DNA from: an uncultured Bacteroidales bacterium | Lineage (GTDB): Bacteria > Bacteroidota > Bacteroidia > Bacteroidales > P3 | Direction of reading: 5' to 3' | Length of the DNA stretch: 64,000 nucleotides | NCBI GenBank assembly: GCA_900318175.1 | Contig: ONJQ01000002.1 | Coordinates: 62,001-126,000 of the forward strand | Shown: positions 1-64,000 of the stretch, one piece after another | Layout of the letters: each line of letters opens with the position of its first letter | Numbering within the stretch: the stretch's first letter is position 1 | Position numbers and translations under genes: made by a program | The notes under the pieces: generated by a model | Seen by the model: only the letters and a program-made list of their open reading frames with translations | Told to the model about the DNA's origin: nothing | The model's database searches: none

Positions 1-266
1 CGGCTCAGCTCCAACCGCTGCAAGTTGGTCAGCAGGGCTATGCTGTCCGGCAGGGCGGCGATGTGATTGCCGCGCAAGTCCAGCTCGCGCAGGTTGGGCA
101 TGGTGTACACCTGATGTGGGAGTGTCTTGAGCCGTTTGTGCCGCAGGCGCAGGATGTAGACCTGCTCGGGGTCCTTCACCTCCGAGAGCGATTTATACAC
201 CTTGTCCGGCTGTGCATAAAGCACCGCCGGCAGGGCCATCAGCATTATCAACAACAGTTTACGCAT
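1..266 (-). CDS. Leucine-rich-repeat secreted protein, 3' end outside window
   Basis: Eighty-eight N-terminal residues are visible; the gene runs off the left edge. The start ATG (complement of 264-266) is followed by a signal peptide (MRKLLLIMLMALPAVLYAQ). From about residue 55 there are leucine-rich repeats of the LxxLDLxxNxIxxLPxxI type, with LRELDLRGN and LQRLELS visible. It lies 6 nt downstream of the ribF stop on the same strand, so it is probably co-transcribed with ribF. LRR proteins usually mediate protein-protein contacts; the signal peptide places this one in the periplasm or at the surface. The specific function cannot be told. The start codon and family are well supported, but total length and C-terminus are unknown. 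Confidence 0.8.
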   Translation of the reverse strand, partial: MRKLLLIMLMALPAVLYAQPDKVYKSLSEVKDPEQVYILRLRHKRLKTLPHQVYTMPNLRELDLRGNHIAALPDSIALLTNLQRLELS

Positions 267-272
267 AGGGCA

Positions 273-1235
273 TCATTTCACTGCTGCAGCTGTCAGGCCC
301 TGCGCCAGCAGCTGACGGGCTGCCCGCCGGTCGGACTCCAGTTGCTCAACCAGCGTCGGCACGCTGTCGAAACGACAGATGTCGCGCAGCCGGGGCCCAA
401 ACTCCACGGTGAGCAGGGTGTCGTACAGATTGCCGTCAAAATCAAATATATTTACTTCAAAAACAGGTTTCTCAAGTCCAAACGTGGGCTGGGCGCCAAA
501 GTTGGCCATGCCCTTCAGCCCCGACGTGCCATCGGCCAGCGTCACCCACACGGCATATACCCCGTCAGCGGGCCACACCTTCGACGTGTCGGCCAAGGAG
601 ACGTTGGCTGTCGGGAATCCAAGTTGCCGTCCCAACTGCCGCCCGCGCTCCACAGTGCCCCACATCCTGTAGCCCCGTCCCAGCATGGCGTAGGCCCTGT
701 CGGTCTGCCCCTGCTGCAGGGCTTTGCGGATGCGCGTCGAGCTCACCTCGCCACCTCTGTAGAAGACGGCACTGTCCACATGCAGCGACACACCCAAGCG
801 CTCCGCCACTTCGGGCAGCCGATCGAAATCGTTTCTCCCTCGGCTGCCAAACGAATTGTCAAACCCCAGCACCAAAGCACGCGCACCGAGACGACCCACC
901 AGTATGTGCTCGAAAAACTCACAGGCCGACATGCCGGCAAGCTCAGGCGTAAAAGCCACCTCGACAACGGCATCCACACCGCAAGCATCCAGAAGGTCGT
1001 AACGCTCCTTGTTGGTGGTGACGCGGAAATGGGTGGCAACACCCTCCGTCAGCACTTGGCGCGGATGGCGGTCGAAAGTCACCACCACGGGTGACAGCCC
1101 TTTTTGATCCGCCACACTCTTCAAAAGCGACAATATGTGCTGGTGACCGATGTGTACGCCGTCAAACATGCCCACCGTCACCGCAGTTCCAGGGGCATCT
1201 AACTGTCTAATATCATCTAATTTATATATATTCAT
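273..1235 (-). CDS. ribF: Bifunctional riboflavin kinase / FAD synthetase RibF
   Basis: This 320-residue cytosolic enzyme phosphorylates riboflavin to FMN and adenylylates FMN to FAD. The N-terminal FAD-synthetase half shows GMFDGVHIGHQ with the HIGH nucleotidyl-transfer motif at residues 28-31. The C-terminal riboflavin-kinase half carries GRQLGRQLGFPTAN, the Gx3GRxLGxPTAN flavin/ATP-binding signature, around residues 195-210. The length is typical for the family. It is divergent from rpsP and 6 nt upstream of a secreted LRR gene. A minus-strand -7 box (TAACTTTG, 1255-1262) lies just upstream of the chosen ATG, which supports this start. Confidence 0.96.
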   Translation of the reverse strand: MNIYKLDDIRQLDAPGTAVTVGMFDGVHIGHQHILSLLKSVADQKGLSPVVVTFDRHPRQVLTEGVATHFRVTTNKERYDLLDACGVDAVVEVAFTPELAGMSACEFFEHILVGRLGARALVLGFDNSFGSRGRNDFDRLPEVAERLGVSLHVDSAVFYRGGEVSSTRIRKALQQGQTDRAYAMLGRGYRMWGTVERGRQLGRQLGFPTANVSLADTSKVWPADGVYAVWVTLADGTSGLKGMANFGAQPTFGLEKPVFEVNIFDFDGNLYDTLLTVEFGPRLRDICRFDSVPTLVEQLESDRRAARQLLAQGLTAAAVK

Positions 1236-1254
1236 CTATACGTCAATAACGCTG

Positions 1255-1288
1255 CAAAGTTACGAAAAAAGTAACAACTATCGGCAAA
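1255..1288 (-). promoter_or_regulatory. Bacteroidetes-type promoter for ribF
   Basis: On the minus strand, TAACTTTG (complement of 1255-1262) fits the TAnnTTTG -7 consensus, and TTTG (complement of 1285-1288) fits the -33 element. The spacer is 22 nt, slightly long against the usual 19-21. It sits about 20 nt upstream of the ribF start. Confidence 0.6.
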
Positions 1289-1503
1289 ATAAATCAACTC
1301 CTCCATCGTCAAGCACTCGAGATCTCTGCTCCCAGGGCAACTACCATCCCTTATTCTCCTCTTTCTCATCCACGTAGTACAACTTAAACTCTACAAAGGG
1401 GAAATCGATGAGGGAATTAGGGATAACTTAGCCTCAACGAGCCAACCAAGGTCCGCCCTTCAACGGACACTGAGGTGGGAAAAAGCCTCCATTCGAAAAA
1501 AAA

Positions 1504-1535
1504 TTTGTCCAGTCCAAAAAAAGTGCGTATCTTTG
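1504..1535 (+). promoter_or_regulatory. Bacteroidetes-type promoter for rpsP
   Basis: TTTG at 1504-1507 and TATCTTTG at 1528-1535 match the -33 and -7 consensus with a 20-nt spacer. The start codon is 54 nt downstream, with an A/T-rich leader lacking a Shine-Dalgarno sequence. Confidence 0.8.
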
Positions 1536-1589
1536 CAGTCCGAAACAATTAAACAATTTTATTAATAACATCTTAAACAACAAACATTT

Positions 1590-2144
1590 ATGCCTACAAG
1601 AATCAGATTACAGCGTCATGGTAAAAAGAATCAACCTTTCTATCATATCGTTGTTGCGGATGGTCGTGTACCTCGGGATGGTAAATTTATCGAGAAATTA
1701 GGCACCTACAATCCGCTGACCAATCCTGCCACTATCGAACTCAATGTTGACCGCGCTACCTATTGGGTCGGCACCGGCGCTCAGCCCAGCGACACCGTCC
1801 GCCGCATCCTCTCCTACAAGGGTGTGCTGCTGAAACACCACCTGCAGGTGGGTGTGCAGAAAGGCGCCATCAGCCAGGAACAGGCCGATGTGAAGTTCAA
1901 CGAGTGGCTGAAAGCCAAGGAGACCAAAATCGCCAACGCCAAGAGCGAGAGCGACACCAAACTCCGCAACGTGAAGAAAGACCGCCTCGAAGCCGAGAAG
2001 AAGCACAATGAGACCGTAGCCGCCGCTGTCGCCGCCAAGCGCAAAGCCGCTGCCGAGGCCGAAGCTGCCGCCAAGGCTGAAGCCGAAGCCGCTGCTGCTG
2101 CCGAAGAGGCTCCCGCCGCTGAGGAAGCTCCCGCTGCCGAGTAA
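1590..2144 (+). CDS. rpsP: 30S ribosomal protein bS16 with long C-terminal extension
   Basis: This is a component of the small ribosomal subunit. The N-terminal 80-85 residues (MPTRIRLQRHGKKNQPFYHIVVAD...) are the canonical S16 fold. Residues from about 100 to 184 form a charged, lysine/glutamate-rich and then alanine/glutamate-rich tail with repeated AEA and APAAEE units. Such extended S16 proteins occur in Bacteroidetes, whereas the E. coli protein is only 82 residues. The gene has its own promoter, is followed by a terminator-like hairpin, and then by rimM, its usual neighbour and partner in 30S maturation. The low-complexity tail is probably disordered or coiled; its role is unknown. Confidence 0.97.
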   Translation: MPTRIRLQRHGKKNQPFYHIVVADGRVPRDGKFIEKLGTYNPLTNPATIELNVDRATYWVGTGAQPSDTVRRILSYKGVLLKHHLQVGVQKGAISQEQADVKFNEWLKAKETKIANAKSESDTKLRNVKKDRLEAEKKHNETVAAAVAAKRKAAAEAEAAAKAEAEAAAAAEEAPAAEEAPAAE

Positions 2145-2208
2145 AACAAAAAGTATAGTTCTGTCTCCAACAACCTATACGATCTTTTTCATAATTAAAT
2201 ACATTTTG

Positions 2209-2242
2209 AAAGCGTGTTCGACCCCAAGGACACGCTTTTTTT
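2209..2242 (+). terminator. Intrinsic terminator after rpsP
   Basis: A 9-bp stem, AAAGCGTGT (2209-2217) with ACACGCTTT (2230-2238), is followed by a T run to 2242. It lies between rpsP and rimM and may be a partial terminator adjusting ribosomal protein to RimM ratios. Confidence 0.85.
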
Positions 2243-2291
2243 AATAAATAACCGCCCACCCTATCAATTTGATTCGGTGATGCTATCAAAG

Positions 2292-2297
2292 AAGGAG
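2292..2297 (+). promoter_or_regulatory. Strong Shine-Dalgarno sequence of rimM
   Basis: AAGGAG sits 5 nt before the rimM ATG at 2303. Most genes in this window have no recognisable Shine-Dalgarno sequence, as expected for Bacteroidetes, so this one is unusual and firmly fixes the rimM start. Confidence 0.7.
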
Positions 2298-2302
2298 ATA
2301 CA

Positions 2303-2827
2303 ATGACCAAAGAAGAATGCTACCGCCTGGGCAACATCACCAAACCATTCGGCATCAAAGGCCAGATGGTATTCTACCTCGATGTGGACTCGCCCGACGA
2401 CTATGCCGACCTCGACTCGGCTTTTGTCGAGGTGAAGGGCGCCCTCGTCCCCTACTTCTTCAAAGTGGACAACATCAACGGCAACAAGGCCGTGGTGACT
2501 TTCGAGGACCTCACCCCGCAGGAGGCCCAAGCCCTGGCCGGACATGACCTTTACCTGCCCCTCGACCTGCTGCCCGAACTTACAGGCAACCAATTCTATT
2601 TCCACGAGGTGACAGGCTTCAAGGTAATTGACGTTGAAAAGGGCGAAATCGGCATCATACAGAGTATCATTGAGTACCCCGCACAACCCCTCTTCAGCAT
2701 CATGAATGGGGACAAAGAGATACTGATTCCCGTCATCGACCCCATCATAAAAAAGGTGGACCGCGAACAGAGAACTATCACTATCGAGGCCCCCAACGGA
2801 CTGATTGACCTATATTTGGAAAGTTAA
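2303..2827 (+). CDS. rimM: 16S rRNA processing protein RimM
   Basis: This 174-residue protein binds the 30S subunit through uS19 and assists maturation of the 16S 3' domain. The N-terminal RimM beta-barrel is visible (YRLGNITKPFGIKGQMVFYLD), followed by a PRC-barrel half (YPAQPLFSIMNGDKEILIPVI). The length is normal. It follows rpsP by 158 nt across a terminator-like hairpin, a conserved ribosome-assembly neighbourhood. The Shine-Dalgarno sequence at 2292-2297 decides the start. Confidence 0.95.
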   Translation: MTKEECYRLGNITKPFGIKGQMVFYLDVDSPDDYADLDSAFVEVKGALVPYFFKVDNINGNKAVVTFEDLTPQEAQALAGHDLYLPLDLLPELTGNQFYFHEVTGFKVIDVEKGEIGIIQSIIEYPAQPLFSIMNGDKEILIPVIDPIIKKVDREQRTITIEAPNGLIDLYLES

Positions 2828-2848
2828 TAACAGCCTGTTAATATCTTT

Positions 2849-2881
2849 TTTGTAGTATATGCAAAAGTATATGTACTTTTG
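2849..2881 (+). promoter_or_regulatory. Promoter of the DksA-like gene
   Basis: TTTG (2849-2852) and TACTTTTG (2874-2881) match the -33 and -7 elements with a 21-nt spacer. The -7 box lies inside a perfect inverted repeat (2861-2882), so access of RNA polymerase could be controlled by a DNA-binding protein. Confidence 0.75.
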
Positions 2882-2882
2882 C
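2861..2882. repeat. Perfect 9-bp inverted repeat over the -7 box
   Basis: GCAAAAGTA (2861-2869) and TACTTTTGC (2874-2882) are perfect inverted copies separated by TATG. The right arm contains the whole -7 box. The position and dyad symmetry fit an operator for a dimeric repressor, but no binding protein is known. Part of the symmetry could be forced by the promoter consensus itself. Confidence 0.6.
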
Positions 2883-2935
2883 AATCTGAAACGAGAATAT
2901 TAGCGTGCAACCCTTAGGAAACAATTAGATGCCTT

Positions 2936-3337
2936 ATGGAGAAAAAAGAACCCACACCCGAGAAAACCTGCTATTCAGCAGAAGAGCTTCAATTCTTTAA
3001 AGAGCTGATATTAAAGAAACGCGAAGAAGCCATAAAGAGCCTTGAACTCCTGAACGAAGCCGTAGCCGGGAGCCAGAACGATGCATCGGACACTGCCCCC
3101 ACCTTCAAGACCCTTGAGGAAGGGAGCAACGTGCTCTCCAAGGAGGAGAACTCCCGTCTGGCCGCTCGCCAACAGAAATTCATCAAAGACTTGGATGCCG
3201 CCCTTATCCGCATCGAAAACAAAACCTACGGCATCTGCCGTGTCACAGGGAAACTCATCCCGAAAGAACGCCTGATGATTGTGCCTCACGCCACGATGAC
3301 CATCGAGGCCAAGATGCAGGAAAAGAAAAGACGATAA
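2936..3337 (+). CDS. TraR/DksA-family protein lacking the zinc-binding cysteines
   Basis: This 133-residue protein has a helical, charged N-terminal part (residues 15-100, likely an antiparallel coiled coil) and a C-terminal DksA-type zinc-finger segment, YGICRVTGKLIPKERLMIVP, at about 98-117. DksA proteins act in the RNA-polymerase secondary channel to modulate rRNA and stress promoters. Zinc-binding members have CxxC...CxxC; here only the first cysteine of that set remains, so zinc is probably not bound. Versions of this family with reduced cysteines are common in Bacteroidetes. It has its own promoter overlapped by an inverted repeat and a perfect terminator at 3362-3393. Confidence 0.88.
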   Translation: MEKKEPTPEKTCYSAEELQFFKELILKKREEAIKSLELLNEAVAGSQNDASDTAPTFKTLEEGSNVLSKEENSRLAARQQKFIKDLDAALIRIENKTYGICRVTGKLIPKERLMIVPHATMTIEAKMQEKKRR

Positions 3338-3361
3338 TTCGTTTCTATCCTCCTTTTTGTA

Positions 3362-3393
3362 ACAGGCAAGATTCCCTCTTGCCTGTTTTTTTT
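3362..3393 (+). terminator. Intrinsic terminator after the DksA-like gene
   Basis: ACAGGCAAGA (3362-3371) pairs perfectly with TCTTGCCTGT (3377-3386) around a TTCCC loop and is followed by eight T. This is a textbook rho-independent terminator. Confidence 0.95.
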
Positions 3394-3691
3394 ATGCCCT
3401 AATCCTCCGATACGTTTTTATCCCATATCGGTAAGTGGAAAAAACAAGGCCTTGGAAACTAATGAATGTGCTACACCAACCTGCATAGTGTCTGTTCTTG
3501 GGCAGGAGAAAGACCTTAGGTAGGGGTAACGCCCTGTATTGCCACGTCAGCATCCCGCTGCCCTGCAAGGGTTGCAGCTGTATAGTATACTACAGCCTCT
3601 GCATTTTTTTCGCCAGTCCTGCAGACCGGCTTGTCGCACTCATCAAGTATTGTTCGAATAAAGATGGCCAATGAACCGTTCGCGTCTGTCC
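3394..3691. other. Intergenic region without recognised gene
   Basis: No credible coding frame or RNA gene was found between the terminator and the stop of the minus-strand ABC gene. A short near-palindrome around AGTATACT (about 3579-3596) was seen but has no assignable role. Confidence 0.5.
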
Positions 3692-5458
3692 TCACAGCCG
3701 GGGAAGGGCGGCGAGGAGGCGTTGCGTGTAGGGGTGCTGAGGATGGGCGAAGAGCTGGTCCGAGGGGCCTTGCTCTACGATGCTTCCCTGTTGCATGACC
3801 ATGATGCGGTCTGCGAAGAACTTGACGACTGAGAGGTCGTGCGTGATGAAAAGGTAGGTGTAGCCGTACTGCTCTTTAAGGTCGTTGAGGAGGTTGAGCA
3901 CCTGCGCCTGCACGGAGACGTCGAGGGCGGAGACGCTCTCGTCGCAAACCACCAGTTCGGGCCCGAGTGCCAACGCTCGTGCTATGCAGACGCGTTGCCG
4001 CTGCCCACCGCTGAACTCGTGTGGATACCTGTCAAACCACTCCGCTTTGAGGTCCACCTGCTGCATAAGGCCGAGCACACGTTCGCGACGCTCTTGCTCG
4101 TTGGTGCAGAGACCGTGGCAGCGCAACGGCTCCATGATGGCCTGCCCGATGGTAAGACGGGGGTTAAGGGAGGAATAGGGGTCTTGGAACACGATCTGCA
4201 TCTTGCGACGCAAAGCCTTCTGCTCCGAGTGGGCAAGCTTGTCAAGCGGGCGGCCTTCAAACTCCACCGTACCCGCGCTCTTCTCAATCAGTTGCAGGAT
4301 AGCCCGGCCAAGGGTACTCTTGCCGCAGCCCGACTCGCCAACAAGTCCAACCGTCTCGCCCCTATAAATGTCAAACGACAATCCATTGACAGCCTTCAAT
4401 TCCTTCTTCACCTTGCCAAAAAGGTTGGTTTCGAGGGCATAGGTAACATCGAGGTCACGCACCCGCAGCAGGGGTTCCCTTCCTTCCGTCGGGGCGACAA
4501 CGTGCTCAGCAACAGTGGTCTGCCGCTGGGGTTCCTCAGCCGCATTGCCCTCCATGAAATCCTTCACTGTGAGCAGTCGGCGCGGACGGCTGTCAAGCGG
4601 GGGCCGACAAGCCAAAAGGCCTTTCGTGTATGGATGCCGAGGGTTGTAAAGCACCTGCTGTGCTGTCCCCTGCTCCACAATCTTGCCTTTGTACATCACA
4701 GCCACATCGTCGGCAATCTGAGCTATGACCCCAAGGTCGTGCGTGATAAAAATGATGCCGATATTATATTTCCGCTGCAATGTGCGCAGCAGTTCAAGGA
4801 TGGTCTTCTGCACCGTCACATCCAGAGCCGTCGTTGGCTCGTCGGCAATGACCAGAGCGGGATGGCATATAAGAGCCATGGCAATCATGACGCGCTGCTT
4901 CTGTCCTCCGCTGATTTCATGTGGATAGCTGGAAAATATCTTCTCAGGCCGTGGAAGCATCACCTCCTCAAAAAGCTCAATCACCCGCCTTTGTGCCTCC
5001 GTGCGTGACACCCTCTCATGCGCCAGCAACATCTCCATCACCTGCTGCCCGCACCGCTGCACAGGGTTAAGGCTCGTCATGGGCTCCTGGAAAATCATAG
5101 AGATGCGGTGTCCTCGAATCTCGCGAAACCCCTCCTCGTCCAGCGCCAGCAATTCAGTCCCTTTGGGTAGGGAATCCCCGTGAACGAAAGAACCGCTCGT
5201 TTCATCAGCGGATTGCTGTCGTGACGGTACCCGTTGAGGCTCGTCGCTCAGCCAGGCACGCCCACTCACCGCAGCCTGCTTGGGCAGCAGACCCATCAAC
5301 GCCATCGTGCTCACACTTTTGCCGCTGCCGCTCTCGCCCACAATACCCAATGTTCTACCCCGCCACAGAGTGTAGGAAACGTCCTCCACCACACGGCGTT
5401 CGTCGAAGGCCACACTCAGGCCCTCCACACGCAACAGAATATCGGTCACATCATTCAT
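3692..5458 (-). CDS. Peptide/nickel-type ABC transporter, two fused ATPase domains (DppD-DppF type)
   Basis: This 588-residue protein carries two complete nucleotide-binding domains in tandem. The first has Walker A GESGSGKS at residues 41-48 and signature SGGQKQRV. The second has Walker A GESGCGKS near residue 375 and signature SGGQRQRV. Each is followed by the oligopeptide-type C-terminal segment (HPYTKGLL, HPYTQRLL) that typifies Dpp/Opp ATPases. It would energise uptake of oligopeptides or related solutes, but no permease or binding protein lies next to it. The longest frame begins at a GTG (5479); I chose the internal ATG at 5458 because MNDVTDILLRVEGLSV matches the usual N-terminus. Confidence 0.92.
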   Translation of the reverse strand: MNDVTDILLRVEGLSVAFDERRVVEDVSYTLWRGRTLGIVGESGSGKSVSTMALMGLLPKQAAVSGRAWLSDEPQRVPSRQQSADETSGSFVHGDSLPKGTELLALDEEGFREIRGHRISMIFQEPMTSLNPVQRCGQQVMEMLLAHERVSRTEAQRRVIELFEEVMLPRPEKIFSSYPHEISGGQKQRVMIAMALICHPALVIADEPTTALDVTVQKTILELLRTLQRKYNIGIIFITHDLGVIAQIADDVAVMYKGKIVEQGTAQQVLYNPRHPYTKGLLACRPPLDSRPRRLLTVKDFMEGNAAEEPQRQTTVAEHVVAPTEGREPLLRVRDLDVTYALETNLFGKVKKELKAVNGLSFDIYRGETVGLVGESGCGKSTLGRAILQLIEKSAGTVEFEGRPLDKLAHSEQKALRRKMQIVFQDPYSSLNPRLTIGQAIMEPLRCHGLCTNEQERRERVLGLMQQVDLKAEWFDRYPHEFSGGQRQRVCIARALALGPELVVCDESVSALDVSVQAQVLNLLNDLKEQYGYTYLFITHDLSVVKFFADRIMVMQQGSIVEQGPSDQLFAHPQHPYTQRLLAALPRL

Positions 5459-5859
5459 TACAAGAGCAATAACGCCCACCCACCTCCAATAGTATATCCC
5501 GCAGCAAAAAAATTTATATCCAAGGTTGTTTCCCTAAATCGCCCCAAAGGGGGAGGACATAAATAACACCCTGCAAACCATAAGGGCAGTGCGGTGATTA
5601 TCTGCCGCTACGGCATGCCTCCCGATAGCGACGCGAAAATGAAAACAAATAAATAGAACCCACCATATGTGAAAAATGAAATAAAGACTCCCGAATCCCC
5701 ATATTCAAGAATTCCCACATTCCTTGTTTCGTTTTTGGTTGCTTAGGCTTTCATAAAAAAAGGGTTATGTTGAAAAAAAATCCTGCGTGTATGGGAAAAA
5801 TGCGTATATTTGCAGTTTGATAAGAATACACAATAACAATCATTAAATACAACTTAACT
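5459..5859. other. Divergent intergenic region between the ABC ATPase and rocD
   Basis: About 400 nt without a gene. It contains the rocD -7 box near the right end. A promoter for the ABC gene was not recognised, and no RNA structure stood out. Confidence 0.5.
5805..5812 (+). promoter_or_regulatory. -7 box of rocD promoter
   Basis: TATATTTG matches TAnnTTTG and is followed by CAG as in the rpsP promoter. No good -33 TTG lies at 19-21 nt; only CTG is at the expected place. The start codon is 47 nt downstream. Confidence 0.65.
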
Positions 5860-7080
5860 ATGACAAAATCAGAAGAATACATGGAGATGGAAGCACGCTA
5901 TGGTGCTCACAACTATCACCCACTGCCCGTAGTTCTGGCCAAGGGCGAAGGCCCCTTTGTCTGGGACTGCGAAGGCAAACGCTACTTTGACTTCCTCTCG
6001 GCCTACAGCGCCGTGAACCAAGGCCACTGCCACCCCAAGATCATCAAAGCCCTGTGCGACCAAGCCCATGAGCTGACCCTCAGCAGCCGCGCATTCTACA
6101 ACAACTGCCTCGGCGAATGGGAGAAATATGTCACCGAGTACTTCGGCTACGAGAAGGTGCTGCCCATGAACAGCGGTGCCGAGGCCGACGAGACCGCCCT
6201 GAAGCTGGCCCGCCGCTGGGGTGTGGTGAAGAAAGGCATTCCGAACGACGAAGTGATGATTGTCTGCTGCGAAGGCAACTTCCATGGCCGCACCATCACC
6301 ATCATCACCATGAGCAACGACCCCGAGAGCTACGCCAACTACGGCCCCATGACCCCGGGTTTCATCCGCATACCCTACAACGATCCCGCAGCACTGGAGA
6401 AAGTGCTTGACGAGCATGGCGACAAGATTGCCGGCTTCCTGTTAGAGCCCATCCAGGGCGAGGCTGGCGTGTACGTCCCCGACGAAGGCTACCTGAAGAA
6501 ATGCTATGACATCTGCAAGAAGCACAACGTCCTCTTCATGGCCGACGAGGTGCAGTGCGGCATTGCCCGCACCGGCAAGATGCTGGCATGCGACCACGAG
6601 GGCGTCCGTCCTGACATCCTCATCCTCGGCAAAGCCCTGGGTGGCGGCGTGGTGCCCGTCAGCTGCGTCTTGGCCGACGACGACATCATGCTGAACATCA
6701 AGCCCGGCGAGCACGGCTCCACTTTCGGCGGCAACCCCATCGCTGCCAAGGTCTCCATCGCCGCCCTGCAAGTCATCAAGGACGAGCACCTGATGGAGAA
6801 CGCCGACCGTCTGGGCAAGATTTTCCGCGAGGAAATGACCAACTTCAAGAGCCCCATGATCGAGAAGGTCCGCGGCAAGGGCCTGCTCAACGCCATCATC
6901 ATCAAGCCCCACAACGGAAAAGAGGCTTGGGACGTCTGCCTGAAGATGCGCGACATGGGCGTGCTGGCCAAACCCACCCACCAGCACATCATCCGTTTTG
7001 CTCCTCCGCTGGTCATCAACGAGGAACAGCTGCGCGAAGCCATCGAGATTATCAAGAAGGCCATCGCCTCCTTCGAATAA
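5860..7080 (+). CDS. rocD: Ornithine aminotransferase
   Basis: This 406-residue PLP enzyme transfers the delta-amino group of ornithine to 2-oxoglutarate, giving glutamate 5-semialdehyde, and links arginine/ornithine with proline and glutamate pools. Class-III aminotransferase features are clear: the N-terminal [13 protein letters not shown] typical of ornithine transaminases, [16 protein letters not shown], and ILGKALGGG with the PLP lysine at residue 258, followed by HGSTFGGNP. The length matches the family. It is a single gene with its own -7 box and a strong terminator, so it is probably monocistronic. The start is supported by the promoter spacing. Confidence 0.96.
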
Positions 7081-7101
7081 TCGATTCGCACATACAAAAA
7101 A

Positions 7102-7138
7102 GGGGCGGCGGCACTTGCGTGCCGCCGCCCCATTTTTT
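7102..7138 (+). terminator. Intrinsic terminator after rocD
   Basis: A perfect 13-bp GC-rich stem, GGGGCGGCGGCAC (7102-7114) with GTGCCGCCGCCCC (7119-7131), has a TTGC loop and a T6 tail (7133-7138). It is preceded by A6, so it may also work in reverse. Confidence 0.95.
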
Positions 7139-7230
7139 GTGTCGTGTCCATTCCCAACCGCCTTTTATCCTGCATCCCGCTGCCGCCGCCCCTCGCGCGC
7201 CCTGACTTCGCTCCTTGTCGGTTCGTCACC

Positions 7231-7316
7231 CCTCAGTTGTAGGAGTAGTTGTCCAATGAAAAAGGAAGAAATGAGGAACAAATGTTAGAGAACTGACCTA
7301 AAAGGAGCGAAGGAAG
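7231..7316 (+). repeat. Dispersed intergenic repeat, copy 1
   Basis: Bases 7231-7284 match 40286-40339 at 47 of 54 positions by hand alignment. The following part (to about 7310) resembles the copy at 25406-25490 (TTAGAGAA, then TAAAAGGAG). All copies share a GAAATGAGGAACAA core. It is not part of a recognised gene. Confidence 0.7.
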
Positions 7317-7378
7317 GGCGACGGAGCATCTTTTTTTCGGCGGAGCAAGGGGTAATTAATTAATTGAAAAAAAATGCG

Positions 7379-7386
7379 TATCTTTG
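7379..7386 (+). promoter_or_regulatory. -7 box of the GH3 gene
   Basis: TATCTTTG followed by CA, preceded by an A/T-rich stretch. A TTG occurs only 12 nt upstream instead of the usual 19-21. The leader to the chosen ATG (7513) would be about 120 nt. Confidence 0.6.
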
Positions 7387-7512
7387 CAAATCTGTTCACG
7401 ATACGAAGTAAAAACAACAATCATTAGAAAGTAAGCATCAACTAACGCATTCACACCTTTGCCGATCCACGCTTTCAGAACGCTTTTATACATCAACACA
7501 ATCAAAAACGAA

Positions 7513-9666
7513 ATGGTCACTCACGTAATCAACACGCACCGCACCCCCCGTTTCCCGCTCCGCCGCACGCGGGTTCTCCTTCCCTTCCTGCTGCTCCTTG
7601 CCCTGCCCGCCGGGAGGGCGGAGGGGCAGACCTTCCCGTTTCAGGACACCACGCTGGGCGTGGCCGAGCGCGTTGAGGACCTGCTGTCGCGCCTGACGCT
7701 CGACGAGAAGCTGAGCATGATGGAGCACCGCAACCCCGCCATCCCCTCCTTAGGGGTGCCGGCCTACAGCTGGTGGAACGAGGCGCTGCACGGCGTGGGG
7801 CGCAACGGGCTGGCAACGGTGTGGCCCATGCCCATAGCGCTGGCGGCCACCTTCAACAGCGGCAAGGTGGAAGAGCTGTTTTCCAACGTGGCCTACGAGG
7901 CACGGAGGAAATACCTTGCCGCCCGCAGCAGCGACACCTGCACAGCCCTGCGGGAGCCGACGGACTACACGGGGCTGACTTTCTTCACGCCCAACATCAA
8001 CATATTCCGCGACCCGCGGTGGGGCCGCGGCATGGAGACCTACGGCGAGGACCCCTACCTCACCGCCCGCATGGGGCTGGCATGCGTGCAGGGCCTACAG
8101 TTTGGCGGACGCCCGGCCCCGGCCTGCGGCGACGCACCCCTGCTGGCGGCGGCATGCCTGAAACATCTGGCCGTGCACAGCGGCCCCGAGGGCATAAGGC
8201 ATGAATTTGACGCCGAGGTGAGCCCGCGCGACCTGTGGACCACCTATCTGCCCGCTTTCGAATACATTGTGAAGCACAGCGACGTGCAGCAGGTGATGTG
8301 TGGCTACAACCGGCTGAACGGCGAGCCCTGCTGCACCAACAACAGCCTGTTGAACAGCATACTGCGCAAACAGTGGCACTACCGCAACCTGATAGTCACC
8401 GACTGCTGGGCACTGAACGACTGCTGGGAGCGCGACACTGTCATTCCGCGCCACAAGACCCACGCCACGGCAGCCCTGACGGCGGCGGCGGCCTTTGGCG
8501 GCGAGGTGGACCTGGAGTGCGGCAGCGGCCTCGCTGCGCTGCGCACCGCGGCGGACTCCGGCTATATCAGCGAGATGATAATCAACGAGCATGTGCGTCG
8601 TATCCTCACCACCCGACTGCGCGTGGAGCAGGGACTGCGTCTGCCCGACGGCGGGAGCGACCTGTCGCCCGTCCGCATGGCGGAGGAGAGCACCGTGCTG
8701 CTGCGCAACCAAGGGGTGCTGCCCCTCAAAGCGGGAGCCCGGATCTACCTGTCCGGCCCCAATGCCGAGGACACCCTCATGCCCCTCGGCAACTATAACG
8801 GCACGCCGCAGCACACCGTCAACATCCGCGAGGGGCTGGAGCGGTACTTCACCCTTGTCGACAAACCCTGCAAGGCGGACGTCATCGTCTATGCCGCCGG
8901 CCTCAACCCCCAGCTGGAGGGCGAGGAGCTGCCCGTGGACATGCCCGGTTTCTACAAGGGCGACCGCACGCGCATCGAGCTGCCCGACAACCAGAGCGAG
9001 GAACTGCGCAAGCTGCAGCGCAAACACAAACCGGTGGTGCTGTTGCTGTGCAGCGGCAGTGCCATAGCTTTGGACCGCCACGCCCTGCGCTCCAAAGCCA
9101 TCGTGGCCTGTTGGTACGGCGGCGAGGCCATGGGCGAGGCCGTGGCCCGCACCCTGGCCGGGAAGCACGACCACTTTGGCCGCCTGCCCGTCACCTTCTA
9201 CAAATCGACACAGCAGTTGCCCCCCTTCGAGGACTACAGCATGGCGGGCCGCACCTATAGGTACATGACCGAGGAGCCTCAGTTCCCCTTTGGCTACGGG
9301 CTGAACTATGCCACCTTCAGCCTTGGCAGCCTCCGGCTGCAACAGGACGGCATGGTCACCGGCACCGTAAGCTGCACGGACGCCGTCACCGATTCGGCCA
9401 GCACGGTGGTCCAGGTCTATTTCACCAATCCCGACGACCCGCAGGGACCCCGCAAAACCCTTGTGGGATTCCAGAAAATCAACGTCGGCGCAGGGCAGAC
9501 GGTGCGCTTTGCCATACCGATAGAGTTCGCCTTCTGCCGCCAGTTTGACGAGGCAACAGGGCAGAGCGGCCGCCCCCACACCCGCACACCCCAATTCTAC
9601 GTCGGATTCAGCAGCGCCGATGCCGACCTCACGCCCTTGAACTACATCCCGCTGAATGGGTTTTAA
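7513..9666 (+). CDS. Secreted glycoside hydrolase family 3 (beta-glucosidase/beta-xylosidase type)
   Basis: This 717-residue exo-acting glycosidase probably releases beta-linked glucose, xylose or arabinose units. The signal peptide (RVLLPFLLLLALPAGRAEGQ) implies export. The GH3 catalytic barrel is visible in YSWWNEALHGVGRNG, DPRWGRGMETYGEDPYLT and VMCGYNRLNGEPCC. The nucleophile aspartate lies in LIVTDCWALND, at about residue 297. The second GH3 domain (YAAGLNPQLEGEELP) and a C-terminal Fn3-like domain follow. The ELHG-type N-terminus is closest to beta-xylosidase-like members, but the substrate cannot be fixed. The frame extends to a TTG at 7459; the ATG at 7513 fits the signal peptide better. 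No SusCD pair is adjacent. Confidence 0.93.
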   Translation: MVTHVINTHRTPRFPLRRTRVLLPFLLLLALPAGRAEGQTFPFQDTTLGVAERVEDLLSRLTLDEKLSMMEHRNPAIPSLGVPAYSWWNEALHGVGRNGLATVWPMPIALAATFNSGKVEELFSNVAYEARRKYLAARSSDTCTALREPTDYTGLTFFTPNINIFRDPRWGRGMETYGEDPYLTARMGLACVQGLQFGGRPAPACGDAPLLAAACLKHLAVHSGPEGIRHEFDAEVSPRDLWTTYLPAFEYIVKHSDVQQVMCGYNRLNGEPCCTNNSLLNSILRKQWHYRNLIVTDCWALNDCWERDTVIPRHKTHATAALTAAAAFGGEVDLECGSGLAALRTAADSGYISEMIINEHVRRILTTRLRVEQGLRLPDGGSDLSPVRMAEESTVLLRNQGVLPLKAGARIYLSGPNAEDTLMPLGNYNGTPQHTVNIREGLERYFTLVDKPCKADVIVYAAGLNPQLEGEELPVDMPGFYKGDRTRIELPDNQSEELRKLQRKHKPVVLLLCSGSAIALDRHALRSKAIVACWYGGEAMGEAVARTLAGKHDHFGRLPVTFYKSTQQLPPFEDYSMAGRTYRYMTEEPQFPFGYGLNYATFSLGSLRLQQDGMVTGTVSCTDAVTDSASTVVQVYFTNPDDPQGPRKTLVGFQKINVGAGQTVRFAIPIEFAFCRQFDEATGQSGRPHTRTPQFYVGFSSADADLTPLNYIPLNGF

Positions 9667-9685
9667 ATATGTGGATTTTTTTTAG

Positions 9686-9693
9686 TATCTTTG
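9686..9693 (+). promoter_or_regulatory. -7 box upstream of the 9757 operon
   Basis: TATCTTTG followed by CAAAT, 20 nt after the GH3 stop codon. It indicates an independent promoter for the three-gene run that follows; no clear -33 element is present. Confidence 0.6.
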
Positions 9694-9713
9694 CAAATCA
9701 AATAAAATAACCT

Positions 9714-9732
9714 TGGCGGAAGCCCTCCGCCA
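9714..9732 (+). promoter_or_regulatory. Leader hairpin before the 9757 gene
   Basis: TGGCGG (9714-9719) pairs with CCGCCA (9727-9732) within the predicted leader, 24 nt before the ATG. It resembles the hairpin in the thiamine pyrophosphokinase leader at 16201-16216. Confidence 0.45.
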
Positions 9733-9756
9733 CAAACATCAACAAAACACAACACT

Positions 9757-10458
9757 ATGAAGAAACAAGACTGGCTCGTCATCCTTATTGTGGTCATTGT
9801 ATTGGCCCCGTTCTTTATTCCCTCCACGGGATTCTTTGCCTGGTTCGAGGCTTCGACCAAGGCTCACCCCTTCATCATGGCATTCTTTAAGTTTGCCATC
9901 CTTGCCACCTTTGGCGAGATGCTGGCCCTGCGCATCCGCGAGGGCGTGTACAACAAGAAGGGCTTCGGCATCGTGCCCCGCATGATGGTGTGGGGATTCT
10001 TAGGCATGTGCATTGCCATGGCCATGATCATCTTCAAGAGTGGCGTGCCCGCATTCCTCGGCGTGATAGGCGGCTGCAGCTGCCCGGCCGAGGTGTTTGC
10101 CGCTCCCGAACTGACATGGGGCAAGGTGGGCGTGGCCTTTGCCGTCAGCGTGCTGATGAACACCATCTTCGCACCCGTCATGATGACCTTCCACAAATGC
10201 ACCGACATCCATATCCTGGAGAACGGCGGCACCGTGCGCGGACTGCTCCGTCCCATGCACATGCGCGACATCTTCGCCAACAAAATCAACTGGGACGTGC
10301 AGTGGAACGTCGTCTTCAAGAAGACCATCCCCCTCTTCTGGTTCCCCGCACACACCATCACCTTCATCCTGCCCCCCACCTTCCAGGTGCTCTTTGCCGC
10401 ACTGCTCGGCGTGGCGCTGGGCCTCATCTTAGCCCTTGCAGGAGGAAGCAAGAAATGA
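9757..10458 (+). CDS. Multi-pass inner-membrane protein of unknown function
   Basis: This 233-residue protein has about five or six hydrophobic segments: residues 7-25, 38-55, 76-93, 95-105, 125-145 and 195-228. A glycine/cysteine-rich turn, IGGCSCPAEVF, lies at about 108-118. The C-terminal pattern (WNVVFKKTIPLFWFP...FILPPTFQ) loosely recalls Mpv17/PMP22 proteins, but I do not claim membership. It begins a three-gene run: its stop overlaps the next start (ATGA), and the third gene overlaps the second. Function is unknown; co-translation with an outer-membrane porin suggests an envelope role. Confidence 0.8.
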   Translation: MKKQDWLVILIVVIVLAPFFIPSTGFFAWFEASTKAHPFIMAFFKFAILATFGEMLALRIREGVYNKKGFGIVPRMMVWGFLGMCIAMAMIIFKSGVPAFLGVIGGCSCPAEVFAAPELTWGKVGVAFAVSVLMNTIFAPVMMTFHKCTDIHILENGGTVRGLLRPMHMRDIFANKINWDVQWNVVFKKTIPLFWFPAHTITFILPPTFQVLFAALLGVALGLILALAGGSKK

Positions 10459-11645
10459 AAAAAAGCCTGCTCTTAATCGGATTACTCGGAATAGCCGGAG
10501 CACTCCAAGCCCAAGAAGGCTTCACCTTCAGCTTCCACGGCTTCGTCAACCCCCACTACTATGCCGACAGCCGCAGCGTCGTCGGCGGGCGCGAGGACAT
10601 GATGCTCTTCTACCCCAAGCCCATCGTCCGCGACAGCCTTGGCCGCGACATCAACGACGGCTGGCAGGCCAACATGCTGGCCATCACCGCAAGGCTGAAT
10701 GTAAAAATCACCGGCCCCGACATGCTGGGTGCAAAGACCTCGGCCTTTGTCGAAGGCGACTTCACCGGCAGCACCAACGCCACCATCGACAACCTGCGTC
10801 TGCGCCACGCCTACTTCACCCTCGACTGGGGTCGTCACCGCCTCCTTGCCGGGCAATACTGGTACGCCATGGTCGTCCACGAAATCATGCCCATGACCAA
10901 CCCCCTCAACATGGGGGCCCCCTTCCACTGCTATGCCCGCCAGCCGCAGGTGCGCTACGAATACCGTCTCGGCAGCCTCGAAGCCGTCGCCGTGGCGCAA
11001 TGGCAGCTCGACAACATGAGCCAGGGGCTATTGAACGGAACACCCGCCTCTTCCACCCTGTTTGCCCGGCATGGCATAATGCCCGAACTCAATGCCCAGT
11101 TGCGCTACCGCACATCCCGGCTGTTCATCGGTGCCGCCGCCAACCTCAAAACCATCCAGCCCGTAGTGCCCGACCCCACACGCACACTCCACCACTCCTT
11201 CACCTGGTCACTCTTCGGCAGCTACCGCTTCGACGGCATTACCGTCAAAGCTCAGACCCTCCTCAACAACAGCCTCTACGAAGGCTGCTCGCTGGGCGGG
11301 TACATACTGGTTCATAAATCAGAAGGTGGCTACTGGACCCGCGACTGGCATTTCAATACCATTTGGTTAGACGTCCAGCGAAACCACGGGCATTGGCGTC
11401 CGGGACTATTCCTGGGCTATGCCAAAAGAAGCGACATCGTCAGTCCTACCGAAGACATGATGCCATTCGATGTCCTTGGGCGTGGAGCAGACCTACTGCA
11501 ACTCTGGCGCATCCAGCCACGCCTCGCCTACACCACCCAGAAAGGCCTCTCCTTCGTAGGCGAAGCCGAATACACCTATGCAGGCTACTACGACGAACCC
11601 GTGGGCAACCTCCGACTCTCACTAAGTGCCGTCTATGCGTTCTAA
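10455..11645 (+). CDS. Outer-membrane porin-like beta-barrel protein
   Basis: This 396-residue protein has a signal peptide (MKKSLLLIGLLGIAGALQAQ) and a body of alternating hydrophobic/polar strands ending in an aromatic residue (LSLSAVYAF), typical of outer-membrane barrels. GFVNPHYYADSR, FVEGDFTG and LRLRHAYFTLDWGRH resemble DcaP-like porins. Its ATG overlaps the stop of the preceding membrane-protein gene by 4 nt, indicating translational coupling. Its last 11 nt overlap the following PHP gene. An upstream in-frame extension exists, but the signal peptide fixes the start. The substrate is unknown. Confidence 0.82.
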   Translation: MKKSLLLIGLLGIAGALQAQEGFTFSFHGFVNPHYYADSRSVVGGREDMMLFYPKPIVRDSLGRDINDGWQANMLAITARLNVKITGPDMLGAKTSAFVEGDFTGSTNATIDNLRLRHAYFTLDWGRHRLLAGQYWYAMVVHEIMPMTNPLNMGAPFHCYARQPQVRYEYRLGSLEAVAVAQWQLDNMSQGLLNGTPASSTLFARHGIMPELNAQLRYRTSRLFIGAAANLKTIQPVVPDPTRTLHHSFTWSLFGSYRFDGITVKAQTLLNNSLYEGCSLGGYILVHKSEGGYWTRDWHFNTIWLDVQRNHGHWRPGLFLGYAKRSDIVSPTEDMMPFDVLGRGADLLQLWRIQPRLAYTTQKGLSFVGEAEYTYAGYYDEPVGNLRLSLSAVYAF

Positions 11646-12483
11646 CTACCACACCCACTCCTGCTACTGCGACGGCAAAGGCCAACCGCGCGAATACGTC
11701 GAATTCGCTCTCGCCAACGGGTTCACCGCCCTCGGCTTCTCCGGCCATGCCCCGCTGCCGTTCAGCAACACCTTCTCCATCCACAGCGAAGACTACCTCG
11801 CCTACTGCAACGAAGTGCGCGCCCTGAAAGAGGAATACCGCGGCCGCATCGACATCCTCCTCGGCCTGGAGATAGACTACGTGCCGGGCGTGAACGACGA
11901 CTTCCGTCCACTCATCCAACAGGGAGGGCTCGACTACTTCATAGGCGGGGTGCATCTCGTCACCGACCCCGACGACACCCCTTGGCTGCGCAGCCACCCG
12001 TCCGAAGCCGCACAGCGCATCTGGTTCATCGACGGCCCGCGGCAGGAGACCTACGACGAAGGCCTGCAACGAGTCTTCCACGGCGACATACGCCGCGGAG
12101 TCACCGCCTTCTTCCGTCAAACCAACGCCATGATCGAGAGCCAGCGTCCCACCATCGTCGCCCACTTCAACAAGATAGTCATGCACAACCGCGACCGCTA
12201 CTTCTCGGAGCACGACAAATGGTATCTCGACCTCGTCTATGAAACCATCGAACTCATCCGCGAAACAGGCTGCATAGCCGAAGTCAACACCCGCGGCCTT
12301 TACAAAGGGCGTCACTACGACTACTACCCCGCCCGCGACACCCTGCGCCACATGGACGAGCTGGGCATCCCCGTCATCGTCAGCACCGACGCCCACGCCC
12401 CCGAAGACCTGTTGCGCACCGAGGGGGCAGAAGAGTTCCTTGCAGCCATCCACTACCACAACATCGTCACCACCCTGCCATAG
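11635..12483 (+). CDS. PHP-domain phosphatase, HisJ-type histidinol-phosphatase family
   Basis: This 282-residue metal-dependent phosphoesterase begins with the PHP motif NYHTHSCYCDG (metal-binding His6 and His8). It continues with GFTALGFSGHAPLP, LLGLEIDYVPG, FIGGVHLV and a C-terminal STDAH motif. HisJ/HisK-type enzymes dephosphorylate histidinol phosphate in histidine synthesis. No other his gene is present, and the gene is fused by overlap to a porin/membrane-protein pair, so a different phosphate ester is possible. A GTG lies 9 nt upstream, but the ATG at 11635 is preferred. A strong bidirectional terminator follows. Confidence 0.87.
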   Translation: MRSNYHTHSCYCDGKGQPREYVEFALANGFTALGFSGHAPLPFSNTFSIHSEDYLAYCNEVRALKEEYRGRIDILLGLEIDYVPGVNDDFRPLIQQGGLDYFIGGVHLVTDPDDTPWLRSHPSEAAQRIWFIDGPRQETYDEGLQRVFHGDIRRGVTAFFRQTNAMIESQRPTIVAHFNKIVMHNRDRYFSEHDKWYLDLVYETIELIRETGCIAEVNTRGLYKGRHYDYYPARDTLRHMDELGIPVIVSTDAHAPEDLLRTEGAEEFLAAIHYHNIVTTLP

Positions 12484-12530
12484 CATTTCATCCGACCGAT
12501 TCGGGATGAAAGCCACTACATGGAAAAAGA

Positions 12531-12566
12531 AAAAGCATGCACGGAAACTAATCCGTGCATGCTTTT
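12531..12566. terminator. Bidirectional intrinsic terminator
   Basis: A perfect 15-bp stem, AAAAGCATGCACGGA (12531-12545) with TCCGTGCATGCTTTT (12552-12566), has a 6-nt loop. It sits between the convergent PHP and lipoprotein genes and carries A/T tracts on both sides, so it can end transcription in both directions. Confidence 0.92.
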
Positions 12567-12642
12567 CGTTGTGCTTACTGGAAAGGGAATGCGAGCAAGC
12601 AGCATCGAACAAGGGGCTGGGACCCCTGAGCAGGGACGATGC

Positions 12643-13389
12643 TTAGCGTTGCTTCTCCAGCTGGGCGATGAGCGATTCGCGGCTGAAGTCCTCCTCCTGT
12701 TTCCAGTATTTGATGTCGTAGAGATCCATGCCCTTGGGCGTCAACTCATACCAGAATTGATCGCCGTTGGAGAACTGGAGGATTTGGCTCGGCATCTCGA
12801 ACGAGTAGAAGAAATGGAACGACGCGGTGTCGGCGACGCCCTTGTCGTCGGTGCGTACCAAAAGGGTGTCCACAAACTGGTAGGTCAGCTTCTTCTGGGG
12901 GTCGAGATAGGTGCCCGAGAGGGCTTTCAGCTTCCGCTGGAGCAGCAGTTGCTCGTATGCAGCCATGGGGCTGAGGTTGCCGGGGTCATAGAGCCAAAGG
13001 GTGTCGGACTCGGGGTCGTTGGGGCGATGGCAAACGATGATGGTCTGGTCGCCATTGTGCTCCATGACGGCAGTGTCGCCCTCGACGCCTACAGCTGTCC
13101 ACTCCTCAAGGGGGAAGGGCTGGATGATGAAGGTGTCCGCAGAGACTTGGAGGAGGGCAAAGGCAGCGCCGCCCTCGTGCAGCGTGCCACCACGGAAGAT
13201 GTAGAGGTCGGGCTTGTTTGTGACGGTGTCGGAGTGGCCAACAAAGTACTCGTAGCCGTCGAACCAGCAAGTGCCGTCGAAATGAAAGGTAGTGTCGGGT
13301 TCGGGAGCGTTGTTGCAAGCGGTGAACAACAGCATCAGACCGAAGGTGAAGGCGGATAACCGCCGCAGTGTTTTAATGTTCTGTTTCAT
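12643..13389 (-). CDS. Lipoprotein of unknown function
   Basis: This 248-residue protein has a lipoprotein signal (LMLLFTAC, lipidated cysteine near residue 25) followed by a soluble, aspartate- and aromatic-rich domain, with DGTCWFDGYEYFVGHSDTV near the N-terminus. No known domain was recognised. It is the last gene of a minus-strand run of three exported proteins downstream of L-serine dehydratase. The frame extends upstream to 13413; the ATG at 13389 places the signal sequence correctly. A short hairpin (13399-13411) lies 9 nt upstream of that ATG. Confidence 0.78.
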   Translation of the reverse strand: MKQNIKTLRRLSAFTFGLMLLFTACNNAPEPDTTFHFDGTCWFDGYEYFVGHSDTVTNKPDLYIFRGGTLHEGGAAFALLQVSADTFIIQPFPLEEWTAVGVEGDTAVMEHNGDQTIIVCHRPNDPESDTLWLYDPGNLSPMAAYEQLLLQRKLKALSGTYLDPQKKLTYQFVDTLLVRTDDKGVADTASFHFFYSFEMPSQILQFSNGDQFWYELTPKGMDLYDIKYWKQEEDFSRESLIAQLEKQR

Positions 13390-13398
13390 TGTAATAAA

Positions 13399-13411
13399 GC
13401 GGGAAGCCCGC
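13399..13411 (-). promoter_or_regulatory. GC hairpin just upstream of a start codon
   Basis: On the minus strand GCGGG, a 3-nt loop (CTT) and CCCGC form a tight hairpin ending 9 nt before the ATG at 13389. It could affect ribosome access or mRNA stability. Confidence 0.45.
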
Positions 13412-13424
13412 AAGTTTTTAATTA

Positions 13425-14327
13425 TTAATGGTTGTAGTATTGGAATGTGCGTATGTCGATGCGCGTGGGTGACGAGAGGCTGGCGGTGGTGCAGCGGACC
13501 CAGTTGCCGTGGTCATCGTACTCATAGAAGGCCCGGATGGGGTCATGGCCGTCGGTGCCAGAATTGCCCACCACCTGCTCAACCACGCGGCCCAGGCTGT
13601 CGACCCGGGTTGGAGGGGGCAAATGGGCGTGCCATACAATCACTCCATCGCGGTCAGTGGTGGAGACGAGGCTGCCAGTGCTGTCGTACTGGAAGCGCTC
13701 GAAAGAGGCATCGGGCCATGTGCGCCGCAAAAGGTGGCCGGCATCGTCGTAGTCATAGCTGAAACGCGAGCCGTCGGGATAGATGAAACGGGAGAGGTGT
13801 CCCTGACGGTCGTAGTGGAGACGGAAAGTGTGGCGTTTGCCGTCGGGGCCGGTGAGGCGGGCCTTGCAACGGCGGCCATGCCAGGAATAGCTATAGGTGG
13901 TGAGGGTGTGGACGGGGCCGAGCGTGTCCAACTCAACGCCCACGGTGTCCTGCCAGCACTGTTCGCGTATGCGACGACCCAAGCTGTCGTAGTCAAAATG
14001 CAGATGACGCTGGGTCTCGCGGTCGCGATAGTAATAGTCTACACATTTACCCTCAGCGTCGAAGCCCGCCACCGTCTGGGAAACGATGCCGTCGGAGTAT
14101 TCATGGAGGGTGCGCTGGGTGAACAGGGCCACGGGACCCTGGAACAGGTCAGCATAGGTGGTCTGGCGGTTGAAATCATCAGGAAGGTTAGGCAAATAGG
14201 GGAAAGGCACATCCCCGCTGCTGCATGCAGAAAGAAGCATAAGCACAGCAGAGATGACAACAAACCCACGGAGAGCCGAGCGCCTCCCCTTTTGGCAAAA
14301 AGAGTTGAACCGCCTAAGAACAGTCAT
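13425..14327 (-). CDS. Lipoprotein with degenerate RHS/YD-type repeats
   Basis: This 300-residue protein has a lipoprotein signal (VLMLLSACSSG). Its body contains several YD-like repeats: FDYDSLGRRIREQ, LHYDRQGHLSRF, FSYDYDDAGHLLRR and FQYDSTGSLVST. YD repeats form beta-sheet shells in RHS and teneurin proteins. This protein is far too short to form a toxin-encapsulating cage and lacks an RHS core motif and toxin tail, so it is probably a small surface lipoprotein. It lies 5 nt downstream of the 14333 gene on the same strand. Function is unknown. Confidence 0.75.
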   Translation of the reverse strand: MTVLRRFNSFCQKGRRSALRGFVVISAVLMLLSACSSGDVPFPYLPNLPDDFNRQTTYADLFQGPVALFTQRTLHEYSDGIVSQTVAGFDAEGKCVDYYYRDRETQRHLHFDYDSLGRRIREQCWQDTVGVELDTLGPVHTLTTYSYSWHGRRCKARLTGPDGKRHTFRLHYDRQGHLSRFIYPDGSRFSYDYDDAGHLLRRTWPDASFERFQYDSTGSLVSTTDRDGVIVWHAHLPPPTRVDSLGRVVEQVVGNSGTDGHDPIRAFYEYDDHGNWVRCTTASLSSPTRIDIRTFQYYNH

Positions 14328-14332
14328 GCGTG

Positions 14333-14830
14333 CTATTCGGTTAGAGCCTTGGCCACGATGGCAGCCAGTTTGCCTTCGGACTGGGCTTTGATAAGTTTTT
14401 CAGTCAGGGAGCTCTTACCCACAGACTCCTTGTAGGATTCATAGTAGCGCAACATCTCCTCGACGGCGACATTGGCACAGACGATGGGTGCGGTGTCCTT
14501 GTACTGAAGAGCTTGGCGGGTCCAGGCGGCAAGGTAGGCCATAAGGAGTTCGGGTTTCTTGACGTCGGTGAGGTCGGCACTGACGGGGATGCTCACTTCG
14601 GGAGTGCCGGAGAGCCAGCGCACAAGGAAAGAGGAGCACTCCTCGTGCTTGGGATGGTTGAAGGCGGGGTCGGAGGTGAGGAGATAGTTGCAGCAGTTGA
14701 GGATGTCGGTCTCATACTTGGCATAGTCAGAAGGCCACATCTTTTCGGGCAGGATGGGGAGGGAGAATTGCTGCGCGAAAGCCCACTGCGAGGCGAGAAG
14801 GGCTACTGCAAGAAACAGGATTTTTTTCAT
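14333..14830 (-). CDS. Exported protein of unknown function
   Basis: This 165-residue protein begins with a clear signal peptide (MKKILFLAVALLASQWAFAQ). The mature part is helical and contains a cysteine pair (ILNCCNYLL) and a conserved-looking SSFLVRWLSGTPEVSIP segment. No domain was recognised. It starts 30 nt after the L-serine dehydratase stop and ends 5 nt before the YD-repeat lipoprotein gene, so the three are likely one transcript. Confidence 0.75.
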   Translation of the reverse strand: MKKILFLAVALLASQWAFAQQFSLPILPEKMWPSDYAKYETDILNCCNYLLTSDPAFNHPKHEECSSFLVRWLSGTPEVSIPVSADLTDVKKPELLMAYLAAWTRQALQYKDTAPIVCANVAVEEMLRYYESYKESVGKSSLTEKLIKAQSEGKLAAIVAKALTE

Positions 14831-14860
14831 GATTGATAAGAGTTTTGTTTTAACAATGTA

Positions 14861-16051
14861 TTATTCGTCGATAGCGAGACCGCCGAGAGCGGTTTCCTTG
14901 TAAAGGCTTGGGAGGTCGTGGCCGGTGCGGCTCATGGTGCGGACCACCTTGTCGAAAGAGATGATGTGCTTGCCGTCGCTCATCATGGCGTAGATGTTGA
15001 TGTCGAGAGCACGGAGTGCAGCCATGGCGTTGCGCTCAATGCAGGGAATCTGAACCAGGCCGCACATAGGGTCGCAGGTGAGGCCAAGGTTGTGTTCCAT
15101 AGCCATCTCGGCAGCATATTCAATCTGTTGAGGGCTGCCACCGAAAAGCTGGTTGGCGGCGACGGCAGCCATGACACAGGCACTGCCCACTTCGCCCTGG
15201 CAACCCACTTCGGCACCAGAGAGGGAGGCGTTTTCCTTAATGACGTTGGCAAAAAGGGCAGCCGTGGCCATGGCACGCAATATCTCGGTATCGGAAAAGT
15301 TATGGGCTTGCTGAAGATGATAAAGAACCGCAGGGAGGACACCGGAGGAGCCGCAGGTGGGGGCCGTGACGATGTAGCCGCCCACGGCGTTGCGCTCGGA
15401 GGTGGCGAGGGCGTAGGCGATGACAAGGGCGCGGCTTTGGAGCGAAGGCTTGTAGGAGGAGGCCCGGACATAGTATTGGCGGGCTTTGCTGCGCAGGTGG
15501 AGACCGCCGGGGATGACGCCTTCGGCTTGGAGACCCTGACGGATGGTTTCCTGCATGGTGTTCCACATGTCCTGCAAGTAATCCCAGATGGCAGGGCCTT
15601 CGCATTGCTCTACATATTCCCAATAGGTAAGGCCTTCACGCTCGATATAAGGAAGAATCTCGGAAAGAGTGGACATGGAATAGACGTGCTCCTGGGTCTC
15701 GCTGGTGGTCTCATTGGCGAGGGCACCACCGCCGACACTATAGATGGTCCACTGTGCGGTGGAATTGCCGTCGGCATCGAGAGCCTCGAAGTGCATGCCG
15801 TTGGTATGGAAGGGAAGCACCTCGTCGGGCTTCCAGACGATTTCTACAGGGATGGGTGCCGCACCGTCCTGCAAGGCCTTGTCGGTGCGGTGGCCGCGGC
15901 CAGTGGCGGCAAGACTGCCGTAGAGGGTGACACGGATGGTATGAGCCTCAGGGTGGTCGGCCTTGAACTGAAGGGCAGCAGCATGGGGTGCCATGGTGTG
16001 GCTACTGGAGGGTCCGTAGCCTTTGCGATAGATTTTCTTTATTGTTTCCAT
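14861..16051 (-). CDS. sdaA: L-serine ammonia-lyase (iron-sulfur L-serine dehydratase)
   Basis: This 396-residue single-chain enzyme deaminates L-serine to pyruvate and ammonia. The N-terminal domain has the GPSSSHTMAP motif. The C-terminal catalytic domain has TAPTCGSSGVLPAVL, EVGCQGEVGSACVMAA and CDPMCGLVQIPCIERNAM, with cysteines suited to a [4Fe-4S] cluster. The length fits one-polypeptide forms. An extension to 16093 is possible, but METIKKIYRKGYGPSSSHT is the usual N-terminus. A minus-strand -7 box lies at 16146-16153, and a GC hairpin ends 6 nt before the ATG. It is divergent from thiamine pyrophosphokinase. Confidence 0.95.
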   Translation of the reverse strand: METIKKIYRKGYGPSSSHTMAPHAAALQFKADHPEAHTIRVTLYGSLAATGRGHRTDKALQDGAAPIPVEIVWKPDEVLPFHTNGMHFEALDADGNSTAQWTIYSVGGGALANETTSETQEHVYSMSTLSEILPYIEREGLTYWEYVEQCEGPAIWDYLQDMWNTMQETIRQGLQAEGVIPGGLHLRSKARQYYVRASSYKPSLQSRALVIAYALATSERNAVGGYIVTAPTCGSSGVLPAVLYHLQQAHNFSDTEILRAMATAALFANVIKENASLSGAEVGCQGEVGSACVMAAVAANQLFGGSPQQIEYAAEMAMEHNLGLTCDPMCGLVQIPCIERNAMAALRALDINIYAMMSDGKHIISFDKVVRTMSRTGHDLPSLYKETALGGLAIDE

Positions 16052-16057
16052 GTTATG

Positions 16058-16072
16058 GCGGAGAACCTCCGC
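16058..16072 (-). promoter_or_regulatory. GC hairpin 6 nt upstream of the sdaA start
   Basis: On the minus strand GCGGAG, loop GTT, CTCCGC form a 6-bp stem that ends 6 nt before the ATG. This is where a ribosome would first contact the mRNA. Confidence 0.5.
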
Positions 16073-16145
16073 AGGTAATAAGTGGCGACCCATTCATACC
16101 AGTGGCGGTTCGCCGCACCGCACGCCGGTGATTCTTTTGTGGGTG

Positions 16146-16153
16146 CAAAATTA
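16146..16153 (-). promoter_or_regulatory. -7 box of sdaA promoter
   Basis: On the minus strand TAATTTTG (complement of 16146-16153) fits TAnnTTTG, about 95 nt upstream of the sdaA ATG. No convincing -33 element is seen. It is back-to-back with the -7 box for the plus-strand gene. Confidence 0.55.
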
Positions 16154-16184
16154 CGATTTTTTTTCGACATTGGGATTTTTTTTG

Positions 16185-16192
16185 TACTTTTG
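16185..16192 (+). promoter_or_regulatory. -7 box of thiamine pyrophosphokinase promoter
   Basis: TACTTTTG followed by CAG, 45 nt before the ATG at 16238. A T-rich stretch precedes it. No standard -33 TTG is present at 19-21 nt. Confidence 0.65.
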
Positions 16193-16200
16193 CAGCAATT

Positions 16201-16216
16201 TGGCGGAAAGCCGCCA
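16201..16216 (+). promoter_or_regulatory. Leader hairpin before thiamine pyrophosphokinase
   Basis: TGGCGG (16201-16206) pairs with CCGCCA (16211-16216) around AAAG, 21 nt before the ATG. It is not a TPP riboswitch; the leader is too short and lacks the conserved core. Confidence 0.45.
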
Positions 16217-16237
16217 CGGGTAAATAATGATGGAAAT

Positions 16238-16927
16238 ATGAATATCACTATCATAGCCAACGGGTTGTTCCCCGAGGGGGAATGGGTTGACGGGATTCTG
16301 CAGCAGTCGGACAGGATAGTATGCTGCGACGGGGCTTTGGAAAAATACCTCGAATGGAAACGGCGGAGAGCCTTTGCCGGGAATGACAAAAGCATCACAG
16401 TGATCGGGGATGGGGACTCGCTGCGCGAGGGCGTTGTGAAACAAGCCACTGCATTGGGTGTTGAGGTGAAGCGAGTAAGGGTTGCGGAGCAGGACGACAA
16501 TGACCTGACCAAGGCCACCCGCCATGTGCTGGGCGGCTGCGGAGGGGAGCCACTGCAAGCGATAGAAGTGAACTACATCGGTGCGACGGGACTACGAGAG
16601 GACCACACACTGGGCAACATCAGCCTGCTGGCATGGTATATGGAGCAGTACCCGGGCGTGCGCTTCCGCATGTTGTCAGACTACGGCATTATGGTGCCTA
16701 TGAAGGGGCATGCGGTGTTCAATTCCCATCCAGGGCAACAGGTGTCACTCTTCTCGCTGACGCCGAACACCCCCGTAACGACAAAGGGGCTGCGCTGGCC
16801 CATCAAGGAACGCTGCTTAGAATGGTGGTGGGAAGGCACCCTGAATGAAGCCCTCGGCCAACAAGTGGAGGTGTGGGGTGGAAAGATGGTGGTCTACTTG
16901 CTGACAGGCGAGTCGCCCATTGCTTGA
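16238..16927 (+). CDS. Thiamine pyrophosphokinase
   Basis: This 229-residue cytosolic enzyme pyrophosphorylates thiamine with ATP to give thiamine diphosphate. Family motifs are present: CCDGALEKYL, VIGDGDSL, QDDNDLTKA and GATGLREDHTLGNI. The in-frame extension to 16082 runs through the promoter and is not used; MNITIIANGLFPEG is the proper start. It is divergent from sdaA. Its last 34 nt overlap the convergent TSCPD gene on the other strand. Confidence 0.92.
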   Translation: MNITIIANGLFPEGEWVDGILQQSDRIVCCDGALEKYLEWKRRRAFAGNDKSITVIGDGDSLREGVVKQATALGVEVKRVRVAEQDDNDLTKATRHVLGGCGGEPLQAIEVNYIGATGLREDHTLGNISLLAWYMEQYPGVRFRMLSDYGIMVPMKGHAVFNSHPGQQVSLFSLTPNTPVTTKGLRWPIKERCLEWWWEGTLNEALGQQVEVWGGKMVVYLLTGESPIA

Positions 16928-17157
16928 CGGATGGCTTGGCAGAGCTGGTCGGGGCATGAGGTGTCCTTCCAGCCACAACGAATGCCTTCAAGCCGTTCGA
17001 GCACTTGGTTTACGTCCATGCCCTCGACAAGTCGGGAGACCCCTTGGAGATTGCCATGACAGCCGCCATAGAAGGTGACATTGTGGAGTTTCCCGTCGGT
17101 GATTTCAAAGTCTATCTGCTGACTGCAGGTTTGCGAAGTTTGGTAGGAATAGTGCAT
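16894..17157 (-). CDS. TSCPD-domain protein (TIGR03905-like)
   Basis: This 87-residue protein matches the small TSCPD family: MHYSYQTSQTCSQQIDFEI at the N-terminus, GGCHGNLQG in the middle, and the name-giving TSCPDQLCQAI near the C-terminus. TSCPD modules are also found at the end of some ribonucleotide reductases. The free-standing proteins have no settled function; the cysteines suggest metal or redox activity. It is 36 nt downstream of radA on the same strand and overlaps the convergent thiamine pyrophosphokinase gene by 34 nt. Confidence 0.88.
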   Translation of the reverse strand: MHYSYQTSQTCSQQIDFEITDGKLHNVTFYGGCHGNLQGVSRLVEGMDVNQVLERLEGIRCGWKDTSCPDQLCQAIRQAMGDSPVSK

Positions 17158-17193
17158 TGTGCTTTTCTCTAATGATTCGTCTAATTAAGTGTT

Positions 17194-18555
17194 TCAACTG
17201 AAAAGGTTTCGGAAGGCCTCTTCTATGACACTGACACCAATAATCTTGATGTTGTATTTATTCTGTTCGAGGTTGCGAAGGTCATATTTGGAGACAAAGA
17301 CACGTTCAAAACCCAGGCGTGCCGCCTCGCTGACACGGTTGTCTATACGGCTGACAGGGCGCACCTCGCCGCTGAGGCCCACTTCGGCAGCAAAGCAATA
17401 GCGCGGCGGGACGGGGATGTCGACATTGCTGGAAAGGATACTGCACGCCACGGCGAGGTCGAGGGCAGGATCGCTGACACGCATTCCTCCAGCCATATTG
17501 AGGAAGACATCCTTGGCTCCAAGCTTAAAACCGCAGCGTTTCTCCAACACGGCAAGGAGCATATTCATGCGCCGCGTGTCGAATCCGTTGGCGTTGCGCT
17601 GGGGCGTGCCATAGACGGCACTGCTCACCAACGACTGCACCTCGACAAACATGGGGCGCGCCCCCTCCAATGTGGCAGCCACGGCAGCCCCACTCAACTC
17701 TTCATCCCTGTGAGAGAGCAGGAGTGCCGAAGGATTGGAGACCTCGGCAAGGCCGCTGCCCCTCATCTCGAAGATACCAATCTCGGAAGTGGAACCAAAA
17801 CGGTTTTTCAAGGCACGGAGGATTCGGAAGCCATAATTGCGGTCGCCCTCAAACTGGAGAACTGCGTCAACTATATGTTCCATCACTTTGGGGCCCGCCA
17901 GAGTGCCGTCCTTGGTGATGTGGCCTATGAGCAGAACGGGAACTCCCGTCGTTTTGGCGTAATGCTGAAACTCGGTGGTGCACTGGCGGATCTGGCTCAC
18001 GCTGCCCGCCGGCGATTCCACATCCTCGGTGGTGACAGTCTGGATGGAGTCGACAATAAGCAGGTCGGGCTGCACGGCATCTACATGCTCGAAGATGCGC
18101 TGGGTGACGGTCTCGCTGACCACATAGCAACTCTCGGTGTTGATGCCTATGCGGTCGGCACGCATCTTTATTTGCTGCTCGCTTTCCTCGCCACTCACAT
18201 AGAGCAGTCGGCGGTCATGGATGGCCAGGGCTGTCTGCAACAGAAGGGTGCTCTTTCCAATGCCTGGTTCACCCCCCAGCAGGAGGAGGCTTCCGGGCAC
18301 GATGCCTCCACCCAGCACACGGTCAAACTCATTGCAATGGGTGGGGATGCGCTTGGTTTCGCCATAGGTGACTTCCTGTATACGTTTCGGTGTTGCCTTG
18401 GCGACCGTGGTAGCCGTCTTGGCTGCGGGGGCGGCACTCTTGACCATTTCCTCCACAAAGGTGTTCCACTTGCCGCATTCGGGGCAACGCCCCAGCCAGG
18501 ACGACGACTGGTAGCCGCACTCCTGACAGAAATAATATGTTCGTGCTTTAGCCAT
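17194..18555 (-). CDS. radA: DNA repair protein RadA
   Basis: This 453-residue RecA-related helicase/ATPase supports branch migration in recombination. The N-terminal zinc finger CQECG...CPECG uses cysteines 10, 13, 24 and 27. Walker A is GGEPGIGKST (Lys101), the RadA-specific KNRFG is at residues 250-254, and a Lon-protease-like C-terminal domain follows. The length is normal. It lies 46 nt downstream of the ThrE-like gene and 36 nt upstream of the TSCPD gene on the same strand. Confidence 0.97.
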   Translation of the reverse strand: MAKARTYYFCQECGYQSSSWLGRCPECGKWNTFVEEMVKSAAPAAKTATTVAKATPKRIQEVTYGETKRIPTHCNEFDRVLGGGIVPGSLLLLGGEPGIGKSTLLLQTALAIHDRRLLYVSGEESEQQIKMRADRIGINTESCYVVSETVTQRIFEHVDAVQPDLLIVDSIQTVTTEDVESPAGSVSQIRQCTTEFQHYAKTTGVPVLLIGHITKDGTLAGPKVMEHIVDAVLQFEGDRNYGFRILRALKNRFGSTSEIGIFEMRGSGLAEVSNPSALLLSHRDEELSGAAVAATLEGARPMFVEVQSLVSSAVYGTPQRNANGFDTRRMNMLLAVLEKRCGFKLGAKDVFLNMAGGMRVSDPALDLAVACSILSSNVDIPVPPRYCFAAEVGLSGEVRPVSRIDNRVSEAARLGFERVFVSKYDLRNLEQNKYNIKIIGVSVIEEAFRNLFS

Positions 18556-18601
18556 CTATTTGAATGTGTTATTTCGTTAATTCTTTATTTCGTTAATCGA
18601 T

Positions 18602-19858
18602 TTACGCATTAACACGTTTACGAATTGACGAGTTCAAATAACATTTGTTCACCACTCCCGAAGCAAGTATTATGCCAAAGGCAATGGCAATGGTCACTTT
18701 CAGTGCCACAAACCCCGTCGTGGCCGCTTGCCACAACTGGTTGGTAACAATGTAGTATGCTGTCCAAAAGATACCACCGCCAGGCACTAACGGGATAATG
18801 CCGCAAATGAGATAGATCGTTACAGGCTGATGGCCTACACGTGCCAACACATGGCTCACGGTGGCAATGGCCAACGCGGAGAAAAAGGCAGCACCCGCTA
18901 CCGACAATCCCGTCAAAGACCACAAATAGACCGCCCAACCTATCGTGCCAGCAAGCCCACAGGCCACATAGCTATGTCGCGGGGCACCAAACAGAACAGA
19001 GAATCCCACCGTCCCGACAAAGGCCGCCAACAGCTGGATGGCCCACCGGGAGGCGACAGGATCCTTGACAGGCACCCCCAACTGCACAATTGCCCCCATC
19101 ACCTTGCCATCGACAATAATCGACAGTGCCACACCCAAAGCGATGCAAAGGAATACCAGAAAAGCATCCGTAAGCCTGGTGGTCCCAGCGATATAGTCTT
19201 CGTTGGCCAAGTCGCGCATACCGTTCGTAAACGGAACTCCCGGCACAAGGGCAATTATGGTGCCAATTATCATGTTGGCCAAATGCAAATGCGGGGCAAT
19301 CTGGAAATGCATTGCCAACCGGTATACCAGTATGCACATTATGCCACCCACCAAGCCACCAACCACGCTCCCCGCCAGTCGTGACAAATGGCGAGAGGCA
19401 AAAGTAATGAACAAGCCGAGAACCAATCCCGCCACCAGCGAGGCCGCAGAGTCAAGCAGACTCCCTCCGAAGATAAGGCAGAATGCCGCCACACCCACCG
19501 CAATGCCAGCCAGCAGCTCCCACCAAGGTTTTCCTGGCATGGAGCGGATGGCTTGAATGCTCTGACTAAGGGCTTCAAGAGACATCTTGCGGGTGGACAC
19601 ATCGCGGCTCAGCTGATTCACTGCTGCCACCTTGGCCAGTTGTGTCCCCTTGATGGGGATAAACTCGGCTCGGGCATAGTGCTGCCCAGTGGTGATAATG
19701 CCGTTGCTCAACACAAAGAAACTCTCGTCCTCGACCCCGTAGGTCGAAGCTATGCGGCTCATGGTATCCTCCACACGGCTGATTTCCGCGCCGTTTTCGA
19801 GGAGGATGTGTCCCGCCTCAGTAGCCAGCTGCAATGCCTGTTCCTGTTCTTCGGTCAT
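18602..19858 (-). CDS. Threonine/serine exporter ThrE-family protein
   Basis: This 418-residue membrane protein combines the two ThrE domains: the DUF1212-like half with N-terminal LLENGAEISRVEDTMSRI, and the DUF3815-like half with LVPGGGIFWTAYYIV near the C-terminus. About ten membrane segments are predictable. ThrE of Corynebacterium exports threonine and serine. Its start is 2 nt after the U32-family stop, so the genes are coupled. An L-serine dehydratase lies a few kilobases away on the same strand, consistent with, but not proof of, a shared role in serine handling. Confidence 0.9.
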   Translation of the reverse strand: MTEEQEQALQLATEAGHILLENGAEISRVEDTMSRIASTYGVEDESFFVLSNGIITTGQHYARAEFIPIKGTQLAKVAAVNQLSRDVSTRKMSLEALSQSIQAIRSMPGKPWWELLAGIAVGVAAFCLIFGGSLLDSAASLVAGLVLGLFITFASRHLSRLAGSVVGGLVGGIMCILVYRLAMHFQIAPHLHLANMIIGTIIALVPGVPFTNGMRDLANEDYIAGTTRLTDAFLVFLCIALGVALSIIVDGKVMGAIVQLGVPVKDPVASRWAIQLLAAFVGTVGFSVLFGAPRHSYVACGLAGTIGWAVYLWSLTGLSVAGAAFFSALAIATVSHVLARVGHQPVTIYLICGIIPLVPGGGIFWTAYYIVTNQLWQAATTGFVALKVTIAIAFGIILASGVVNKCYLNSSIRKRVNA

Positions 19859-19860
19859 CT

Positions 19861-21156
19861 TTAAAACTCGTCAATCACTTGGTCCACACGGTAGAGTTTG
19901 TCGCCGCGGTGCAGCATCTCCGTTGTTTTGACACTGAACACATCGCCCTGTTTCACTTCCGGCACGGGTTGCGCGGTGTCGCCCAGACGCAGTTCCTCCA
20001 CCGTGGCGCGGTACACGCCTGTGGTCTGCCCTATCACCATCAAGTCCTCTCCCACTCGCAGATGCTCCGCTGTCTCAATCTTCATCTCGGCCACCTGTGG
20101 CCTATTGTAGTAGTTGGTCACCTTGCCTAAATACACTTTATTCTCTGTGGCCTGGGAGCCGTACCGCTCACTCCACTCACCCATTTTGCGTCCCAGATAA
20201 TAGCCGTCCCAGAAACCACGGTTGAACACCGTGCGCAATCTCTCTGTCCAAGCCTCTATCTTCTCCTGTGTGTATGTGTCCTCGGCCACGGCCTGCACCG
20301 CCTCCTTGTAGCACTCCACCACTGTCTTCACATAGTCGGCCGAGCGGCCGCGTCCCTCAATCTTCAGCACCCGCACGCCGGCACGTATTATCTTGTCCAA
20401 GAAACCGATGGTGCACAAGTCCTTCGGCGACATGATATATTTGCCGCTCACCAGCAGCTCCGTGTCGCTCTCCACGTCTTTCACCAGATACTCCCTGCGG
20501 CAGAGCTGCAAACAGGCTCCGCGGTTGGCGCTATAGTTATACTCGTCCAGGCTCAGATAGCACTTCCCGCTCACGCTCATGCACAATGCTCCGTGGGCAA
20601 ACACCTCCACCTGCACCAGTTCCCCCTTCGGCCCACGGATGTCGTTGTCGCGGATATACTGCGTAATCTCCGCCACCTGCCGCAAGGGCAGCTCGCGCGC
20701 GGTCACCACCACGTCGGCCCATTGGGCAAAGAAACGCACCGCCTCCACGTTGGAGATATTGCACTGCGTCGAGATATGCACCTCCACCCCTATGCTGTGG
20801 GCGTAGGTTATCACCGCCATGTCGCTGGCAATGATGGCCGTGATGCCCGCCGCTTTGGCGGCCTGCACCAGCGCGTGCATCTCCTCAATCTCGTTGTTGT
20901 AGATAATCGTGTTCACCGTCAGGTAGGTACGCACCCCATGTCTCTGGGCAGTTTCCGCAATTCGTCCCAAATCCTCCACGGTGAAATTGGCCGCCGAGCG
21001 CGACCGCATATTCAAGTTTCCCACGCCGAAATAGACAGCGTCGGCACCCGCCTGAATGGCGGCGCTGAGGCTCTCGTAGCTTCCCACGGGAGCCATAATC
21101 TCCACTTGCTGCTGCGGCGCTGCAGTGCCGCCCATGTCGTTTATTGCGTTCATCAT
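19861..21156 (-). CDS. Peptidase U32 family protein, TrhP/YegQ-like tRNA hydroxylation type
   Basis: This 431-residue protein starts its domain with EIMAPVGSYESLSAAIQAGADAVYFGVG, the U32 barrel. A cysteine cluster, ALCMSVSGKC...GACLQLCRREY, is the probable [4Fe-4S] site seen in YegQ/TrhP. TrhP enzymes make 5-hydroxyuridine at tRNA position 34; older annotation as collagenase-like protease is probably misleading. The frame extends to 21303, but a minus-strand -7 box at 21208-21215 lies inside that extension, so I chose the ATG at 21156 (21153 is equally possible). It is first in a run with the ThrE-like gene and radA. Confidence 0.88.
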   Translation of the reverse strand: MMNAINDMGGTAAPQQQVEIMAPVGSYESLSAAIQAGADAVYFGVGNLNMRSRSAANFTVEDLGRIAETAQRHGVRTYLTVNTIIYNNEIEEMHALVQAAKAAGITAIIASDMAVITYAHSIGVEVHISTQCNISNVEAVRFFAQWADVVVTARELPLRQVAEITQYIRDNDIRGPKGELVQVEVFAHGALCMSVSGKCYLSLDEYNYSANRGACLQLCRREYLVKDVESDTELLVSGKYIMSPKDLCTIGFLDKIIRAGVRVLKIEGRGRSADYVKTVVECYKEAVQAVAEDTYTQEKIEAWTERLRTVFNRGFWDGYYLGRKMGEWSERYGSQATENKVYLGKVTNYYNRPQVAEMKIETAEHLRVGEDLMVIGQTTGVYRATVEELRLGDTAQPVPEVKQGDVFSVKTTEMLHRGDKLYRVDQVIDEF

Positions 21157-21180
21157 TCTGATTGTCTGTTCTATCCGTGC

Positions 21181-21200
21181 AAACCCCTCCTGTGGGGTTT
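21181..21200 (-). promoter_or_regulatory. Leader hairpin of the U32 gene
   Basis: AAACCCC and GGGGTTT (21181-21187 and 21194-21200) pair around a 6-nt loop, immediately downstream of the predicted -7 box and about 25 nt before the ATG. Confidence 0.45.
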
Positions 21201-21207
21201 CCTTTTG

Positions 21208-21215
21208 CAAATTTA
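21208..21215 (-). promoter_or_regulatory. -7 box of the U32 gene promoter
   Basis: On the minus strand TAAATTTG (complement of 21208-21215) matches TAnnTTTG. It argues against the longer upstream reading frame as coding. Confidence 0.6.
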
Positions 21216-21461
21216 CACAATTAATGTGACATACACATAGACTCACGAAAAAAAGTTCATCAAACACGAATCGCCACGAGTTCACCAATTCATTTATGGA
21301 CAATTTGTGTTTGTTTTAGAAGTAATAAACCACTGTCCCCTGCCCTACCCGTCTTCTCTACAAACCAACATTTTTTCTCCACACTACAATAATTCCCATC
21401 TACTTCCGTTAAAAGAAACAAAAATTAAGATTACTCTGTTCCACTAACAAGCAACAGCCCC
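21216..21461. other. Divergent intergenic region before the DAACS symporter
   Basis: About 250 nt (305 nt including the U32 leader) without a gene. It is A/T-rich; no TAnnTTTG box for the plus-strand symporter was found. Confidence 0.4.
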
Positions 21462-22634
21462 ATGAAAATCAATATCCGAAAGATGGGCATTCTGCCCAAA
21501 ATCCTTATCGCCATTGCCCTCGGCATTGGCTGCTCATTCTTCATGCCGGGATGGGCCGTGCGTGTCTTCCTCACTTTCAACTCCATCTTCAGCAACTTCC
21601 TTGGCATGTTCATCCCGTTGCTCATCATCGGCCTCGTGGCTCCCGGCATCGCCGACTTAGGGCGCGGTGCTGGCAAACTGCTGCTCATCACCGTTGTGCT
21701 TGCCTACGGCTCCACCGTCCTTTCCGGTGCCTTTGCCTACGGCTCCTGCGCCTTGGCCTACCCTTACATCCTCGGCGACGGCCTCAGTGCCCTTGGCAAC
21801 ATGGACATGACCAACGCCCTCACCCCCTATTTCACCATCGAGATGCCCGCCTTCATCTCCGTCACCACGGCACTGGTGCCGGCCTTCATGCTCGGCCTCA
21901 CCACCGCCTCCATCGACGGCACCACCATGAAAGGCTTCCTCTTCGACTTCCGTGACATCATCACCCGCGTCATCACCTCGGTCATCATCCCCTGCCTGCC
22001 CCTCTATATCTTCGGCATCTTCCTGCAAATGGGAGCCGAAGGCCACGTCGGGACTGTTCTCGGTGCCTTCCTCAAGATTGTCGGTTTCATCTTCCTCCTT
22101 CATGTCACCGAGCTGGTGTTCCTCTTCCTTGTGGCTGGCGGGGTGACGCGCCGCAACCCTTTCCGCGCTCTTGTCACCATGCTCCCTGCCTACGTCACCG
22201 CGCTCGGCACCGCCTCCAGCGCTGCCACCATCCCCGTCACCCTGCAGCAAGCCATCAAGAACGGTGTCCGTTCCGAAACGGCTGGGTTCACCGTGCCCCT
22301 CTGCGCCACCATCCACATGCCCTGCAGCATTCTTAAAATCACAGCCGTGGCCTACGCCATCAGTCTCAGCATGGGGCTCCCCTGCGACTTCGGCACCTAC
22401 ATCGGCTTCATCATGATGCTCGGCATCACCATGGTGGCCGCTCCCGGCGTTCCTGGGGGTGCCATCATGGCTGCCCTCGGCCTTTTAGGCTCCATGCTCG
22501 GCTTCGACGCCAACATGCAGGGACTCATGATTGCCATCTACATTGCCATGGACAGCTTCGGCACTGCCGGCAACGTCACCGGCGACGGCGCCATAGCTCT
22601 CATCGTCGACCACATCCGCGGCGATAAAGCATAA
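21462..22634 (+). CDS. Dicarboxylate/amino acid:cation symporter (DAACS family)
   Basis: This 390-residue inner-membrane transporter is of the sodium- or proton-coupled glutamate/aspartate/serine type. The characteristic order is visible: N-terminal helices with FSNFLGMFIPLLIIGLVAPGIADLG, then TALGTASSAATIPVTLQ (serine-rich hairpin), and FTVPLCATIHMP preceding the last helices with AAPGVPGGAIMAAL. It is slightly short for the family, but both re-entrant loops are present. The substrate is unknown; the TVPLCATIHM region departs from the classic glutamate-transporter consensus (LPLGATINMDG). No promoter was recognised. Confidence 0.92.
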   Translation: MKINIRKMGILPKILIAIALGIGCSFFMPGWAVRVFLTFNSIFSNFLGMFIPLLIIGLVAPGIADLGRGAGKLLLITVVLAYGSTVLSGAFAYGSCALAYPYILGDGLSALGNMDMTNALTPYFTIEMPAFISVTTALVPAFMLGLTTASIDGTTMKGFLFDFRDIITRVITSVIIPCLPLYIFGIFLQMGAEGHVGTVLGAFLKIVGFIFLLHVTELVFLFLVAGGVTRRNPFRALVTMLPAYVTALGTASSAATIPVTLQQAIKNGVRSETAGFTVPLCATIHMPCSILKITAVAYAISLSMGLPCDFGTYIGFIMMLGITMVAAPGVPGGAIMAALGLLGSMLGFDANMQGLMIAIYIAMDSFGTAGNVTGDGAIALIVDHIRGDKA

Positions 22635-22651
22635 AGCACCCAAAAACAAAA

Positions 22652-22688
22652 CAGCCTGCAACATCCCACTAAGGTGTGTTGCAGGCTG
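22652..22688. terminator. Intrinsic terminator between convergent genes
   Basis: A 12-bp stem, CAGCCTGCAACA (22652-22663) with TGTTGCAGGCTG (22677-22688), is followed on the minus strand by a T-rich tail, so it mainly ends the DUF4332 gene. It may also stop the symporter transcript. Confidence 0.8.
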
Positions 22689-22718
22689 CTGATTTAAGCG
22701 CCTTGGCAGGCCCTGCGC

Positions 22719-23126
22719 TCAATATTCCACGCGGGGCTCCATTTCCTTGGCTTGAGCCACCATCTTCTCAATCTCCTTGACCGAGGGGACGCGGTTGCAG
22801 ATGTTCTTCTCCGCGTTCACCTCCTCCATCTTGGCGGCGAGGTTGGCGGGCACACGGTGGCGGAACTCCTTGATGGTATCCACACCCGCGGCTTCTAACA
22901 ATTCAGCAAACTGACCGGCCACACCATGGATGCGGAACAGGTCGGCATGATTGGTCCAGCGCAGTATGAGTTTCTCGCTGATGCCTGTGGTTTCGGCCAT
23001 TTTGCGGCGGCCAGCACGGGTGGCGCATTGTTCCAGCAGGTCGTCGGTGGTCTTTACACCGGCCTCGTTCAACTTGGCGGCATACACGTCGCCGATTCCT
23101 TCAATGTCAATAATTTTGTAAGCCAT
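22719..23126 (-). CDS. DUF4332 domain protein (helix-hairpin-helix type)
   Basis: This 135-residue protein has two helix-hairpin-helix-like units: IDIEGIGDVYAAKLNEAGVKTTDDLLE at residues 6-32 and FRIHGVAGQFAELLEAAGVDTIKEF at 63-87. This is the DUF4332 pattern. Such units often bind DNA or act as non-specific scaffolds. The gene is alone, convergent with the symporter, and followed by a good terminator. A short GGGG/CCCC hairpin lies 34 nt upstream of the ATG. Function is unknown. Confidence 0.87.
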   Translation of the reverse strand: MAYKIIDIEGIGDVYAAKLNEAGVKTTDDLLEQCATRAGRRKMAETTGISEKLILRWTNHADLFRIHGVAGQFAELLEAAGVDTIKEFRHRVPANLAAKMEEVNAEKNICNRVPSVKEIEKMVAQAKEMEPRVEY

Positions 23127-23477
23127 AATGGTATTTTGTTTAATGTTTTGACCCTTAACGGGGAAAAGCCCCTTTTATTGTGTTCCACACAACGATTTAC
23201 CTCCAATTGCCCATTGTGCGCGCCGCCCTGTTGAATGGGACATGGACGATTGGGGCTTACGAAGGCTTGCGTGTGCCGAAGGCAGACAATCCTTACAACC
23301 CCACACTATACAACGTAGGTATGCAGTGTGGGAAAATCACGGTACATCGCTTCGTGTTGGGTTAATCAGATTACGTGCTTTCTGCACGTTTATCGGGCAT
23401 TGATGTTCCCCACACTATAAGTGCAGAGTTATTTCTTCGAGGCAAATTATAGAGATCCCCTAATGTCCAATCCGGTT
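23127..23477. other. Intergenic region upstream of DUF4332 and downstream of umuC
   Basis: About 350 nt without a supported gene. It holds a GGGG/CCCC hairpin (23160-23172), an ACGTGC/GCACGT hairpin (23373-23389) and two identical 12-mers CCCCACACTATA (23299-23310 and 23408-23419). A 61-codon frame at 23180-23365 is present but has no start context or recognisable family. Confidence 0.45.
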
Positions 23478-24779
23478 TCATTTCAACTCGATGATGTCGC
23501 TCCATCTTGTTGTGTAGTTCGGGCTTTTGTATTCGTGCTTGATGGCATCGGCAAACTGTGTCGCCTTGCCCTTGGCGTCCCTGCCGCGGAACTGCTGCGC
23601 CCCAAGGATGACGGTCTCGGTGCCATTCACCTTGTTCAGCTTATCCAGCACCTTGTCCAACCGCTTCATCTTCTCAAACCGTTCAGCGTCGAAGTCGAGG
23701 AAACTGGTCTGAATGCCTCCGCGGGTCTCCATGCTCATCACTATGACGCCCGCCTTCTTGTATTGGAAACCTGTACGGTAAATCTTATCGAACGCCTCCA
23801 TGGCCTTTTTCACAATCACGATGCTGGCATTGGAAGGGGTGGGCAGTGAGGCCTCGCCGAAATTGTGGTATTGTCCCAAGTCCTCGCGGAAGGGGTTGGT
23901 GCTCAGAAACACGCCCACCACCGAGGCCACGGTGTCCTGTTTCCTCAACTTCTCTGCGCACCGCGCCGCATAGTTGGCAATGTAGGTCTTCAGCTGGTCC
24001 GGGTCGCCTATCATGCCGGGGAACGAGCGGCTCACGCAGATGCTTTTCTTCTTTGCCGGCTCGTCATTGGGCACACAGTCAATGCCGTTCAGCTCCATCC
24101 ATGTGCGCAGCAGGACCACCCGGTTGAACTCCGCATTCACCCATTCGCGGCTGCTCTGTGCGAAATCGTATGCCGTCTTGACACCCAGGTTCTCCAAGCG
24201 TGCCGCGTAGCGTCGGCCTATGCCCCACACCTCGGCTATGGGGTACAGCTTCAAGGCCTTGCTTCGCTTCACATCGTCGTCTATCAGGCAGCAGTGCTTG
24301 TAGCCCGCGTAGTGCTTGGCAAAGTGCGAGGCCATTTTGGCGAGGGTCTTTGTGGGTGCGATGCCAATGCTCACAGGGATGCCCACCCGTTGGCGGATAG
24401 TCTTGTAGAGGTTCTCGCCCCACGCTTTCAGGTCAACCCGCTCCATCCCCTTCAGTATCACGAAGGCTTCGTCAATGGAGTAGCGGAAATAGTCCGGTGC
24501 CTGCTGGGCGATGATGGCCATGACCCGCGCCGTCAGGTCGCCGTACAACTCATAGTTGGAGGAGAAGACGGCAATTTTCTGGTCCGGGAACTGCTGTGCC
24601 AGCTTGAAGAAAGGCGTTCCAGCCTTTATGCCCATCCTCTTGGCCTCGTTGGAGCGGGCCACCACGCAGCCGTCATTGTTCGAGAGCACCACCACCGGCT
24701 TGCCGTTCAAGTCCGGTCGGAACACCCGCTCACAGCTGACGTAGCAGTTGTCGCAGTCAACAACGGCAAAGAAGTCCAT
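23478..24779 (-). CDS. umuC: DNA polymerase V catalytic subunit UmuC (Y-family)
   Basis: This 433-residue translesion polymerase replicates across DNA damage. Y-family motifs are clear: FFAVVDCDNCYVSCERVF with catalytic Asp8, NNDGCVVARSNEAK, and YFRYSIDEAF with the catalytic Asp103-Glu104 pair. The helix-hairpin-helix (EVWGIGRRYAARLENLGV), little-finger domain and DUF4113-like C-terminus follow. The length is typical. The umuD stop codon directly abuts its ATG (no spacer), indicating coupling of the UmuD/UmuC subunits. Confidence 0.96.
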   Translation of the reverse strand: MDFFAVVDCDNCYVSCERVFRPDLNGKPVVVLSNNDGCVVARSNEAKRMGIKAGTPFFKLAQQFPDQKIAVFSSNYELYGDLTARVMAIIAQQAPDYFRYSIDEAFVILKGMERVDLKAWGENLYKTIRQRVGIPVSIGIAPTKTLAKMASHFAKHYAGYKHCCLIDDDVKRSKALKLYPIAEVWGIGRRYAARLENLGVKTAYDFAQSSREWVNAEFNRVVLLRTWMELNGIDCVPNDEPAKKKSICVSRSFPGMIGDPDQLKTYIANYAARCAEKLRKQDTVASVVGVFLSTNPFREDLGQYHNFGEASLPTPSNASIVIVKKAMEAFDKIYRTGFQYKKAGVIVMSMETRGGIQTSFLDFDAERFEKMKRLDKVLDKLNKVNGTETVILGAQQFRGRDAKGKATQFADAIKHEYKSPNYTTRWSDIIELK

Positions 24780-25229
24780 TCAATTCCAGGGTTTTATTGT
24801 GTAGGCCACCACCCCCCACACCTCGAAATCGTCGTTGGTGTCCACACGGATAGGGGTGTATTTGGGGTTGGCGGGTCGGAGCTCGATGTAGCCTTCATCC
24901 TTGTGGGTGGTGTCCAGATACTTGATGGTGAACTCCTCGTTGATATAGGCCACCACAATGGAGCCGTTGTGGGGCTCGCGGCTTCGGTCAATCACTGCAA
25001 TATCCCCATCGTTGATTCCCGCCTCTATCATGCTGTCGCCACACACCCGACCGTAGAAAGTGGATTCGGGGTGCTTCACTATGTCGCGATTGAAATCGAG
25101 GCTGTCATGCAGGTACTCCTCGGCAGGGCTGGGGAACCCCGCTCGCAACTCGGTGGCTATAGGCAGTTTCAACTCAAGCCCGAACTGGCTGTTTAATATG
25201 GCGATATTGTCCATCTGCACTTCTGTCAA
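24780..25229 (-). CDS. umuD: SOS mutagenesis protein UmuD (LexA-like autoprotease)
   Basis: This 149-residue S24 peptidase undergoes RecA-stimulated self-cleavage to UmuD', the partner of UmuC. The predicted cleavage site is Ala30-Gly31. The catalytic serine is Ser66 in GDSM and the lysine is Lys103 in FTIKYL. The spacings (35 residues from Gly to Ser, 37 from Ser to Lys) equal those of E. coli UmuD. A second in-frame start at Met6 is possible. No LexA-type operator was recognised upstream. Confidence 0.94.
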   Translation of the reverse strand: MTEVQMDNIAILNSQFGLELKLPIATELRAGFPSPAEEYLHDSLDFNRDIVKHPESTFYGRVCGDSMIEAGINDGDIAVIDRSREPHNGSIVVAYINEEFTIKYLDTTHKDEGYIELRPANPKYTPIRVDTNDDFEVWGVVAYTIKPWN

Positions 25230-25405
25230 GTAATATTTTCAACATAACGCCGACATGCCGACTTTATTGCTCCCCGGCGCCTTTTTCCGTCGCGGTGGCG
25301 CACTCCCGCCTCGCGTCCAGGCCGTCCGATTCCTCACGTTCCGGGCTGAGACCGAAGCAACTTAGGGGCAGGTCCACTCGTTGGCCCTCATTTGGAAAAC
25401 ACAGC

Positions 25406-25490
25406 GTATATCATTTATCCAAGTAAAAAGGAACAAATATTAGAGAAATGAGGAACAACTGAGGTAAAAGGAGTGGAGGAACAGCGAAGG
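25406..25490 (+). repeat. Dispersed intergenic repeat, copy 2 (divergent)
   Basis: It shares the GAAATGAGGAACAA core plus flanking TCCAA, AAAAAGGAA, TTAGAGAA and TAAAAGGAG blocks with the copy at 7231-7316, but with small insertions. It is the most diverged of the three copies. Confidence 0.55.
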
Positions 25491-25515
25491 GGGAAAAATG
25501 GCAGAGAGAGCGACT

Positions 25516-25543
25516 GGAGCCGCCGCCGCAAGGCGGCGGCTCC
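25516..25543. repeat. Strong GC hairpin with GCAA tetraloop
   Basis: GGAGCCGCCGCC (25516-25527) pairs perfectly with GGCGGCGGCTCC (25532-25543) around GCAA, a GNRA-type loop in the plus-strand RNA. There is no T tail, so it is not a standard terminator. It lies directly after the dispersed repeat copy. Confidence 0.6.
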
Positions 25544-25638
25544 ACTGCGGCAACCCTTCAGCGAGGATGGAGAAGCCTGTATTTCTTCATGGATTTGAAT
25601 TACTCAATTTTTTTTTATAATAATTGAGATTTTCTTTG

Positions 25639-25646
25639 TATTTTTG
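25639..25646 (+). promoter_or_regulatory. -7 box of tsaD promoter
   Basis: TATTTTTG followed by CA, in a strongly A/T-rich stretch, 54 nt before the tsaD ATG. Confidence 0.6.
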
Positions 25647-25700
25647 CATTCTATAAACTACAACTAACTACTGCCGAAAAAGCACAAAAGGATTACCGTA

Positions 25701-26720
25701 ATGGAGAAACCTCTGATACTGTCCATCGAGTCGTCGTGCGACGATACGTCAGCCGCCATACTGCGCGGTGACCGCATATTGAGTAACGTCATCGCCTCGC
25801 AGAAGGTGCATGAGCAATACGGGGGCGTGGTGCCGGAGCTGGCATCGCGCGCCCACCAGCAGAATATAGTGCCGGTGGTGGATGCGGCCATCGTGAATGC
25901 AGGTGTGGACCGCCGCGACATCAAGGCGGTGGCCTTCACCCGCGGACCGGGGCTGCTCGGGTCGCTGATGGTGGGAGTGTCGTTTGCCAAAGGCTTTGCC
26001 CAGTCGTTGGACATACCGCTGATTGAGGTGAACCACTTGCAGGCCCACGTCCTGTCACACTTCATCAAGGAGACGGACGAGAGCGTGGTGCCGCAGTTCC
26101 CCTTCATCTGCCTGTTGGTCAGCGGCGGGCACACACAGATACTGCTGCTGCGCAGCCACTTTGAGATGGAGGTGCTGGGGCAGACAATTGACGACGCTGC
26201 CGGCGAAGCCATTGACAAGGCCGCGAAAATCATGGACCTGGGCTATCCCGGCGGGCCTATCATCGACCGTCTGGCCAAGGAGGGCAACGCCGATGCTTTC
26301 CACTTTGCCACACCCCACATTGAGGGCTACGACTACAGCTTCAGCGGCATCAAGACCTCGTTCCTCTACTTCCTGCGCGACCGCTTGGCGGAGAATCCCT
26401 CGTTTATCGAGGAGCACAAAGCCGACCTTTGCGCCTCGATACAGCAGTGCATTGTGGGTTTCCTGGTGAAGAAGCTGGAGCGCGCTGTAAAGGACACCGG
26501 CGTGAAGCAGGTGGCCATTGCGGGTGGTGTATCGGCTAACAGTCTGCTGCGCAGCGAGGTGGAACGCTTGGGCCGTCGCAGACACCTGCAGGTGTTTATC
26601 CCCAAGTTCCAGTTCTGCACGGACAATGCCGCCATGGTGGGCATTGCGGGCTACTTCAAGTACCTGAAAGGCGACTTTGCCGACATTGCACTGCCGCCTT
26701 ACGCCAGGGCTGACGAATGA
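25701..26720 (+). CDS. tsaD: tRNA N6-adenosine threonylcarbamoyltransferase TsaD
   Basis: This 339-residue Kae1/Qri7-family enzyme transfers threonylcarbamoyl from TC-AMP to adenosine 37 of ANN-decoding tRNAs. Key motifs are ILSIESSCDDTSAAIL, the metal site HLQAHVLSHF, LLVSGGHTQILL, GEAIDKAAKIMDLGYPGGP and CTDNAAMVGIAG. The length is normal. It has its own -7 box. A PorP/SprF-like gene follows after 48 nt containing an AGAGCC/GGCTCT hairpin (26734-26751). Confidence 0.97.
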   Translation: MEKPLILSIESSCDDTSAAILRGDRILSNVIASQKVHEQYGGVVPELASRAHQQNIVPVVDAAIVNAGVDRRDIKAVAFTRGPGLLGSLMVGVSFAKGFAQSLDIPLIEVNHLQAHVLSHFIKETDESVVPQFPFICLLVSGGHTQILLLRSHFEMEVLGQTIDDAAGEAIDKAAKIMDLGYPGGPIIDRLAKEGNADAFHFATPHIEGYDYSFSGIKTSFLYFLRDRLAENPSFIEEHKADLCASIQQCIVGFLVKKLERAVKDTGVKQVAIAGGVSANSLLRSEVERLGRRRHLQVFIPKFQFCTDNAAMVGIAGYFKYLKGDFADIALPPYARADE

Positions 26721-26768
26721 GAAAGAAACAGCAAGAGCCGCAACAGGCTCTATAGATAACGAAACGAG

Positions 26769-27740
26769 ATGAAACGTTTTATGGTCATAGTAGGAGCATT
26801 GCTGAGCGCATGGATGTGTGCCGGGCAGGACATACACTTCTCACAGGTGGATGCCGACCCGGTGCTGCTGAATCCTGCCTACGCGGGTTTCTACCAGGGA
26901 ACGGGACGTTTCGGCGTGGTGTACAGGAACCAGTGGGCATCGGTGAGCATACCTTACCAGACGGTGGCTGTGACGGGCGAAGCGGCTCTATGGCGCGGAG
27001 GCACACGCAGCGGCTTGAGTGTGGGCGCGACGGTGTTTAACGACGACGCCGGGACGCTGAGCTACGGCACCACCTCCGGCCACCTCTCCTTGGCCTATTA
27101 CCACTCGCTGAACCGCTCGGGGACCAGCGTGCTCTCCGCCGGCTTTGAGGGCGGATGGGCGCAGAGCGGCTACGACCCTTCGCGTGCCGAGATGGAGGAC
27201 GGTTCGGAGCGTTTCGATGTGCCCAAGGTGGACTATCCCCTGTTTGCCATAGGGTTGGCGTGGTACTGGCAGCCCATGGCCGATTTCCATGCCAAGGTGG
27301 GTTTCTCGATACGCAATCTGAACAGGCCTAACATATCGTACCTGCACCTTGACGATACTTACTTGGAACGGCGCTACAGCCTCTTTGCGCGGGCTGAGTA
27401 TCGCTGCTGGCGCAGCGTGTCGCTGCTGCCCGTGGTGATGGCCCAGACACAAGGCAAGCACCGCGAACTGGTGTATGGCACCGACGTGAAATGGTACTTG
27501 GAAGAGGGCGGTGCGCGAGAGGTGAGCGTGCGAGCGGGTGTGGCCTACAGGCATGCCGACGCCTTGATAGCAAACCTGATGGTGGAGTATGACGCCTTTC
27601 TGTTCACCTTCTGCTATGATGCCAATGTGTCCGGCCTCTCCGTGGCCAGCGGAGGGGTGGGGGCTTTTGAGGCCGGGATAGTATACCGACTGGTCAAAGG
27701 CAACAAGAAGACGAAGGCGTTGAAGTGCCCCAGATATTAA
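26769..27740 (+). CDS. PorP/SprF-family type IX secretion membrane protein
   Basis: This 323-residue outer-membrane barrel has a signal peptide ending in ...MCAGQ and the family hallmark DIHFSQVDADPVLLNPAYAGF. Later it shows YRNQWASVSIPYQT and GVAYRHADALIANLMVEY. PorP/SprF proteins attach T9SS substrates or gliding components at the outer membrane, often paired with a PorE/OmpA-type protein. Such a PD40/OmpA-like gene follows directly. Many genomes carry several paralogues, so this one may serve a particular adhesin rather than the core secretion machine. Confidence 0.92.
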   Translation: MKRFMVIVGALLSAWMCAGQDIHFSQVDADPVLLNPAYAGFYQGTGRFGVVYRNQWASVSIPYQTVAVTGEAALWRGGTRSGLSVGATVFNDDAGTLSYGTTSGHLSLAYYHSLNRSGTSVLSAGFEGGWAQSGYDPSRAEMEDGSERFDVPKVDYPLFAIGLAWYWQPMADFHAKVGFSIRNLNRPNISYLHLDDTYLERRYSLFARAEYRCWRSVSLLPVVMAQTQGKHRELVYGTDVKWYLEEGGAREVSVRAGVAYRHADALIANLMVEYDAFLFTFCYDANVSGLSVASGGVGAFEAGIVYRLVKGNKKTKALKCPRY

Positions 27741-27818
27741 CAGCGAGGAGAAGGCGTGCGGGTGAAGACGAAACATTTTTCCCAGACGAAACTGGGACTG
27801 AGATAATAAACAGCAAGT

Positions 27819-29420
27819 ATGATGAAACGAATGGTTCTTTTGGCAGCGGCGACGGCATTAGCGCTGAGCCTTTGCGGACAGACGCGCTACGAGGTGACGC
27901 ACATCCCTGTGGGAGTGAACACCACGGGCAGCGAGACGGGAGGAGTGCTGGTGGACGACAGCGTGCTGCTCTACACCTCAATGATGAATGAGGATGCCAA
28001 CCGCCTGTATTTGGTGGATTTCACACCGGTGCTGACACAGGTGATGGAGACGCGCGTGGCAACGGACGGCACGTTGGGTGAGCCGACGCAGAACCGCTGG
28101 GGACTGAACGCGGTGGGAATGAACTGCGGCCACGTGGCATACGATGCCAAGAACGATATACTGTATTTCACGCGCAGTGCCTTTGGCAAGGATGGCGTGA
28201 ACCACATCTACTATACCCGACGGGTGAACAAGCGTTGGCGCAAGGCTGTCGAGCTGGGCGGCGACGTGAACCTGGAGGGGTACACAAGCACACACCCCGC
28301 CGTGGGCTACCTGCCCGACGGGAAGACCATCCTCTACTTCACCTCGGACCGTCCGGGAGGGGTTGGCGGCATGGACATCTGGTACACGATAATGATTAAC
28401 GAGGGCAAACCGGGCAATTGCACCAACCTGGGCCAGCCGGTGAACAGCGAGCGGGACGACATTACCCCGTTCTATGCCAACGAGGAGGGTTGCCTCTACT
28501 TCTCCAGCAACAGGACTGGGGGGCTGGGCGGCTTCGACATCTATTGCTCTGAGGGTGTCCGCAACAGTTGGCAGCTGCCGCGGACGCTGGGCAAAGGGGT
28601 GAACAGTGCCTACGACGACCTGTTTTTCACCCTGCAGCCTTGCCGCTGCCGCTGTGTGCAGGAACGCGAGGACACGACAGAGGTGGTGGTGGCCTGCGGG
28701 TTCCTGTCGTCCAACAGGCCGGGGTCACTCTACGAGACGGACAGCAACTGCTGCAACGACCTCTACCGCTGGCGCAGACTGCACAGGCCGTCGGACGTGC
28801 CGACTCCGCAGCCCGAAACACCCCCGAGCCAACGGGCTTTGGACCTGCTGCCGCTGAGCCTCTACTTCCATAACGACGAGCCGACACCCTGCACGCTGGA
28901 CACGACCACGCGGCTGGACTACAGTGCTACCTACAAGCGCTACTACCAGCTGCGCGACGAGTACAAAGGGGCGCAGCCAAGCCCTGTGGACCGACGCAAA
29001 TGGGACTCTGTGCAGGGGGCGGTGGACATCTTCTTCGACTACGAGCTGAAGAAGGGATACAGCGACTTGCAGGAGTTTCTGGGGCTGCTGTACGACGATT
29101 TGAAGGCCGGACGCAGGGTCTGCATCACGGTGGACGGGTTTGCCAGCCCTCTGTTCGAAAGCCTGTATAATGTGAACCTCTCGAAAAGGCGCATAGACAG
29201 CTTCCGCAACGAGTTGCTGCGGTGGAACAATCAAGCCCTGCTGCCCTTCTGGAACAACGGGGCACTGAAGTTGACGACCGTGGCACACGGGGCTGCGGAC
29301 ACTAACGTGGTGGCCCCTTCGGACCCCCTGCGCAATCCGCGGAGCGTGAAGTCGGTCTACAGCATGGAGGCCGCCCATGCACGCAGGATAGACATTGTGG
29401 ATTACCATTACATCAAATAG
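27819..29420 (+). CDS. Exported PD40-repeat protein with OmpA-like C-terminal region
   Basis: This 533-residue protein has a signal peptide (MVLLAAATALALSLCGQ). Several WD40-like PD40 repeats follow, with LYFTSDRPGGVGGMDIWY and LYFSSNRTGGLGGFDIYC as the clearest. The C-terminal region (VDGFASPLFESLYNVNLSKRRIDSFRNEL) resembles the OmpA peptidoglycan-binding domain, though it is degenerate. This arrangement is seen in PorE/SprE-type partners of PorP/SprF, and a PorP gene lies 78 nt upstream. Its probable role is tethering an outer-membrane assembly to peptidoglycan. The first or second ATG (27819/27822) may be the start. Confidence 0.8.
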   Translation: MMKRMVLLAAATALALSLCGQTRYEVTHIPVGVNTTGSETGGVLVDDSVLLYTSMMNEDANRLYLVDFTPVLTQVMETRVATDGTLGEPTQNRWGLNAVGMNCGHVAYDAKNDILYFTRSAFGKDGVNHIYYTRRVNKRWRKAVELGGDVNLEGYTSTHPAVGYLPDGKTILYFTSDRPGGVGGMDIWYTIMINEGKPGNCTNLGQPVNSERDDITPFYANEEGCLYFSSNRTGGLGGFDIYCSEGVRNSWQLPRTLGKGVNSAYDDLFFTLQPCRCRCVQEREDTTEVVVACGFLSSNRPGSLYETDSNCCNDLYRWRRLHRPSDVPTPQPETPPSQRALDLLPLSLYFHNDEPTPCTLDTTTRLDYSATYKRYYQLRDEYKGAQPSPVDRRKWDSVQGAVDIFFDYELKKGYSDLQEFLGLLYDDLKAGRRVCITVDGFASPLFESLYNVNLSKRRIDSFRNELLRWNNQALLPFWNNGALKLTTVAHGAADTNVVAPSDPLRNPRSVKSVYSMEAAHARRIDIVDYHYIK

Positions 29421-29439
29421 TCAAATCGAACAACAGGTT

Positions 29440-30075
29440 ATGAAGATACTTTGTGTGGTACGCAACTATGCTCCCCACGCCGGAGAGATGAAGGCCGAGG
29501 TGCCTAAGGAACCGACATTTTTTATGAAACCGGACAGCGCGTTGAACCCAAAGCAGATGCCGCTGTTCTATCCGGATTTCACTGAAGACTTGCAGCACGA
29601 GGCGGAGATCGTGGTGAAGATAGACCGGCTGGGGAAGTGCATAGAGCCCCGTTTTGCACACAGGTATTACCACGAGGTGGCTCTGGGCATAGATTTCACC
29701 GCCCGCGACCTGCAACGTCAGGCCAAGGCGGCAAGGTTGCCCTGGTTAGTGTCGAAGGGTTTTGACGGCAGCGCCGTGGTGGGGCCGTTTGTGACGCTGG
29801 AGGAGCTGGGCAGCATGCAGGGCAAGGAACGTGCCAGCATGGACGACATAAACTTCGAGCTGCGCCTCAACGGTTCCGTTGTCCAGAAGGGCAACACGGG
29901 CGAGATGATATTTGATGTGGACAGGCTGATAGCCCACATATCGCGATTCATGACCCTGCGCACGGGCGACTTGATTTTTACCGGCACTCCGGCAGGGGTC
30001 GGTCCCGTGCAGATTGGGGACGTGCTGGATGGGACGATAGAAGGAAAAACCATGCTGCACTTGGAAATCAAATAG
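29440..30075 (+). CDS. Fumarylacetoacetate hydrolase (FAH) family protein
   Basis: This 211-residue protein has FAH-family features: MPLFYPDFTEDLQHEAEIVVKI (metal-ligand glutamates), a GIDFTARDLQ segment, SKGFDGSAVVGPFV, and DLIFTGTPAGVGPVQIGD near the C-terminus. Members hydrolyse or decarboxylate acylpyruvates and related 2-oxo diketo acids with a divalent metal; the substrate here is unknown. The ATG at 29440 matches the usual N-terminus; an upstream in-frame start at 29395 would overlap the preceding gene. It lies 19 nt after the PD40/OmpA-like gene, so it may be read through from it. Confidence 0.9.
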   Translation: MKILCVVRNYAPHAGEMKAEVPKEPTFFMKPDSALNPKQMPLFYPDFTEDLQHEAEIVVKIDRLGKCIEPRFAHRYYHEVALGIDFTARDLQRQAKAARLPWLVSKGFDGSAVVGPFVTLEELGSMQGKERASMDDINFELRLNGSVVQKGNTGEMIFDVDRLIAHISRFMTLRTGDLIFTGTPAGVGPVQIGDVLDGTIEGKTMLHLEIK

Positions 30076-30107
30076 ACATCAACGCACTTGGTAACAGCAA
30101 AAAGAAT

Positions 30108-30135
30108 AAGGGCGGCCCGAAAACGAGTCGCCCTT
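30108..30135 (-). terminator. Terminator of the 30207 gene
   Basis: AAGGGCG (30108-30114) pairs with CGCCCTT (30129-30135). On the minus strand the stem is followed by ATTCTTTTT, so it probably ends the outer-membrane protein transcript. It also lies just after the convergent FAH gene. Confidence 0.6.
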
Positions 30136-30206
30136 GACATTAATAGAAAGGAGGGTGTTGCTGTGTGAGGCGACAAGGCAAGGCACTTGCCGCGAGTGTG
30201 TTCAGA

Positions 30207-30926
30207 TTAGAAGTGGAAACCTACGCGGAGACCCAGAGTGCCTAAAGAGGTACGGGTGCGGCCGGTGTAGTTCTCCTCATTGGGATCGGGAGCAGACTTC
30301 TTGGTAGGCTCGATGAGGTGGCTGCCAAAGCCCGTGTAGTTGAGGCTGAGGGTGACATGCTCGCCCAGATAGGTACCAATGCCAGCCATCCAGGTCAATC
30401 CACCACTGGGTTTGTAGTAGAAGGTGCTGCCGGGGTAGCCGTTCTTGGTGACGAAGAGGAAGTCGTAGCCAATACCCAACTCGGCAAAGGGCTGAAGGTC
30501 GGGCATGAGTTTGTAGCGATACTTGAGACCGAGCATGAAAGGCAGGTTGAAATAGTGGGGAGCAGTGGGATACTGATTCAGGGAATCGGCATGGCTGTCA
30601 TATTCTTTGCGGATGGAGGGGCCGGAGTTGTTCCAAAGGAGACTGATTTCGGCAAAGGGCTGGAGTTCGCCCACTCCCACGTCAAACCAAAGACCAAAAC
30701 GAGCAGTGGCACCGAGGCCGGCAGAAGCTCCCTTGCCGATTTGGCTGCGATCCAAAACCTGGAAATCACCGTAGGGCTTCAGGTTGACATTGTCGTTGAA
30801 TTGAGCCATGGGAAGTGTCCCATTGAGGAAAACGGAAGTTTCAATTTGCTGTGCTTTGGCGGTAATACCTGCGCACAACAGGGCTATGCCAATGCATAAT
30901 GACTTGATATATCTATTCTTACTCAT
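30207..30926 (-). CDS. Outer-membrane beta-barrel protein (OmpA/opacity-like)
   Basis: This 239-residue protein has a signal peptide (SLCIGIALLCAGITAKAQ) and an eight-stranded-type barrel with repeated aromatic-rich strands (YFNLPFMLGLKYRY, LQPFAELGIGYDFLF, HVTLSLNYTGFGSHL). It ends in a C-terminal F (GLRVGFHF), the classic BAM signal. The 87-residue upstream extension of the frame contains the promoter and is not used. A good promoter (30952-30981) directly precedes it, so it is independent of the acyl-CoA dehydrogenase gene upstream. Function is unknown. Confidence 0.85.
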   Translation of the reverse strand: MSKNRYIKSLCIGIALLCAGITAKAQQIETSVFLNGTLPMAQFNDNVNLKPYGDFQVLDRSQIGKGASAGLGATARFGLWFDVGVGELQPFAEISLLWNNSGPSIRKEYDSHADSLNQYPTAPHYFNLPFMLGLKYRYKLMPDLQPFAELGIGYDFLFVTKNGYPGSTFYYKPSGGLTWMAGIGTYLGEHVTLSLNYTGFGSHLIEPTKKSAPDPNEENYTGRTRTSLGTLGLRVGFHF

Positions 30927-30951
30927 GATATGTGTTTTTTTGATTGTGATA

Positions 30952-30981
30952 CAAAAATAATATTTTTTTTTTATTTCACAA
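30952..30981 (-). promoter_or_regulatory. Promoter of the outer-membrane barrel gene
   Basis: On the minus strand TATTTTTG (complement of 30952-30959) and TTG (complement of 30979-30981) are separated by 19 nt. The start codon is 25 nt downstream. Confidence 0.7.
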
Positions 30982-30996
30982 GTATGATTAGAAAAA

Positions 30997-32670
30997 TTAG
31001 ATGTTGCAGCTGATCTCACACTGATGTTTTGCCATCTCGGAACGGCCAAGACGGATGATGCAGCGGCAGGAGTCGAGGAAACGACGGTCGCGCTCGGCGT
31101 CGAGGAGCAGGAGGTAGCCCATAATGATGTAGGCCAGGCTCTCGGCGAGGGCACGGACATTGTGTTCGAAGGCTTCACCGGCACCATCGGCAGTGAGTTG
31201 GGTGTGCATGGTCTGGTAGTCGGCAGTCATCTGGCGGAGCACTTCGCGCAAGGGTTCGAGTTCGGCACTGATGGGCATGGCATCGTAGTCGGCAATGCGT
31301 TTGAGATAGTTGCCATTGCTGATGCCCTTGGTGGCGGCGACGACCTGCAACTGGGAGGTGCCTTCGTAGATGCTGAGGATGCGTGCATCGCGGTAGAGAC
31401 GCTCACAGGTGTACTCCTTCATGAAGCCACTGCCACCGTGAATCTGGATGCAGTCGTAGGCACACTGGTTGGAGTACTCGCTGGCCATGAGTTTGGTGAT
31501 GGGGGTGAGACAATCGGCATTGCGCAGATGAGCCTTCATGGCCTGACGCTCTTCGCCGGTGAGAGGACGGATGCGCGAGAGGCGCTCGTAGCAGTTGGCG
31601 AGGTCGACCTGGCGTGCAGTCTCGTAGAGGAGGGAGCGGACGGCATCGGTCTTGGCACGCATGGTGTGGAGGATGTCCTGGACGGGAATCATCTTGTCGA
31701 TGGTCTTGCCAAACTGTTCGCGGGTAGCGGCATATTCGACGGCCTCGCGGCAGGCGGCTTCGCACAGACCGACAGCCTGGGCACCGACGCCGAGGCGGGC
31801 ACCGTTCATGAGGGACATGGTGTACTTGATAAGGCCCAGACGGCGTTCGCCGACAAGCTGGCAGGGGGCATTGGTGAAGACAAGTTCGGCAGTGGGAGAG
31901 CCGATGATGCCCATCTTATGCTCGATGCGACGGACGGTGAGACCACCGTCGTTGCGGTCGTAAACGAAATATGAAAGGCCACGGCCATCGGTAGTGCCCT
32001 CTTCGGAACGTGCAAGGACGAGGTGGATGTCGGCATCGCCATTGGTAATGAAGCGCTTGACACCGTTGAGACGCCAGCATTTGGCGGCCTCGTCGTAGGT
32101 GGCTTTGAGACGCACAGACTGCAGGTCGGAACCGGCATCGGGCTCAGTAAGGTCCATGCTGCAGGTGGCTCCCTGATAGATGCGGGGGAGGAACTTGTCC
32201 TTGATTTCCTCGGAGGCGAAGTCCTCGATGGTGTCGGCACAGTCCTGAAGCATCCAGATGGTGGCAAAGCCCACATCGGCACGGGCAACAACCTCGCCGG
32301 CCATGGTGGTGACGGTGCCGGGCATGTTGAGGCCGTGGTATTTGCGGCGCTGCTTGATGCCGTAGAGGCCGGACTGGGTGAGGGTCTGATGGTTCTGGGC
32401 GGTGCCAGGGGCATAGACTACACGACCGTCGACCACTTTGGGGCCTTCGGCGTCGACCTGTGCGGCATTGGGAGCGATGACCTCGGCGGTGATTTCGCCG
32501 ATGAGGTCCATGGCTTGCTGATAGCCCTCGACGGCTTCGGCTGCATTGGCAGGGGCATCGGGGTACTGGCCGGCTTCCTCGAAGTTATTCTCGCGGAGGG
32601 TGGCAATCTTTTCGATATCGGGGTGCTGAAGGTAGAACTTCAGACTTTCATTGTCGCTATAATAATTCAT
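30997..32670 (-). CDS. Acyl-CoA dehydrogenase, long form
   Basis: This 557-residue FAD enzyme interconverts acyl-CoA and trans-2-enoyl-CoA and exchanges electrons with ETF. Recognisable parts are the FAD-binding CSMDLTEPDAGSDLQ and GVKRFITNGDAD, the AVEYAATREQFGK helix, IQIHGGSGFMKEY, and IYEGTSQLQ with catalytic base Glu436. It is longer than the classic 380-residue enzymes and resembles the extended type with an extra C-terminal helical domain. It starts 23 nt after etfA, which follows etfB by 3 nt, so the three act together. A TTG extension (to 32685) exists, but the ATG at 32670 is preferred. Confidence 0.93.
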   Translation of the reverse strand: MNYYSDNESLKFYLQHPDIEKIATLRENNFEEAGQYPDAPANAAEAVEGYQQAMDLIGEITAEVIAPNAAQVDAEGPKVVDGRVVYAPGTAQNHQTLTQSGLYGIKQRRKYHGLNMPGTVTTMAGEVVARADVGFATIWMLQDCADTIEDFASEEIKDKFLPRIYQGATCSMDLTEPDAGSDLQSVRLKATYDEAAKCWRLNGVKRFITNGDADIHLVLARSEEGTTDGRGLSYFVYDRNDGGLTVRRIEHKMGIIGSPTAELVFTNAPCQLVGERRLGLIKYTMSLMNGARLGVGAQAVGLCEAACREAVEYAATREQFGKTIDKMIPVQDILHTMRAKTDAVRSLLYETARQVDLANCYERLSRIRPLTGEERQAMKAHLRNADCLTPITKLMASEYSNQCAYDCIQIHGGSGFMKEYTCERLYRDARILSIYEGTSQLQVVAATKGISNGNYLKRIADYDAMPISAELEPLREVLRQMTADYQTMHTQLTADGAGEAFEHNVRALAESLAYIIMGYLLLLDAERDRRFLDSCRCIIRLGRSEMAKHQCEISCNI

Positions 32671-32693
32671 GGCTGGATTTTGCAAGGGTTAAA

Positions 32694-33716
32694 TTATTTT
32701 TTGCACGACTGGTAAGCGTTGATGAGGCGAGGGATGATTTCGCACACATCGCCAATAATGGTGTAGTCGGCAATGGAGTTGATAGGAGCGTCGGGGTCGG
32801 TGTTGATGGAAATGATCTGTCCGGACTGTTCCATGCCCACGCGATGCTGGACGGCACCCGAGATGCCACAGGCGATATAGAGCTTGGGACGCACCGTGAC
32901 ACCGGTCTGGCCAATCTGACGGTCGTTGGAGCAAAACCCGGCATCGACAGCTGCACGGCTGGCACCCACTTCGCCACCAATCATGTTGGCGAACTTGTAG
33001 AGCATCTCGAAGTTCTCTTTGCTGCCCATGCCGTAGCCACCGGCCACAATGATGGAGGCACCTTTGATGTCGACACCTTGCGGGTCGATCTGGCGGCTGA
33101 TGACTTTCAGGCATTCGTCCTCGGCACGCAGATATTTGGATGCATCCAGAAGGATGAGCTGGCCTTTGCGGTTGGCGTCGACAATCTCTTTACGCATGAC
33201 ACCCTCGCGCACGGTGGCCATCTGGGGACGGGTCTCGGGGCTGACAATGGTGGCCACGATGTTGCCGCCAAAGGCAGGACGGATTTGGTACAGGATGTCG
33301 TGATATTCCTTACCGGTTTTGAGGTCGGTGTGGTCGCCAATTTCGAGGGCGGTGCAGTCGGCCGTAAGGCCACAACGCAGGTGGGAGGCGATGCGCGGGG
33401 CAAGGTCGCGGCCTACGCTGGTGGCGCCATAGAGCACCACTTCGGGCTGACGCTCGCGGATGATGCTGTCCACAATACTGAAGTGGGGCAAAGTGCGATA
33501 AGGCGACAGGCGCGGGTCGTTGGCATAGAGGATGGTATCGACACCATAGGGGTATAACTGCTGTTCGAGGTCAGCAACATTGCTGCCAGCCACGATGGCT
33601 TCGAGCTGACCGCCCAGACGGTCGGCCAGTCGGCGCCCTTTGGAGCAGAGTTCAAGGCTCACGTCGGCCACACGGCCCAATTCGTTGATTTCAATATATA
33701 CGAGTATGCTGTTCAT
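32694..33716 (-). CDS. etfA: Electron transfer flavoprotein, alpha subunit
   Basis: This 340-residue subunit binds FAD. The C-terminal FAD domain is clear: GASIIVAGGYGMGSKENFEML, then RQIGQTGVTVRPKLYIACG, ISGAVQHRVGM and the closing INTDPDAPINSIADYTIIGD. The N-terminal domain pairs with the beta subunit. With EtfB it shuttles electrons between acyl-CoA dehydrogenase and other redox partners. It is 3 nt from etfB and 23 nt from the dehydrogenase gene. Confidence 0.96.
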   Translation of the reverse strand: MNSILVYIEINELGRVADVSLELCSKGRRLADRLGGQLEAIVAGSNVADLEQQLYPYGVDTILYANDPRLSPYRTLPHFSIVDSIIRERQPEVVLYGATSVGRDLAPRIASHLRCGLTADCTALEIGDHTDLKTGKEYHDILYQIRPAFGGNIVATIVSPETRPQMATVREGVMRKEIVDANRKGQLILLDASKYLRAEDECLKVISRQIDPQGVDIKGASIIVAGGYGMGSKENFEMLYKFANMIGGEVGASRAAVDAGFCSNDRQIGQTGVTVRPKLYIACGISGAVQHRVGMEQSGQIISINTDPDAPINSIADYTIIGDVCEIIPRLINAYQSCKK

Positions 33717-33719
33717 AAT

Positions 33720-34523
33720 TTATCCAATGATGTGGTTGGTGACAAGGTTTGAGATAAGGCTGTTGAGTGATTCCTGCGTGTTCTCGACGCGGATGTTGTC
33801 CTTCTGGGTCAACACCACGCTGTCCACGTTTTTCACCTTGGTGGGGGAACCGGAGAGACCCAGACGCTCAAATTCGGGGTTCACGTCGTCGGCAGTCCAC
33901 ACAGGAATTTCGAGGTGACGGTTTTTCAGCACCAGGTGGGCATGGCGGAAACGGGGACGCGGAGCACTGCCACACACGGTGACGAGGACGGGCATCGGTG
34001 CTTCGACAATCTCGGTACCGCTCGAAATGCGACGCTTGATGCGGATGCACTTCTCGTTCACCTCAAGCAGCTCTTCGGCATAGGTGATTTGGGGAATATC
34101 CATCTTCTCGGCCACTTGGGGACCCACCTGAGCGGTGTCGCCGTCGATGGCCTGACGGCCACCAAAAACGAGGTCGACGTGACCCAGTTTCTTCACAGCA
34201 CAGGAGATGGCGTAGGAGGTTGCGAGTGTGTCAGCACCGGCAAAACGGCGGTCGGACAGCACAAAGCCGTCGTCGGCACCACGGTATATAGCCTCGCGGA
34301 TAATCTCTTCGGCACGGGGAGGTCCCATGGTCACCACGGTGATGGTGGAGCCGGGGAGCGCCTCCTTGACTTGAAGAGCCATTTCGAGGGCGTTGAGGTC
34401 TTCGGGATTGTAGACGGCCGGAAGGGCAGAACGGTTGATGGTGCCTTCGGGGGTCATGGCCTCGGGTCCCACATTGCGGGTGTCGGGAACCTGCTTGGCC
34501 AATACTACGATTTTAATGCTCAT
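33720..34523 (-). CDS. etfB: Electron transfer flavoprotein, beta subunit
   Basis: This 267-residue subunit starts with IKIVVLAKQVPDTRNV, shows INRSALPAVYNPEDLNALEMAL (nucleotide-binding region) and GGRQAIDGDTAQVGPQVAE, and ends with the partner-binding segment. The GRQAIDGDTAQVGPQ region binds AMP in ordinary ETFs or a second FAD in bifurcating ETFs; sequence alone does not decide which applies here. It is 84 nt downstream of fabD in the same direction, linking fatty-acid synthesis genes to the ETF/dehydrogenase set. Confidence 0.96.
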   Translation of the reverse strand: MSIKIVVLAKQVPDTRNVGPEAMTPEGTINRSALPAVYNPEDLNALEMALQVKEALPGSTITVVTMGPPRAEEIIREAIYRGADDGFVLSDRRFAGADTLATSYAISCAVKKLGHVDLVFGGRQAIDGDTAQVGPQVAEKMDIPQITYAEELLEVNEKCIRIKRRISSGTEIVEAPMPVLVTVCGSAPRPRFRHAHLVLKNRHLEIPVWTADDVNPEFERLGLSGSPTKVKNVDSVVLTQKDNIRVENTQESLNSLISNLVTNHIIG

Positions 34524-34576
34524 ATTGTTCAGATTAATGATTCAACGATTGATTGTTGCTTGTTGTGTGTGGCTTC

Positions 34577-34599
34577 CCGCCGTGTGGAGTGGACGGCGG
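34577..34599 (-). promoter_or_regulatory. Intercistronic hairpin between fabD and etfB
   Basis: CCGCCGT (34577-34583) pairs with ACGGCGG (34593-34599). There is no T tail on the minus strand, so it is more likely a processing or stability element than a terminator. Confidence 0.4.
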
Positions 34600-34607
34600 C
34601 TGCTTAC

Positions 34608-35492
34608 TCAGCAGGCGGAATGGGCATCGGTTTCGGGGCTGATGCGCTTCACCATGCCTTGCAGGGCGGTGCCGGGACCCACCTCGATAAACTCAGTGGC
34701 GCCGTCGGCAATCATGTTCTGCACAGTGGCAGTCCAGCGGACGGGCGAGGTGAGCTGTGCCACCAGGTTGCGCTTTATCTGGTCGGGATTGTCGACCGGG
34801 GTGGCGCACACATTCTGATAGCAAGGGCAGATGGGCGTATGGAACTGGGTGCGCTCGATGGCTTCGGCCAGTTCAACACGGGCAGGCTCCATGAGGGGGC
34901 TGTGGAAGGCTCCACCCACGGCCAGGGGCACAGCGCGGCCTTTCAGCTCTTTCAGCCGGTCGCAAGCCTGAGCCACACCTTCCATGGTGCCGCTGATGAC
35001 CAGCTGGCCAGGCGTGTTGTAGTTGGCGGCAACCACCACCTGTCCGGCAGCGGTAATCTCGGCGCAGACATCCTCCACGGTCTTGTCATCCAGTTTCAGG
35101 ATGGCGGCCATGGTCGAGGGCTGTTTCTCGCAGCAACGCTGCATGGCGTTGGCACGGGCAATGACCAGTCGCAGACCGTCCTCAAAGCCCATGGCACCAG
35201 TGGCCACTAAGGCGCTGAATTCGCCCAGCGAATGGCCTCCCACCATGTCGGGCATGAATTCGCTGCCCATATAGGTGGCAAGGATTACGGAGTGGAGGAA
35301 GATGGCGGGCTGCGTCACTTTGGTCTGTTTCAAGTCCTCGGGGGTGCCGGCAAACATCAGGTCGGTGATGCGGAAACCTATAATATCGTTGGCTTGCTCA
35401 AAGAGCTCGCGGCAACGGTCGTTGTTGTCATAAAGGTCTTTGCCCATTCCTACGAACTGGGCGCCCTGTCCAGGGAAAACGTATGCTTTCAT
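34608..35492 (-). CDS. fabD: Malonyl-CoA:ACP transacylase FabD
   Basis: This 294-residue enzyme loads malonyl groups onto acyl carrier protein for fatty-acid elongation. Motifs are FPGQGAQFVGMG, GGHSLGEFSALV with the nucleophile Ser88, and GGAFHSPLM with catalytic His197. The length is normal. The frame extends to 35552 through an intercistronic hairpin; MKAYVFPGQG at 35492 is the proper start. It sits 74 nt after fabG and 84 nt before etfB. Confidence 0.96.
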   Translation of the reverse strand: MKAYVFPGQGAQFVGMGKDLYDNNDRCRELFEQANDIIGFRITDLMFAGTPEDLKQTKVTQPAIFLHSVILATYMGSEFMPDMVGGHSLGEFSALVATGAMGFEDGLRLVIARANAMQRCCEKQPSTMAAILKLDDKTVEDVCAEITAAGQVVVAANYNTPGQLVISGTMEGVAQACDRLKELKGRAVPLAVGGAFHSPLMEPARVELAEAIERTQFHTPICPCYQNVCATPVDNPDQIKRNLVAQLTSPVRWTATVQNMIADGATEFIEVGPGTALQGMVKRISPETDAHSAC

Positions 35493-35520
35493 GTTTGAGT
35501 GTCTTAGTTCAATAAATTGT

Positions 35521-35552
35521 GTGCGGAGAGAACCCATGGGTGCCCTCCGCAC
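35521..35552 (-). promoter_or_regulatory. Intercistronic hairpin between fabG and fabD
   Basis: GTGCGGAG (35521-35528) pairs with CTCCGCAC (35545-35552), enclosing the palindrome ACCCATGGGT (35532-35541). A T6 run follows on the plus strand only, where no gene needs terminating, so in the fab transcript it is probably a processing or stability stem. Confidence 0.5.
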
Positions 35553-35566
35553 TTTTTTATGCTTGA

Positions 35567-36313
35567 TTATAAACTGATACCTCCATCAATGCAGATTACC
35601 TGACCGGTGACGTACTCGGAGAGGTCTGATGCCAGGAAGAGGCTCACCCTTGCCACATCCAGCTCGGTGCCGGCGCGGTGCATGGGAATATCGTCGAGCC
35701 ACTTCTTGCGTGCGTCGTCGGGGATGGCGTCGGTCATGGCCGTCTGGATGAAACCGGGAGCAATGGCATTGCAACGGATGTTGCGCGAACCAAACTCCTG
35801 GGCAAAGGACTTGGTGAAACCGATAATACCGGCCTTGGCAGCTGAATAGTTGCACTGGCCGCCGTTGCCGTTCACGCCAACCACAGAGCTGGTGTTGATG
35901 ATGCTTCCACTGCGTTTCTTCATCATGTAGGGGATGAAAGCCTTGCAGTAGTTGAACACCGAGCGCAGGTTAATTTGGATGACCAGATCCCAATCTTCGG
36001 GGGACATGCGGAGCAACAGGTTGTCGCGGGTGATGCCGGCATTGTTCACAATGGCATCCATGCGTCCGTAGCGCTCGATAACCGTCTTGGCCAAGGCCTC
36101 GGTCTGAGCCCAGTCGGCTGCGTTGGCAGTATAGAATGAGCAGTCGGGATTGATGGCTTTCAGTTTCTCCATCAGTTCCACACTGCTGTCGGTCTCTTTA
36201 AGATCGGTCACAATCACCGTGGCTCCCTCTTCGGCGAAGAGTTCAGCCGTGCGGCGGCCAATGCCGCGTGCAGCACCCGTAATAAGGGCTATCTTGTTTT
36301 CTAACAGGTTCAT
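35567..36313 (-). CDS. fabG: 3-oxoacyl-[ACP] reductase FabG
   Basis: This 248-residue SDR enzyme reduces beta-ketoacyl-ACP with NADPH. The cofactor motif TGAARGIG is at residues 12-19 and NNAG at 90-93. The catalytic residues are Ser143, Tyr156 and Lys160 (SSVVG...NYSAAKAG), with the same 13-residue Ser-Tyr spacing as in E. coli FabG. The length is typical. It lies between fabZ and fabD in the minus-strand fab run. Confidence 0.95.
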   Translation of the reverse strand: MNLLENKIALITGAARGIGRRTAELFAEEGATVIVTDLKETDSSVELMEKLKAINPDCSFYTANAADWAQTEALAKTVIERYGRMDAIVNNAGITRDNLLLRMSPEDWDLVIQINLRSVFNYCKAFIPYMMKKRSGSIINTSSVVGVNGNGGQCNYSAAKAGIIGFTKSFAQEFGSRNIRCNAIAPGFIQTAMTDAIPDDARKKWLDDIPMHRAGTELDVARVSLFLASDLSEYVTGQVICIDGGISL

Positions 36314-36431
36314 GTTGTGTAGTTTTTATGTCGTTTCTAAATCTTAATGATGAGCATTGCGCCCATACAATTCATAAAACATATCAACGCACAAATGTGA
36401 TTATTATTGTGTGTCTCGGAAAAATAATGAG

Positions 36432-36851
36432 CTACTGTTTGTCTACCAGCACAAACGACAGCTTGCCCTTGCAGGCAACCTTGCCGTCCACGTATGCTGT
36501 AGCGTCGACAAAGAAGATGAGGCCCTTGCGTGCCGTGATGCGGGCATTCACCGTGATGGTGTCGCCGGGATGCACGGGCTGGCGGAAACGCACTTCGTTC
36601 AGACCGCTGTAGAGGGTCAGACGGTTGTGTAACTCATCCAGCAACAGGACGGCGGACGACTGTCCCATGATTTCGCACAGAATCACACCTGGCACAATGG
36701 GGTTTCCGGGGAAGTGTCCTTGCAGGAAGAACTCGTCGCCGCGCACATGGTAGTGGGCTATGGCCATATCGCCTTCCATTGTCATATCATCCACCAACAG
36801 CATCGGTTCGCGGTGGGGTAAGAATTGCTTAATCTCTTCTCTTGTCATCAT
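36432..36851 (-). CDS. fabZ: 3-hydroxyacyl-[ACP] dehydratase FabZ
   Basis: This 139-residue hot-dog-fold enzyme dehydrates beta-hydroxyacyl-ACP to trans-2-enoyl-ACP. The signature LQGHFPGNPIVPGVILCEIMGQ carries the catalytic His46 and Glu60, and the N-terminal FLPHREPMLLVDDM is typical. Start could be Met1 or Met2 (36851/36848). It is 59 nt after fabF and 118 nt before fabG. Confidence 0.93.
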   Translation of the reverse strand: MMTREEIKQFLPHREPMLLVDDMTMEGDMAIAHYHVRGDEFFLQGHFPGNPIVPGVILCEIMGQSSAVLLLDELHNRLTLYSGLNEVRFRQPVHPGDTITVNARITARKGLIFFVDATAYVDGKVACKGKLSFVLVDKQ

Positions 36852-36910
36852 AAATGCGAAACTATTAGATTATTCACTATTCTGGATTGTCCAGTTACAA
36901 TCAAATGTGT

Positions 36911-38152
36911 TTATTTCACTCGTCTCAGGGCCACACAAGCGTTCTGACCGCCAAAGCCGAACGAGTTGGACAGTGTGATGTCAACCATGCTCTTGCGGGC
37001 CTTGTTGGGGATGTAGTCGAGGTCGCAAGCGGGGTCGGGTTCCTGATAGCCGATGGTCGGAGGCAGCACACCGTTCTTGATGGCCAAGGCACAGACAATC
37101 AGCTCCACGGCGCCGGCAGCTCCCAGCATGTGGCCGAGCATTGACTTGGTCGAGCTGATTTCCACCTTGCGGGCAACCTCTTCACCCAGAGCTTTCTTGA
37201 TGGCCATCGTCTCACTGGCATCATTCAGCGGGGTGCTGGTGCCGTGAGCGTTGATGTACATCTTCTCCGTGGGTTGGAAACCGGCCTCTTCGGCAGCCAG
37301 GCGGATGGCCTCGGCGGCGTTGCGTCCCTCGGGGTGGGGAGCTGTGTAGTGGTAGGCGTCGCAGGTGTTGCCGTAGCCACTCACCTCAGCATAAATCTTG
37401 GCACCGCGCTTGCGGGCGCACTCCTCGCTCTCCAGAATCAGGATGCCGGCGCCTTCGCCCATCACGAAACCTTTGCGGCGGGCATCGAAAGGCACTGAAG
37501 CCGACAGCGGGTCGGGATTCTGTGTGAGAGCCTTCATGTTGTTGAAGCCTGCCAGTGCGATGTCGCAGATGGCACTCTCGGCACCACCGCAAATCATGGC
37601 GTCGGCACGTCCCTCACGTATCAAGCGGTAGGCCTCGCCCACGGCGTGGGTACCAGTGGCGCAAGCGGTCACTACGGGCAGGTTGGGGCCCTGGCAATTG
37701 TACTTGATGGCCACGTTGGCCGAACCGATGTTGGCAATCATCATGGGGATGAAGTGAGGCGACACACGGCGTGTGCCCTCTTCCATCAGCTTGGTGTGTT
37801 CGGCATTGAAGGTCTTGATACCACCGATACCTGAACCCACAGCGCAGCCAATGCGCATGGGGTCAACGTCCGTGCCCACCTGCAGCCCGCTGTCCGTCAT
37901 TGCCTGATGGGCGGCGGCAAGGGCAAAGAGGGTGTACATGTCGTTGCGACGGATGGTACCCTTGTCAATGTCATACTCTTCGGGATTGAAATTCTTCACC
38001 TCAGCGGCCACATGCACGGGCAAGTTTTCGCTGTGAGGGGCTGCAATGGGGGCTATGCCGCAACGGCCAGCTATCAGCCCTTCCCATAAACTCTCGATGT
38101 TGTTGCCAAGCGGTGTCACACACCCGAGGCCAGTTATATATACCTTATTCAT
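36911..38152 (-). CDS. fabF: Beta-ketoacyl-[ACP] synthase II FabF
   Basis: This 413-residue elongating condensing enzyme shows ITGLGCVTPLGNN at the N-terminus. The active-site cysteine is Cys164 in VVTACATGTH, with His303 in NAHGTSTPLND and His341 in STKSMLGHMLGAAG, giving the Cys-His-His triad. It ends with NSFGFGGQNACVALRRV. It is 64 nt downstream of fabH. No acpP lies beside it, although acpP-fabF is a common pairing elsewhere. Confidence 0.96.
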   Translation of the reverse strand: MNKVYITGLGCVTPLGNNIESLWEGLIAGRCGIAPIAAPHSENLPVHVAAEVKNFNPEEYDIDKGTIRRNDMYTLFALAAAHQAMTDSGLQVGTDVDPMRIGCAVGSGIGGIKTFNAEHTKLMEEGTRRVSPHFIPMMIANIGSANVAIKYNCQGPNLPVVTACATGTHAVGEAYRLIREGRADAMICGGAESAICDIALAGFNNMKALTQNPDPLSASVPFDARRKGFVMGEGAGILILESEECARKRGAKIYAEVSGYGNTCDAYHYTAPHPEGRNAAEAIRLAAEEAGFQPTEKMYINAHGTSTPLNDASETMAIKKALGEEVARKVEISSTKSMLGHMLGAAGAVELIVCALAIKNGVLPPTIGYQEPDPACDLDYIPNKARKSMVDITLSNSFGFGGQNACVALRRVK

Positions 38153-38216
38153 ATTGTTTCTTTTTTAGTGTTGTTAATACTATACTTATAAGAGCCAACT
38201 GGCTCGTTCATTTTCA

Positions 38217-39167
38217 TTAATACTCCATGAGCAATGAGCCAGTGGTAAAACCAGCTCCGAAACCACTCATCACAAGCAGGTCGCCACGCGAGATCTTGTT
38301 GGCTCGTACCAACTCGTCAAGCAAGATGGCTATACTGGCTGACGAGGTGTTGCCATACTTCTGCACCGTAGTAGGATACTGCTCGGGGTCGCCGCCCAGA
38401 TATTGCTCAATACCCTTGATGATACGCATATTGGCCTGATGGAGGAGAAAGTATTTGATATCCGATACCTGATGGTTCGTATCCTTCAACAGCGCACTGA
38501 TCTCCGAAGAGCAATTGGACACGGCATTGCGGAACACCTCGCGGCCTTGCATAACCATGGGATGATCCAAGTACACGCCTTCCACCTCAAAGGGGGTAGG
38601 CTCCAAACGGTTGCGCTGGTACAGAACTTCGGTGTTGCTGATGGTCGTGGTGCGGGCGCCAAAGTATTTGCCCCCATCTGTCACCACAGCGGCGCCGGCG
38701 CCGTCGCCAAACAGGACGGCGGTCTCACGTTGCTTCCAACTGCAGAAACGTGTGGGCTCCTCGGCGGCAAGCACAAGAATCTTGTGGGCGCGACCAGTCT
38801 GAAGGAACGACTCAGCGACATCCAATGCGTAGACAAAACCAGCACAGGCTATCCTGATGTCAAAGCAGGGGCAGTGGGCTCCTATGGCTCCTTGAATTAT
38901 GCAACTCATCGAGGGGTAGACATAGTTATTGTTTACGTTGGAGCAGATGATGTAATCCAATTCTTCTGCCTTGATTCCGGCGGATTCGAGGGCAAGGGTT
39001 GATGCGGTCTTGGCTAAGTCAAATAAGCTTTCGTCTGTGAGAATGCGACGGGTTTCGATACCTGTTCGGGTGCGAATCCATTCGTCGCTGGTGTCGAAGA
39101 ACTCTGTAAGCATGTCGTTGGTCACGACCTTCTTGGGCAGAGCGCTTCCAGTTCCGATAATTTTCAT
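38217..39167 (-). CDS. fabH: Beta-ketoacyl-[ACP] synthase III FabH
   Basis: This 316-residue enzyme initiates fatty-acid synthesis by condensing acetyl- or branched acyl-CoA with malonyl-ACP. The catalytic triad is Cys108 (IRIACAGF), His243 (LHQANMRI) and Asn273 (YGNTSSAS). DEWIRTRTGI and GDGAGAAVV are family-typical. It is the first gene of the minus-strand lipid block. The primer specificity (straight versus branched chain) cannot be read from sequence alone. Confidence 0.93.
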   Translation of the reverse strand: MKIIGTGSALPKKVVTNDMLTEFFDTSDEWIRTRTGIETRRILTDESLFDLAKTASTLALESAGIKAEELDYIICSNVNNNYVYPSMSCIIQGAIGAHCPCFDIRIACAGFVYALDVAESFLQTGRAHKILVLAAEEPTRFCSWKQRETAVLFGDGAGAAVVTDGGKYFGARTTTISNTEVLYQRNRLEPTPFEVEGVYLDHPMVMQGREVFRNAVSNCSSEISALLKDTNHQVSDIKYFLLHQANMRIIKGIEQYLGGDPEQYPTTVQKYGNTSSASIAILLDELVRANKISRGDLLVMSGFGAGFTTGSLLMEY

Positions 39168-39308
39168 ATTAGTTTTCTTTCTTCTTTTATCAAAAAGGGC
39201 ATTTTTACCCCTTTTTATATTTCTAAACCAAGTTGCAAAGAAACAACGAAAGTTTGATACCTAAATGTTAAATTTAGTCTTTAATGCAATAATGTTTGCC
39301 AATGGGCG

Positions 39309-39344
39309 TTATTTTGGGCGAAATCGTCTTATTTTGGGCGAAAT
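39309..39344 (+). promoter_or_regulatory. Two direct repeats upstream of the LytTR regulator gene
   Basis: The 16-mer TTATTTTGGGCGAAAT occurs at 39309-39324 and again, identically, at 39329-39344, giving a 20-bp period (about two helical turns). The downstream repeat ends 20 nt before the LytTR start. LytTR proteins bind pairs of direct repeats about 21 bp apart, so this is a plausible autoregulatory site. A partial third copy (AATGGGCG) precedes at 39301-39308. Confidence 0.65.
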
Positions 39345-39364
39345 TTGTTAAATAATACATCGCG

Positions 39365-40237
39365 ATGAACCCTGTAGAACAGTTAAAATTATATATTCCG
39401 AAGTTCCTGACACAAAAAAAGACCATCATTCTTTTCTTTTCTTTGGTAATGTTCTTTTGTGCCTTTTTTGTCGTTGTCTACCACCCTCTCGGTTTGTTAA
39501 ATCCCCCTTCCGCACTCACAACGTTGGACTATCGGCTATACTCGATCATCCTTGTCCTCATCGGTCTGGTTGTCCTCAGCATCAGCCGTCATCTACTTTT
39601 CCTTGTCCAACGACGTGCCGAGATGAAGCTAAGTTCCTATTTTATATGGGTTGGGGTTGAATTTGTTGTCCTTTTGGTTTCACTGACAGCCGCTGCCAGA
39701 TGGCTCAACGAGGATGCCGCCGTCCCCCTCTTCACCCAGGTAGGTCGCGTGTTCGCCGCAGTCATCATCCTCCTTACTGTGCCTTATATCATCACTTTCC
39801 TTGTTTTCATGCTGCAACAGAAACGGTTGGAGATAGCCACGCTCACCAACCAACTCACCGAAAGCGCGGCGGAGAAGTCCGCCGAAGTGCGCGACGACGT
39901 CCTCCAATTCTATGACAAAGGAGGGCGGCTCGTATTCGTCACCAAACGTAACAACATCCTCTACATCGAAGCGGCTGACAACTACACCGTAATCCACTAC
40001 ATCAGCGGCGACAAGGAGGACTCCCTCGTGCTCCACAATTCGTTGCGGAGTATTGCCGAGACCTTTGCCTCGCAGGGCATGGTGCGCTGTCATCGAGGCT
40101 ACCTTGTCAATCTCGCCAATGTCAGATACCTGCGTAAAGAGAAGGACGGGCTCGTACTCGAAATCGCTTATTGCGACCGCCTCATCCCCGTTTCCAAAAC
40201 CTATGCACAGGACGTGGTCCAGCAATTCGCCAACTGA
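39365..40237 (+). CDS. Membrane-anchored LytTR-family DNA-binding regulator
   Basis: This 290-residue protein has four predicted membrane helices in its N-terminal half (about residues 22-43, 57-78, 93-112 and 125-147). A short coiled segment (QQKRLEIATLTNQLTES) follows, and then a C-terminal LytTR domain (about 190-288) with ILYIEAADNYTVIHY, MVRCHRGYLVNLANVRYL and LIPVSKTY. There is no receiver domain, so it is not a classical response regulator; it probably senses something in the membrane. The two identical repeats just upstream suggest autoregulation. It is divergent from fabH, so it could also affect the fab cluster. That is inference. Confidence 0.88.
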   Translation: MNPVEQLKLYIPKFLTQKKTIILFFSLVMFFCAFFVVVYHPLGLLNPPSALTTLDYRLYSIILVLIGLVVLSISRHLLFLVQRRAEMKLSSYFIWVGVEFVVLLVSLTAAARWLNEDAAVPLFTQVGRVFAAVIILLTVPYIITFLVFMLQQKRLEIATLTNQLTESAAEKSAEVRDDVLQFYDKGGRLVFVTKRNNILYIEAADNYTVIHYISGDKEDSLVLHNSLRSIAETFASQGMVRCHRGYLVNLANVRYLRKEKDGLVLEIAYCDRLIPVSKTYAQDVVQQFAN

Positions 40238-40285
40238 ACTCCCCTCCCCTTCCGCTGCTTCTCCACTATATCGCCGCCATCACTT

Positions 40286-40368
40286 CCTCACTTCGAGGAT
40301 TAGTTTTCCAATGAAAATGGGAGAAATGAGGAACAAATGACGAAGAAATGAGGAAGAAGTACCGAGGA
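40286..40368 (+). repeat. Dispersed intergenic repeat, copy 3
   Basis: Bases 40286-40339 match 7231-7284 at 47 of 54 positions by hand alignment, including the GAAATGAGGAACAA core. It lies shortly after the LytTR stop and before the GlsB/YeaQ-like gene. Confidence 0.7.
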
Positions 40369-40480
40369 TACCCTTAACTCAGGATTCTCCCAGAGACTAT
40401 AGACTGTTAAAACTTGGAACTCGAACAATAAAATAACCACGAAGCCGTTATGAGATTATTAACAATTTAAATCAAGCAAT

Positions 40481-40732
40481 ATGTTGGGAATTCTATTTAC
40501 TGTAATTGTTGGAGCCCTGTCCGGCTTCTTGGCTGGCAAATTAATGAAGGGTTCCGGGTTTGGTTTTCTGGTAAACCTGCTGGTTGGTATTGTAGGTGGA
40601 TTCTTGGGTGGCAACTTGCTCGCCTGGTTGGGAATCAACTGGGGCAAGACCTTCATCGGCTACCTCGTCACCTCTCTGATAGGTGCCATTCTTCTGCTCT
40701 GGGTTGTCTCCCTCCTCACCAAGAAGAAATAA
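40481..40732 (+). CDS. GlsB/YeaQ/YmgE-family small membrane protein
   Basis: This 83-residue protein has three hydrophobic, glycine-rich helices with GALSGFLAGKLMKGSGFG, LLVGIVGGFLGGNLLAWLG and SLIGAILLLWVVSLL. This is the 'transglycosylase-associated' GlsB/YeaQ pattern. Members are induced by envelope or acid stress in other bacteria; the molecular role is unknown. It is a single gene ending with a KKK tail and followed by a terminator. Confidence 0.92.
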   Translation: MLGILFTVIVGALSGFLAGKLMKGSGFGFLVNLLVGIVGGFLGGNLLAWLGINWGKTFIGYLVTSLIGAILLLWVVSLLTKKK

Positions 40733-40775
40733 CCAAAACATTCAGAATTCTATTGCTCAGTAATCCGGGCAACTA

Positions 40776-40809
40776 AAAAGTAGGACATGTTTTGACAGGT
40801 CCTACTTTT
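40776..40809 (+). terminator. Intrinsic terminator after the GlsB/YeaQ-like gene
   Basis: AAAAGTAGGAC (40776-40786) pairs with GTCCTACTTTT (40799-40809) over 11 bp; the A/T ends supply the tail. Confidence 0.85.
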
Positions 40810-40942
40810 CAGTATTGGAAAAATGGAACAATGATAGTATTTTGGGAAAAGTGTATTTTGCGATGTCATGTATAATAAAATAGGGATAGTTGCGTTTTAT
40901 AGAAAAAGTTGTTATGTTCTCACTTATCAATAGTAATTAGTT

Positions 40943-41800
40943 ATGCCGGGATTAAAACTCATTAAACCTCCGCGAATCAATATCAATCCCAAAAACAAGG
41001 GGTTTTGGAAACAGATTGGTATGATTATTATTGGTACCACCATCTCTCTAATATTCACCGTTGTGGCCACCAGACTATTGGAACATTCCCAGCGAGCCAA
41101 AGACCGCCGCCTATCGGCCATGATGGTAATAAGCAATATTGAAAAATTCGCCAGGAATATGGAGGAGCATGAAAGATACCTGTGCAGTCTCGACAGCACC
41201 GCCTCATGGCTGCTCAACACCCCCGTCGAAGACCTCGAACTATTGCCTGAAGATGAACTGAACAGCCTGATACAACAGTCCACTTCGTTTATTTTTATAT
41301 CATACGACAAGTCGACGGAGAGCATCTTCTCCAACAACATAGAAACTTGGAAGAACATGGGTAATGTGCTGTTTATCGACCGTGTGGGCGAATGCTTCTC
41401 GTCGATGCACCAAGTGGAGGAATATTGGAATAAATGGATGACGGATGCCAGCGAGATCATTCTTGATGTGAAACGTCATCCTGAGAATTACGAGGGCAGC
41501 ACGTTACCCATTAAAACCATCAACTCCGAGAAGGTGCGACACATGATGAGAGGTATCCATTACTTCAGGGCTTGGTTCACAAATGTGGCGGCCACCATGC
41601 GCTACCAGAACCGTCGCAACATGGTAGCCATCGGCATCACAGAACAGGAGGTGATGGACTTCACCGACACTCGCGAACAAGGAGATAAGATAACAGATGA
41701 TTCTCCCGACATCAGCCAATTCATCACTCCCCCCCTCAGCCGAGATAGCCTGACGACAAAACGCGACCTCGACGCACGACTGGAGGAATTGAAGAACTGA
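40943..41800 (+). CDS. Single-pass membrane protein of unknown function
   Basis: This 285-residue protein has a short basic N-terminus, one membrane helix (about residues 25-46, IGMIIIGTTISLIFTVVATRLL) and a long, mainly helical soluble part with HSQRAKDRRLSAMMVISNIEKF just after the helix. The shape recalls DUF6090-type Bacteroidetes proteins, but I could not confirm this. It is the first of several small envelope genes on the plus strand with lower G+C than the lipid block. No function can be assigned. Confidence 0.7.
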   Translation: MPGLKLIKPPRININPKNKGFWKQIGMIIIGTTISLIFTVVATRLLEHSQRAKDRRLSAMMVISNIEKFARNMEEHERYLCSLDSTASWLLNTPVEDLELLPEDELNSLIQQSTSFIFISYDKSTESIFSNNIETWKNMGNVLFIDRVGECFSSMHQVEEYWNKWMTDASEIILDVKRHPENYEGSTLPIKTINSEKVRHMMRGIHYFRAWFTNVAATMRYQNRRNMVAIGITEQEVMDFTDTREQGDKITDDSPDISQFITPPLSRDSLTTKRDLDARLEELKN

Positions 41801-41930
41801 GATTTGAGCATGGAGAATTGGCTGCTTCAGAAGGTCATCTCCATCCTCTTTTTTCTTTTTATGCGGGGGGGAGTGTAAGAAATCCGGCTTTTCTACGTCT
41901 ATATAGATAAAGCAAGACAAAACTTCTCCT

Positions 41931-42368
41931 ATGAAACACATCTCATTCTCCGATACGATATCGAAGCTTCAATGGGGCATCTTCATCGCGGTGATGCTAT
42001 TTGCTGCATGCGAGCGCAGTGAGTACACCACGCGGATTACCGGCACCCTTTATACCGACAGCACGCTTACCGTCCCCGTCGCCAACGACACGGTGTGGTT
42101 TTACGATTATACCTATCACGGGAAACGCCAGGACAGTACTCCTATCGGACACGCCCTGACCGACAGAATAGGGCGTTTCGGCTTCCTTGACTGGAATGTC
42201 GATTTCAACACCTATTACCCCCGCTATGAAAGCAAATTCCATGTTGATTATGGAAACTTCATCATCGTTCATTTGACCGACACGCTTTTCTGTGGTCAAT
42301 ATTCCGGTTGGTACAAAGAGCTAATCCTCTACCCAGGCAAAAACCAGATACCCCATTATTACAATTGA
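41931..42368 (+). CDS. Lipoprotein with a carboxypeptidase-regulatory-like domain appearance
   Basis: This 145-residue protein has a lipoprotein signal (FIAVMLFAACERS, Cys27). The mature part looks like a small beta-sandwich: TTRITGTLYTDSTLTVPVANDTVWFYDY, then TDRIGRFGFLDWNVDF, as in carboxypeptidase-regulatory-like domains, though this is not certain. It ends 1 nt before the next exported-protein gene, implying coupling. Confidence 0.72.
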   Translation: MKHISFSDTISKLQWGIFIAVMLFAACERSEYTTRITGTLYTDSTLTVPVANDTVWFYDYTYHGKRQDSTPIGHALTDRIGRFGFLDWNVDFNTYYPRYESKFHVDYGNFIIVHLTDTLFCGQYSGWYKELILYPGKNQIPHYYN

Positions 42369-42369
42369 T

Positions 42370-43005
42370 ATGAAGAAACTTTTCGTCATCCTCCTGCCCC
42401 TTCTGCTTTGTGGCAGCCTGCAGGGACAAGACTCTGTGAGGGTGCGTCGCAACAGCGTTACCGTCAGCCCGCTGCCGTTGTTCGGTGGGTCGGCACTTGT
42501 CTCCTACGAGCGCACTCTCCCCTTCCGCTCTTCGGTTGAGGTGGAGCTGGGCGCCCAGGGCTTCTACTGGGAGCGGCTGCGTGGTTCCGTCTGGAACTGC
42601 CACACACGGCCGGGCTACGTCGGAACATTAGGCTATAAGTTTTATTTCCCCCTCAACAGCAACGGTGTGCCGATGATGAGACGTGGCGGGCTTGTGCAGA
42701 TGAGCTGCTATCTCAAACTGCGACTGGCCTACGTGTACCAGTGGAGTTCCTACGACATCTACACCGGCAACCAAGGCTGGGACATCCTCACCGAGCGGCA
42801 CACTTATCATGAGCAGGACCTCACCCTTGCGCTGATTTTTGGATTCCAGTTTGTAAGCAAGCACGGCTTTGTCCTCTCGCCCTTTGCGGGCTACAACATC
42901 CCACTGATGGTTGCCGGCCCCTTCCACACCATCAGTAATCCCGGCATCAGTGCCGCCTACGCAGCCATGCTGACCTACGGTGTCAAAATCGGCTGGGCAT
43001 TCTAA
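42370..43005 (+). CDS. Small outer-membrane beta-barrel protein
   Basis: This 211-residue protein has a signal peptide (LFVILLPLLLCGSLQGQ) and alternating amphipathic strands with many aromatic residues (VEVELGAQGFYWERL, LKLRLAYVYQW, LALIFGFQF). It finishes in a phenylalanine (YGVKIGWAF), the expected outer-membrane insertion signal. The upstream lipoprotein gene ends 1 nt before it, so a lipoprotein/barrel pair is likely. Function is unknown. Confidence 0.75.
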   Translation: MKKLFVILLPLLLCGSLQGQDSVRVRRNSVTVSPLPLFGGSALVSYERTLPFRSSVEVELGAQGFYWERLRGSVWNCHTRPGYVGTLGYKFYFPLNSNGVPMMRRGGLVQMSCYLKLRLAYVYQWSSYDIYTGNQGWDILTERHTYHEQDLTLALIFGFQFVSKHGFVLSPFAGYNIPLMVAGPFHTISNPGISAAYAAMLTYGVKIGWAF

Positions 43006-43086
43006 CCTCTCTCCGAAAAACACTTATCACCACTACACAATAAAACAAGGTTGAAAACGTTGCTTATAAAACAGCCTTGCAGTATT

Positions 43087-43485
43087 ATGGTTGAGATAAA
43101 GAACATCCACGGACAAGTGATTGCTCAGGTTGAGAACCCTGAAGAAGTAGTACGCGATATTTACGGTAATATTACTGCTACATACCCTGCCGACCGAACA
43201 GACGACCTTGACTTATCAGAGCTTGACTTACGCGAAGCCGACTTTCGGGGATGGGATCTTAGTGGTGCTTGGTTTTATTTTACCGACCTGCGTGGTGCCG
43301 ACTTTAGAGAGGCAGATCTTCGCTATGCCCACTTCGAGAATGCCGACTTAGAGGGTGCCAATTTCAGCGACGCTGACCTTTCGTGGAGCGATATTCTAGA
43401 CAATATTGATAGCTATATGTATTGTGATATCAACCTTGAAGGGGCAGACCTTCCAATGCGACACCACCACAACCATTGTTGCTAA
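43087..43485 (+). CDS. Pentapeptide-repeat protein
   Basis: This 132-residue protein has no signal peptide. An N-terminal part (MVEIKNIHGQVIAQV...) is followed by about eleven tandem pentapeptides of the A(D/N)LxX type, such as LDLSELDLREADF, LRGADFREADLRYAHF and ADLEGANFSDADL, which fold as a right-handed quadrilateral beta-helix. The tail contains MRHHHNHCC, a histidine/cysteine cluster able to bind metal. A TTG in frame at 43051 is less likely as start than the ATG at 43087. The role is unknown; the charge and shape recall DNA-mimicking pentapeptide proteins but do not prove it. Confidence 0.85.
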   Translation: MVEIKNIHGQVIAQVENPEEVVRDIYGNITATYPADRTDDLDLSELDLREADFRGWDLSGAWFYFTDLRGADFREADLRYAHFENADLEGANFSDADLSWSDILDNIDSYMYCDINLEGADLPMRHHHNHCC

Positions 43486-43606
43486 GATTGAACGGCATTC
43501 ACAGATGAGAACCGTCACCTGCAATTAGAAAGGGAATAATGGCGCCTTAAAAGAACGGCTGGAGAACCCATATTGCTTTGACATGTATTCACTAATATGA
43601 TTTTGT

Positions 43607-44497
43607 ATGATACGGAACGTTTTTTGTATGTTTGTGATGCTGATGGGTGCAGGGGCGCTGCTGGCTTGTCAGCCGGCGGCACGGGAGTTCAATGTGCAGG
43701 GACCCGAAGGTGGCATTGCGCTCAAGGTCACCCTTCCCGATGGGTTTGACACCGCCACGGGACAATGTCCGATGGTGATTCTGATGCACGGCATCTTCTC
43801 CAGCAAGGATTATATCCCCATGCCACAATTGGCCAAGGACCTTGCCAAGGCGGGCATTGCATCGATTCGTTTCGACTTCAACGGTCACGGCAAGAGTGAA
43901 GGCCGTATGCAGGACATGACCATCGAAAAGGAGTTGGCCGACGCACAGGCCATCTGGAACTATGTGCGCTCGCTGCCCTATGTGAACGGTATCGGGTTGT
44001 TGGGGCACTCGCAGGGCGGTGTTGTGGCCTCGATGACGGCCAGACGGCTGGCGGCGGCAGGCGGGGCTGTGCCGGACGGCATGGTGCTTATTGCTCCCGG
44101 AGCCGTAATCAAAGAGGCATGCCAAGGGGGCAAGTTCTTTTACGCCCGTTTCGACCCCAAGAATCCACCCGAATATATCCGCTGTTGGGGCACGATGAAG
44201 CTTGGGCGCGAATACCTGCTCACCACCCAACAACTCGACATCTACGGCACCGCAGCAGCCTATGCGGGGCCGGAGCTTCTTTTGCATGGCGACAATGACA
44301 ACATTGTCCCCATGTGGTGCAGCGAGAAATACCTGCAGACCTACGGCGACAGGGCCAGCCTCCAAGTGGTCAAAGGCGAGAACCACACCATCACCCGTCA
44401 ACGCAAAGTGGTCATCGCCTACACAGTGGAGTTTTTCAAGAAAGTCTTTAACCTGAACCAGTCTGGAGGATTCGTGACAGATAGTAAAGAGGAATAA
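43607..44497 (+). CDS. Alpha/beta hydrolase, probable surface or periplasmic esterase lipoprotein
   Basis: This 296-residue protein has a signal ending in GALLACQ, a possible lipobox with Cys21. A serine-hydrolase fold follows: oxyanion HGIFSSKD, nucleophile Ser135 in GHSQGG, acid Asp231 in HGDNDNIVP and His260 in GENHTI. FDFNGHGKSEGR and the overall layout resemble cinnamoyl/feruloyl esterases of gut bacteria. The substrate is uncertain. A bidirectional terminator lies downstream at 44737-44792. Confidence 0.88.
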   Translation: MIRNVFCMFVMLMGAGALLACQPAAREFNVQGPEGGIALKVTLPDGFDTATGQCPMVILMHGIFSSKDYIPMPQLAKDLAKAGIASIRFDFNGHGKSEGRMQDMTIEKELADAQAIWNYVRSLPYVNGIGLLGHSQGGVVASMTARRLAAAGGAVPDGMVLIAPGAVIKEACQGGKFFYARFDPKNPPEYIRCWGTMKLGREYLLTTQQLDIYGTAAAYAGPELLLHGDNDNIVPMWCSEKYLQTYGDRASLQVVKGENHTITRQRKVVIAYTVEFFKKVFNLNQSGGFVTDSKEE

Positions 44498-44843
44498 TTT
44501 GAAATACGTCTTTGCAAGTATTATTGGAGCGTTAGATGGTTAGCACGCAGGTGCAAGACAAGTTTTCAGGACGAGATGGACTGTGCCGAGGACTGTTTTT
44601 CCAATGTCACGCTTTTGTTAGGAAAGTAATACTCCCCCAAATAGAAACTTCCGATATACCGGGGAAAATCTTAATTTGGTTCATTACACCGCTATTGGGA
44701 TATAGTTACGCAATGATGTTTGATACCAAACAGAAAATGTCCCGAAAAGTCAGCACTTTCTGAAGAGAAAGACTATTGGCTTTTCGGGACATCATGCAGA
44801 TGTAACGTCAACTTATAGATCGCGTTCCATTAATTATCACGGT
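44498..44843. other. Intergenic region between convergent genes
   Basis: About 350 nt. It contains a strong inverted repeat/terminator at 44737-44792. A 75-codon frame at 44536-44763 runs into the terminator and has no recognisable family; I do not call it a gene. Confidence 0.5.
44737..44792. terminator. Bidirectional terminator
   Basis: ATGTCCCGAAAAG (44737-44749) pairs perfectly over 13 bp with CTTTTCGGGACAT (44780-44792). Inside the loop CTTTC and GAAAG can extend a second small stem. It separates the hydrolase gene from the oppositely directed surface-protein operon. Confidence 0.75.
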
Positions 44844-47800
44844 TTATTGTTTAAGAACACGTTTGATAGCAGTGCCGTTGTGTAGCGTGATGCGAAGGGT
44901 GTATGCCCCTGTAGGTAGGTTGCGGATGTCGATTACGTTGCTATCATAGAAGGTGTTGACAACACGTCCGTTCTGGTCAAATACCTCTACTTTTGTCACA
45001 CCGCTTGCTATTATGGTGACTTTGCCTGTTGTGGGGTTGGGATATAGGCTAATGTTGCCAAGGTCGTCGACGGTGCTGATGCCGATGTCGGTAATGGTCA
45101 GTTGGAGCACTATGATGCTGTCGCATCCGGCTTCAGTTCGTGACTCGTAGACGTATTCGCCACTTTCAGTGTAGGTGTTTCCTTGCCAATTGTAGCTACC
45201 GGCAGAGGTGTCGACAATGGTGTCGTAGCTGCTATAGTTAATGGTGAGGTTCAGGGTGATGGTGCTATCGCAGTCAAAGTGGTTGGGAATAGTCACGGTC
45301 GGCTCATTGGTGGAGGCAGTGTAGGTGTTGCCGTCAATCCAGGTGTAGCTGTCGCAAGCGGTGACGCTCTCGGTGGCGGAGGTGCTGTAGTTGATAGTGA
45401 GATACAGTGTCGTCACGCTGTCGCATCCAACGGAGTTGGTGGTAGTGACTGTATCGATAGTGGAGGTTGCATGGGTTGTGCCGTTCCAAGTGTAGCTATC
45501 GCAAGCGGTGACGCTCTCGGTGGCGGAGGTGCTGTAGTTGATGGTGAGATGCAGTGTCGTCACGCTGTCGCATCCAACGGAGTTAGTAGTAGTGACAGAA
45601 TCGATAGCGGAGGCAGTGTAGGTGGTGCCGTTCCAAGTGTAGATGTCGCAAGCGGTGATGTTCTCGGTGCTGGCGGTGCTGTAGTTGATGGTGAGATGCA
45701 GTGTCGTCACGCTGTCGCATCCAACGGAGTTGAAGGTGGTGACAGAATCGGTAGTGGAGGTAGCGTAGGCTGTACCGTTCCAAGTGTAGCTGTCGCAAGC
45801 GGTGATGTTCTCGGTGCTGGCGGTGCTGTAGTTGATGGTGAGGTGGAGGGTGATGGTGCTGTCGCAGCCCACATGGTTGGTAGTGGTGTATGTCGGGGTA
45901 GAGGTTGAGGCAGTGTAGGCAGTTCCATGCCAAGTGTAGCTGTCGCAGGCCGTGGCGGTCTCTATGGCGGTAGTGCTATTATTGATAGTAAGATGCAAGG
46001 TTACCGTGCTGTCGCAACCAGCGGCATTGGTGGTCTGATATGTCGGGGTGATGGTAGAGGCCGTATAGGCGGTACCGTGCCAAGTATAAGTGTCGCAAGC
46101 AGCAATGGTTTCGATGCCTGTAGTGCTGCTATTGATGGTCAGATGCAGGGTGACAGTGCTGTCGCAGCCTAAAGCGTTGGTGGTCATGTAGGTCGGTGTG
46201 TTGGTAGAGGCGGTGTAGGCGGTGCCGTGCCAAGTGTAAGTGTCGCAAGCCGAGATATTTTCAATACCAGATGTGCTGTTGTTGATGGTCAGGTGCAGTG
46301 TGACGGTGCTGTCGCAACCCACAGAATTGAGCGTTAAGAATTGAGCGTTGAGAGTTGAACTGGTATAGGTGCTGTCATGCCACGTGTAAGTGTCGCAAGC
46401 AATAACGGTCTCCGTGGCGGTGCTGCTATTGTTGATCGTGAGGTGCAGCGTGACGGTGCTGTCGCAGCCTCCCATGGCTGTGGTGGTGTAGGTCGGCGTG
46501 TTGGTAGAGGCAGTGTAATTGGTGCCGTGCCAGACGTAATGGTCACAGGCGGTAACCGATTCCACCGTAAAGAGGCTTTCGCCAATGGTGAGGTTGAGCG
46601 TTGTAACGCTGTCGCATCCTGAAGCATTCAGTGATGTGTATGTGGGAGTGTTGGTTGAAGAGGTGTAGGTGGTGCCGTGCCAGGTGAAACTGTTGCAAGC
46701 ATTCACAACCTCGACACCCGTGTTGCTGTAGTTGATGGTGAGATTCAATCTGGCGATACTGTCGCAGCCGGCAGCGTTGGTTGAGGTGACGGAGTCGGTA
46801 GTGGAGGCCGTGTAGGTGGTGCCGTTCCAAGTGTAGCTGTCGCAGACGGTAGCCGTCTCGGTGCTGACGGTGCTGTAGTTGATGGTCAGGTGCAGTGTGA
46901 CGGTGCTGTCGCAGCCCACGGCATTGGTCGTTGAGTAGGTAGGCGTACTGGTGGAGGCCGTGTAGGCAGTGCCGTGCCACGTGTAGGTATCGCAAGCGGC
47001 AGCCGTCACGGTGCTGGCGGTGCTGTTGTTGATGGTCAGGTGCAGTGTGACGGTGCTGTCGCAGCCCACGGCGTTAGTGGTAGCAAATGTGGGTGTGTTA
47101 GTTGAAGTAGTGTAGGTGTTGCCATGCCAAGTGTAGCTGTCACAGGCGGTGACGCTCTCGGTGCCCGTGGTGCTGCTGTTGATGGTCAGATGCAAGGTCA
47201 CCGTGCTGTCGCAGCCCACGGCATTGGTTGTCTGGTAAGTGGGTGTATTGGTCGAAGCGGTGTAGGTGGTGCCGTGCCAGGTGTAGCTGTCGCAAGCAGT
47301 CATTGCCTCAGTCGAGGTGGAACTGTTGTTAATGGTTAAGTGTAAGGATACCGTGCTGTCGCATCCCAGGGCATTGGTGGTTTGGAATGTGGGCGAGTCC
47401 GTTGAGGCGGTGTAAGTGGTTCCATGCCAGGTGTAGCTGTCGCATGCCGTGGCCGCCCGCACAGCCGTGGTGCTGTGGTTTATGGTCAGGTGCAGCGTGA
47501 CGGTGCTGTCGCAGCCCGACGTGTTGGTGGTAGAGTATGTGGGAGTGTTGGTGGAAGCGGTGTAGGCGGCACCGTGCCAGGTGTAGCTGTCGCAGGCGGC
47601 AATGGTCTCAGTGGTGGTGTCGCTATGGTTTATCGTGAGGTTCAGTGTGATGGTGCTGTCGCAACCAGCTTGTGTGGTCAGCGGCAAGATGGGAGTGTTG
47701 GTCGAAGCGGTGTATGTGTTGCCATGCCATGTCAAACTGTCGCAAGCCACTATCACGTCGGCAAAGTGATAGGTGGGGAGGATGTTGAGTTGCAGGGTAA

Positions 47801-49682
47801 CAACCGAGTCGCACCCCTTAGAGGTGTGGAGCGAGTCGATATAGGTGCCCGTGGCGACCAACGGCTGTGAACCGAAGAGGAGCGTGTCGCCGTTGCAAAG
47901 CTGACGGCGGGTGGTGTCGTGTTTGTGGTAGTTTTGTTGGAGCGAGAAGAGGGTGTATGAGTCTTCGAAACTGAGGCCGGTGATGTCAGTGGTGCGCAGA
48001 CGCACGGAGAACTCGTAACGGTCGATACAGGCCACAGAACCGTTCAGCCGCAGTTGGTTGTCAACAATGGTGAACAGGTTGTTGTCAGACGCCCCTTCGC
48101 CACTCACCAGTTCGTACACGAAAGGCAGATCGGCGTCGTCGTCCACGGTGGAGAGCTGAGCGACGACAGTGCCCACGGTGTCGTTCTCATAGAAATATTC
48201 GCTTGAGAGGAGAATTTCGATGGGGGCGGTGTTGAAGTTGATGGTGGTATCGGGCACGGCTTTGAAGGCCTCGTTATTGCCCACATTGTCCACCGCGACG
48301 GAGACGAATTTGTAATATTTGCCATATTCAAGGGTGACGGTGGCCGTGCTGTCCGGGTGGTAGTAGCCTTGCAGCGTGTAGGTACCTTCATTCTCGGAGA
48401 CGTACAGTTGCACCATGCTGACACCCGAACCTCCTTCATCATCGTTGGCTGTGAAAGTGAAGGAGCTGTAGAGCGAATCGGCAGGATCGAGCGTGCAGTG
48501 GAGCGTGGAAGTGGGAGCTACGGCATCGAAAGTGTTCCCCCATACGTTGGTCTCGATGGGGGCGTTGTCGTCGAAAACGATGGTGGCCATGGCCCGGACG
48601 GTGTCGCCAGTGTGGACAGCGGGATTAGGTGCTATGAAAAAGCTGACGTAACCCTCACCCCTTTCGAGAGAGTCGTTGATGGGCAAGAAACCCATCTGCG
48701 CATTGGCGGGTTCGAATCCCGTTGCAGGGTCGATACTCTGGAAAATCCAGAAAAGCCGATGGCCCACGATGTCGATACCCGCAGTCACATCAACCATCAC
48801 ACCCAACGAGTCGGTGACATCCAGCCGCTGAGAGTACGAAGAAACATTGGACGGCACCGTGAAGATATAGTTCCCAAAGCCAAAATCAGACAGCCGGAAC
48901 GATGAAATGTTCTGCTCCGGAGGTACTTGGTAAGTGATGGACACCCTTGAGGCAGGAGCAGTGGCAAAGTCAGGGTCATTTTCGAAGCCGATGGTGTAGT
49001 TCATCTTATCGGCAGCTGCCACATAGCGGAGGCTGTCGTCATAGCCTTCGGGTCCTTTGATTTCGTTGGGGTCTTGCGAACATTCAAGTTTCTTGATGTA
49101 GACAAATTTAAAAGCCGTTCCTTTGCGGCCGTCAGTGTCGGTGACGGTGACAGTGTAAATACCAGTAGAGGACACTGTCTTGGTCTGTGAGCCCCAGGAG
49201 TAGGTGTAGTTTCCGTTGCCACCCGACACATTGGCGGTGAGCATCACCGAGGGAGTTTCGCAGTTGGAGTTGGTGGGCATAGGATTTGAACTGATGCTGA
49301 CATTCAGTTTACATTCTTCTTTGCCAATGGAGAAATGCAGGTCGGGGCAAGCCTTTACGTTACAACCATTGATGGTGATGGTAATCTTGCCTTTGGTGCC
49401 GCCGGTGAGGCCTGTGAGTTCTGTGCCGCCAGTGCGGCTGTTGGAGTACCAGCCTATGCCCGACAATAAATTGTCGCCCCATTCCCATCTAATGGTACAC
49501 TCTGCTTCCAGATCGGGCGAGATGTACAAGGTGGCCTTTCCACGACCTTGATCGCAAAGGTCGGGTTCGGTACTCACCGAAGGTCTGCTGTACATATATG
49601 TCTGTCCTAAACATTGTCCAATGCTTAGAAAGAGAAAAAAGGCCAGAACCAAGAGTCTGTGAATATTAAAATCTTTCTTCAT
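44844..49682 (-). CDS. Large repetitive surface protein with T9SS type A sorting domain
   Basis: This 1612-residue exported protein has a signal peptide (LLVLAFFLFLSIGQCLGQ). A PKD/SprB-like region follows (SGGNGNYTYSWGSQTKTV). Next is a DPNEIKGPEGYDD segment typical of large Bacteroidetes adhesins, then a cadherin-like domain (VAQLSTVDDDADLPFVYEL). Seventeen near-identical 49-50-residue repeats come next (ACDSYTWHGTTYTAS...GCDSTVTLHLTIN), each with two cysteines, flanked by degenerate copies. The C-terminal domain (ISLYPNPTTGKVTI...YTLRITLHNG) is a T9SS type A sorting signal, so the protein should be exported and surface-anchored. Starts at 49682 or 49700 are possible. It is the last gene of the four-gene operon. 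Confidence 0.9.
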   Translation of the reverse strand: MKKDFNIHRLLVLAFFLFLSIGQCLGQTYMYSRPSVSTEPDLCDQGRGKATLYISPDLEAECTIRWEWGDNLLSGIGWYSNSRTGGTELTGLTGGTKGKITITINGCNVKACPDLHFSIGKEECKLNVSISSNPMPTNSNCETPSVMLTANVSGGNGNYTYSWGSQTKTVSSTGIYTVTVTDTDGRKGTAFKFVYIKKLECSQDPNEIKGPEGYDDSLRYVAAADKMNYTIGFENDPDFATAPASRVSITYQVPPEQNISSFRLSDFGFGNYIFTVPSNVSSYSQRLDVTDSLGVMVDVTAGIDIVGHRLFWIFQSIDPATGFEPANAQMGFLPINDSLERGEGYVSFFIAPNPAVHTGDTVRAMATIVFDDNAPIETNVWGNTFDAVAPTSTLHCTLDPADSLYSSFTFTANDDEGGSGVSMVQLYVSENEGTYTLQGYYHPDSTATVTLEYGKYYKFVSVAVDNVGNNEAFKAVPDTTINFNTAPIEILLSSEYFYENDTVGTVVAQLSTVDDDADLPFVYELVSGEGASDNNLFTIVDNQLRLNGSVACIDRYEFSVRLRTTDITGLSFEDSYTLFSLQQNYHKHDTTRRQLCNGDTLLFGSQPLVATGTYIDSLHTSKGCDSVVTLQLNILPTYHFADVIVACDSLTWHGNTYTASTNTPILPLTTQAGCDSTITLNLTINHSDTTTETIAACDSYTWHGAAYTASTNTPTYSTTNTSGCDSTVTLHLTINHSTTAVRAATACDSYTWHGTTYTASTDSPTFQTTNALGCDSTVSLHLTINNSSTSTEAMTACDSYTWHGTTYTASTNTPTYQTTNAVGCDSTVTLHLTINSSTTGTESVTACDSYTWHGNTYTTSTNTPTFATTNAVGCDSTVTLHLTINNSTASTVTAAACDTYTWHGTAYTASTSTPTYSTTNAVGCDSTVTLHLTINYSTVSTETATVCDSYTWNGTTYTASTTDSVTSTNAAGCDSIARLNLTINYSNTGVEVVNACNSFTWHGTTYTSSTNTPTYTSLNASGCDSVTTLNLTIGESLFTVESVTACDHYVWHGTNYTASTNTPTYTTTAMGGCDSTVTLHLTINNSSTATETVIACDTYTWHDSTYTSSTLNAQFLTLNSVGCDSTVTLHLTINNSTSGIENISACDTYTWHGTAYTASTNTPTYMTTNALGCDSTVTLHLTINSSTTGIETIAACDTYTWHGTAYTASTITPTYQTTNAAGCDSTVTLHLTINNSTTAIETATACDSYTWHGTAYTASTSTPTYTTTNHVGCDSTITLHLTINYSTASTENITACDSYTWNGTAYATSTTDSVTTFNSVGCDSVTTLHLTINYSTASTENITACDIYTWNGTTYTASAIDSVTTTNSVGCDSVTTLHLTINYSTSATESVTACDSYTWNGTTHATSTIDTVTTTNSVGCDSVTTLYLTINYSTSATESVTACDSYTWIDGNTYTASTNEPTVTIPNHFDCDSTITLNLTINYSSYDTIVDTSAGSYNWQGNTYTESGEYVYESRTEAGCDSIIVLQLTITDIGISTVDDLGNISLYPNPTTGKVTIIASGVTKVEVFDQNGRVVNTFYDSNVIDIRNLPTGAYTLRITLHNGTAIKRVLKQ
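45230..47770 (-). repeat. Tandem array of about seventeen 150-bp coding repeats
   Basis: The repeats correspond to 49- or 50-residue units. WHG-type units (50 residues) and WNG-type units (49 residues) alternate in blocks: unit 7 of the array and units 14-16 are WNG-type. Neighbouring units share long identical DNA stretches, so copy number is likely to vary by recombination. Confidence 0.85.
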
Positions 49683-49710
49683 GGTATGTTCATTTTTCAT
49701 TTTCAAACAA

Positions 49711-51135
49711 TCATTCGCATACGTCGCCCACACCGTTGCCATTCACATCGGTTTGGTCGGGGTTGAAAATCAGGGGGCAGTTGTCGTCGTTGTTGGGGAT
49801 GCCGTCGCCGTCAATGTCATCGTCGCAGGCATCGCCAATGCCGTCGCAGTCGAGATCCTCCTGGTTGGGGTTGTAGGAGTAGGGGCAGTTGTCTTCAACG
49901 TTAGGGATGCTGTCACCGTCAATGTCAGAATCGCAGACATCGCCTTCACCGTCACCGTCGGTGTCGGTTTGGTTAGCGTTGGCATCTTCAGGGCAGTTGT
50001 CACAGATGTCGCCAATTCCATCCTCATCAGTATCATATTGTCCCGGATTAAAGGTCATGGGGCAATTGTCGACATCATTATCGACACCATCGCCGTCCAT
50101 GTCTGTATCCAATTGGTTCGGGATGCTATCGTTGTCGATGTCGGGGTCACATTCATTCCCTATGCTGTCAAGGTCATAGTCCAGTTGGTAGGGATTATAC
50201 ACGGTCTGACAGTTGTCACAGGAGTCTCCTATGCCGTCCCGATCAACATCGGTCTGCTGAGCATTAGATGCATAAGGACAATTGTCGCATCTGTCACCTA
50301 TGCCGTCTTCATCATAGTCTTCCTGAATGGGGTTGTAGTGCTTAGGACAATTGTCGCATGCATCGCCTATGCCGTCATTGTCGACATCTATCTGGTCGGG
50401 ATTGGAGGTACACGGGCAGTTGTCCTGCAAGTCCTCCACGTTGTCGCCATCCAAATCTCCATCCGAAAGCATGTCAATTGGGGCATGACGGTAGAGATAG
50501 TTTGTCAAGTTGGCTATCATTCCTGAAGAATCCACTTCGCTGGTGAGATACCAGTTGCTCCCCACCTGCTGACACAGATGGGTGGACACATTCACCGACC
50601 CACCACTCATATGAAATTTTGTAACCAGAACATGGTAGGCACCCCTTGTGTAACTGCAAACAAGGGTTATACTGTCTATAGTGGACAACTTGCTCTTCAA
50701 AGTATCAAGATACGTTCCGTAGGAAAGCATCTTCGATGTAACACTGTCCACCGGACGAAAAAGAGCTCCCATATTCGTCCAGTCCTGTGTCTGATACATG
50801 CTTAGCAGCCTGCACAGTAACAAAGTAGGCGAACCGTTGCCTGTTAGCGATTGGCTTCCGCCCGTGGTTTTAATAGTGCGGTTGGTTGCTGCTGGAGGTA
50901 GTCCGTTGAGAGAGTATGAGAATAGCGAATCACAAATATGATGATCTTCATCGGGTGAAAACACCAAAATCGAGTCGTTCCTCATATTCAACAGAATATG
51001 ATAGTCCGTACATGTATATTGTGGATATACAGCATTTTGAGCCATTGCTTTATTTGAGGCTGCAATGGGGATAATTAAGATTATGCTTAATACAATAGCA
51101 TAGACCTTGTTTATGGTATGATTTATAGTTCTCAT
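49711..51135 (-). CDS. Exported thrombospondin type 3 repeat protein
   Basis: This 474-residue protein has a signal peptide (VYAIVLSIILIIPIAASNKAMAQ). An N-terminal domain of unknown type (residues 33-225) is followed by eight thrombospondin type 3 calcium-binding repeats of the form DNCPxxxNxxQxDxDxDGIGDxCD. The protein ends abruptly at GVGDVCE, directly after the eighth repeat, with no sorting domain. TSP3 repeats wrap calcium and form stiff linkers. It is 3 nt after the 51139 gene and 28 nt before the T9SS-sorted protein, so co-expression is near certain. Its cell-surface attachment is unexplained. Confidence 0.86.
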   Translation of the reverse strand: MRTINHTINKVYAIVLSIILIIPIAASNKAMAQNAVYPQYTCTDYHILLNMRNDSILVFSPDEDHHICDSLFSYSLNGLPPAATNRTIKTTGGSQSLTGNGSPTLLLCRLLSMYQTQDWTNMGALFRPVDSVTSKMLSYGTYLDTLKSKLSTIDSITLVCSYTRGAYHVLVTKFHMSGGSVNVSTHLCQQVGSNWYLTSEVDSSGMIANLTNYLYRHAPIDMLSDGDLDGDNVEDLQDNCPCTSNPDQIDVDNDGIGDACDNCPKHYNPIQEDYDEDGIGDRCDNCPYASNAQQTDVDRDGIGDSCDNCQTVYNPYQLDYDLDSIGNECDPDIDNDSIPNQLDTDMDGDGVDNDVDNCPMTFNPGQYDTDEDGIGDICDNCPEDANANQTDTDGDGEGDVCDSDIDGDSIPNVEDNCPYSYNPNQEDLDCDGIGDACDDDIDGDGIPNNDDNCPLIFNPDQTDVNGNGVGDVCE

Positions 51136-51138
51136 GGC

Positions 51139-52407
51139 TTATATGGATATTTCTTGTACAATATATTCAAGAGTAACTGAAGGTTTAAACCAATCAGCAT
51201 TCATTTGGAATTTACCTGTAAATCCCCAAAGAATGCGACCATGAATCGATGGCGTTTGCCAAGGTATTATGTACAACGTGGAACCTTCACTAGATATTCT
51301 TCCAAAAACGCCTAACATGCCAAAAATGAATTCGTCATGTTTTCCCCAGCTGATGCCGCCTACAGCAGTAAGAGTGATTGACAGGGGAAGGTCCAAAGAG
51401 ATTTCGCTGCATGTGTTGAATGTCAAATTGCCCATGGCGAAAATCTGTAGACTCACTTGGCCAGTCAGCGCAAGCTGCGGAGGCAGTGAAATAAGTGGTG
51501 CATAAATAGGATATAGGTTGCGTACAGGGAAATACATGGCAGCTGATGCCCCCACGGTACCACCAACATTAATACCTATTTGCTTCTCTCCTTCATTTCC
51601 TTTGCAACAAACGTCAAATCCACCTGTTACATCTGCATGAAATGTAATTGGCATTGGTTGGAACTCAAGTGGGCAATTAGGGATTTTGTTCAAGCCCTCA
51701 GCCAACTTTTTACCAATAAAGTTGACTTTGTCAATAAGTTCGGATGCCCCATTGATTTTTCTGAGAGTTTCTATTAGACGTGGGGGAAGTTCTTGTTCAT
51801 AGATGACAGAGCCACCATCTTGACTTGCAGTAGTGCTATATACTTTGATGATTTGTGTTGCCTCATCTAACAACCTTCCATTATTACTTCTGGCTTCAAA
51901 GTTAAGTGTCTGATAACGGTATCTTGTATTTCCCGTATTCACTAGGTTGGTCGCCGTCCTTGAATTACTCGTCAGATGCACTCTGCTTTCCAACCCCGAG
52001 GGATTAGTCACAATATCAAAATCAGCTTCTGTCAACGCGTCACCATGGTTCCAGCATTCCTGTTTTGGTGTTATTGACACAATCTCACATTCTTCTTCAA
52101 CCTTGACCGTCACCACACAGGTTTCAATATGGTCGCTAATTTTCTTTACAGTATAATGGAACGTACCCTCGTACTCGGGAAGATGCAGATTTAAAGTTGG
52201 TCCATTTGTCGGGCCGACAATATGTAGCCAACCGTCATCCGATGACCATTTATAACATACTGTTCTTCCGCTATTGGGGTCAGGGTGGCCGATTGTGATG
52301 TCTTCATCTAACACCCCCTTTACTTGAGTCTCCGAAAACCAACACTGCGCCCTCAGGGTGGTGTATGACATGGCAAGCAGTGATATTATAATTATCAGTC
52401 GTTTCAT
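51139..52407 (-). CDS. Exported protein with PKD-like N-terminal domain
   Basis: This 422-residue protein has a signal peptide (LIIIISLLAMSYTTLRAQ). Residues 20-105 form an Ig/PKD-like domain (VCYKWSSDDGWLHIVGPTNGPTLNLHLP...TFHYTVKK). The C-terminal half looks like a beta-rich domain (GFDVCCKGNEGEKQIGINVGGTVGASAAMYFPV) that could be a barrel or a jelly-roll. No known family was recognised. The base composition is more A/T-rich than its neighbours, hinting at separate ancestry. It starts 27 nt after the giant gene and ends 3 nt before the TSP3 gene. Confidence 0.75.
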   Translation of the reverse strand: MKRLIIIISLLAMSYTTLRAQCWFSETQVKGVLDEDITIGHPDPNSGRTVCYKWSSDDGWLHIVGPTNGPTLNLHLPEYEGTFHYTVKKISDHIETCVVTVKVEEECEIVSITPKQECWNHGDALTEADFDIVTNPSGLESRVHLTSNSRTATNLVNTGNTRYRYQTLNFEARSNNGRLLDEATQIIKVYSTTASQDGGSVIYEQELPPRLIETLRKINGASELIDKVNFIGKKLAEGLNKIPNCPLEFQPMPITFHADVTGGFDVCCKGNEGEKQIGINVGGTVGASAAMYFPVRNLYPIYAPLISLPPQLALTGQVSLQIFAMGNLTFNTCSEISLDLPLSITLTAVGGISWGKHDEFIFGMLGVFGRISSEGSTLYIIPWQTPSIHGRILWGFTGKFQMNADWFKPSVTLEYIVQEISI

Positions 52408-52434
52408 AGAACTATATATTTTATCAGTTAATTA

Positions 52435-55400
52435 TCATTGATGTCTTTCCACTGTCATTATAAGTGTGCCTCCAGTATACCCGTATATGGGTATGGTACT
52501 CTGTGCACCGGGGCGGAGCAGGCCGTCGGGCTCACCCTCTATTGTCAGCGGCACCAGAATTGAAGTCTGATGGTCGTTCAGTCCTTCGGGAGTTAGGGAC
52601 ATCCATGCCCCACCAAGGCTGGTCACACGTAGCACCGCACCAGTGATGTCTACATTGCCGACATTGCCGAATTCGAGTGTCATCACAATATTGCGGTTAG
52701 GACGCGGCGATGCCGGGAATATGAGGTTATAACCCAAGTTGTCGGGTACTCCAGGCACTATTTGGAAGGCATTTGCTAAAATCGCCTCACCTTCACAGTG
52801 GTTCAGTACCGCTACATCATACAGACCAGTATCTTTGCCTGAAAGGTTGAAGGTGGCGAATGACTTATAGTAGTTCACATAGATCACTGTATCTGGGTAC
52901 AACGTATCGGAAACTCCTGCCATCCACACCTGCATATCGGGACGGAAACGTGAGCCGGTCAGTTCCAATGTCACGGGTCCAGTGTTACCACCCATCGAGG
53001 GCGACACACTGCGCAACTCGAAAGGTATGATGTCTGCGGAGACTACAACGGCCTGCGTCGTGCCGGTAGGTGTGGAACCATAGAGATTGATGCCATAGTA
53101 CTGAGGCAGGGTGGCGGGAATATACAATTCAGGATTGCCGGTATATTGCCCGATGGTCGAGTAGTCGTAGTGGAGATTGTCTCCCACCGTGTTGTGTGAC
53201 ACGTAAATCATGTTCACTGCTCCGTTGAGAGAGTCAGCGGACGAAATGTGTATCCGCACAGTTTCATTGCGGTGGGTGCCCACGTTGAGCCTGAAGTCGC
53301 TCACTTGGTCATTAATCAATGTGTCAGCTGTCGGAGTGTTGAATTCGAGGATACGGATTACCAACCTCACGGCAAAGGCAGAGTGAGCGGTGTTGTTGTC
53401 GTGATTGAGTTCATTGAATGCGTTGCGCACATTCGTTTTTACAATTAAATGGTAGTCGCCCTCTGGCAGACCGGCCACGCGTGCCGACAACGACTGTTGC
53501 AGGGCTCCGCTCTGCGATAGTGTGATGTTGTTGCTCTCCGTCATGCCCAGTAATTTGTCAGTGGCATCGAAAAGCGTGTCGGACGACAGGTATACCAAGC
53601 TGCGAAGGCCGTTGCCGGTGAGTGTGTTTTCACCAATGTTGCGCACATTCCATGTCACATGCAGTCGGCTGCCTGACACTACCGAGTCGGCAGCATCAAT
53701 ATCCGCCACTACCAAGTCGCCAGGCAATGGCAACGCCACAGTGGCAGCAGCGACGGCAACATTGTTGTCCGTGACCGACTCGAAGACGGTATTACTGGCA
53801 TTGGCCTTTATGATCAGATTAACATTGCCTTCCACAGGAAGAGGTACCGTAAAGTCTATTGTATCATAGTAGTATTGGTAAGGTGCGATGGTGTCTCGAT
53901 TCTGCAGTAGGCTTCCGATTTCAACATCGGAGCTTTCCAGCGTGCTGTTGTACGACAGGAACACCTTGTCGGTCCATGTCGAAGGAACAAGCGGCACGGT
54001 TCCCACGTTGGAGACCTTATATGATGCCTTTGTTGTCTGACCAGATATCACAGTGTCTGAAAGGATAACGAAATCTGAGACAACCAAATCGGCGGTAGGA
54101 ACACTGCTTACTGTAATCTGTTTGGTGAAAACATTATTGGCCATGTTTATGTCGGGGTTGTTAGCATTCTCGTCGGTCACAGCAATCAGATAGGCAGATG
54201 CGGGTGTTCCCATCGGAACGGTGAAGGTGAAATCTATTTGATAGGTGCTGTCGGGCAGCAACTGAGTGCGGTGCTCAGTAGTGTGCAGTTGGATGTCCGA
54301 GTTGTGCAGGATGGGGTCAGACGAGAGGTATACAGCATCTTTCCATACCGCCGACAATGTGGGAACCGTGGAATTGTTTTTCACCACGAGACGCTGATGA
54401 ACCTGTTCACCCCATCGGACAGTTCTGTTGCCCTGTAGGTCGTAGGCTGCAAGGTCTAAGGGATATACCTTCACGCGCATGGGGGCGGAGTGGGCTGTGT
54501 TGTTATTCTCGCCGGTATGCTCGTAGATGTCGTTATTGGCATCGGCGACAACAAGGATGTAGTAGTTGCCCGCAGTGACGGTGGAGGGCACTGCAAATGT
54601 TGCCGAAAGCTGAACGGTGTCGGCCACGGGCAGGCTGACCTGGGTGGTATGGGTGTAGAGCAGACGGGTGGTGTTGTAGGTAGTGGACGAGGTGGAATAG
54701 TATATCTTGCTGCTGACGGACTGGCCGGCAAGTGTGGCGGTTCCGATATTGGACAGTTTATACTGAATTGTTATTACTTCACCGATATTTACTTCGTCAG
54801 GGGCAATAACGTTCGACACCGTCAGGTCGGGCCATGGCGACAGGTAAACGGGTAGTACTGTGGTGTGCGTCACATTGTTGGCGCTCTCACTCTCACAGAC
54901 AGTGCCGGTGGCATTGGTGACAAGGTGCAGGTAGTAGTTGCCTGACAGGCCGTTGGGCACTGTGAAATGCCCGTCGATGGTATCGGTTTCGCCCATAGCG
55001 AGGTTTCGCTGGGTAGAATAGCGTCCCACGCTGTCAGACAGGTTGTACGATACGGCACTTTGGCTTAGGTATATCCTGTCTGTCACTGTTTGGTTTGTCA
55101 CATCTGCATTGCCTTGGTTGGTCACCATCCAACGTAATGGCATGGTGGTGCCGGACCAGAGTGAATCGGTCGGGGATACAACGGACACTACAAGGTCGGC
55201 AGCTGTCACTATGCCAAGGTATGCCGCCTTGGTGTTGTTGGTTGTTGCACCGGCTTCGGTTATCTGGTTGGTCACATCGGTGGTGACACTCACGGCCCCG
55301 GGTGTGGTGGCGTTGCAGGGGACGGAGACGACGGCATTGCGCACGATGCTGTCGCCCGCGTTGAGGGTGATGTTGGAGAGGGAGGCATTGTAGAGTGTCT

Positions 55401-58400
55401 CAGTGCCCCAATTCACCCTGTCCTGGAATGAGCGGCCTATCACATCGCCAGGGCCGATGTTCTTTACCGTCCACCATACTCGCATGGTGCTGCCCAGTGT
55501 CACGGTGTCGGGCAGTATTACCGAGGTGACAGCCAAATCGGGCAGGATGGTGTGCAGGGTGTCGGCACAGCGGAGGATGTTGTTCTCCTCCGATCCGTTT
55601 TCAAACACGTTGCTCTGATAGTCTGTCACAACCCACAGATATCTGTTGCCGGAGATGGTTGTGGGCAGGGTGATATGATAGGTATTGGAGTAGGTTGAGT
55701 CGGGGGGTAGGGTGAGCGTGCAGCGGGATGATGTCAAAAGTGTGGCGTTATTGCTGTGGAACTGGGGGGTGGCGGTCATGTATACCGCGTCGCGCCATGT
55801 GGTGCCCCCGAGTGTACCGCTGCCCACATTTGCCACTTGGTAGGTGAGTGTGAATGTCTGTCCCGGCGACACCTGGTTGGACGACAATGTGACTGTCTGC
55901 ACTGCCAGGTCGGGCACGAGTATGGTCACCGTGGTGTCGGAACGATAAGTGTTGTTGTCCTCGTAAGTATATTCGAACACTTGATTGTCCACATCGGTCA
56001 CAACAAACAGGTACCACCCCCCGGCGATATTGCCGGGTATGGTTACGGTGGCGGCCGTTGTATAGGACGAGTCGGCATCCAGCACTGCATTGTGCTGCAG
56101 CAGGGCAAGACGCGTGGCGGTGGACGTCAGTTGCGGCAATTGCGAGATATATATGGCATCTTTCCAGCTGGGGGTGTAGGTTGCGGAACTGCCGCTGTTG
56201 CTGACAGTGTAGGTGATGGTGTAGCTGCCGTTGGCATCCATTTCTTGAGGATAGGATACCGACGAAACGACCAGGTCGGAAGGGGGAGTGAGGGTTACAT
56301 TCAGCGTCTGGGCCGAAGCGGTTACGTTGTTTTGCTCATAGATGCTCTCATACAGGCTATTGTCCACATCGGTAGCAACGAAGATGGTGTAGTCACCCAT
56401 ATAGCTGATGGGTATGGTGATGGAGGCTGATTGGATGTAAGTGGCGGAGGGGGCAAGTGTGTCGAGCCCATGAGCGAATGTGCCGAGCGTCACAGCCTCG
56501 GACAGGTCGAGTTCGACAGCACGGCCGGGTTGGATATACACCCTGTCGCTCCAATTGCCGATGGCCGCGGCATCGCCTTGGTTGGTGACGGTCCATTGTA
56601 TGGTCATCCCGCTGCCCGAGAAGGTATTGGTAGGGTGCGAGATGTGCGACACGACCAAGTCGGGTGTTGGAGGAGGCAGGATGTTGATGACCTTGTAGAA
56701 AAAGTTGTCACTCTCATTAGACTCTACTATTCGGCTATGGATAAAGTTGCCAGGATAGCTTGAAGTTTGGGAGGAGAGATAAGGATAGGGGCTGCCTGAG
56801 CTGCTGGGTTGGTAGGGGATGGGAGCCATGTTGGAGCCCGTGGGTGAGAAGTCGATATTGTTGGCAGAATATTGGTCGGAAAGCACGAAGAGGAAGAAGT
56901 TGCCGATGTAGTCCTGCGGCAGGCTGACCTGAACGCTGTTGGTGTAGCTGTCCCCGCTATTGAGCGACTGCAGGTTGGGCACCGTGGCAAGCAGCACTTC
57001 GTCCACGTTGTACAAGAAACCGCCTCCCACACCGGAATGGCCGGTCACCCAGATGTAGTCGTTCCAGGTTGCATTGGGAGGAGTGTTTCCGTTGCCATCA
57101 TTCACCACGGTCCACTGCACAGTCATTGTCTGGTTTGCAATGGGTGAGGAATTGGTGATTTGAGACACATGGAGGTTTGGCCGGTCGTTGGCCATGAGGG
57201 TCATCACGGGGCTGACCTTGTTGATGCACTCATTCCATGCAACCACCTTCCAATTGTACACTTCACCATAGTTGTATCCAGGTAGTGTATAGTTGTCCAG
57301 TACAGGGTTGGGAAGGCCCGAAGCGGTGGGCGTGGCAGGTTCGGCAGTTCCCGACTTCCAGATATAGACATCGTATGAAGTGGCATTGGACAAAGCGGAC
57401 CATACGAATGAGACTGTTGAGTTGTAAACGATCGTACTGTCGGCAGGGCTGAGTGAGGTAAAGTCGGACAGGGGCAGGAGTTGTGAGGTGTCGCACAGGG
57501 TGGTGAAATTGACAGGGATGGAGAATAGACTCATTGCACCGCTGTCGCATATTGTGCGCACTTTGGCTGTGTATGTGCGGTTGAGAACAAGGTTGTTGAG
57601 AGCGATGGTGGTATCGGTAGTAGAGATGGAGTCTGTAGCAATGCTGCCACGCGTGCCATAGAGCACCAAATAGCGCACGCCTGTCGAGGGACTCCACGCT
57701 AGCCGTGCAGAGCTGCTTGTGACATTGACGGCCTGTAAACCTATCACCGAAGGACAGGAACTTTCTTCGGACGACTCATAGGCGCCAAAGTCTACCGAAC
57801 CACCGAAGATACGACTGTTTCCTTCAAGGTCGGTGCTCTGTGTGACAAGTGAGCTGTTGCCTGCATCGATGAGCGGAGAGGAATTATGGAGGTGGTAGTC
57901 TCCATTTTCAGGGTCAATGAAACGAACGTAGAATGCGGTCGGGTCGGTTCCATCGTTTGAGGCGGCAAGGTCTATGATGTCTGTACCACCAGAATAGCCT
58001 CCTTCTATTGCCGAGGAGTGCAGGGTAGGTGTCCCCACCAGGTTGTTCACATAGTATCCCCGCTTGTTCCCCCAAATGATGCAGTTGTTGAACGTACCAT
58101 TGTTATAAGAGGAATAGATGCCACCTGTCCCGCTGGTGGTATTGTAAGTGCAGGTGTTGTTCACAATGTCGCAGTTCTCAAAAACAGCATTGTCATTAAT
58201 ATATACCGCTCCGTAGCCTGGATATACTGTAACGGTGTTATGGTCGATGATGCTGTTATAGAAATAGCATTGAGTTGAAGAGTGAACACCTGCACCATAG
58301 CCTGCACTATTACCGCTGATGCGGCAGTTGGTGACGGTGGTGTAGTAGGCATATAATCCTCCTCCATAAGAGTATGTGTTTGTTGCAGTGTTGTCCAGAA

Positions 58401-61400
58401 TCAGCGTATTAGTGATATAAAGAGGATTGGAATGATTGGAAGTCTTGAATATACCAGCTCCGTTGCCGTTGAGCGTGGTGTTGTATTGGACAATACAGTT
58501 GACTATCTGGAAGTTGCCATTAATGTATGCCCCGGCGCCATCACCACTATTGAGACGGCCGTTCTGCAAGGTGAGTCCATCCCATACTGTCAGAGTATTG
58601 AAACTGAAGGGTTGGTATAGCACGCGCTGAAGGTTCTGTCCGTCGAGGATAGTGGCATGGGCTGCCATGTCGCGCTGCGACAGGTCATAGTTGGCTGGCT
58701 CGTTGCCAGCAAAGCCTCCGTAGACATTCACACCCTCAACTGCCATAAAGGCGTTCGGGCGATCGGGGTCGCCATAGTATGTGCCTTCGGCCACCCAGAC
58801 GGGATAATGATACATGGAAGCCACACTCATGGCATCTTGCAGGTCGGGCATGGCATTCTGCCATGAGGTGCCGTCCATCGTCCCAGCACCGCCTTCGGTT
58901 ACGTAGACGATATTGTCAGGGTATACAGGCATGGACACTGGATTGTATGGGGTTTCATAGCAGCCCATATCTACCGTTCCCTGCTGTATTCGATTGTTTC
59001 CGGCAAGGTCGGTCGAGGTGGAAACAAAGTCGTTCGAGCCACGTCCGATACAGATGGAGCCATCTGTCAATTGCCAACTGTTACCAACATATTGGTATCC
59101 CGCACCCTCTGCCGGTGCTTCAAACCGAGGGCTGTTGAACGAACCCGTGTTCGAAGAGGACAGCATGACACACGTGGTATCAGTTACAGCATCTTGCACA
59201 GCAGAATACTGTATCGAAGAATTGTTTGCCTGTAAAACCGTAGCGGCGGTATTATTGCCCCACAATATGCAGTTGCTCAGATGGCAACCGGAGTAAGATG
59301 TATATACGCCACCATTTTGATAAGCTTCATTGGCTACGATAGTTGAATTGTTGACAACAGAATAATAGTAAGGATATAGGCCTCCGCCATAGTTTGTCGC
59401 AGTATTATTGGCGACAAGGCAGTTGTCCATAGTCGCGTAATACAAGTAGGCACCACCGCCCGATGAGGCCCTGTTGTTTGTGATTTGGCATTTCTCAATC
59501 AATGGGGTATAGATGGTATGGTACTGGCTAAGACTGTCGTAATAGCTGTATGAAGTGCCCGAGGCATAGACTCCGCCACCATTGCCAGACGTTGAATAGT
59601 TGTCTTTTATCTGACAGTTGCGGAGCGTAGAATAGGCTCGTATATACGCACCAGAGCCATTTCCGTTAATTTGTCCACGCTGTATGGTGAAACCGTCCCA
59701 AGCGGCAGATATTGTGGTGTCAAAGTCCGAAGATTGGTAAAGTACACGGCGTTGGTTGCGTCCGTCCAAGATAGAGGCGTTGGCGTCGAAGTCACGCAAA
59801 GCGAGGTCGTAGCCTTCGGGCTCGTCCCCAGCGAAACCGCCATAGACGTTGATGCCTGCCCGTAAGGTGAACGCGTTGCTGCTTGACGATGAGGTGTCGC
59901 CATAGTAGGTGCCGGAAGCCACCCACACTTGTGCAGGACTTCCAAAGACCGAACTTCGGGCAGCGGCATAGTTCACCGCACGGTTGATGTCGCTCATGGC
60001 ATTGTCCCACGACGAGCCGTCGGCCAGACCTGAGGGTTGGGATGCCACATATACTATGGGCGAGGCATCGGGCAATGTGGTGAACGAGATGGTGCGCCAT
60101 CCGCTTGTGTCGCCGACGGCACAGATGTTGCGCACCCGCAGATAATAGGTTGTTGACTGGGAAAGTCCTTCAAGTGTGGAGTCCGCACCCAACAGCACCA
60201 TACCGTATACCTCACCAGCAGCATCCTTTCGCAATTGAAGTTCATAGTTGCTACCTACAAGCATGTGTACTTTAGCACTATGTGCGGCAACATCGTACAC
60301 ACCCACGTTGGCACGGTCGCAATCGGACGACCCGCCCGAGCAAGTGCCCGTGAGCCGAATATTGTTCCGGTACGAGCTGGAGTTGTGCGAAGGTGGATTG
60401 TTGATGTCGTATGGGCTGCCATCACGATAGGAGTATACCGCCATTGTGTTGGGCGTGGCGTGGGTGTAGAACTTGGCACTGCTGCTCTGGTACCAACCCG
60501 AATTGTCCACCATGACCACAAGCAGATTGTCTGTGCCATTGTATGTGAACGGAGTCTGCAGCACGATGGGACACCAATAGTTGTCACCAGTGTTGTTGAA
60601 ATTGACGGTGCCGCTGTAGACCAATTGGAAACCGCTTGACGGGATATAGCCGGACAAGGAGCTGGCGTCGGTGTGTGCCAGATAAAGGTTAATGGTTCGG
60701 TTGTAGGGGGTTGAGTAGAAATATTGGAAACTGACGGTGTCTATATCGTGTGCCATGTTGCCTAATTCCTGGGCAGTGTAGAGCTGCTGAGTGTAGGAAT
60801 AGTTGTAATATGTATATGTGGGCAATACGCCTCCGCTGGTGGTAGAGGTGCCGACACCAACTATCACCGGTTCGCACTCCATAAGGCTGGCAAGGGTGTT
60901 GAAGGTGCAGGTCTCGTAGTCGCTGGAGCCACCCGAGGTGTCGCACAGCTGCCGCACTCTCACCCTGTAGCTTGTGCTGGGGTTGAGCCCCGCGAGGAAA
61001 AGCGAGGTCTGGGCTGTGGTGGTGTAGTGTGTCCACTCTGCCCCGTTGATGGACAGGTCAATCTCGTAGGCGTATGGAGCATTTCCATCCCTCGATGCAT
61101 ACGATAGAAAGGCGGAGTTCTCAGTGATGTTGGTAATAGTAACATCCTGTGGGTTCAGGCAGTACGTCTCATTGTGGAATTCGTAGCAGCCGATGTCAAC
61201 AGTGTCGTCGCTGACGCGGTCCTGTCCGCTCAAGTCATACTGGGTTACCGATGCCGGGGCATATGGGGCGGTGGTATAGCCCTGCATGGTGCCTCGGTTA
61301 ATCAGGGCCGACGAGCCGTGCAGCCGGTAGTCGCCCCTTTCGATATTGACAAAGGCGGGGGCCGACGCCCAGCCGGGGCCAGCAAAGTTGTCCGACGCGA

Positions 61401-64000
61401 GCGTGATGATGCTGTCCGCCGTGAGACCCTCCACGGCACTGTGGCTGAAAAGGGTTGTGTTGTAGCTGCCGCCGATGTTGTCGACGCCAGCAGTAGAGGT
61501 GCCCCGGTTGCCCCACACCGCCGTGTTGAGGAGGTGCAGGTAGCCGGTGGTGTAGATTCCGCCGCCCGCATAGGCACTGGTGTTGACCACACGGTTGTTT
61601 GCAACGGTGGTGTTTTCAAGATAGGTGGTGCCGTTTGCATACACGCCCGCGCCGCTGTAGAGGGACCGGTTGTGGTCGATAAGCGTGTTGTGGACATAGG
61701 TGGCGGAGGCGACATACAGCGCCCCCTGGCGCGAAAGGTTGTGGTGCAGCCGGCTGTTTGCAATGGTAGTGTGCGTACCGGCGTAGAGGGCGGAGCCGTA
61801 CGCGAGGTTGGTGCCGCCTGTCAGGGAGTCGCCGTTGCCCGCAATGTCGCAGCGGTCTATCACTATGCCGCTCGTGCTGCCCGCGTTGGCGGTGTATATG
61901 CCGCCACCATAGTGGTAGGCACCATCATAGACGGTGGCATTATCCCTCACCGTGCAGTTGCTGAGGGTGAACCCCCCGCACAGATAGGCGCCGTGACCAT
62001 ATGTCGAGTTGCCCGTGCTGGGCAGGTAGCCGTGCTGGATGACGAAGCCGTCCCACGTGGTGCGGATGTTGAAAGCTGACGGCTGGAACAGCACCCGCCT
62101 TGCGCCCGCACCGTCAAGGATGGTGGGGTTGGCGGCAAAGTCGCGCTGGGCGATGTCGTAGTCCTCCGGCTCCACCCCGGCAAAACCACCATAAACGTTC
62201 ACTCCCTCCAGTGCGACGAAGGCGTTGTTGGACGTCGTATCACCATAGTAGGTGCCCGCAGCCACCCACACCTCTGCGGCCGTGCCGTGCGTCACGGCGC
62301 GTACGGCGGCAACGGTCTGGGCATAATTGATGTTGTCGGTAGCGTTGATCCACGACGAGCCGTCGGCCGTGCCCGCAGCATGCTGCATCACATACACGAT
62401 GGGCGACCCCGACACTGTTGTTGTAAATTGAACTTGATACCAATCACCGGGAGTCCCGTTGCAGACGTTGCGGATGCGTATACTATAGTTGGTGCCCTGA
62501 GCCAACCCTGCCACCGTGCCTCCATTGGCAAGGGAGAGGGACTCATAAGCCCCGCCGGCTGTCACATTGCGCAGCTGCAGTTCGTAAGTGTTGTTGGCCA
62601 CCCATTCAACCTCGGCACTGTTGGCGGTCACGTTGCGGACCACCATATTAGGACGTGGGCAGTCGGGGTCCGTTGTCTGGCAAGCGCCCATAAAACGGAT
62701 GTTGGTGCGGTGGGAATTGAGTGAGGCGGCCGGTGGGTTGGCCGGATTGTAGGCAGTGCTCGTGTTGTTGAATGCGTAGGCTGCCCGCGTATCATCTGTT
62801 TGATGGGTTCTAAACAGGCCGTTGTCGCAATAAGTGTACGATCCCGTGTGGTCGACCATCGCCACCAGTAGGTTGCTCGTCCCGTTGTAATGGAAAGATG
62901 ACATCAAGGGGATGTTGACCCAATAATCCATGCCCGTGTTGGTGAAATTAACAGGGCCAGAATACACCAGCTCAAATCCTGTTGAGGGGAGGAATGCGGA
63001 CAGGTGTGACTGAGTGGTATGAGCCAAGTAGATGTCGATGTGCCGGGTGTCGTCGTAAGGGTATACATACTGGAATCCAATCGTGTCGATATTGTGCGCC
63101 TCAGAACCCATCTCCGTTGAGGTATAAATCTGCTGGGTGTAGGACTGGTAGTAGCAAGTGTTGGTAGGCAGGCACCATCCCCCATCCGTCGTTTCGGCGG
63201 TGCCGATAGTCAGCGGGTCGCAGTTGCCCAAGTTATGCGTGCGGAAACCGACCGTGCGGGAATAGCTGCCGAACGCCGTGTCGTCACACACTGCGCGCAC
63301 CCGCACATAATACTGCTGGTTGGTGTCGAGACCAGTCAAAAACAGATGCTCCTGAGCGGTTGTTCCGTAGAGAGTCCACTCCGTACTCGGGGTGCTGAGC
63401 TCAATTTGACAGGCTGAAGGGGATTCGGTGCCGCTGTGACGGAAGGTGATATAGGCTGAGTTGAAACCCACAGGTCCCACTGTGAGGTGGGTGACCCTTG
63501 GGCAATTCTCTATTACGCCGTTCTCGTAGCATCCGATATCCACCTGCTCGAACTGGACTCGTGGGTTGCCATCCAAGTCGGTTGTCGCAGTGACATAGTT
63601 GCTGTCGCCCGCGTCAATCAGGGCCGAACCGGTCATCAAAGTGTAATCGCCATCAGTGGGGTCGGTAAAGCGGGGATAGTTTATGCCCTCGGAAGTTCCG
63701 TCGTTGCTGTCTGAAAGCGTTATGACCGAGGCATAGCTCTCCGTTATGCCGTCGAATGCACAGTTGTGTATGATATAATTGTAATAACTATCAATAGACG
63801 AACGATTTCCATTAACCCTATTGCCCCACACCACAGAGTTGTTGAGAGTGACCTGATTGCCATAGTAAGTGTATATAGGGCTATAGCTCTCGGATTGGTT
63901 GGACACAATATCGCTATTGTTTATGGTGAGTGATGCGTAATAGTTGTAGACTCCACCACAATAATGGGCAGTGTTATTGTTAATAATACAGTTATTTATC
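52435..64000 (-). CDS. Giant surface protein: beta-helix, Fn3, CARDB and TIG domains (5' end outside window)
   Basis: At least 3854 residues are encoded; the frame is open through the right edge. The layout from the N-terminal side (approximate positions) is: the end of a parallel beta-helix (64000-63500); Fn3, a sheath-like domain with SYTQQIYT, and Fn3 (63500-62410); beta-helix (62400-61180); the same Fn3/YTQQ/Fn3 unit (61165-60070); two further beta-helix modules (60060-57770), all with GVNVYGGFAG; two Fn3-like domains (57760-57190); ten CARDB domains of the DLVVSxVxxP type (57185-53350); a beta-sandwich; and a TIG domain (53040-52770). It ends in MTVERHQ without a T9SS sorting domain. It is probably a cell-surface adhesin or matrix protein and the first visible gene of the operon. 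Confidence 0.88.
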   Translation of the reverse strand, partial: INNCIINNNTAHYCGGVYNYYASLTINNSDIVSNQSESYSPIYTYYGNQVTLNNSVVWGNRVNGNRSSIDSYYNYIIHNCAFDGITESYASVITLSDSNDGTSEGINYPRFTDPTDGDYTLMTGSALIDAGDSNYVTATTDLDGNPRVQFEQVDIGCYENGVIENCPRVTHLTVGPVGFNSAYITFRHSGTESPSACQIELSTPSTEWTLYGTTAQEHLFLTGLDTNQQYYVRVRAVCDDTAFGSYSRTVGFRTHNLGNCDPLTIGTAETTDGGWCLPTNTCYYQSYTQQIYTSTEMGSEAHNIDTIGFQYVYPYDDTRHIDIYLAHTTQSHLSAFLPSTGFELVYSGPVNFTNTGMDYWVNIPLMSSFHYNGTSNLLVAMVDHTGSYTYCDNGLFRTHQTDDTRAAYAFNNTSTAYNPANPPAASLNSHRTNIRFMGACQTTDPDCPRPNMVVRNVTANSAEVEWVANNTYELQLRNVTAGGAYESLSLANGGTVAGLAQGTNYSIRIRNVCNGTPGDWYQVQFTTTVSGSPIVYVMQHAAGTADGSSWINATDNINYAQTVAAVRAVTHGTAAEVWVAAGTYYGDTTSNNAFVALEGVNVYGGFAGVEPEDYDIAQRDFAANPTILDGAGARRVLFQPSAFNIRTTWDGFVIQHGYLPSTGNSTYGHGAYLCGGFTLSNCTVRDNATVYDGAYHYGGGIYTANAGSTSGIVIDRCDIAGNGDSLTGGTNLAYGSALYAGTHTTIANSRLHHNLSRQGALYVASATYVHNTLIDHNRSLYSGAGVYANGTTYLENTTVANNRVVNTSAYAGGGIYTTGYLHLLNTAVWGNRGTSTAGVDNIGGSYNTTLFSHSAVEGLTADSIITLASDNFAGPGWASAPAFVNIERGDYRLHGSSALINRGTMQGYTTAPYAPASVTQYDLSGQDRVSDDTVDIGCYEFHNETYCLNPQDVTITNITENSAFLSYASRDGNAPYAYEIDLSINGAEWTHYTTTAQTSLFLAGLNPSTSYRVRVRQLCDTSGGSSDYETCTFNTLASLMECEPVIVGVGTSTTSGGVLPTYTYYNYSYTQQLYTAQELGNMAHDIDTVSFQYFYSTPYNRTINLYLAHTDASSLSGYIPSSGFQLVYSGTVNFNNTGDNYWCPIVLQTPFTYNGTDNLLVVMVDNSGWYQSSSAKFYTHATPNTMAVYSYRDGSPYDINNPPSHNSSSYRNNIRLTGTCSGGSSDCDRANVGVYDVAAHSAKVHMLVGSNYELQLRKDAAGEVYGMVLLGADSTLEGLSQSTTYYLRVRNICAVGDTSGWRTISFTTLPDASPIVYVASQPSGLADGSSWDNAMSDINRAVNYAAARSSVFGSPAQVWVASGTYYGDTSSSSSNAFTLRAGINVYGGFAGDEPEGYDLALRDFDANASILDGRNQRRVLYQSSDFDTTISAAWDGFTIQRGQINGNGSGAYIRAYSTLRNCQIKDNYSTSGNGGGVYASGTSYSYYDSLSQYHTIYTPLIEKCQITNNRASSGGGAYLYYATMDNCLVANNTATNYGGGLYPYYYSVVNNSTIVANEAYQNGGVYTSYSGCHLSNCILWGNNTAATVLQANNSSIQYSAVQDAVTDTTCVMLSSSNTGSFNSPRFEAPAEGAGYQYVGNSWQLTDGSICIGRGSNDFVSTSTDLAGNNRIQQGTVDMGCYETPYNPVSMPVYPDNIVYVTEGGAGTMDGTSWQNAMPDLQDAMSVASMYHYPVWVAEGTYYGDPDRPNAFMAVEGVNVYGGFAGNEPANYDLSQRDMAAHATILDGQNLQRVLYQPFSFNTLTVWDGLTLQNGRLNSGDGAGAYINGNFQIVNCIVQYNTTLNGNGAGIFKTSNHSNPLYITNTLILDNTATNTYSYGGGLYAYYTTVTNCRISGNSAGYGAGVHSSTQCYFYNSIIDHNTVTVYPGYGAVYINDNAVFENCDIVNNTCTYNTTSGTGGIYSSYNNGTFNNCIIWGNKRGYYVNNLVGTPTLHSSAIEGGYSGGTDIIDLAASNDGTDPTAFYVRFIDPENGDYHLHNSSPLIDAGNSSLVTQSTDLEGNSRIFGGSVDFGAYESSEESSCPSVIGLQAVNVTSSSARLAWSPSTGVRYLVLYGTRGSIATDSISTTDTTIALNNLVLNRTYTAKVRTICDSGAMSLFSIPVNFTTLCDTSQLLPLSDFTSLSPADSTIVYNSTVSFVWSALSNATSYDVYIWKSGTAEPATPTASGLPNPVLDNYTLPGYNYGEVYNWKVVAWNECINKVSPVMTLMANDRPNLHVSQITNSSPIANQTMTVQWTVVNDGNGNTPPNATWNDYIWVTGHSGVGGGFLYNVDEVLLATVPNLQSLNSGDSYTNSVQVSLPQDYIGNFFLFVLSDQYSANNIDFSPTGSNMAPIPYQPSSSGSPYPYLSSQTSSYPGNFIHSRIVESNESDNFFYKVINILPPPTPDLVVSHISHPTNTFSGSGMTIQWTVTNQGDAAAIGNWSDRVYIQPGRAVELDLSEAVTLGTFAHGLDTLAPSATYIQSASITIPISYMGDYTIFVATDVDNSLYESIYEQNNVTASAQTLNVTLTPPSDLVVSSVSYPQEMDANGSYTITYTVSNSGSSATYTPSWKDAIYISQLPQLTSTATRLALLQHNAVLDADSSYTTAATVTIPGNIAGGWYLFVVTDVDNQVFEYTYEDNNTYRSDTTVTILVPDLAVQTVTLSSNQVSPGQTFTLTYQVANVGSGTLGGTTWRDAVYMTATPQFHSNNATLLTSSRCTLTLPPDSTYSNTYHITLPTTISGNRYLWVVTDYQSNVFENGSEENNILRCADTLHTILPDLAVTSVILPDTVTLGSTMRVWWTVKNIGPGDVIGRSFQDRVNWGTETLYNASLSNITLNAGDSIVRNAVVSVPCNATTPGAVSVTTDVTNQITEAGATTNNTKAAYLGIVTAADLVVSVVSPTDSLWSGTTMPLRWMVTNQGNADVTNQTVTDRIYLSQSAVSYNLSDSVGRYSTQRNLAMGETDTIDGHFTVPNGLSGNYYLHLVTNATGTVCESESANNVTHTTVLPVYLSPWPDLTVSNVIAPDEVNIGEVITIQYKLSNIGTATLAGQSVSSKIYYSTSSTTYNTTRLLYTHTTQVSLPVADTVQLSATFAVPSTVTAGNYYILVVADANNDIYEHTGENNNTAHSAPMRVKVYPLDLAAYDLQGNRTVRWGEQVHQRLVVKNNSTVPTLSAVWKDAVYLSSDPILHNSDIQLHTTEHRTQLLPDSTYQIDFTFTVPMGTPASAYLIAVTDENANNPDINMANNVFTKQITVSSVPTADLVVSDFVILSDTVISGQTTKASYKVSNVGTVPLVPSTWTDKVFLSYNSTLESSDVEIGSLLQNRDTIAPYQYYYDTIDFTVPLPVEGNVNLIIKANASNTVFESVTDNNVAVAAATVALPLPGDLVVADIDAADSVVSGSRLHVTWNVRNIGENTLTGNGLRSLVYLSSDTLFDATDKLLGMTESNNITLSQSGALQQSLSARVAGLPEGDYHLIVKTNVRNAFNELNHDNNTAHSAFAVRLVIRILEFNTPTADTLINDQVSDFRLNVGTHRNETVRIHISSADSLNGAVNMIYVSHNTVGDNLHYDYSTIGQYTGNPELYIPATLPQYYGINLYGSTPTGTTQAVVVSADIIPFELRSVSPSMGGNTGPVTLELTGSRFRPDMQVWMAGVSDTLYPDTVIYVNYYKSFATFNLSGKDTGLYDVAVLNHCEGEAILANAFQIVPGVPDNLGYNLIFPASPRPNRNIVMTLEFGNVGNVDITGAVLRVTSLGGAWMSLTPEGLNDHQTSILVPLTIEGEPDGLLRPGAQSTIPIYGYTGGTLIMTVERHQ

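Follow-up and report, generated by a model that had tools for sequence, protein, structure and literature searches.

Here, we describe four adjacent genes, P1 to P4, which probably constitute a single transcription unit for one T9SS-dependent structure of the cell surface. Composed of several subunits that are exported separately, it would be a giant adhesin or scaffold. We give this reading, which is drawn from sequence comparison, a probability of roughly 0.6. The genes lie in the window, i.e. the whole stretch of 64,000 nucleotides that was analysed (G000:C21:62001-126000, where G000 is the genome of the window's organism), and all of their features given below are on its minus strand. Beyond what the initial annotation had noted, the system appears to exist as a single giant protein in some relatives, and its middle genes appear to have been exchanged.

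Layout and transcription signals of the gene run

Open reading frames were called at 52435-63999, where the frame runs off the window edge, and at 51139-52407, 49711-51135 and 44844-49742, giving the order P1-P2-P3-P4. P1 (52435..64000 in the window) runs on to window-equivalent position 67569, P2 (51139..52407) encodes 422 aa, P3 (49711..51135) 474 aa and P4 (44844..49682), read from its likely start codon, 1612 aa. The earliest ATG of the P4 frame would make it overlap P3 by 32 nt; a start at base 49682 yields the 1612-aa protein and a 28-nt gap, and in G062, whose locus is near-identical to that of the window, the P4 ORF is also 1612 aa long and starts at the corresponding site. With this start, the ORF coordinates reproduce the four same-strand genes and the gaps of 27, 3 and 28 nt first reported for them. 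The initial annotation had also suggested extending the contig to find the operon start. The complete P1, taken from the neighbouring stretch, is G000:C21:114435-129569; its product of 5044 aa looks exported, beginning with a signal-peptide-like segment, and the next ORF upstream, which by eye resembles a dCMP deaminase, lies 966 nt away. Therefore, the run begins at P1 and comprises four genes. Downstream of P4 lies a gene on the opposite strand.

No minus-strand terminator-like site was found in the gene junctions of the run. The pattern TTTG-N17-23-TAnnTTTG, which we take to be that of Bacteroidota promoters, has its sole exact match within the 19.5 kb stretch L004 at 142 nt upstream of the P1 start (0.22 matches expected; at least one match in 41 of 200 shuffles), and no exact match in the operon's window part. 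A scan of 44400-64000 for sigma-70-type sites returned 30 versus 19.5 (SD 5.0) expected. Three of these overlap the P1/P2 junction on the operon strand (52458-52411), so that a second transcription start is possible there. These three sites speak for separate promoters within the operon, a candidate that we regard as less likely given the lack of an exact match to the Bacteroidota-type pattern. P1 to P4 are thus likely to be read as one transcript. Over the window as a whole, the Bacteroidota-type pattern was matched at 1255, 1504, 2849 and 43602, four matches against 0.69 expected and a number that none of 100 shuffles reached.

We also considered, and rejected, the possibility that the break between P1 and P2 is an artefact of a premature stop or frameshift: an ATG with a signal-peptide-like start is present 27 nt past the P1 stop, and in the other four-gene loci described below P2-type genes begin 16-93 nt past it. 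All four window proteins have signal-peptide-like starts with no lipobox, as judged by eye and with a simple pattern. The G+C content is 53.7% in P1, 42.6% in P2, 47.9% in P3 and 54.3% in P4, the window having 54.6%; the low values of P2 and P3 are as compatible with an insert acquired later as with a long-standing pair.

Domain composition of the four proteins

P1 had been labelled a beta-helix/CARDB/TIG protein. Pfam and NCBIfam together place 8 CARDB, 3 fn3 and 3 choice-of-anchor-Q stretches in its window part, and the complete protein contains five copies of a beta-helix start motif; neither library calls a TIG domain in the window part. The CARDB array covers about 53350..57177 and contains 10-11 units if judged by the spacing of a D-L-V-V-type start motif, Pfam calling 8. 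It is followed by a tail of 304 aa (52438..53349), which is conserved across families and also in the RHS variant described below, and which forms the C-terminus in split versions of the system and is internal in fused ones. The tail has no PDB match at E<=0.1. No sorting domain was called by Pfam or NCBIfam in the window part of P1, its C-terminus included.

P2 has a signal-peptide-like start, an Ig-like N-terminal part and a C-terminal half that by eye is beta-like and contains Cys. Its earlier description as PKD-like was not confirmed by the models: the window's P2 has no Pfam or NCBIfam family, and a PKD model matched only one of 11 aligned P2 sequences, at E=0.028, this being the best of four Pfam families that each matched a single sequence. 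Matches to NCBIfam were equally scattered (P13_porin in 1 of 11, E=0.023; DsbA in 1 of 11, E=0.094), and the only PDB match of the P2 profile was an antibody light chain at E=0.41. A sorting domain was called in none of the 11. P2 drifts fast, relatives sharing 18-25% identity with the window's P2.

In P3, which looks exported, the TSP3 label was confirmed: Pfam finds 8 TSP_3 stretches within the calcium-type repeats at 49714..50466. TSP3 repeats are shared with the MtsC-type cohesion protein of myxobacteria (NF047638), against which P3 scores 238 bits where the cut-off is 350, the best stretch (residues 344-467) falling within the repeats. The N-terminal domain (50470..51054) has no family match (among 11 aligned sequences, two Pfam families matched one each, the best at 0.066) and no PDB match at E<=1; strong matches to it occur only where P2 is present. 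Pfam and NCBIfam call no sorting domain in P3. With no convincing known family for either, P2 and the N-terminal domain of P3 look, from these searches, like new families marking the system. PADLOC returned no match for P2, P3, P4 or one RHS protein.

P4 combines DUF7619 with Por_Secre_tail. Its N-terminal part (48441..49679) contains a signal-peptide-like start, Ig/PKD-like domains and DUF7619; in fused giants, its homologue comes directly behind the tail, after a short linker. Sixteen regular repeats of 49-50 aa, of the CDSYTWHG..GCDSTVTLHLTIN type, occupy 45207..47594, and a T9SS type A sorting domain lies at 44847..45047. The latter scores 45.2 bits with TIGR04183 (cut-off 23) and 41.4 with PF18962 (cut-off 27); since the window part of P1, P2 and P3 have none, the claim that only the last protein bears a sorting domain stands. 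The window's genome contains SprA, the T9SS component searched for (TIGR04189, 2355 bits). In relatives, the last protein of the locus likewise has a sorting domain in 15 of 15 scanned cases in which the C-terminus is in hand (window, G100, G125, G213a, G213b, G472, G171, G205, G307, G334, G235, G264, G213:C28, G006 and G061). This count leaves out G062:C94, G028, G010 and G204, whose C-termini are available; contig ends truncate the last proteins of G016, G032, G068, G115 and G062:C114 as well as the fused frames of G138 and G140, and the G067 end is not in the sample. The domain was not called in P1 of the window, G213b, G472, G171 and G205, in four RHS proteins or in the two middle proteins of G205.

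The DUF7619 match of P4 (PF24595) covers mainly the C-terminal half of that domain. The isopeptide bond of DUF7619 is formed by a Lys-Asp-Asn triad, whose Lys is presumably the second residue after DPN; by eye, this residue is Ile or Leu in all 27 aligned sequences (in G061, the preceding residue is Lys), so that an isopeptide bond is doubtful in P4. P4 matches the family of the DUF7619 isopeptide domains (PMC12617251) but seems to lack the bond-forming Lys. The DUF7619 domains of these loci (window 48441-49679 plus the 27 sequences) form a distinct subfamily of the FENDP.FATAPA type.

Gene order, fusion and exchange in relatives

The initial annotation had proposed a search for the same gene order in other Bacteroidales, and had named separate occurrence of the four genes in relatives as the outcome that would count against it. 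We found the order P1-P2-P3-P4 in 11 distinct loci, seven in the genus and four in other Bacteroidales families, and the four genes were not seen apart in relatives among the genomes searched. Within the genus, the P1 tail matches 16 of 120 genomes, 12 of them strongly, while the N-terminal part of P4 finds 20 of the 120, its strong matches falling in these very 12 genomes. The profiles of P2 and of the P3 N-terminal domain each match 8 of the 120, and these are the identical 8; all have the order P1-P2-P3-P4, and they count as 7 distinct loci owing to the near-identity of G062 to the window. The window's P2 used alone as query matched 4 of 61 genomes, its own included. Among 393 order-level genomes, the P1-tail profile matches 17 (G000 included), the P2 profile 6 and the profile of the P3 N-terminal domain 5. 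The P2 matches extend over most or half of the profile in G000, G171, G213 and G472 and are short pieces in G145 and G471; the P3 matches are strong in G000, G171, G213 (two loci) and G472 and weak in G190. Complete P1-P2-P3-P4 loci outside the genus are those of G171, G472 and, twice, G213; these four belong to three families. In the searched genomes, no full-length or strong match to P2 or P3 was found without the other, the exceptions in G145, G471 and G190 being short or weak pieces. One of the G213 loci has its P1 in two ORFs of 766 and 855 aa (L108:8545-13476), which points to gene damage or an assembly error.

In 27 loci, picked by their tail and P4 matches, the P1 tail is succeeded by a P4-type domain, which shares its ORF in 5 loci and lies in the second-to-fourth ORF in 22. 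The loci read do not include the weak genus match G030, the P4-type matches G005, G079, G092, G011 and G138:C101, the G471 stretch L119, or 7 of the 17 order-level genomes with tail matches (G214, G233, G242, G271, G362, G390 and G482), in which the match is partial, covering at most 195 of 304 positions. G005, G079, G092 and G011 show low-scoring DUF7619-type matches with no P1-tail match, and DUF7619 alone is therefore no mark of the system.

Four genus genomes, G010, G067, G138 and G140, carry the P1 tail, a short linker and the N-terminal part of P4 in one frame, with no P2 or P3 at the junction. The frames are 6120-6124 aa long in G010, 6572 aa in G067 and at least 4861 and 5826 aa in G138 and G140, both of which are cut by contig ends. 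The fusion point is a domain boundary: the first domain of P4 past the signal peptide aligns with the domain following the tail. By eye, the C-terminus of the G010 fusion resembles the end of the sorted proteins. P2 and P3 may be present elsewhere in these genomes, whose assemblies are 72-82% complete. G204 contains a distant single ORF of 2722 aa with tail and P4-type domain.

Trees of the tail and of P4 were computed from 26 of the 27 loci, the near-identical G062:C94 being dropped, and are drawn with midpoint roots. In the tail tree, the four fused loci of the genus are sister to the seven split ones (supports 96/90 and 88/82), and this genus group adjoins the four-gene loci of G171, G472, G205 and G307. 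In the P4 tree, the fused four are united (100/99) and the split ones are not resolved; the three-gene RHS loci, not the four-gene loci, are closest to the genus group (95/94). Because the nearest neighbours are split in both trees, the split state is likelier to be ancestral and the fusion derived, although the trees disagree on the nearest outgroup and horizontal transfer is possible. The presence of P2 and P3 from the start is suggested by the tail tree and by their occurrence in other families.

What lies between P1 and the sorted protein differs among loci. G205 and G307 have four genes with different middle proteins. We asked whether these are distant versions of P2 and P3 and rejected the idea: their second gene shares only the first Ig-like domain of P2 (hhalign 98%), and P3 is not shared. 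G334, G235, G213:C28 and G264 are two-gene loci; in the first three, the last protein (L114:7581-12221, L115:7097-11677 and L117:6526-11082) has a thermolysin (M4) domain on the N-terminal side of its DUF7619 and sorting domains. Finally, the genus loci G006, G115, G061 and G062:C114 consist of P1, an RHS protein and a DUF7619 protein, the RHS proteins (L074:5455-9813, L075:9355-13572, L076:8365-12555 and L077:2391-6527) standing at the place of P2 and P3. All four have RHS repeats with a variable C-terminus; Pfam and NCBIfam call no such repeats in the window proteins. The RHS core is conserved and identity collapses past approximately alignment column 1300 (9 of 68 positions, for example), a pattern like that of polymorphic toxins. 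The RHS gene is only 43-78 nt from the sorted last gene, and there is therefore no immunity gene between them.

Proposed structure, known systems and alternatives

In the structure that we propose, P1 would form an extended rod built from beta-helix, Fn3 and CARDB units, with the conserved tail at its end. P4 would supply the matching next domain, DUF7619, the repeat array and the sorting domain for its own export and anchoring. P2 and P3 would form a pair; their genes lie between those of P1 and P4, and the proteins probably take up the corresponding place in the assembly, where P3 would be a calcium-stiffened stalk. The P1 tail would meet the first domain of P4, with P2 and P3 binding there; this contact is probable because relatives join exactly these two pieces. 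Assembly would take place in the periplasm, and P1 to P3 would cross the outer membrane with P4 through SprA, remain bound to one another and held by P4, and serve adhesion. It is most likely, we infer, that the tag-less subunits leave the cell with P4. The conserved order, the co-occurrence of P2 and P3 and the natural fusion of the P1 tail to the first part of P4 are all to be expected of one joint structure.

How the subunits might be held was addressed by comparison with cohesin-dockerin assemblies. Outside the genus, 10 loci were scanned for a cohesin at the start of P1: it scores above cut-off in 6, one of which is the fused ORF L118, and below it in 2, and is missing in 2; a dockerin is found in P4 above cut-off in 6 of 10 loci, below it in 1 and is not listed in 3, part of this search having been run at E<=0.001. 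Both are above cut-off in four loci, L108, L109, L112 and L114, and in L117 it is the last protein, not P1, that bears the cohesin. Dockerins are common in several of these genomes (82 matches in G213, 31 in G334, 24 in G235 and 21 in G171), so the pairing on P1 and P4 may be a coincidence there. In G205, both dockerin matches fall in the cluster, as do 3 of 7 cohesin matches, 4 being elsewhere. A large protein with a dockerin match lies directly upstream of P1 in G205 (L112:3-2354) and in G472 (L110:3-1901), and is a possible second partner for the P1 cohesin. Unlike these loci, the whole genomes G000, G016 and G028 have no cohesin or dockerin match at E<=0.01. Docking of this kind was therefore rejected for the window's organism, whose structure must be held otherwise. 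Of the earlier proposal of one surface structure held by the sorted protein, the joint structure is supported by order, co-occurrence and natural fusion, and P4 would be its putative holder.

T9SS substrates are recognised via their own C-terminal domain. With its sorting domain and signal-peptide-like start, in a genome that has SprA, P4 resembles a type A substrate. Its three operon partners, the largest protein among them, also look exported but bear no sorting domain. SprB is a giant, repeat-rich T9SS surface adhesin of Flavobacterium. The system shares with it size, repeats and T9SS, but the chain here is split over genes, and the sole calls of SprB repeats were in last proteins of certain relatives outside the genus. 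The TANFOR polymorphic toxins, as presented in PMC7073777, are large CTD-less proteins encoded beside CTD-protein genes and are hypothesised to use T9SS. They are toxins with variable C-termini, whereas no toxin family is called in P1 to P4; the RHS variant of the relatives is closer to them. No N-terminal TANFOR domain was called in the window proteins with Pfam and NCBIfam, libraries that may lack the model. In the literature searched, which took in passages of PMC7073777, PMC10994853, PMC12617251 and PMC10202324 and few subscription journals, we found no demonstration of T9SS passage by a CTD-less partner.

It is unlikely that, instead, the P1 tail or some other feature is an unrecognised T9SS export signal, the proteins meeting outside the cell or acting separately on the same task. 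Such a role would fit a tail that is the C-terminus of the aligned split P1 proteins and is retained across families and in the RHS variant, and CTD-less T9SS substrates beside CTD genes are proposed in PMC7073777. However, the tail is internal in the joined frames, in one of which (G010) a sorting-domain-like end follows by eye, and P2 and P3 have no tail. Less probable again, to our minds, is that P1 to P3 stay in the periplasm or travel in vesicles, the operon being a cluster of often-recombining, repeat-rich exported proteins co-located through co-transfer. The scanned P1 to P3 proteins do lack a sorting domain, the middle genes vary by locus and the G+C content of P2 and P3 is unlike that of their neighbours; this account sits poorly with the lack, in the genomes searched, of any full-length or strong P2 or P3 match without its partner, and with joined frames that place P1 and P4 domains in one chain. 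Accidental splitting, in which P2 and P3 were inserted into what had been one giant gene and the pieces are now decaying, would agree with the joined versions in the genus, the deviating G+C of P2 and P3 and the two-ORF P1 of L108. It is highly improbable, however: the gene order is kept in 11 distinct loci, all of which have intact P2 and P3 frames, and most of the proteins for which the start is available begin, by eye, like signal peptides; moreover, outgroup families share the split state and the fused four form one clade.

The reading of one joint, T9SS-dependent structure could tentatively be extended to a general hitchhiker architecture of Bacteroidales T9SS, which we regard as possible rather than probable. 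The CTD-less giant P1 and the DUF7619-CTD protein P4 would frame an exchangeable cargo slot; the complete set would come together in the periplasm and pass through SprA by means of one sorting signal, that of the last subunit. As part of the same speculative extension, the slot might hold P2 and P3, an RHS protein with a variable C-terminus, other repeat pairs or, within the last protein, a thermolysin domain. As the operon is conserved, has only one tagged subunit among its four and has relatives whose end pieces are one chain, it makes co-export by T9SS directly testable. If it is true, exported proteins that stand outside lists of T9SS substrates, some RHS proteins included, may be T9SS cargo.
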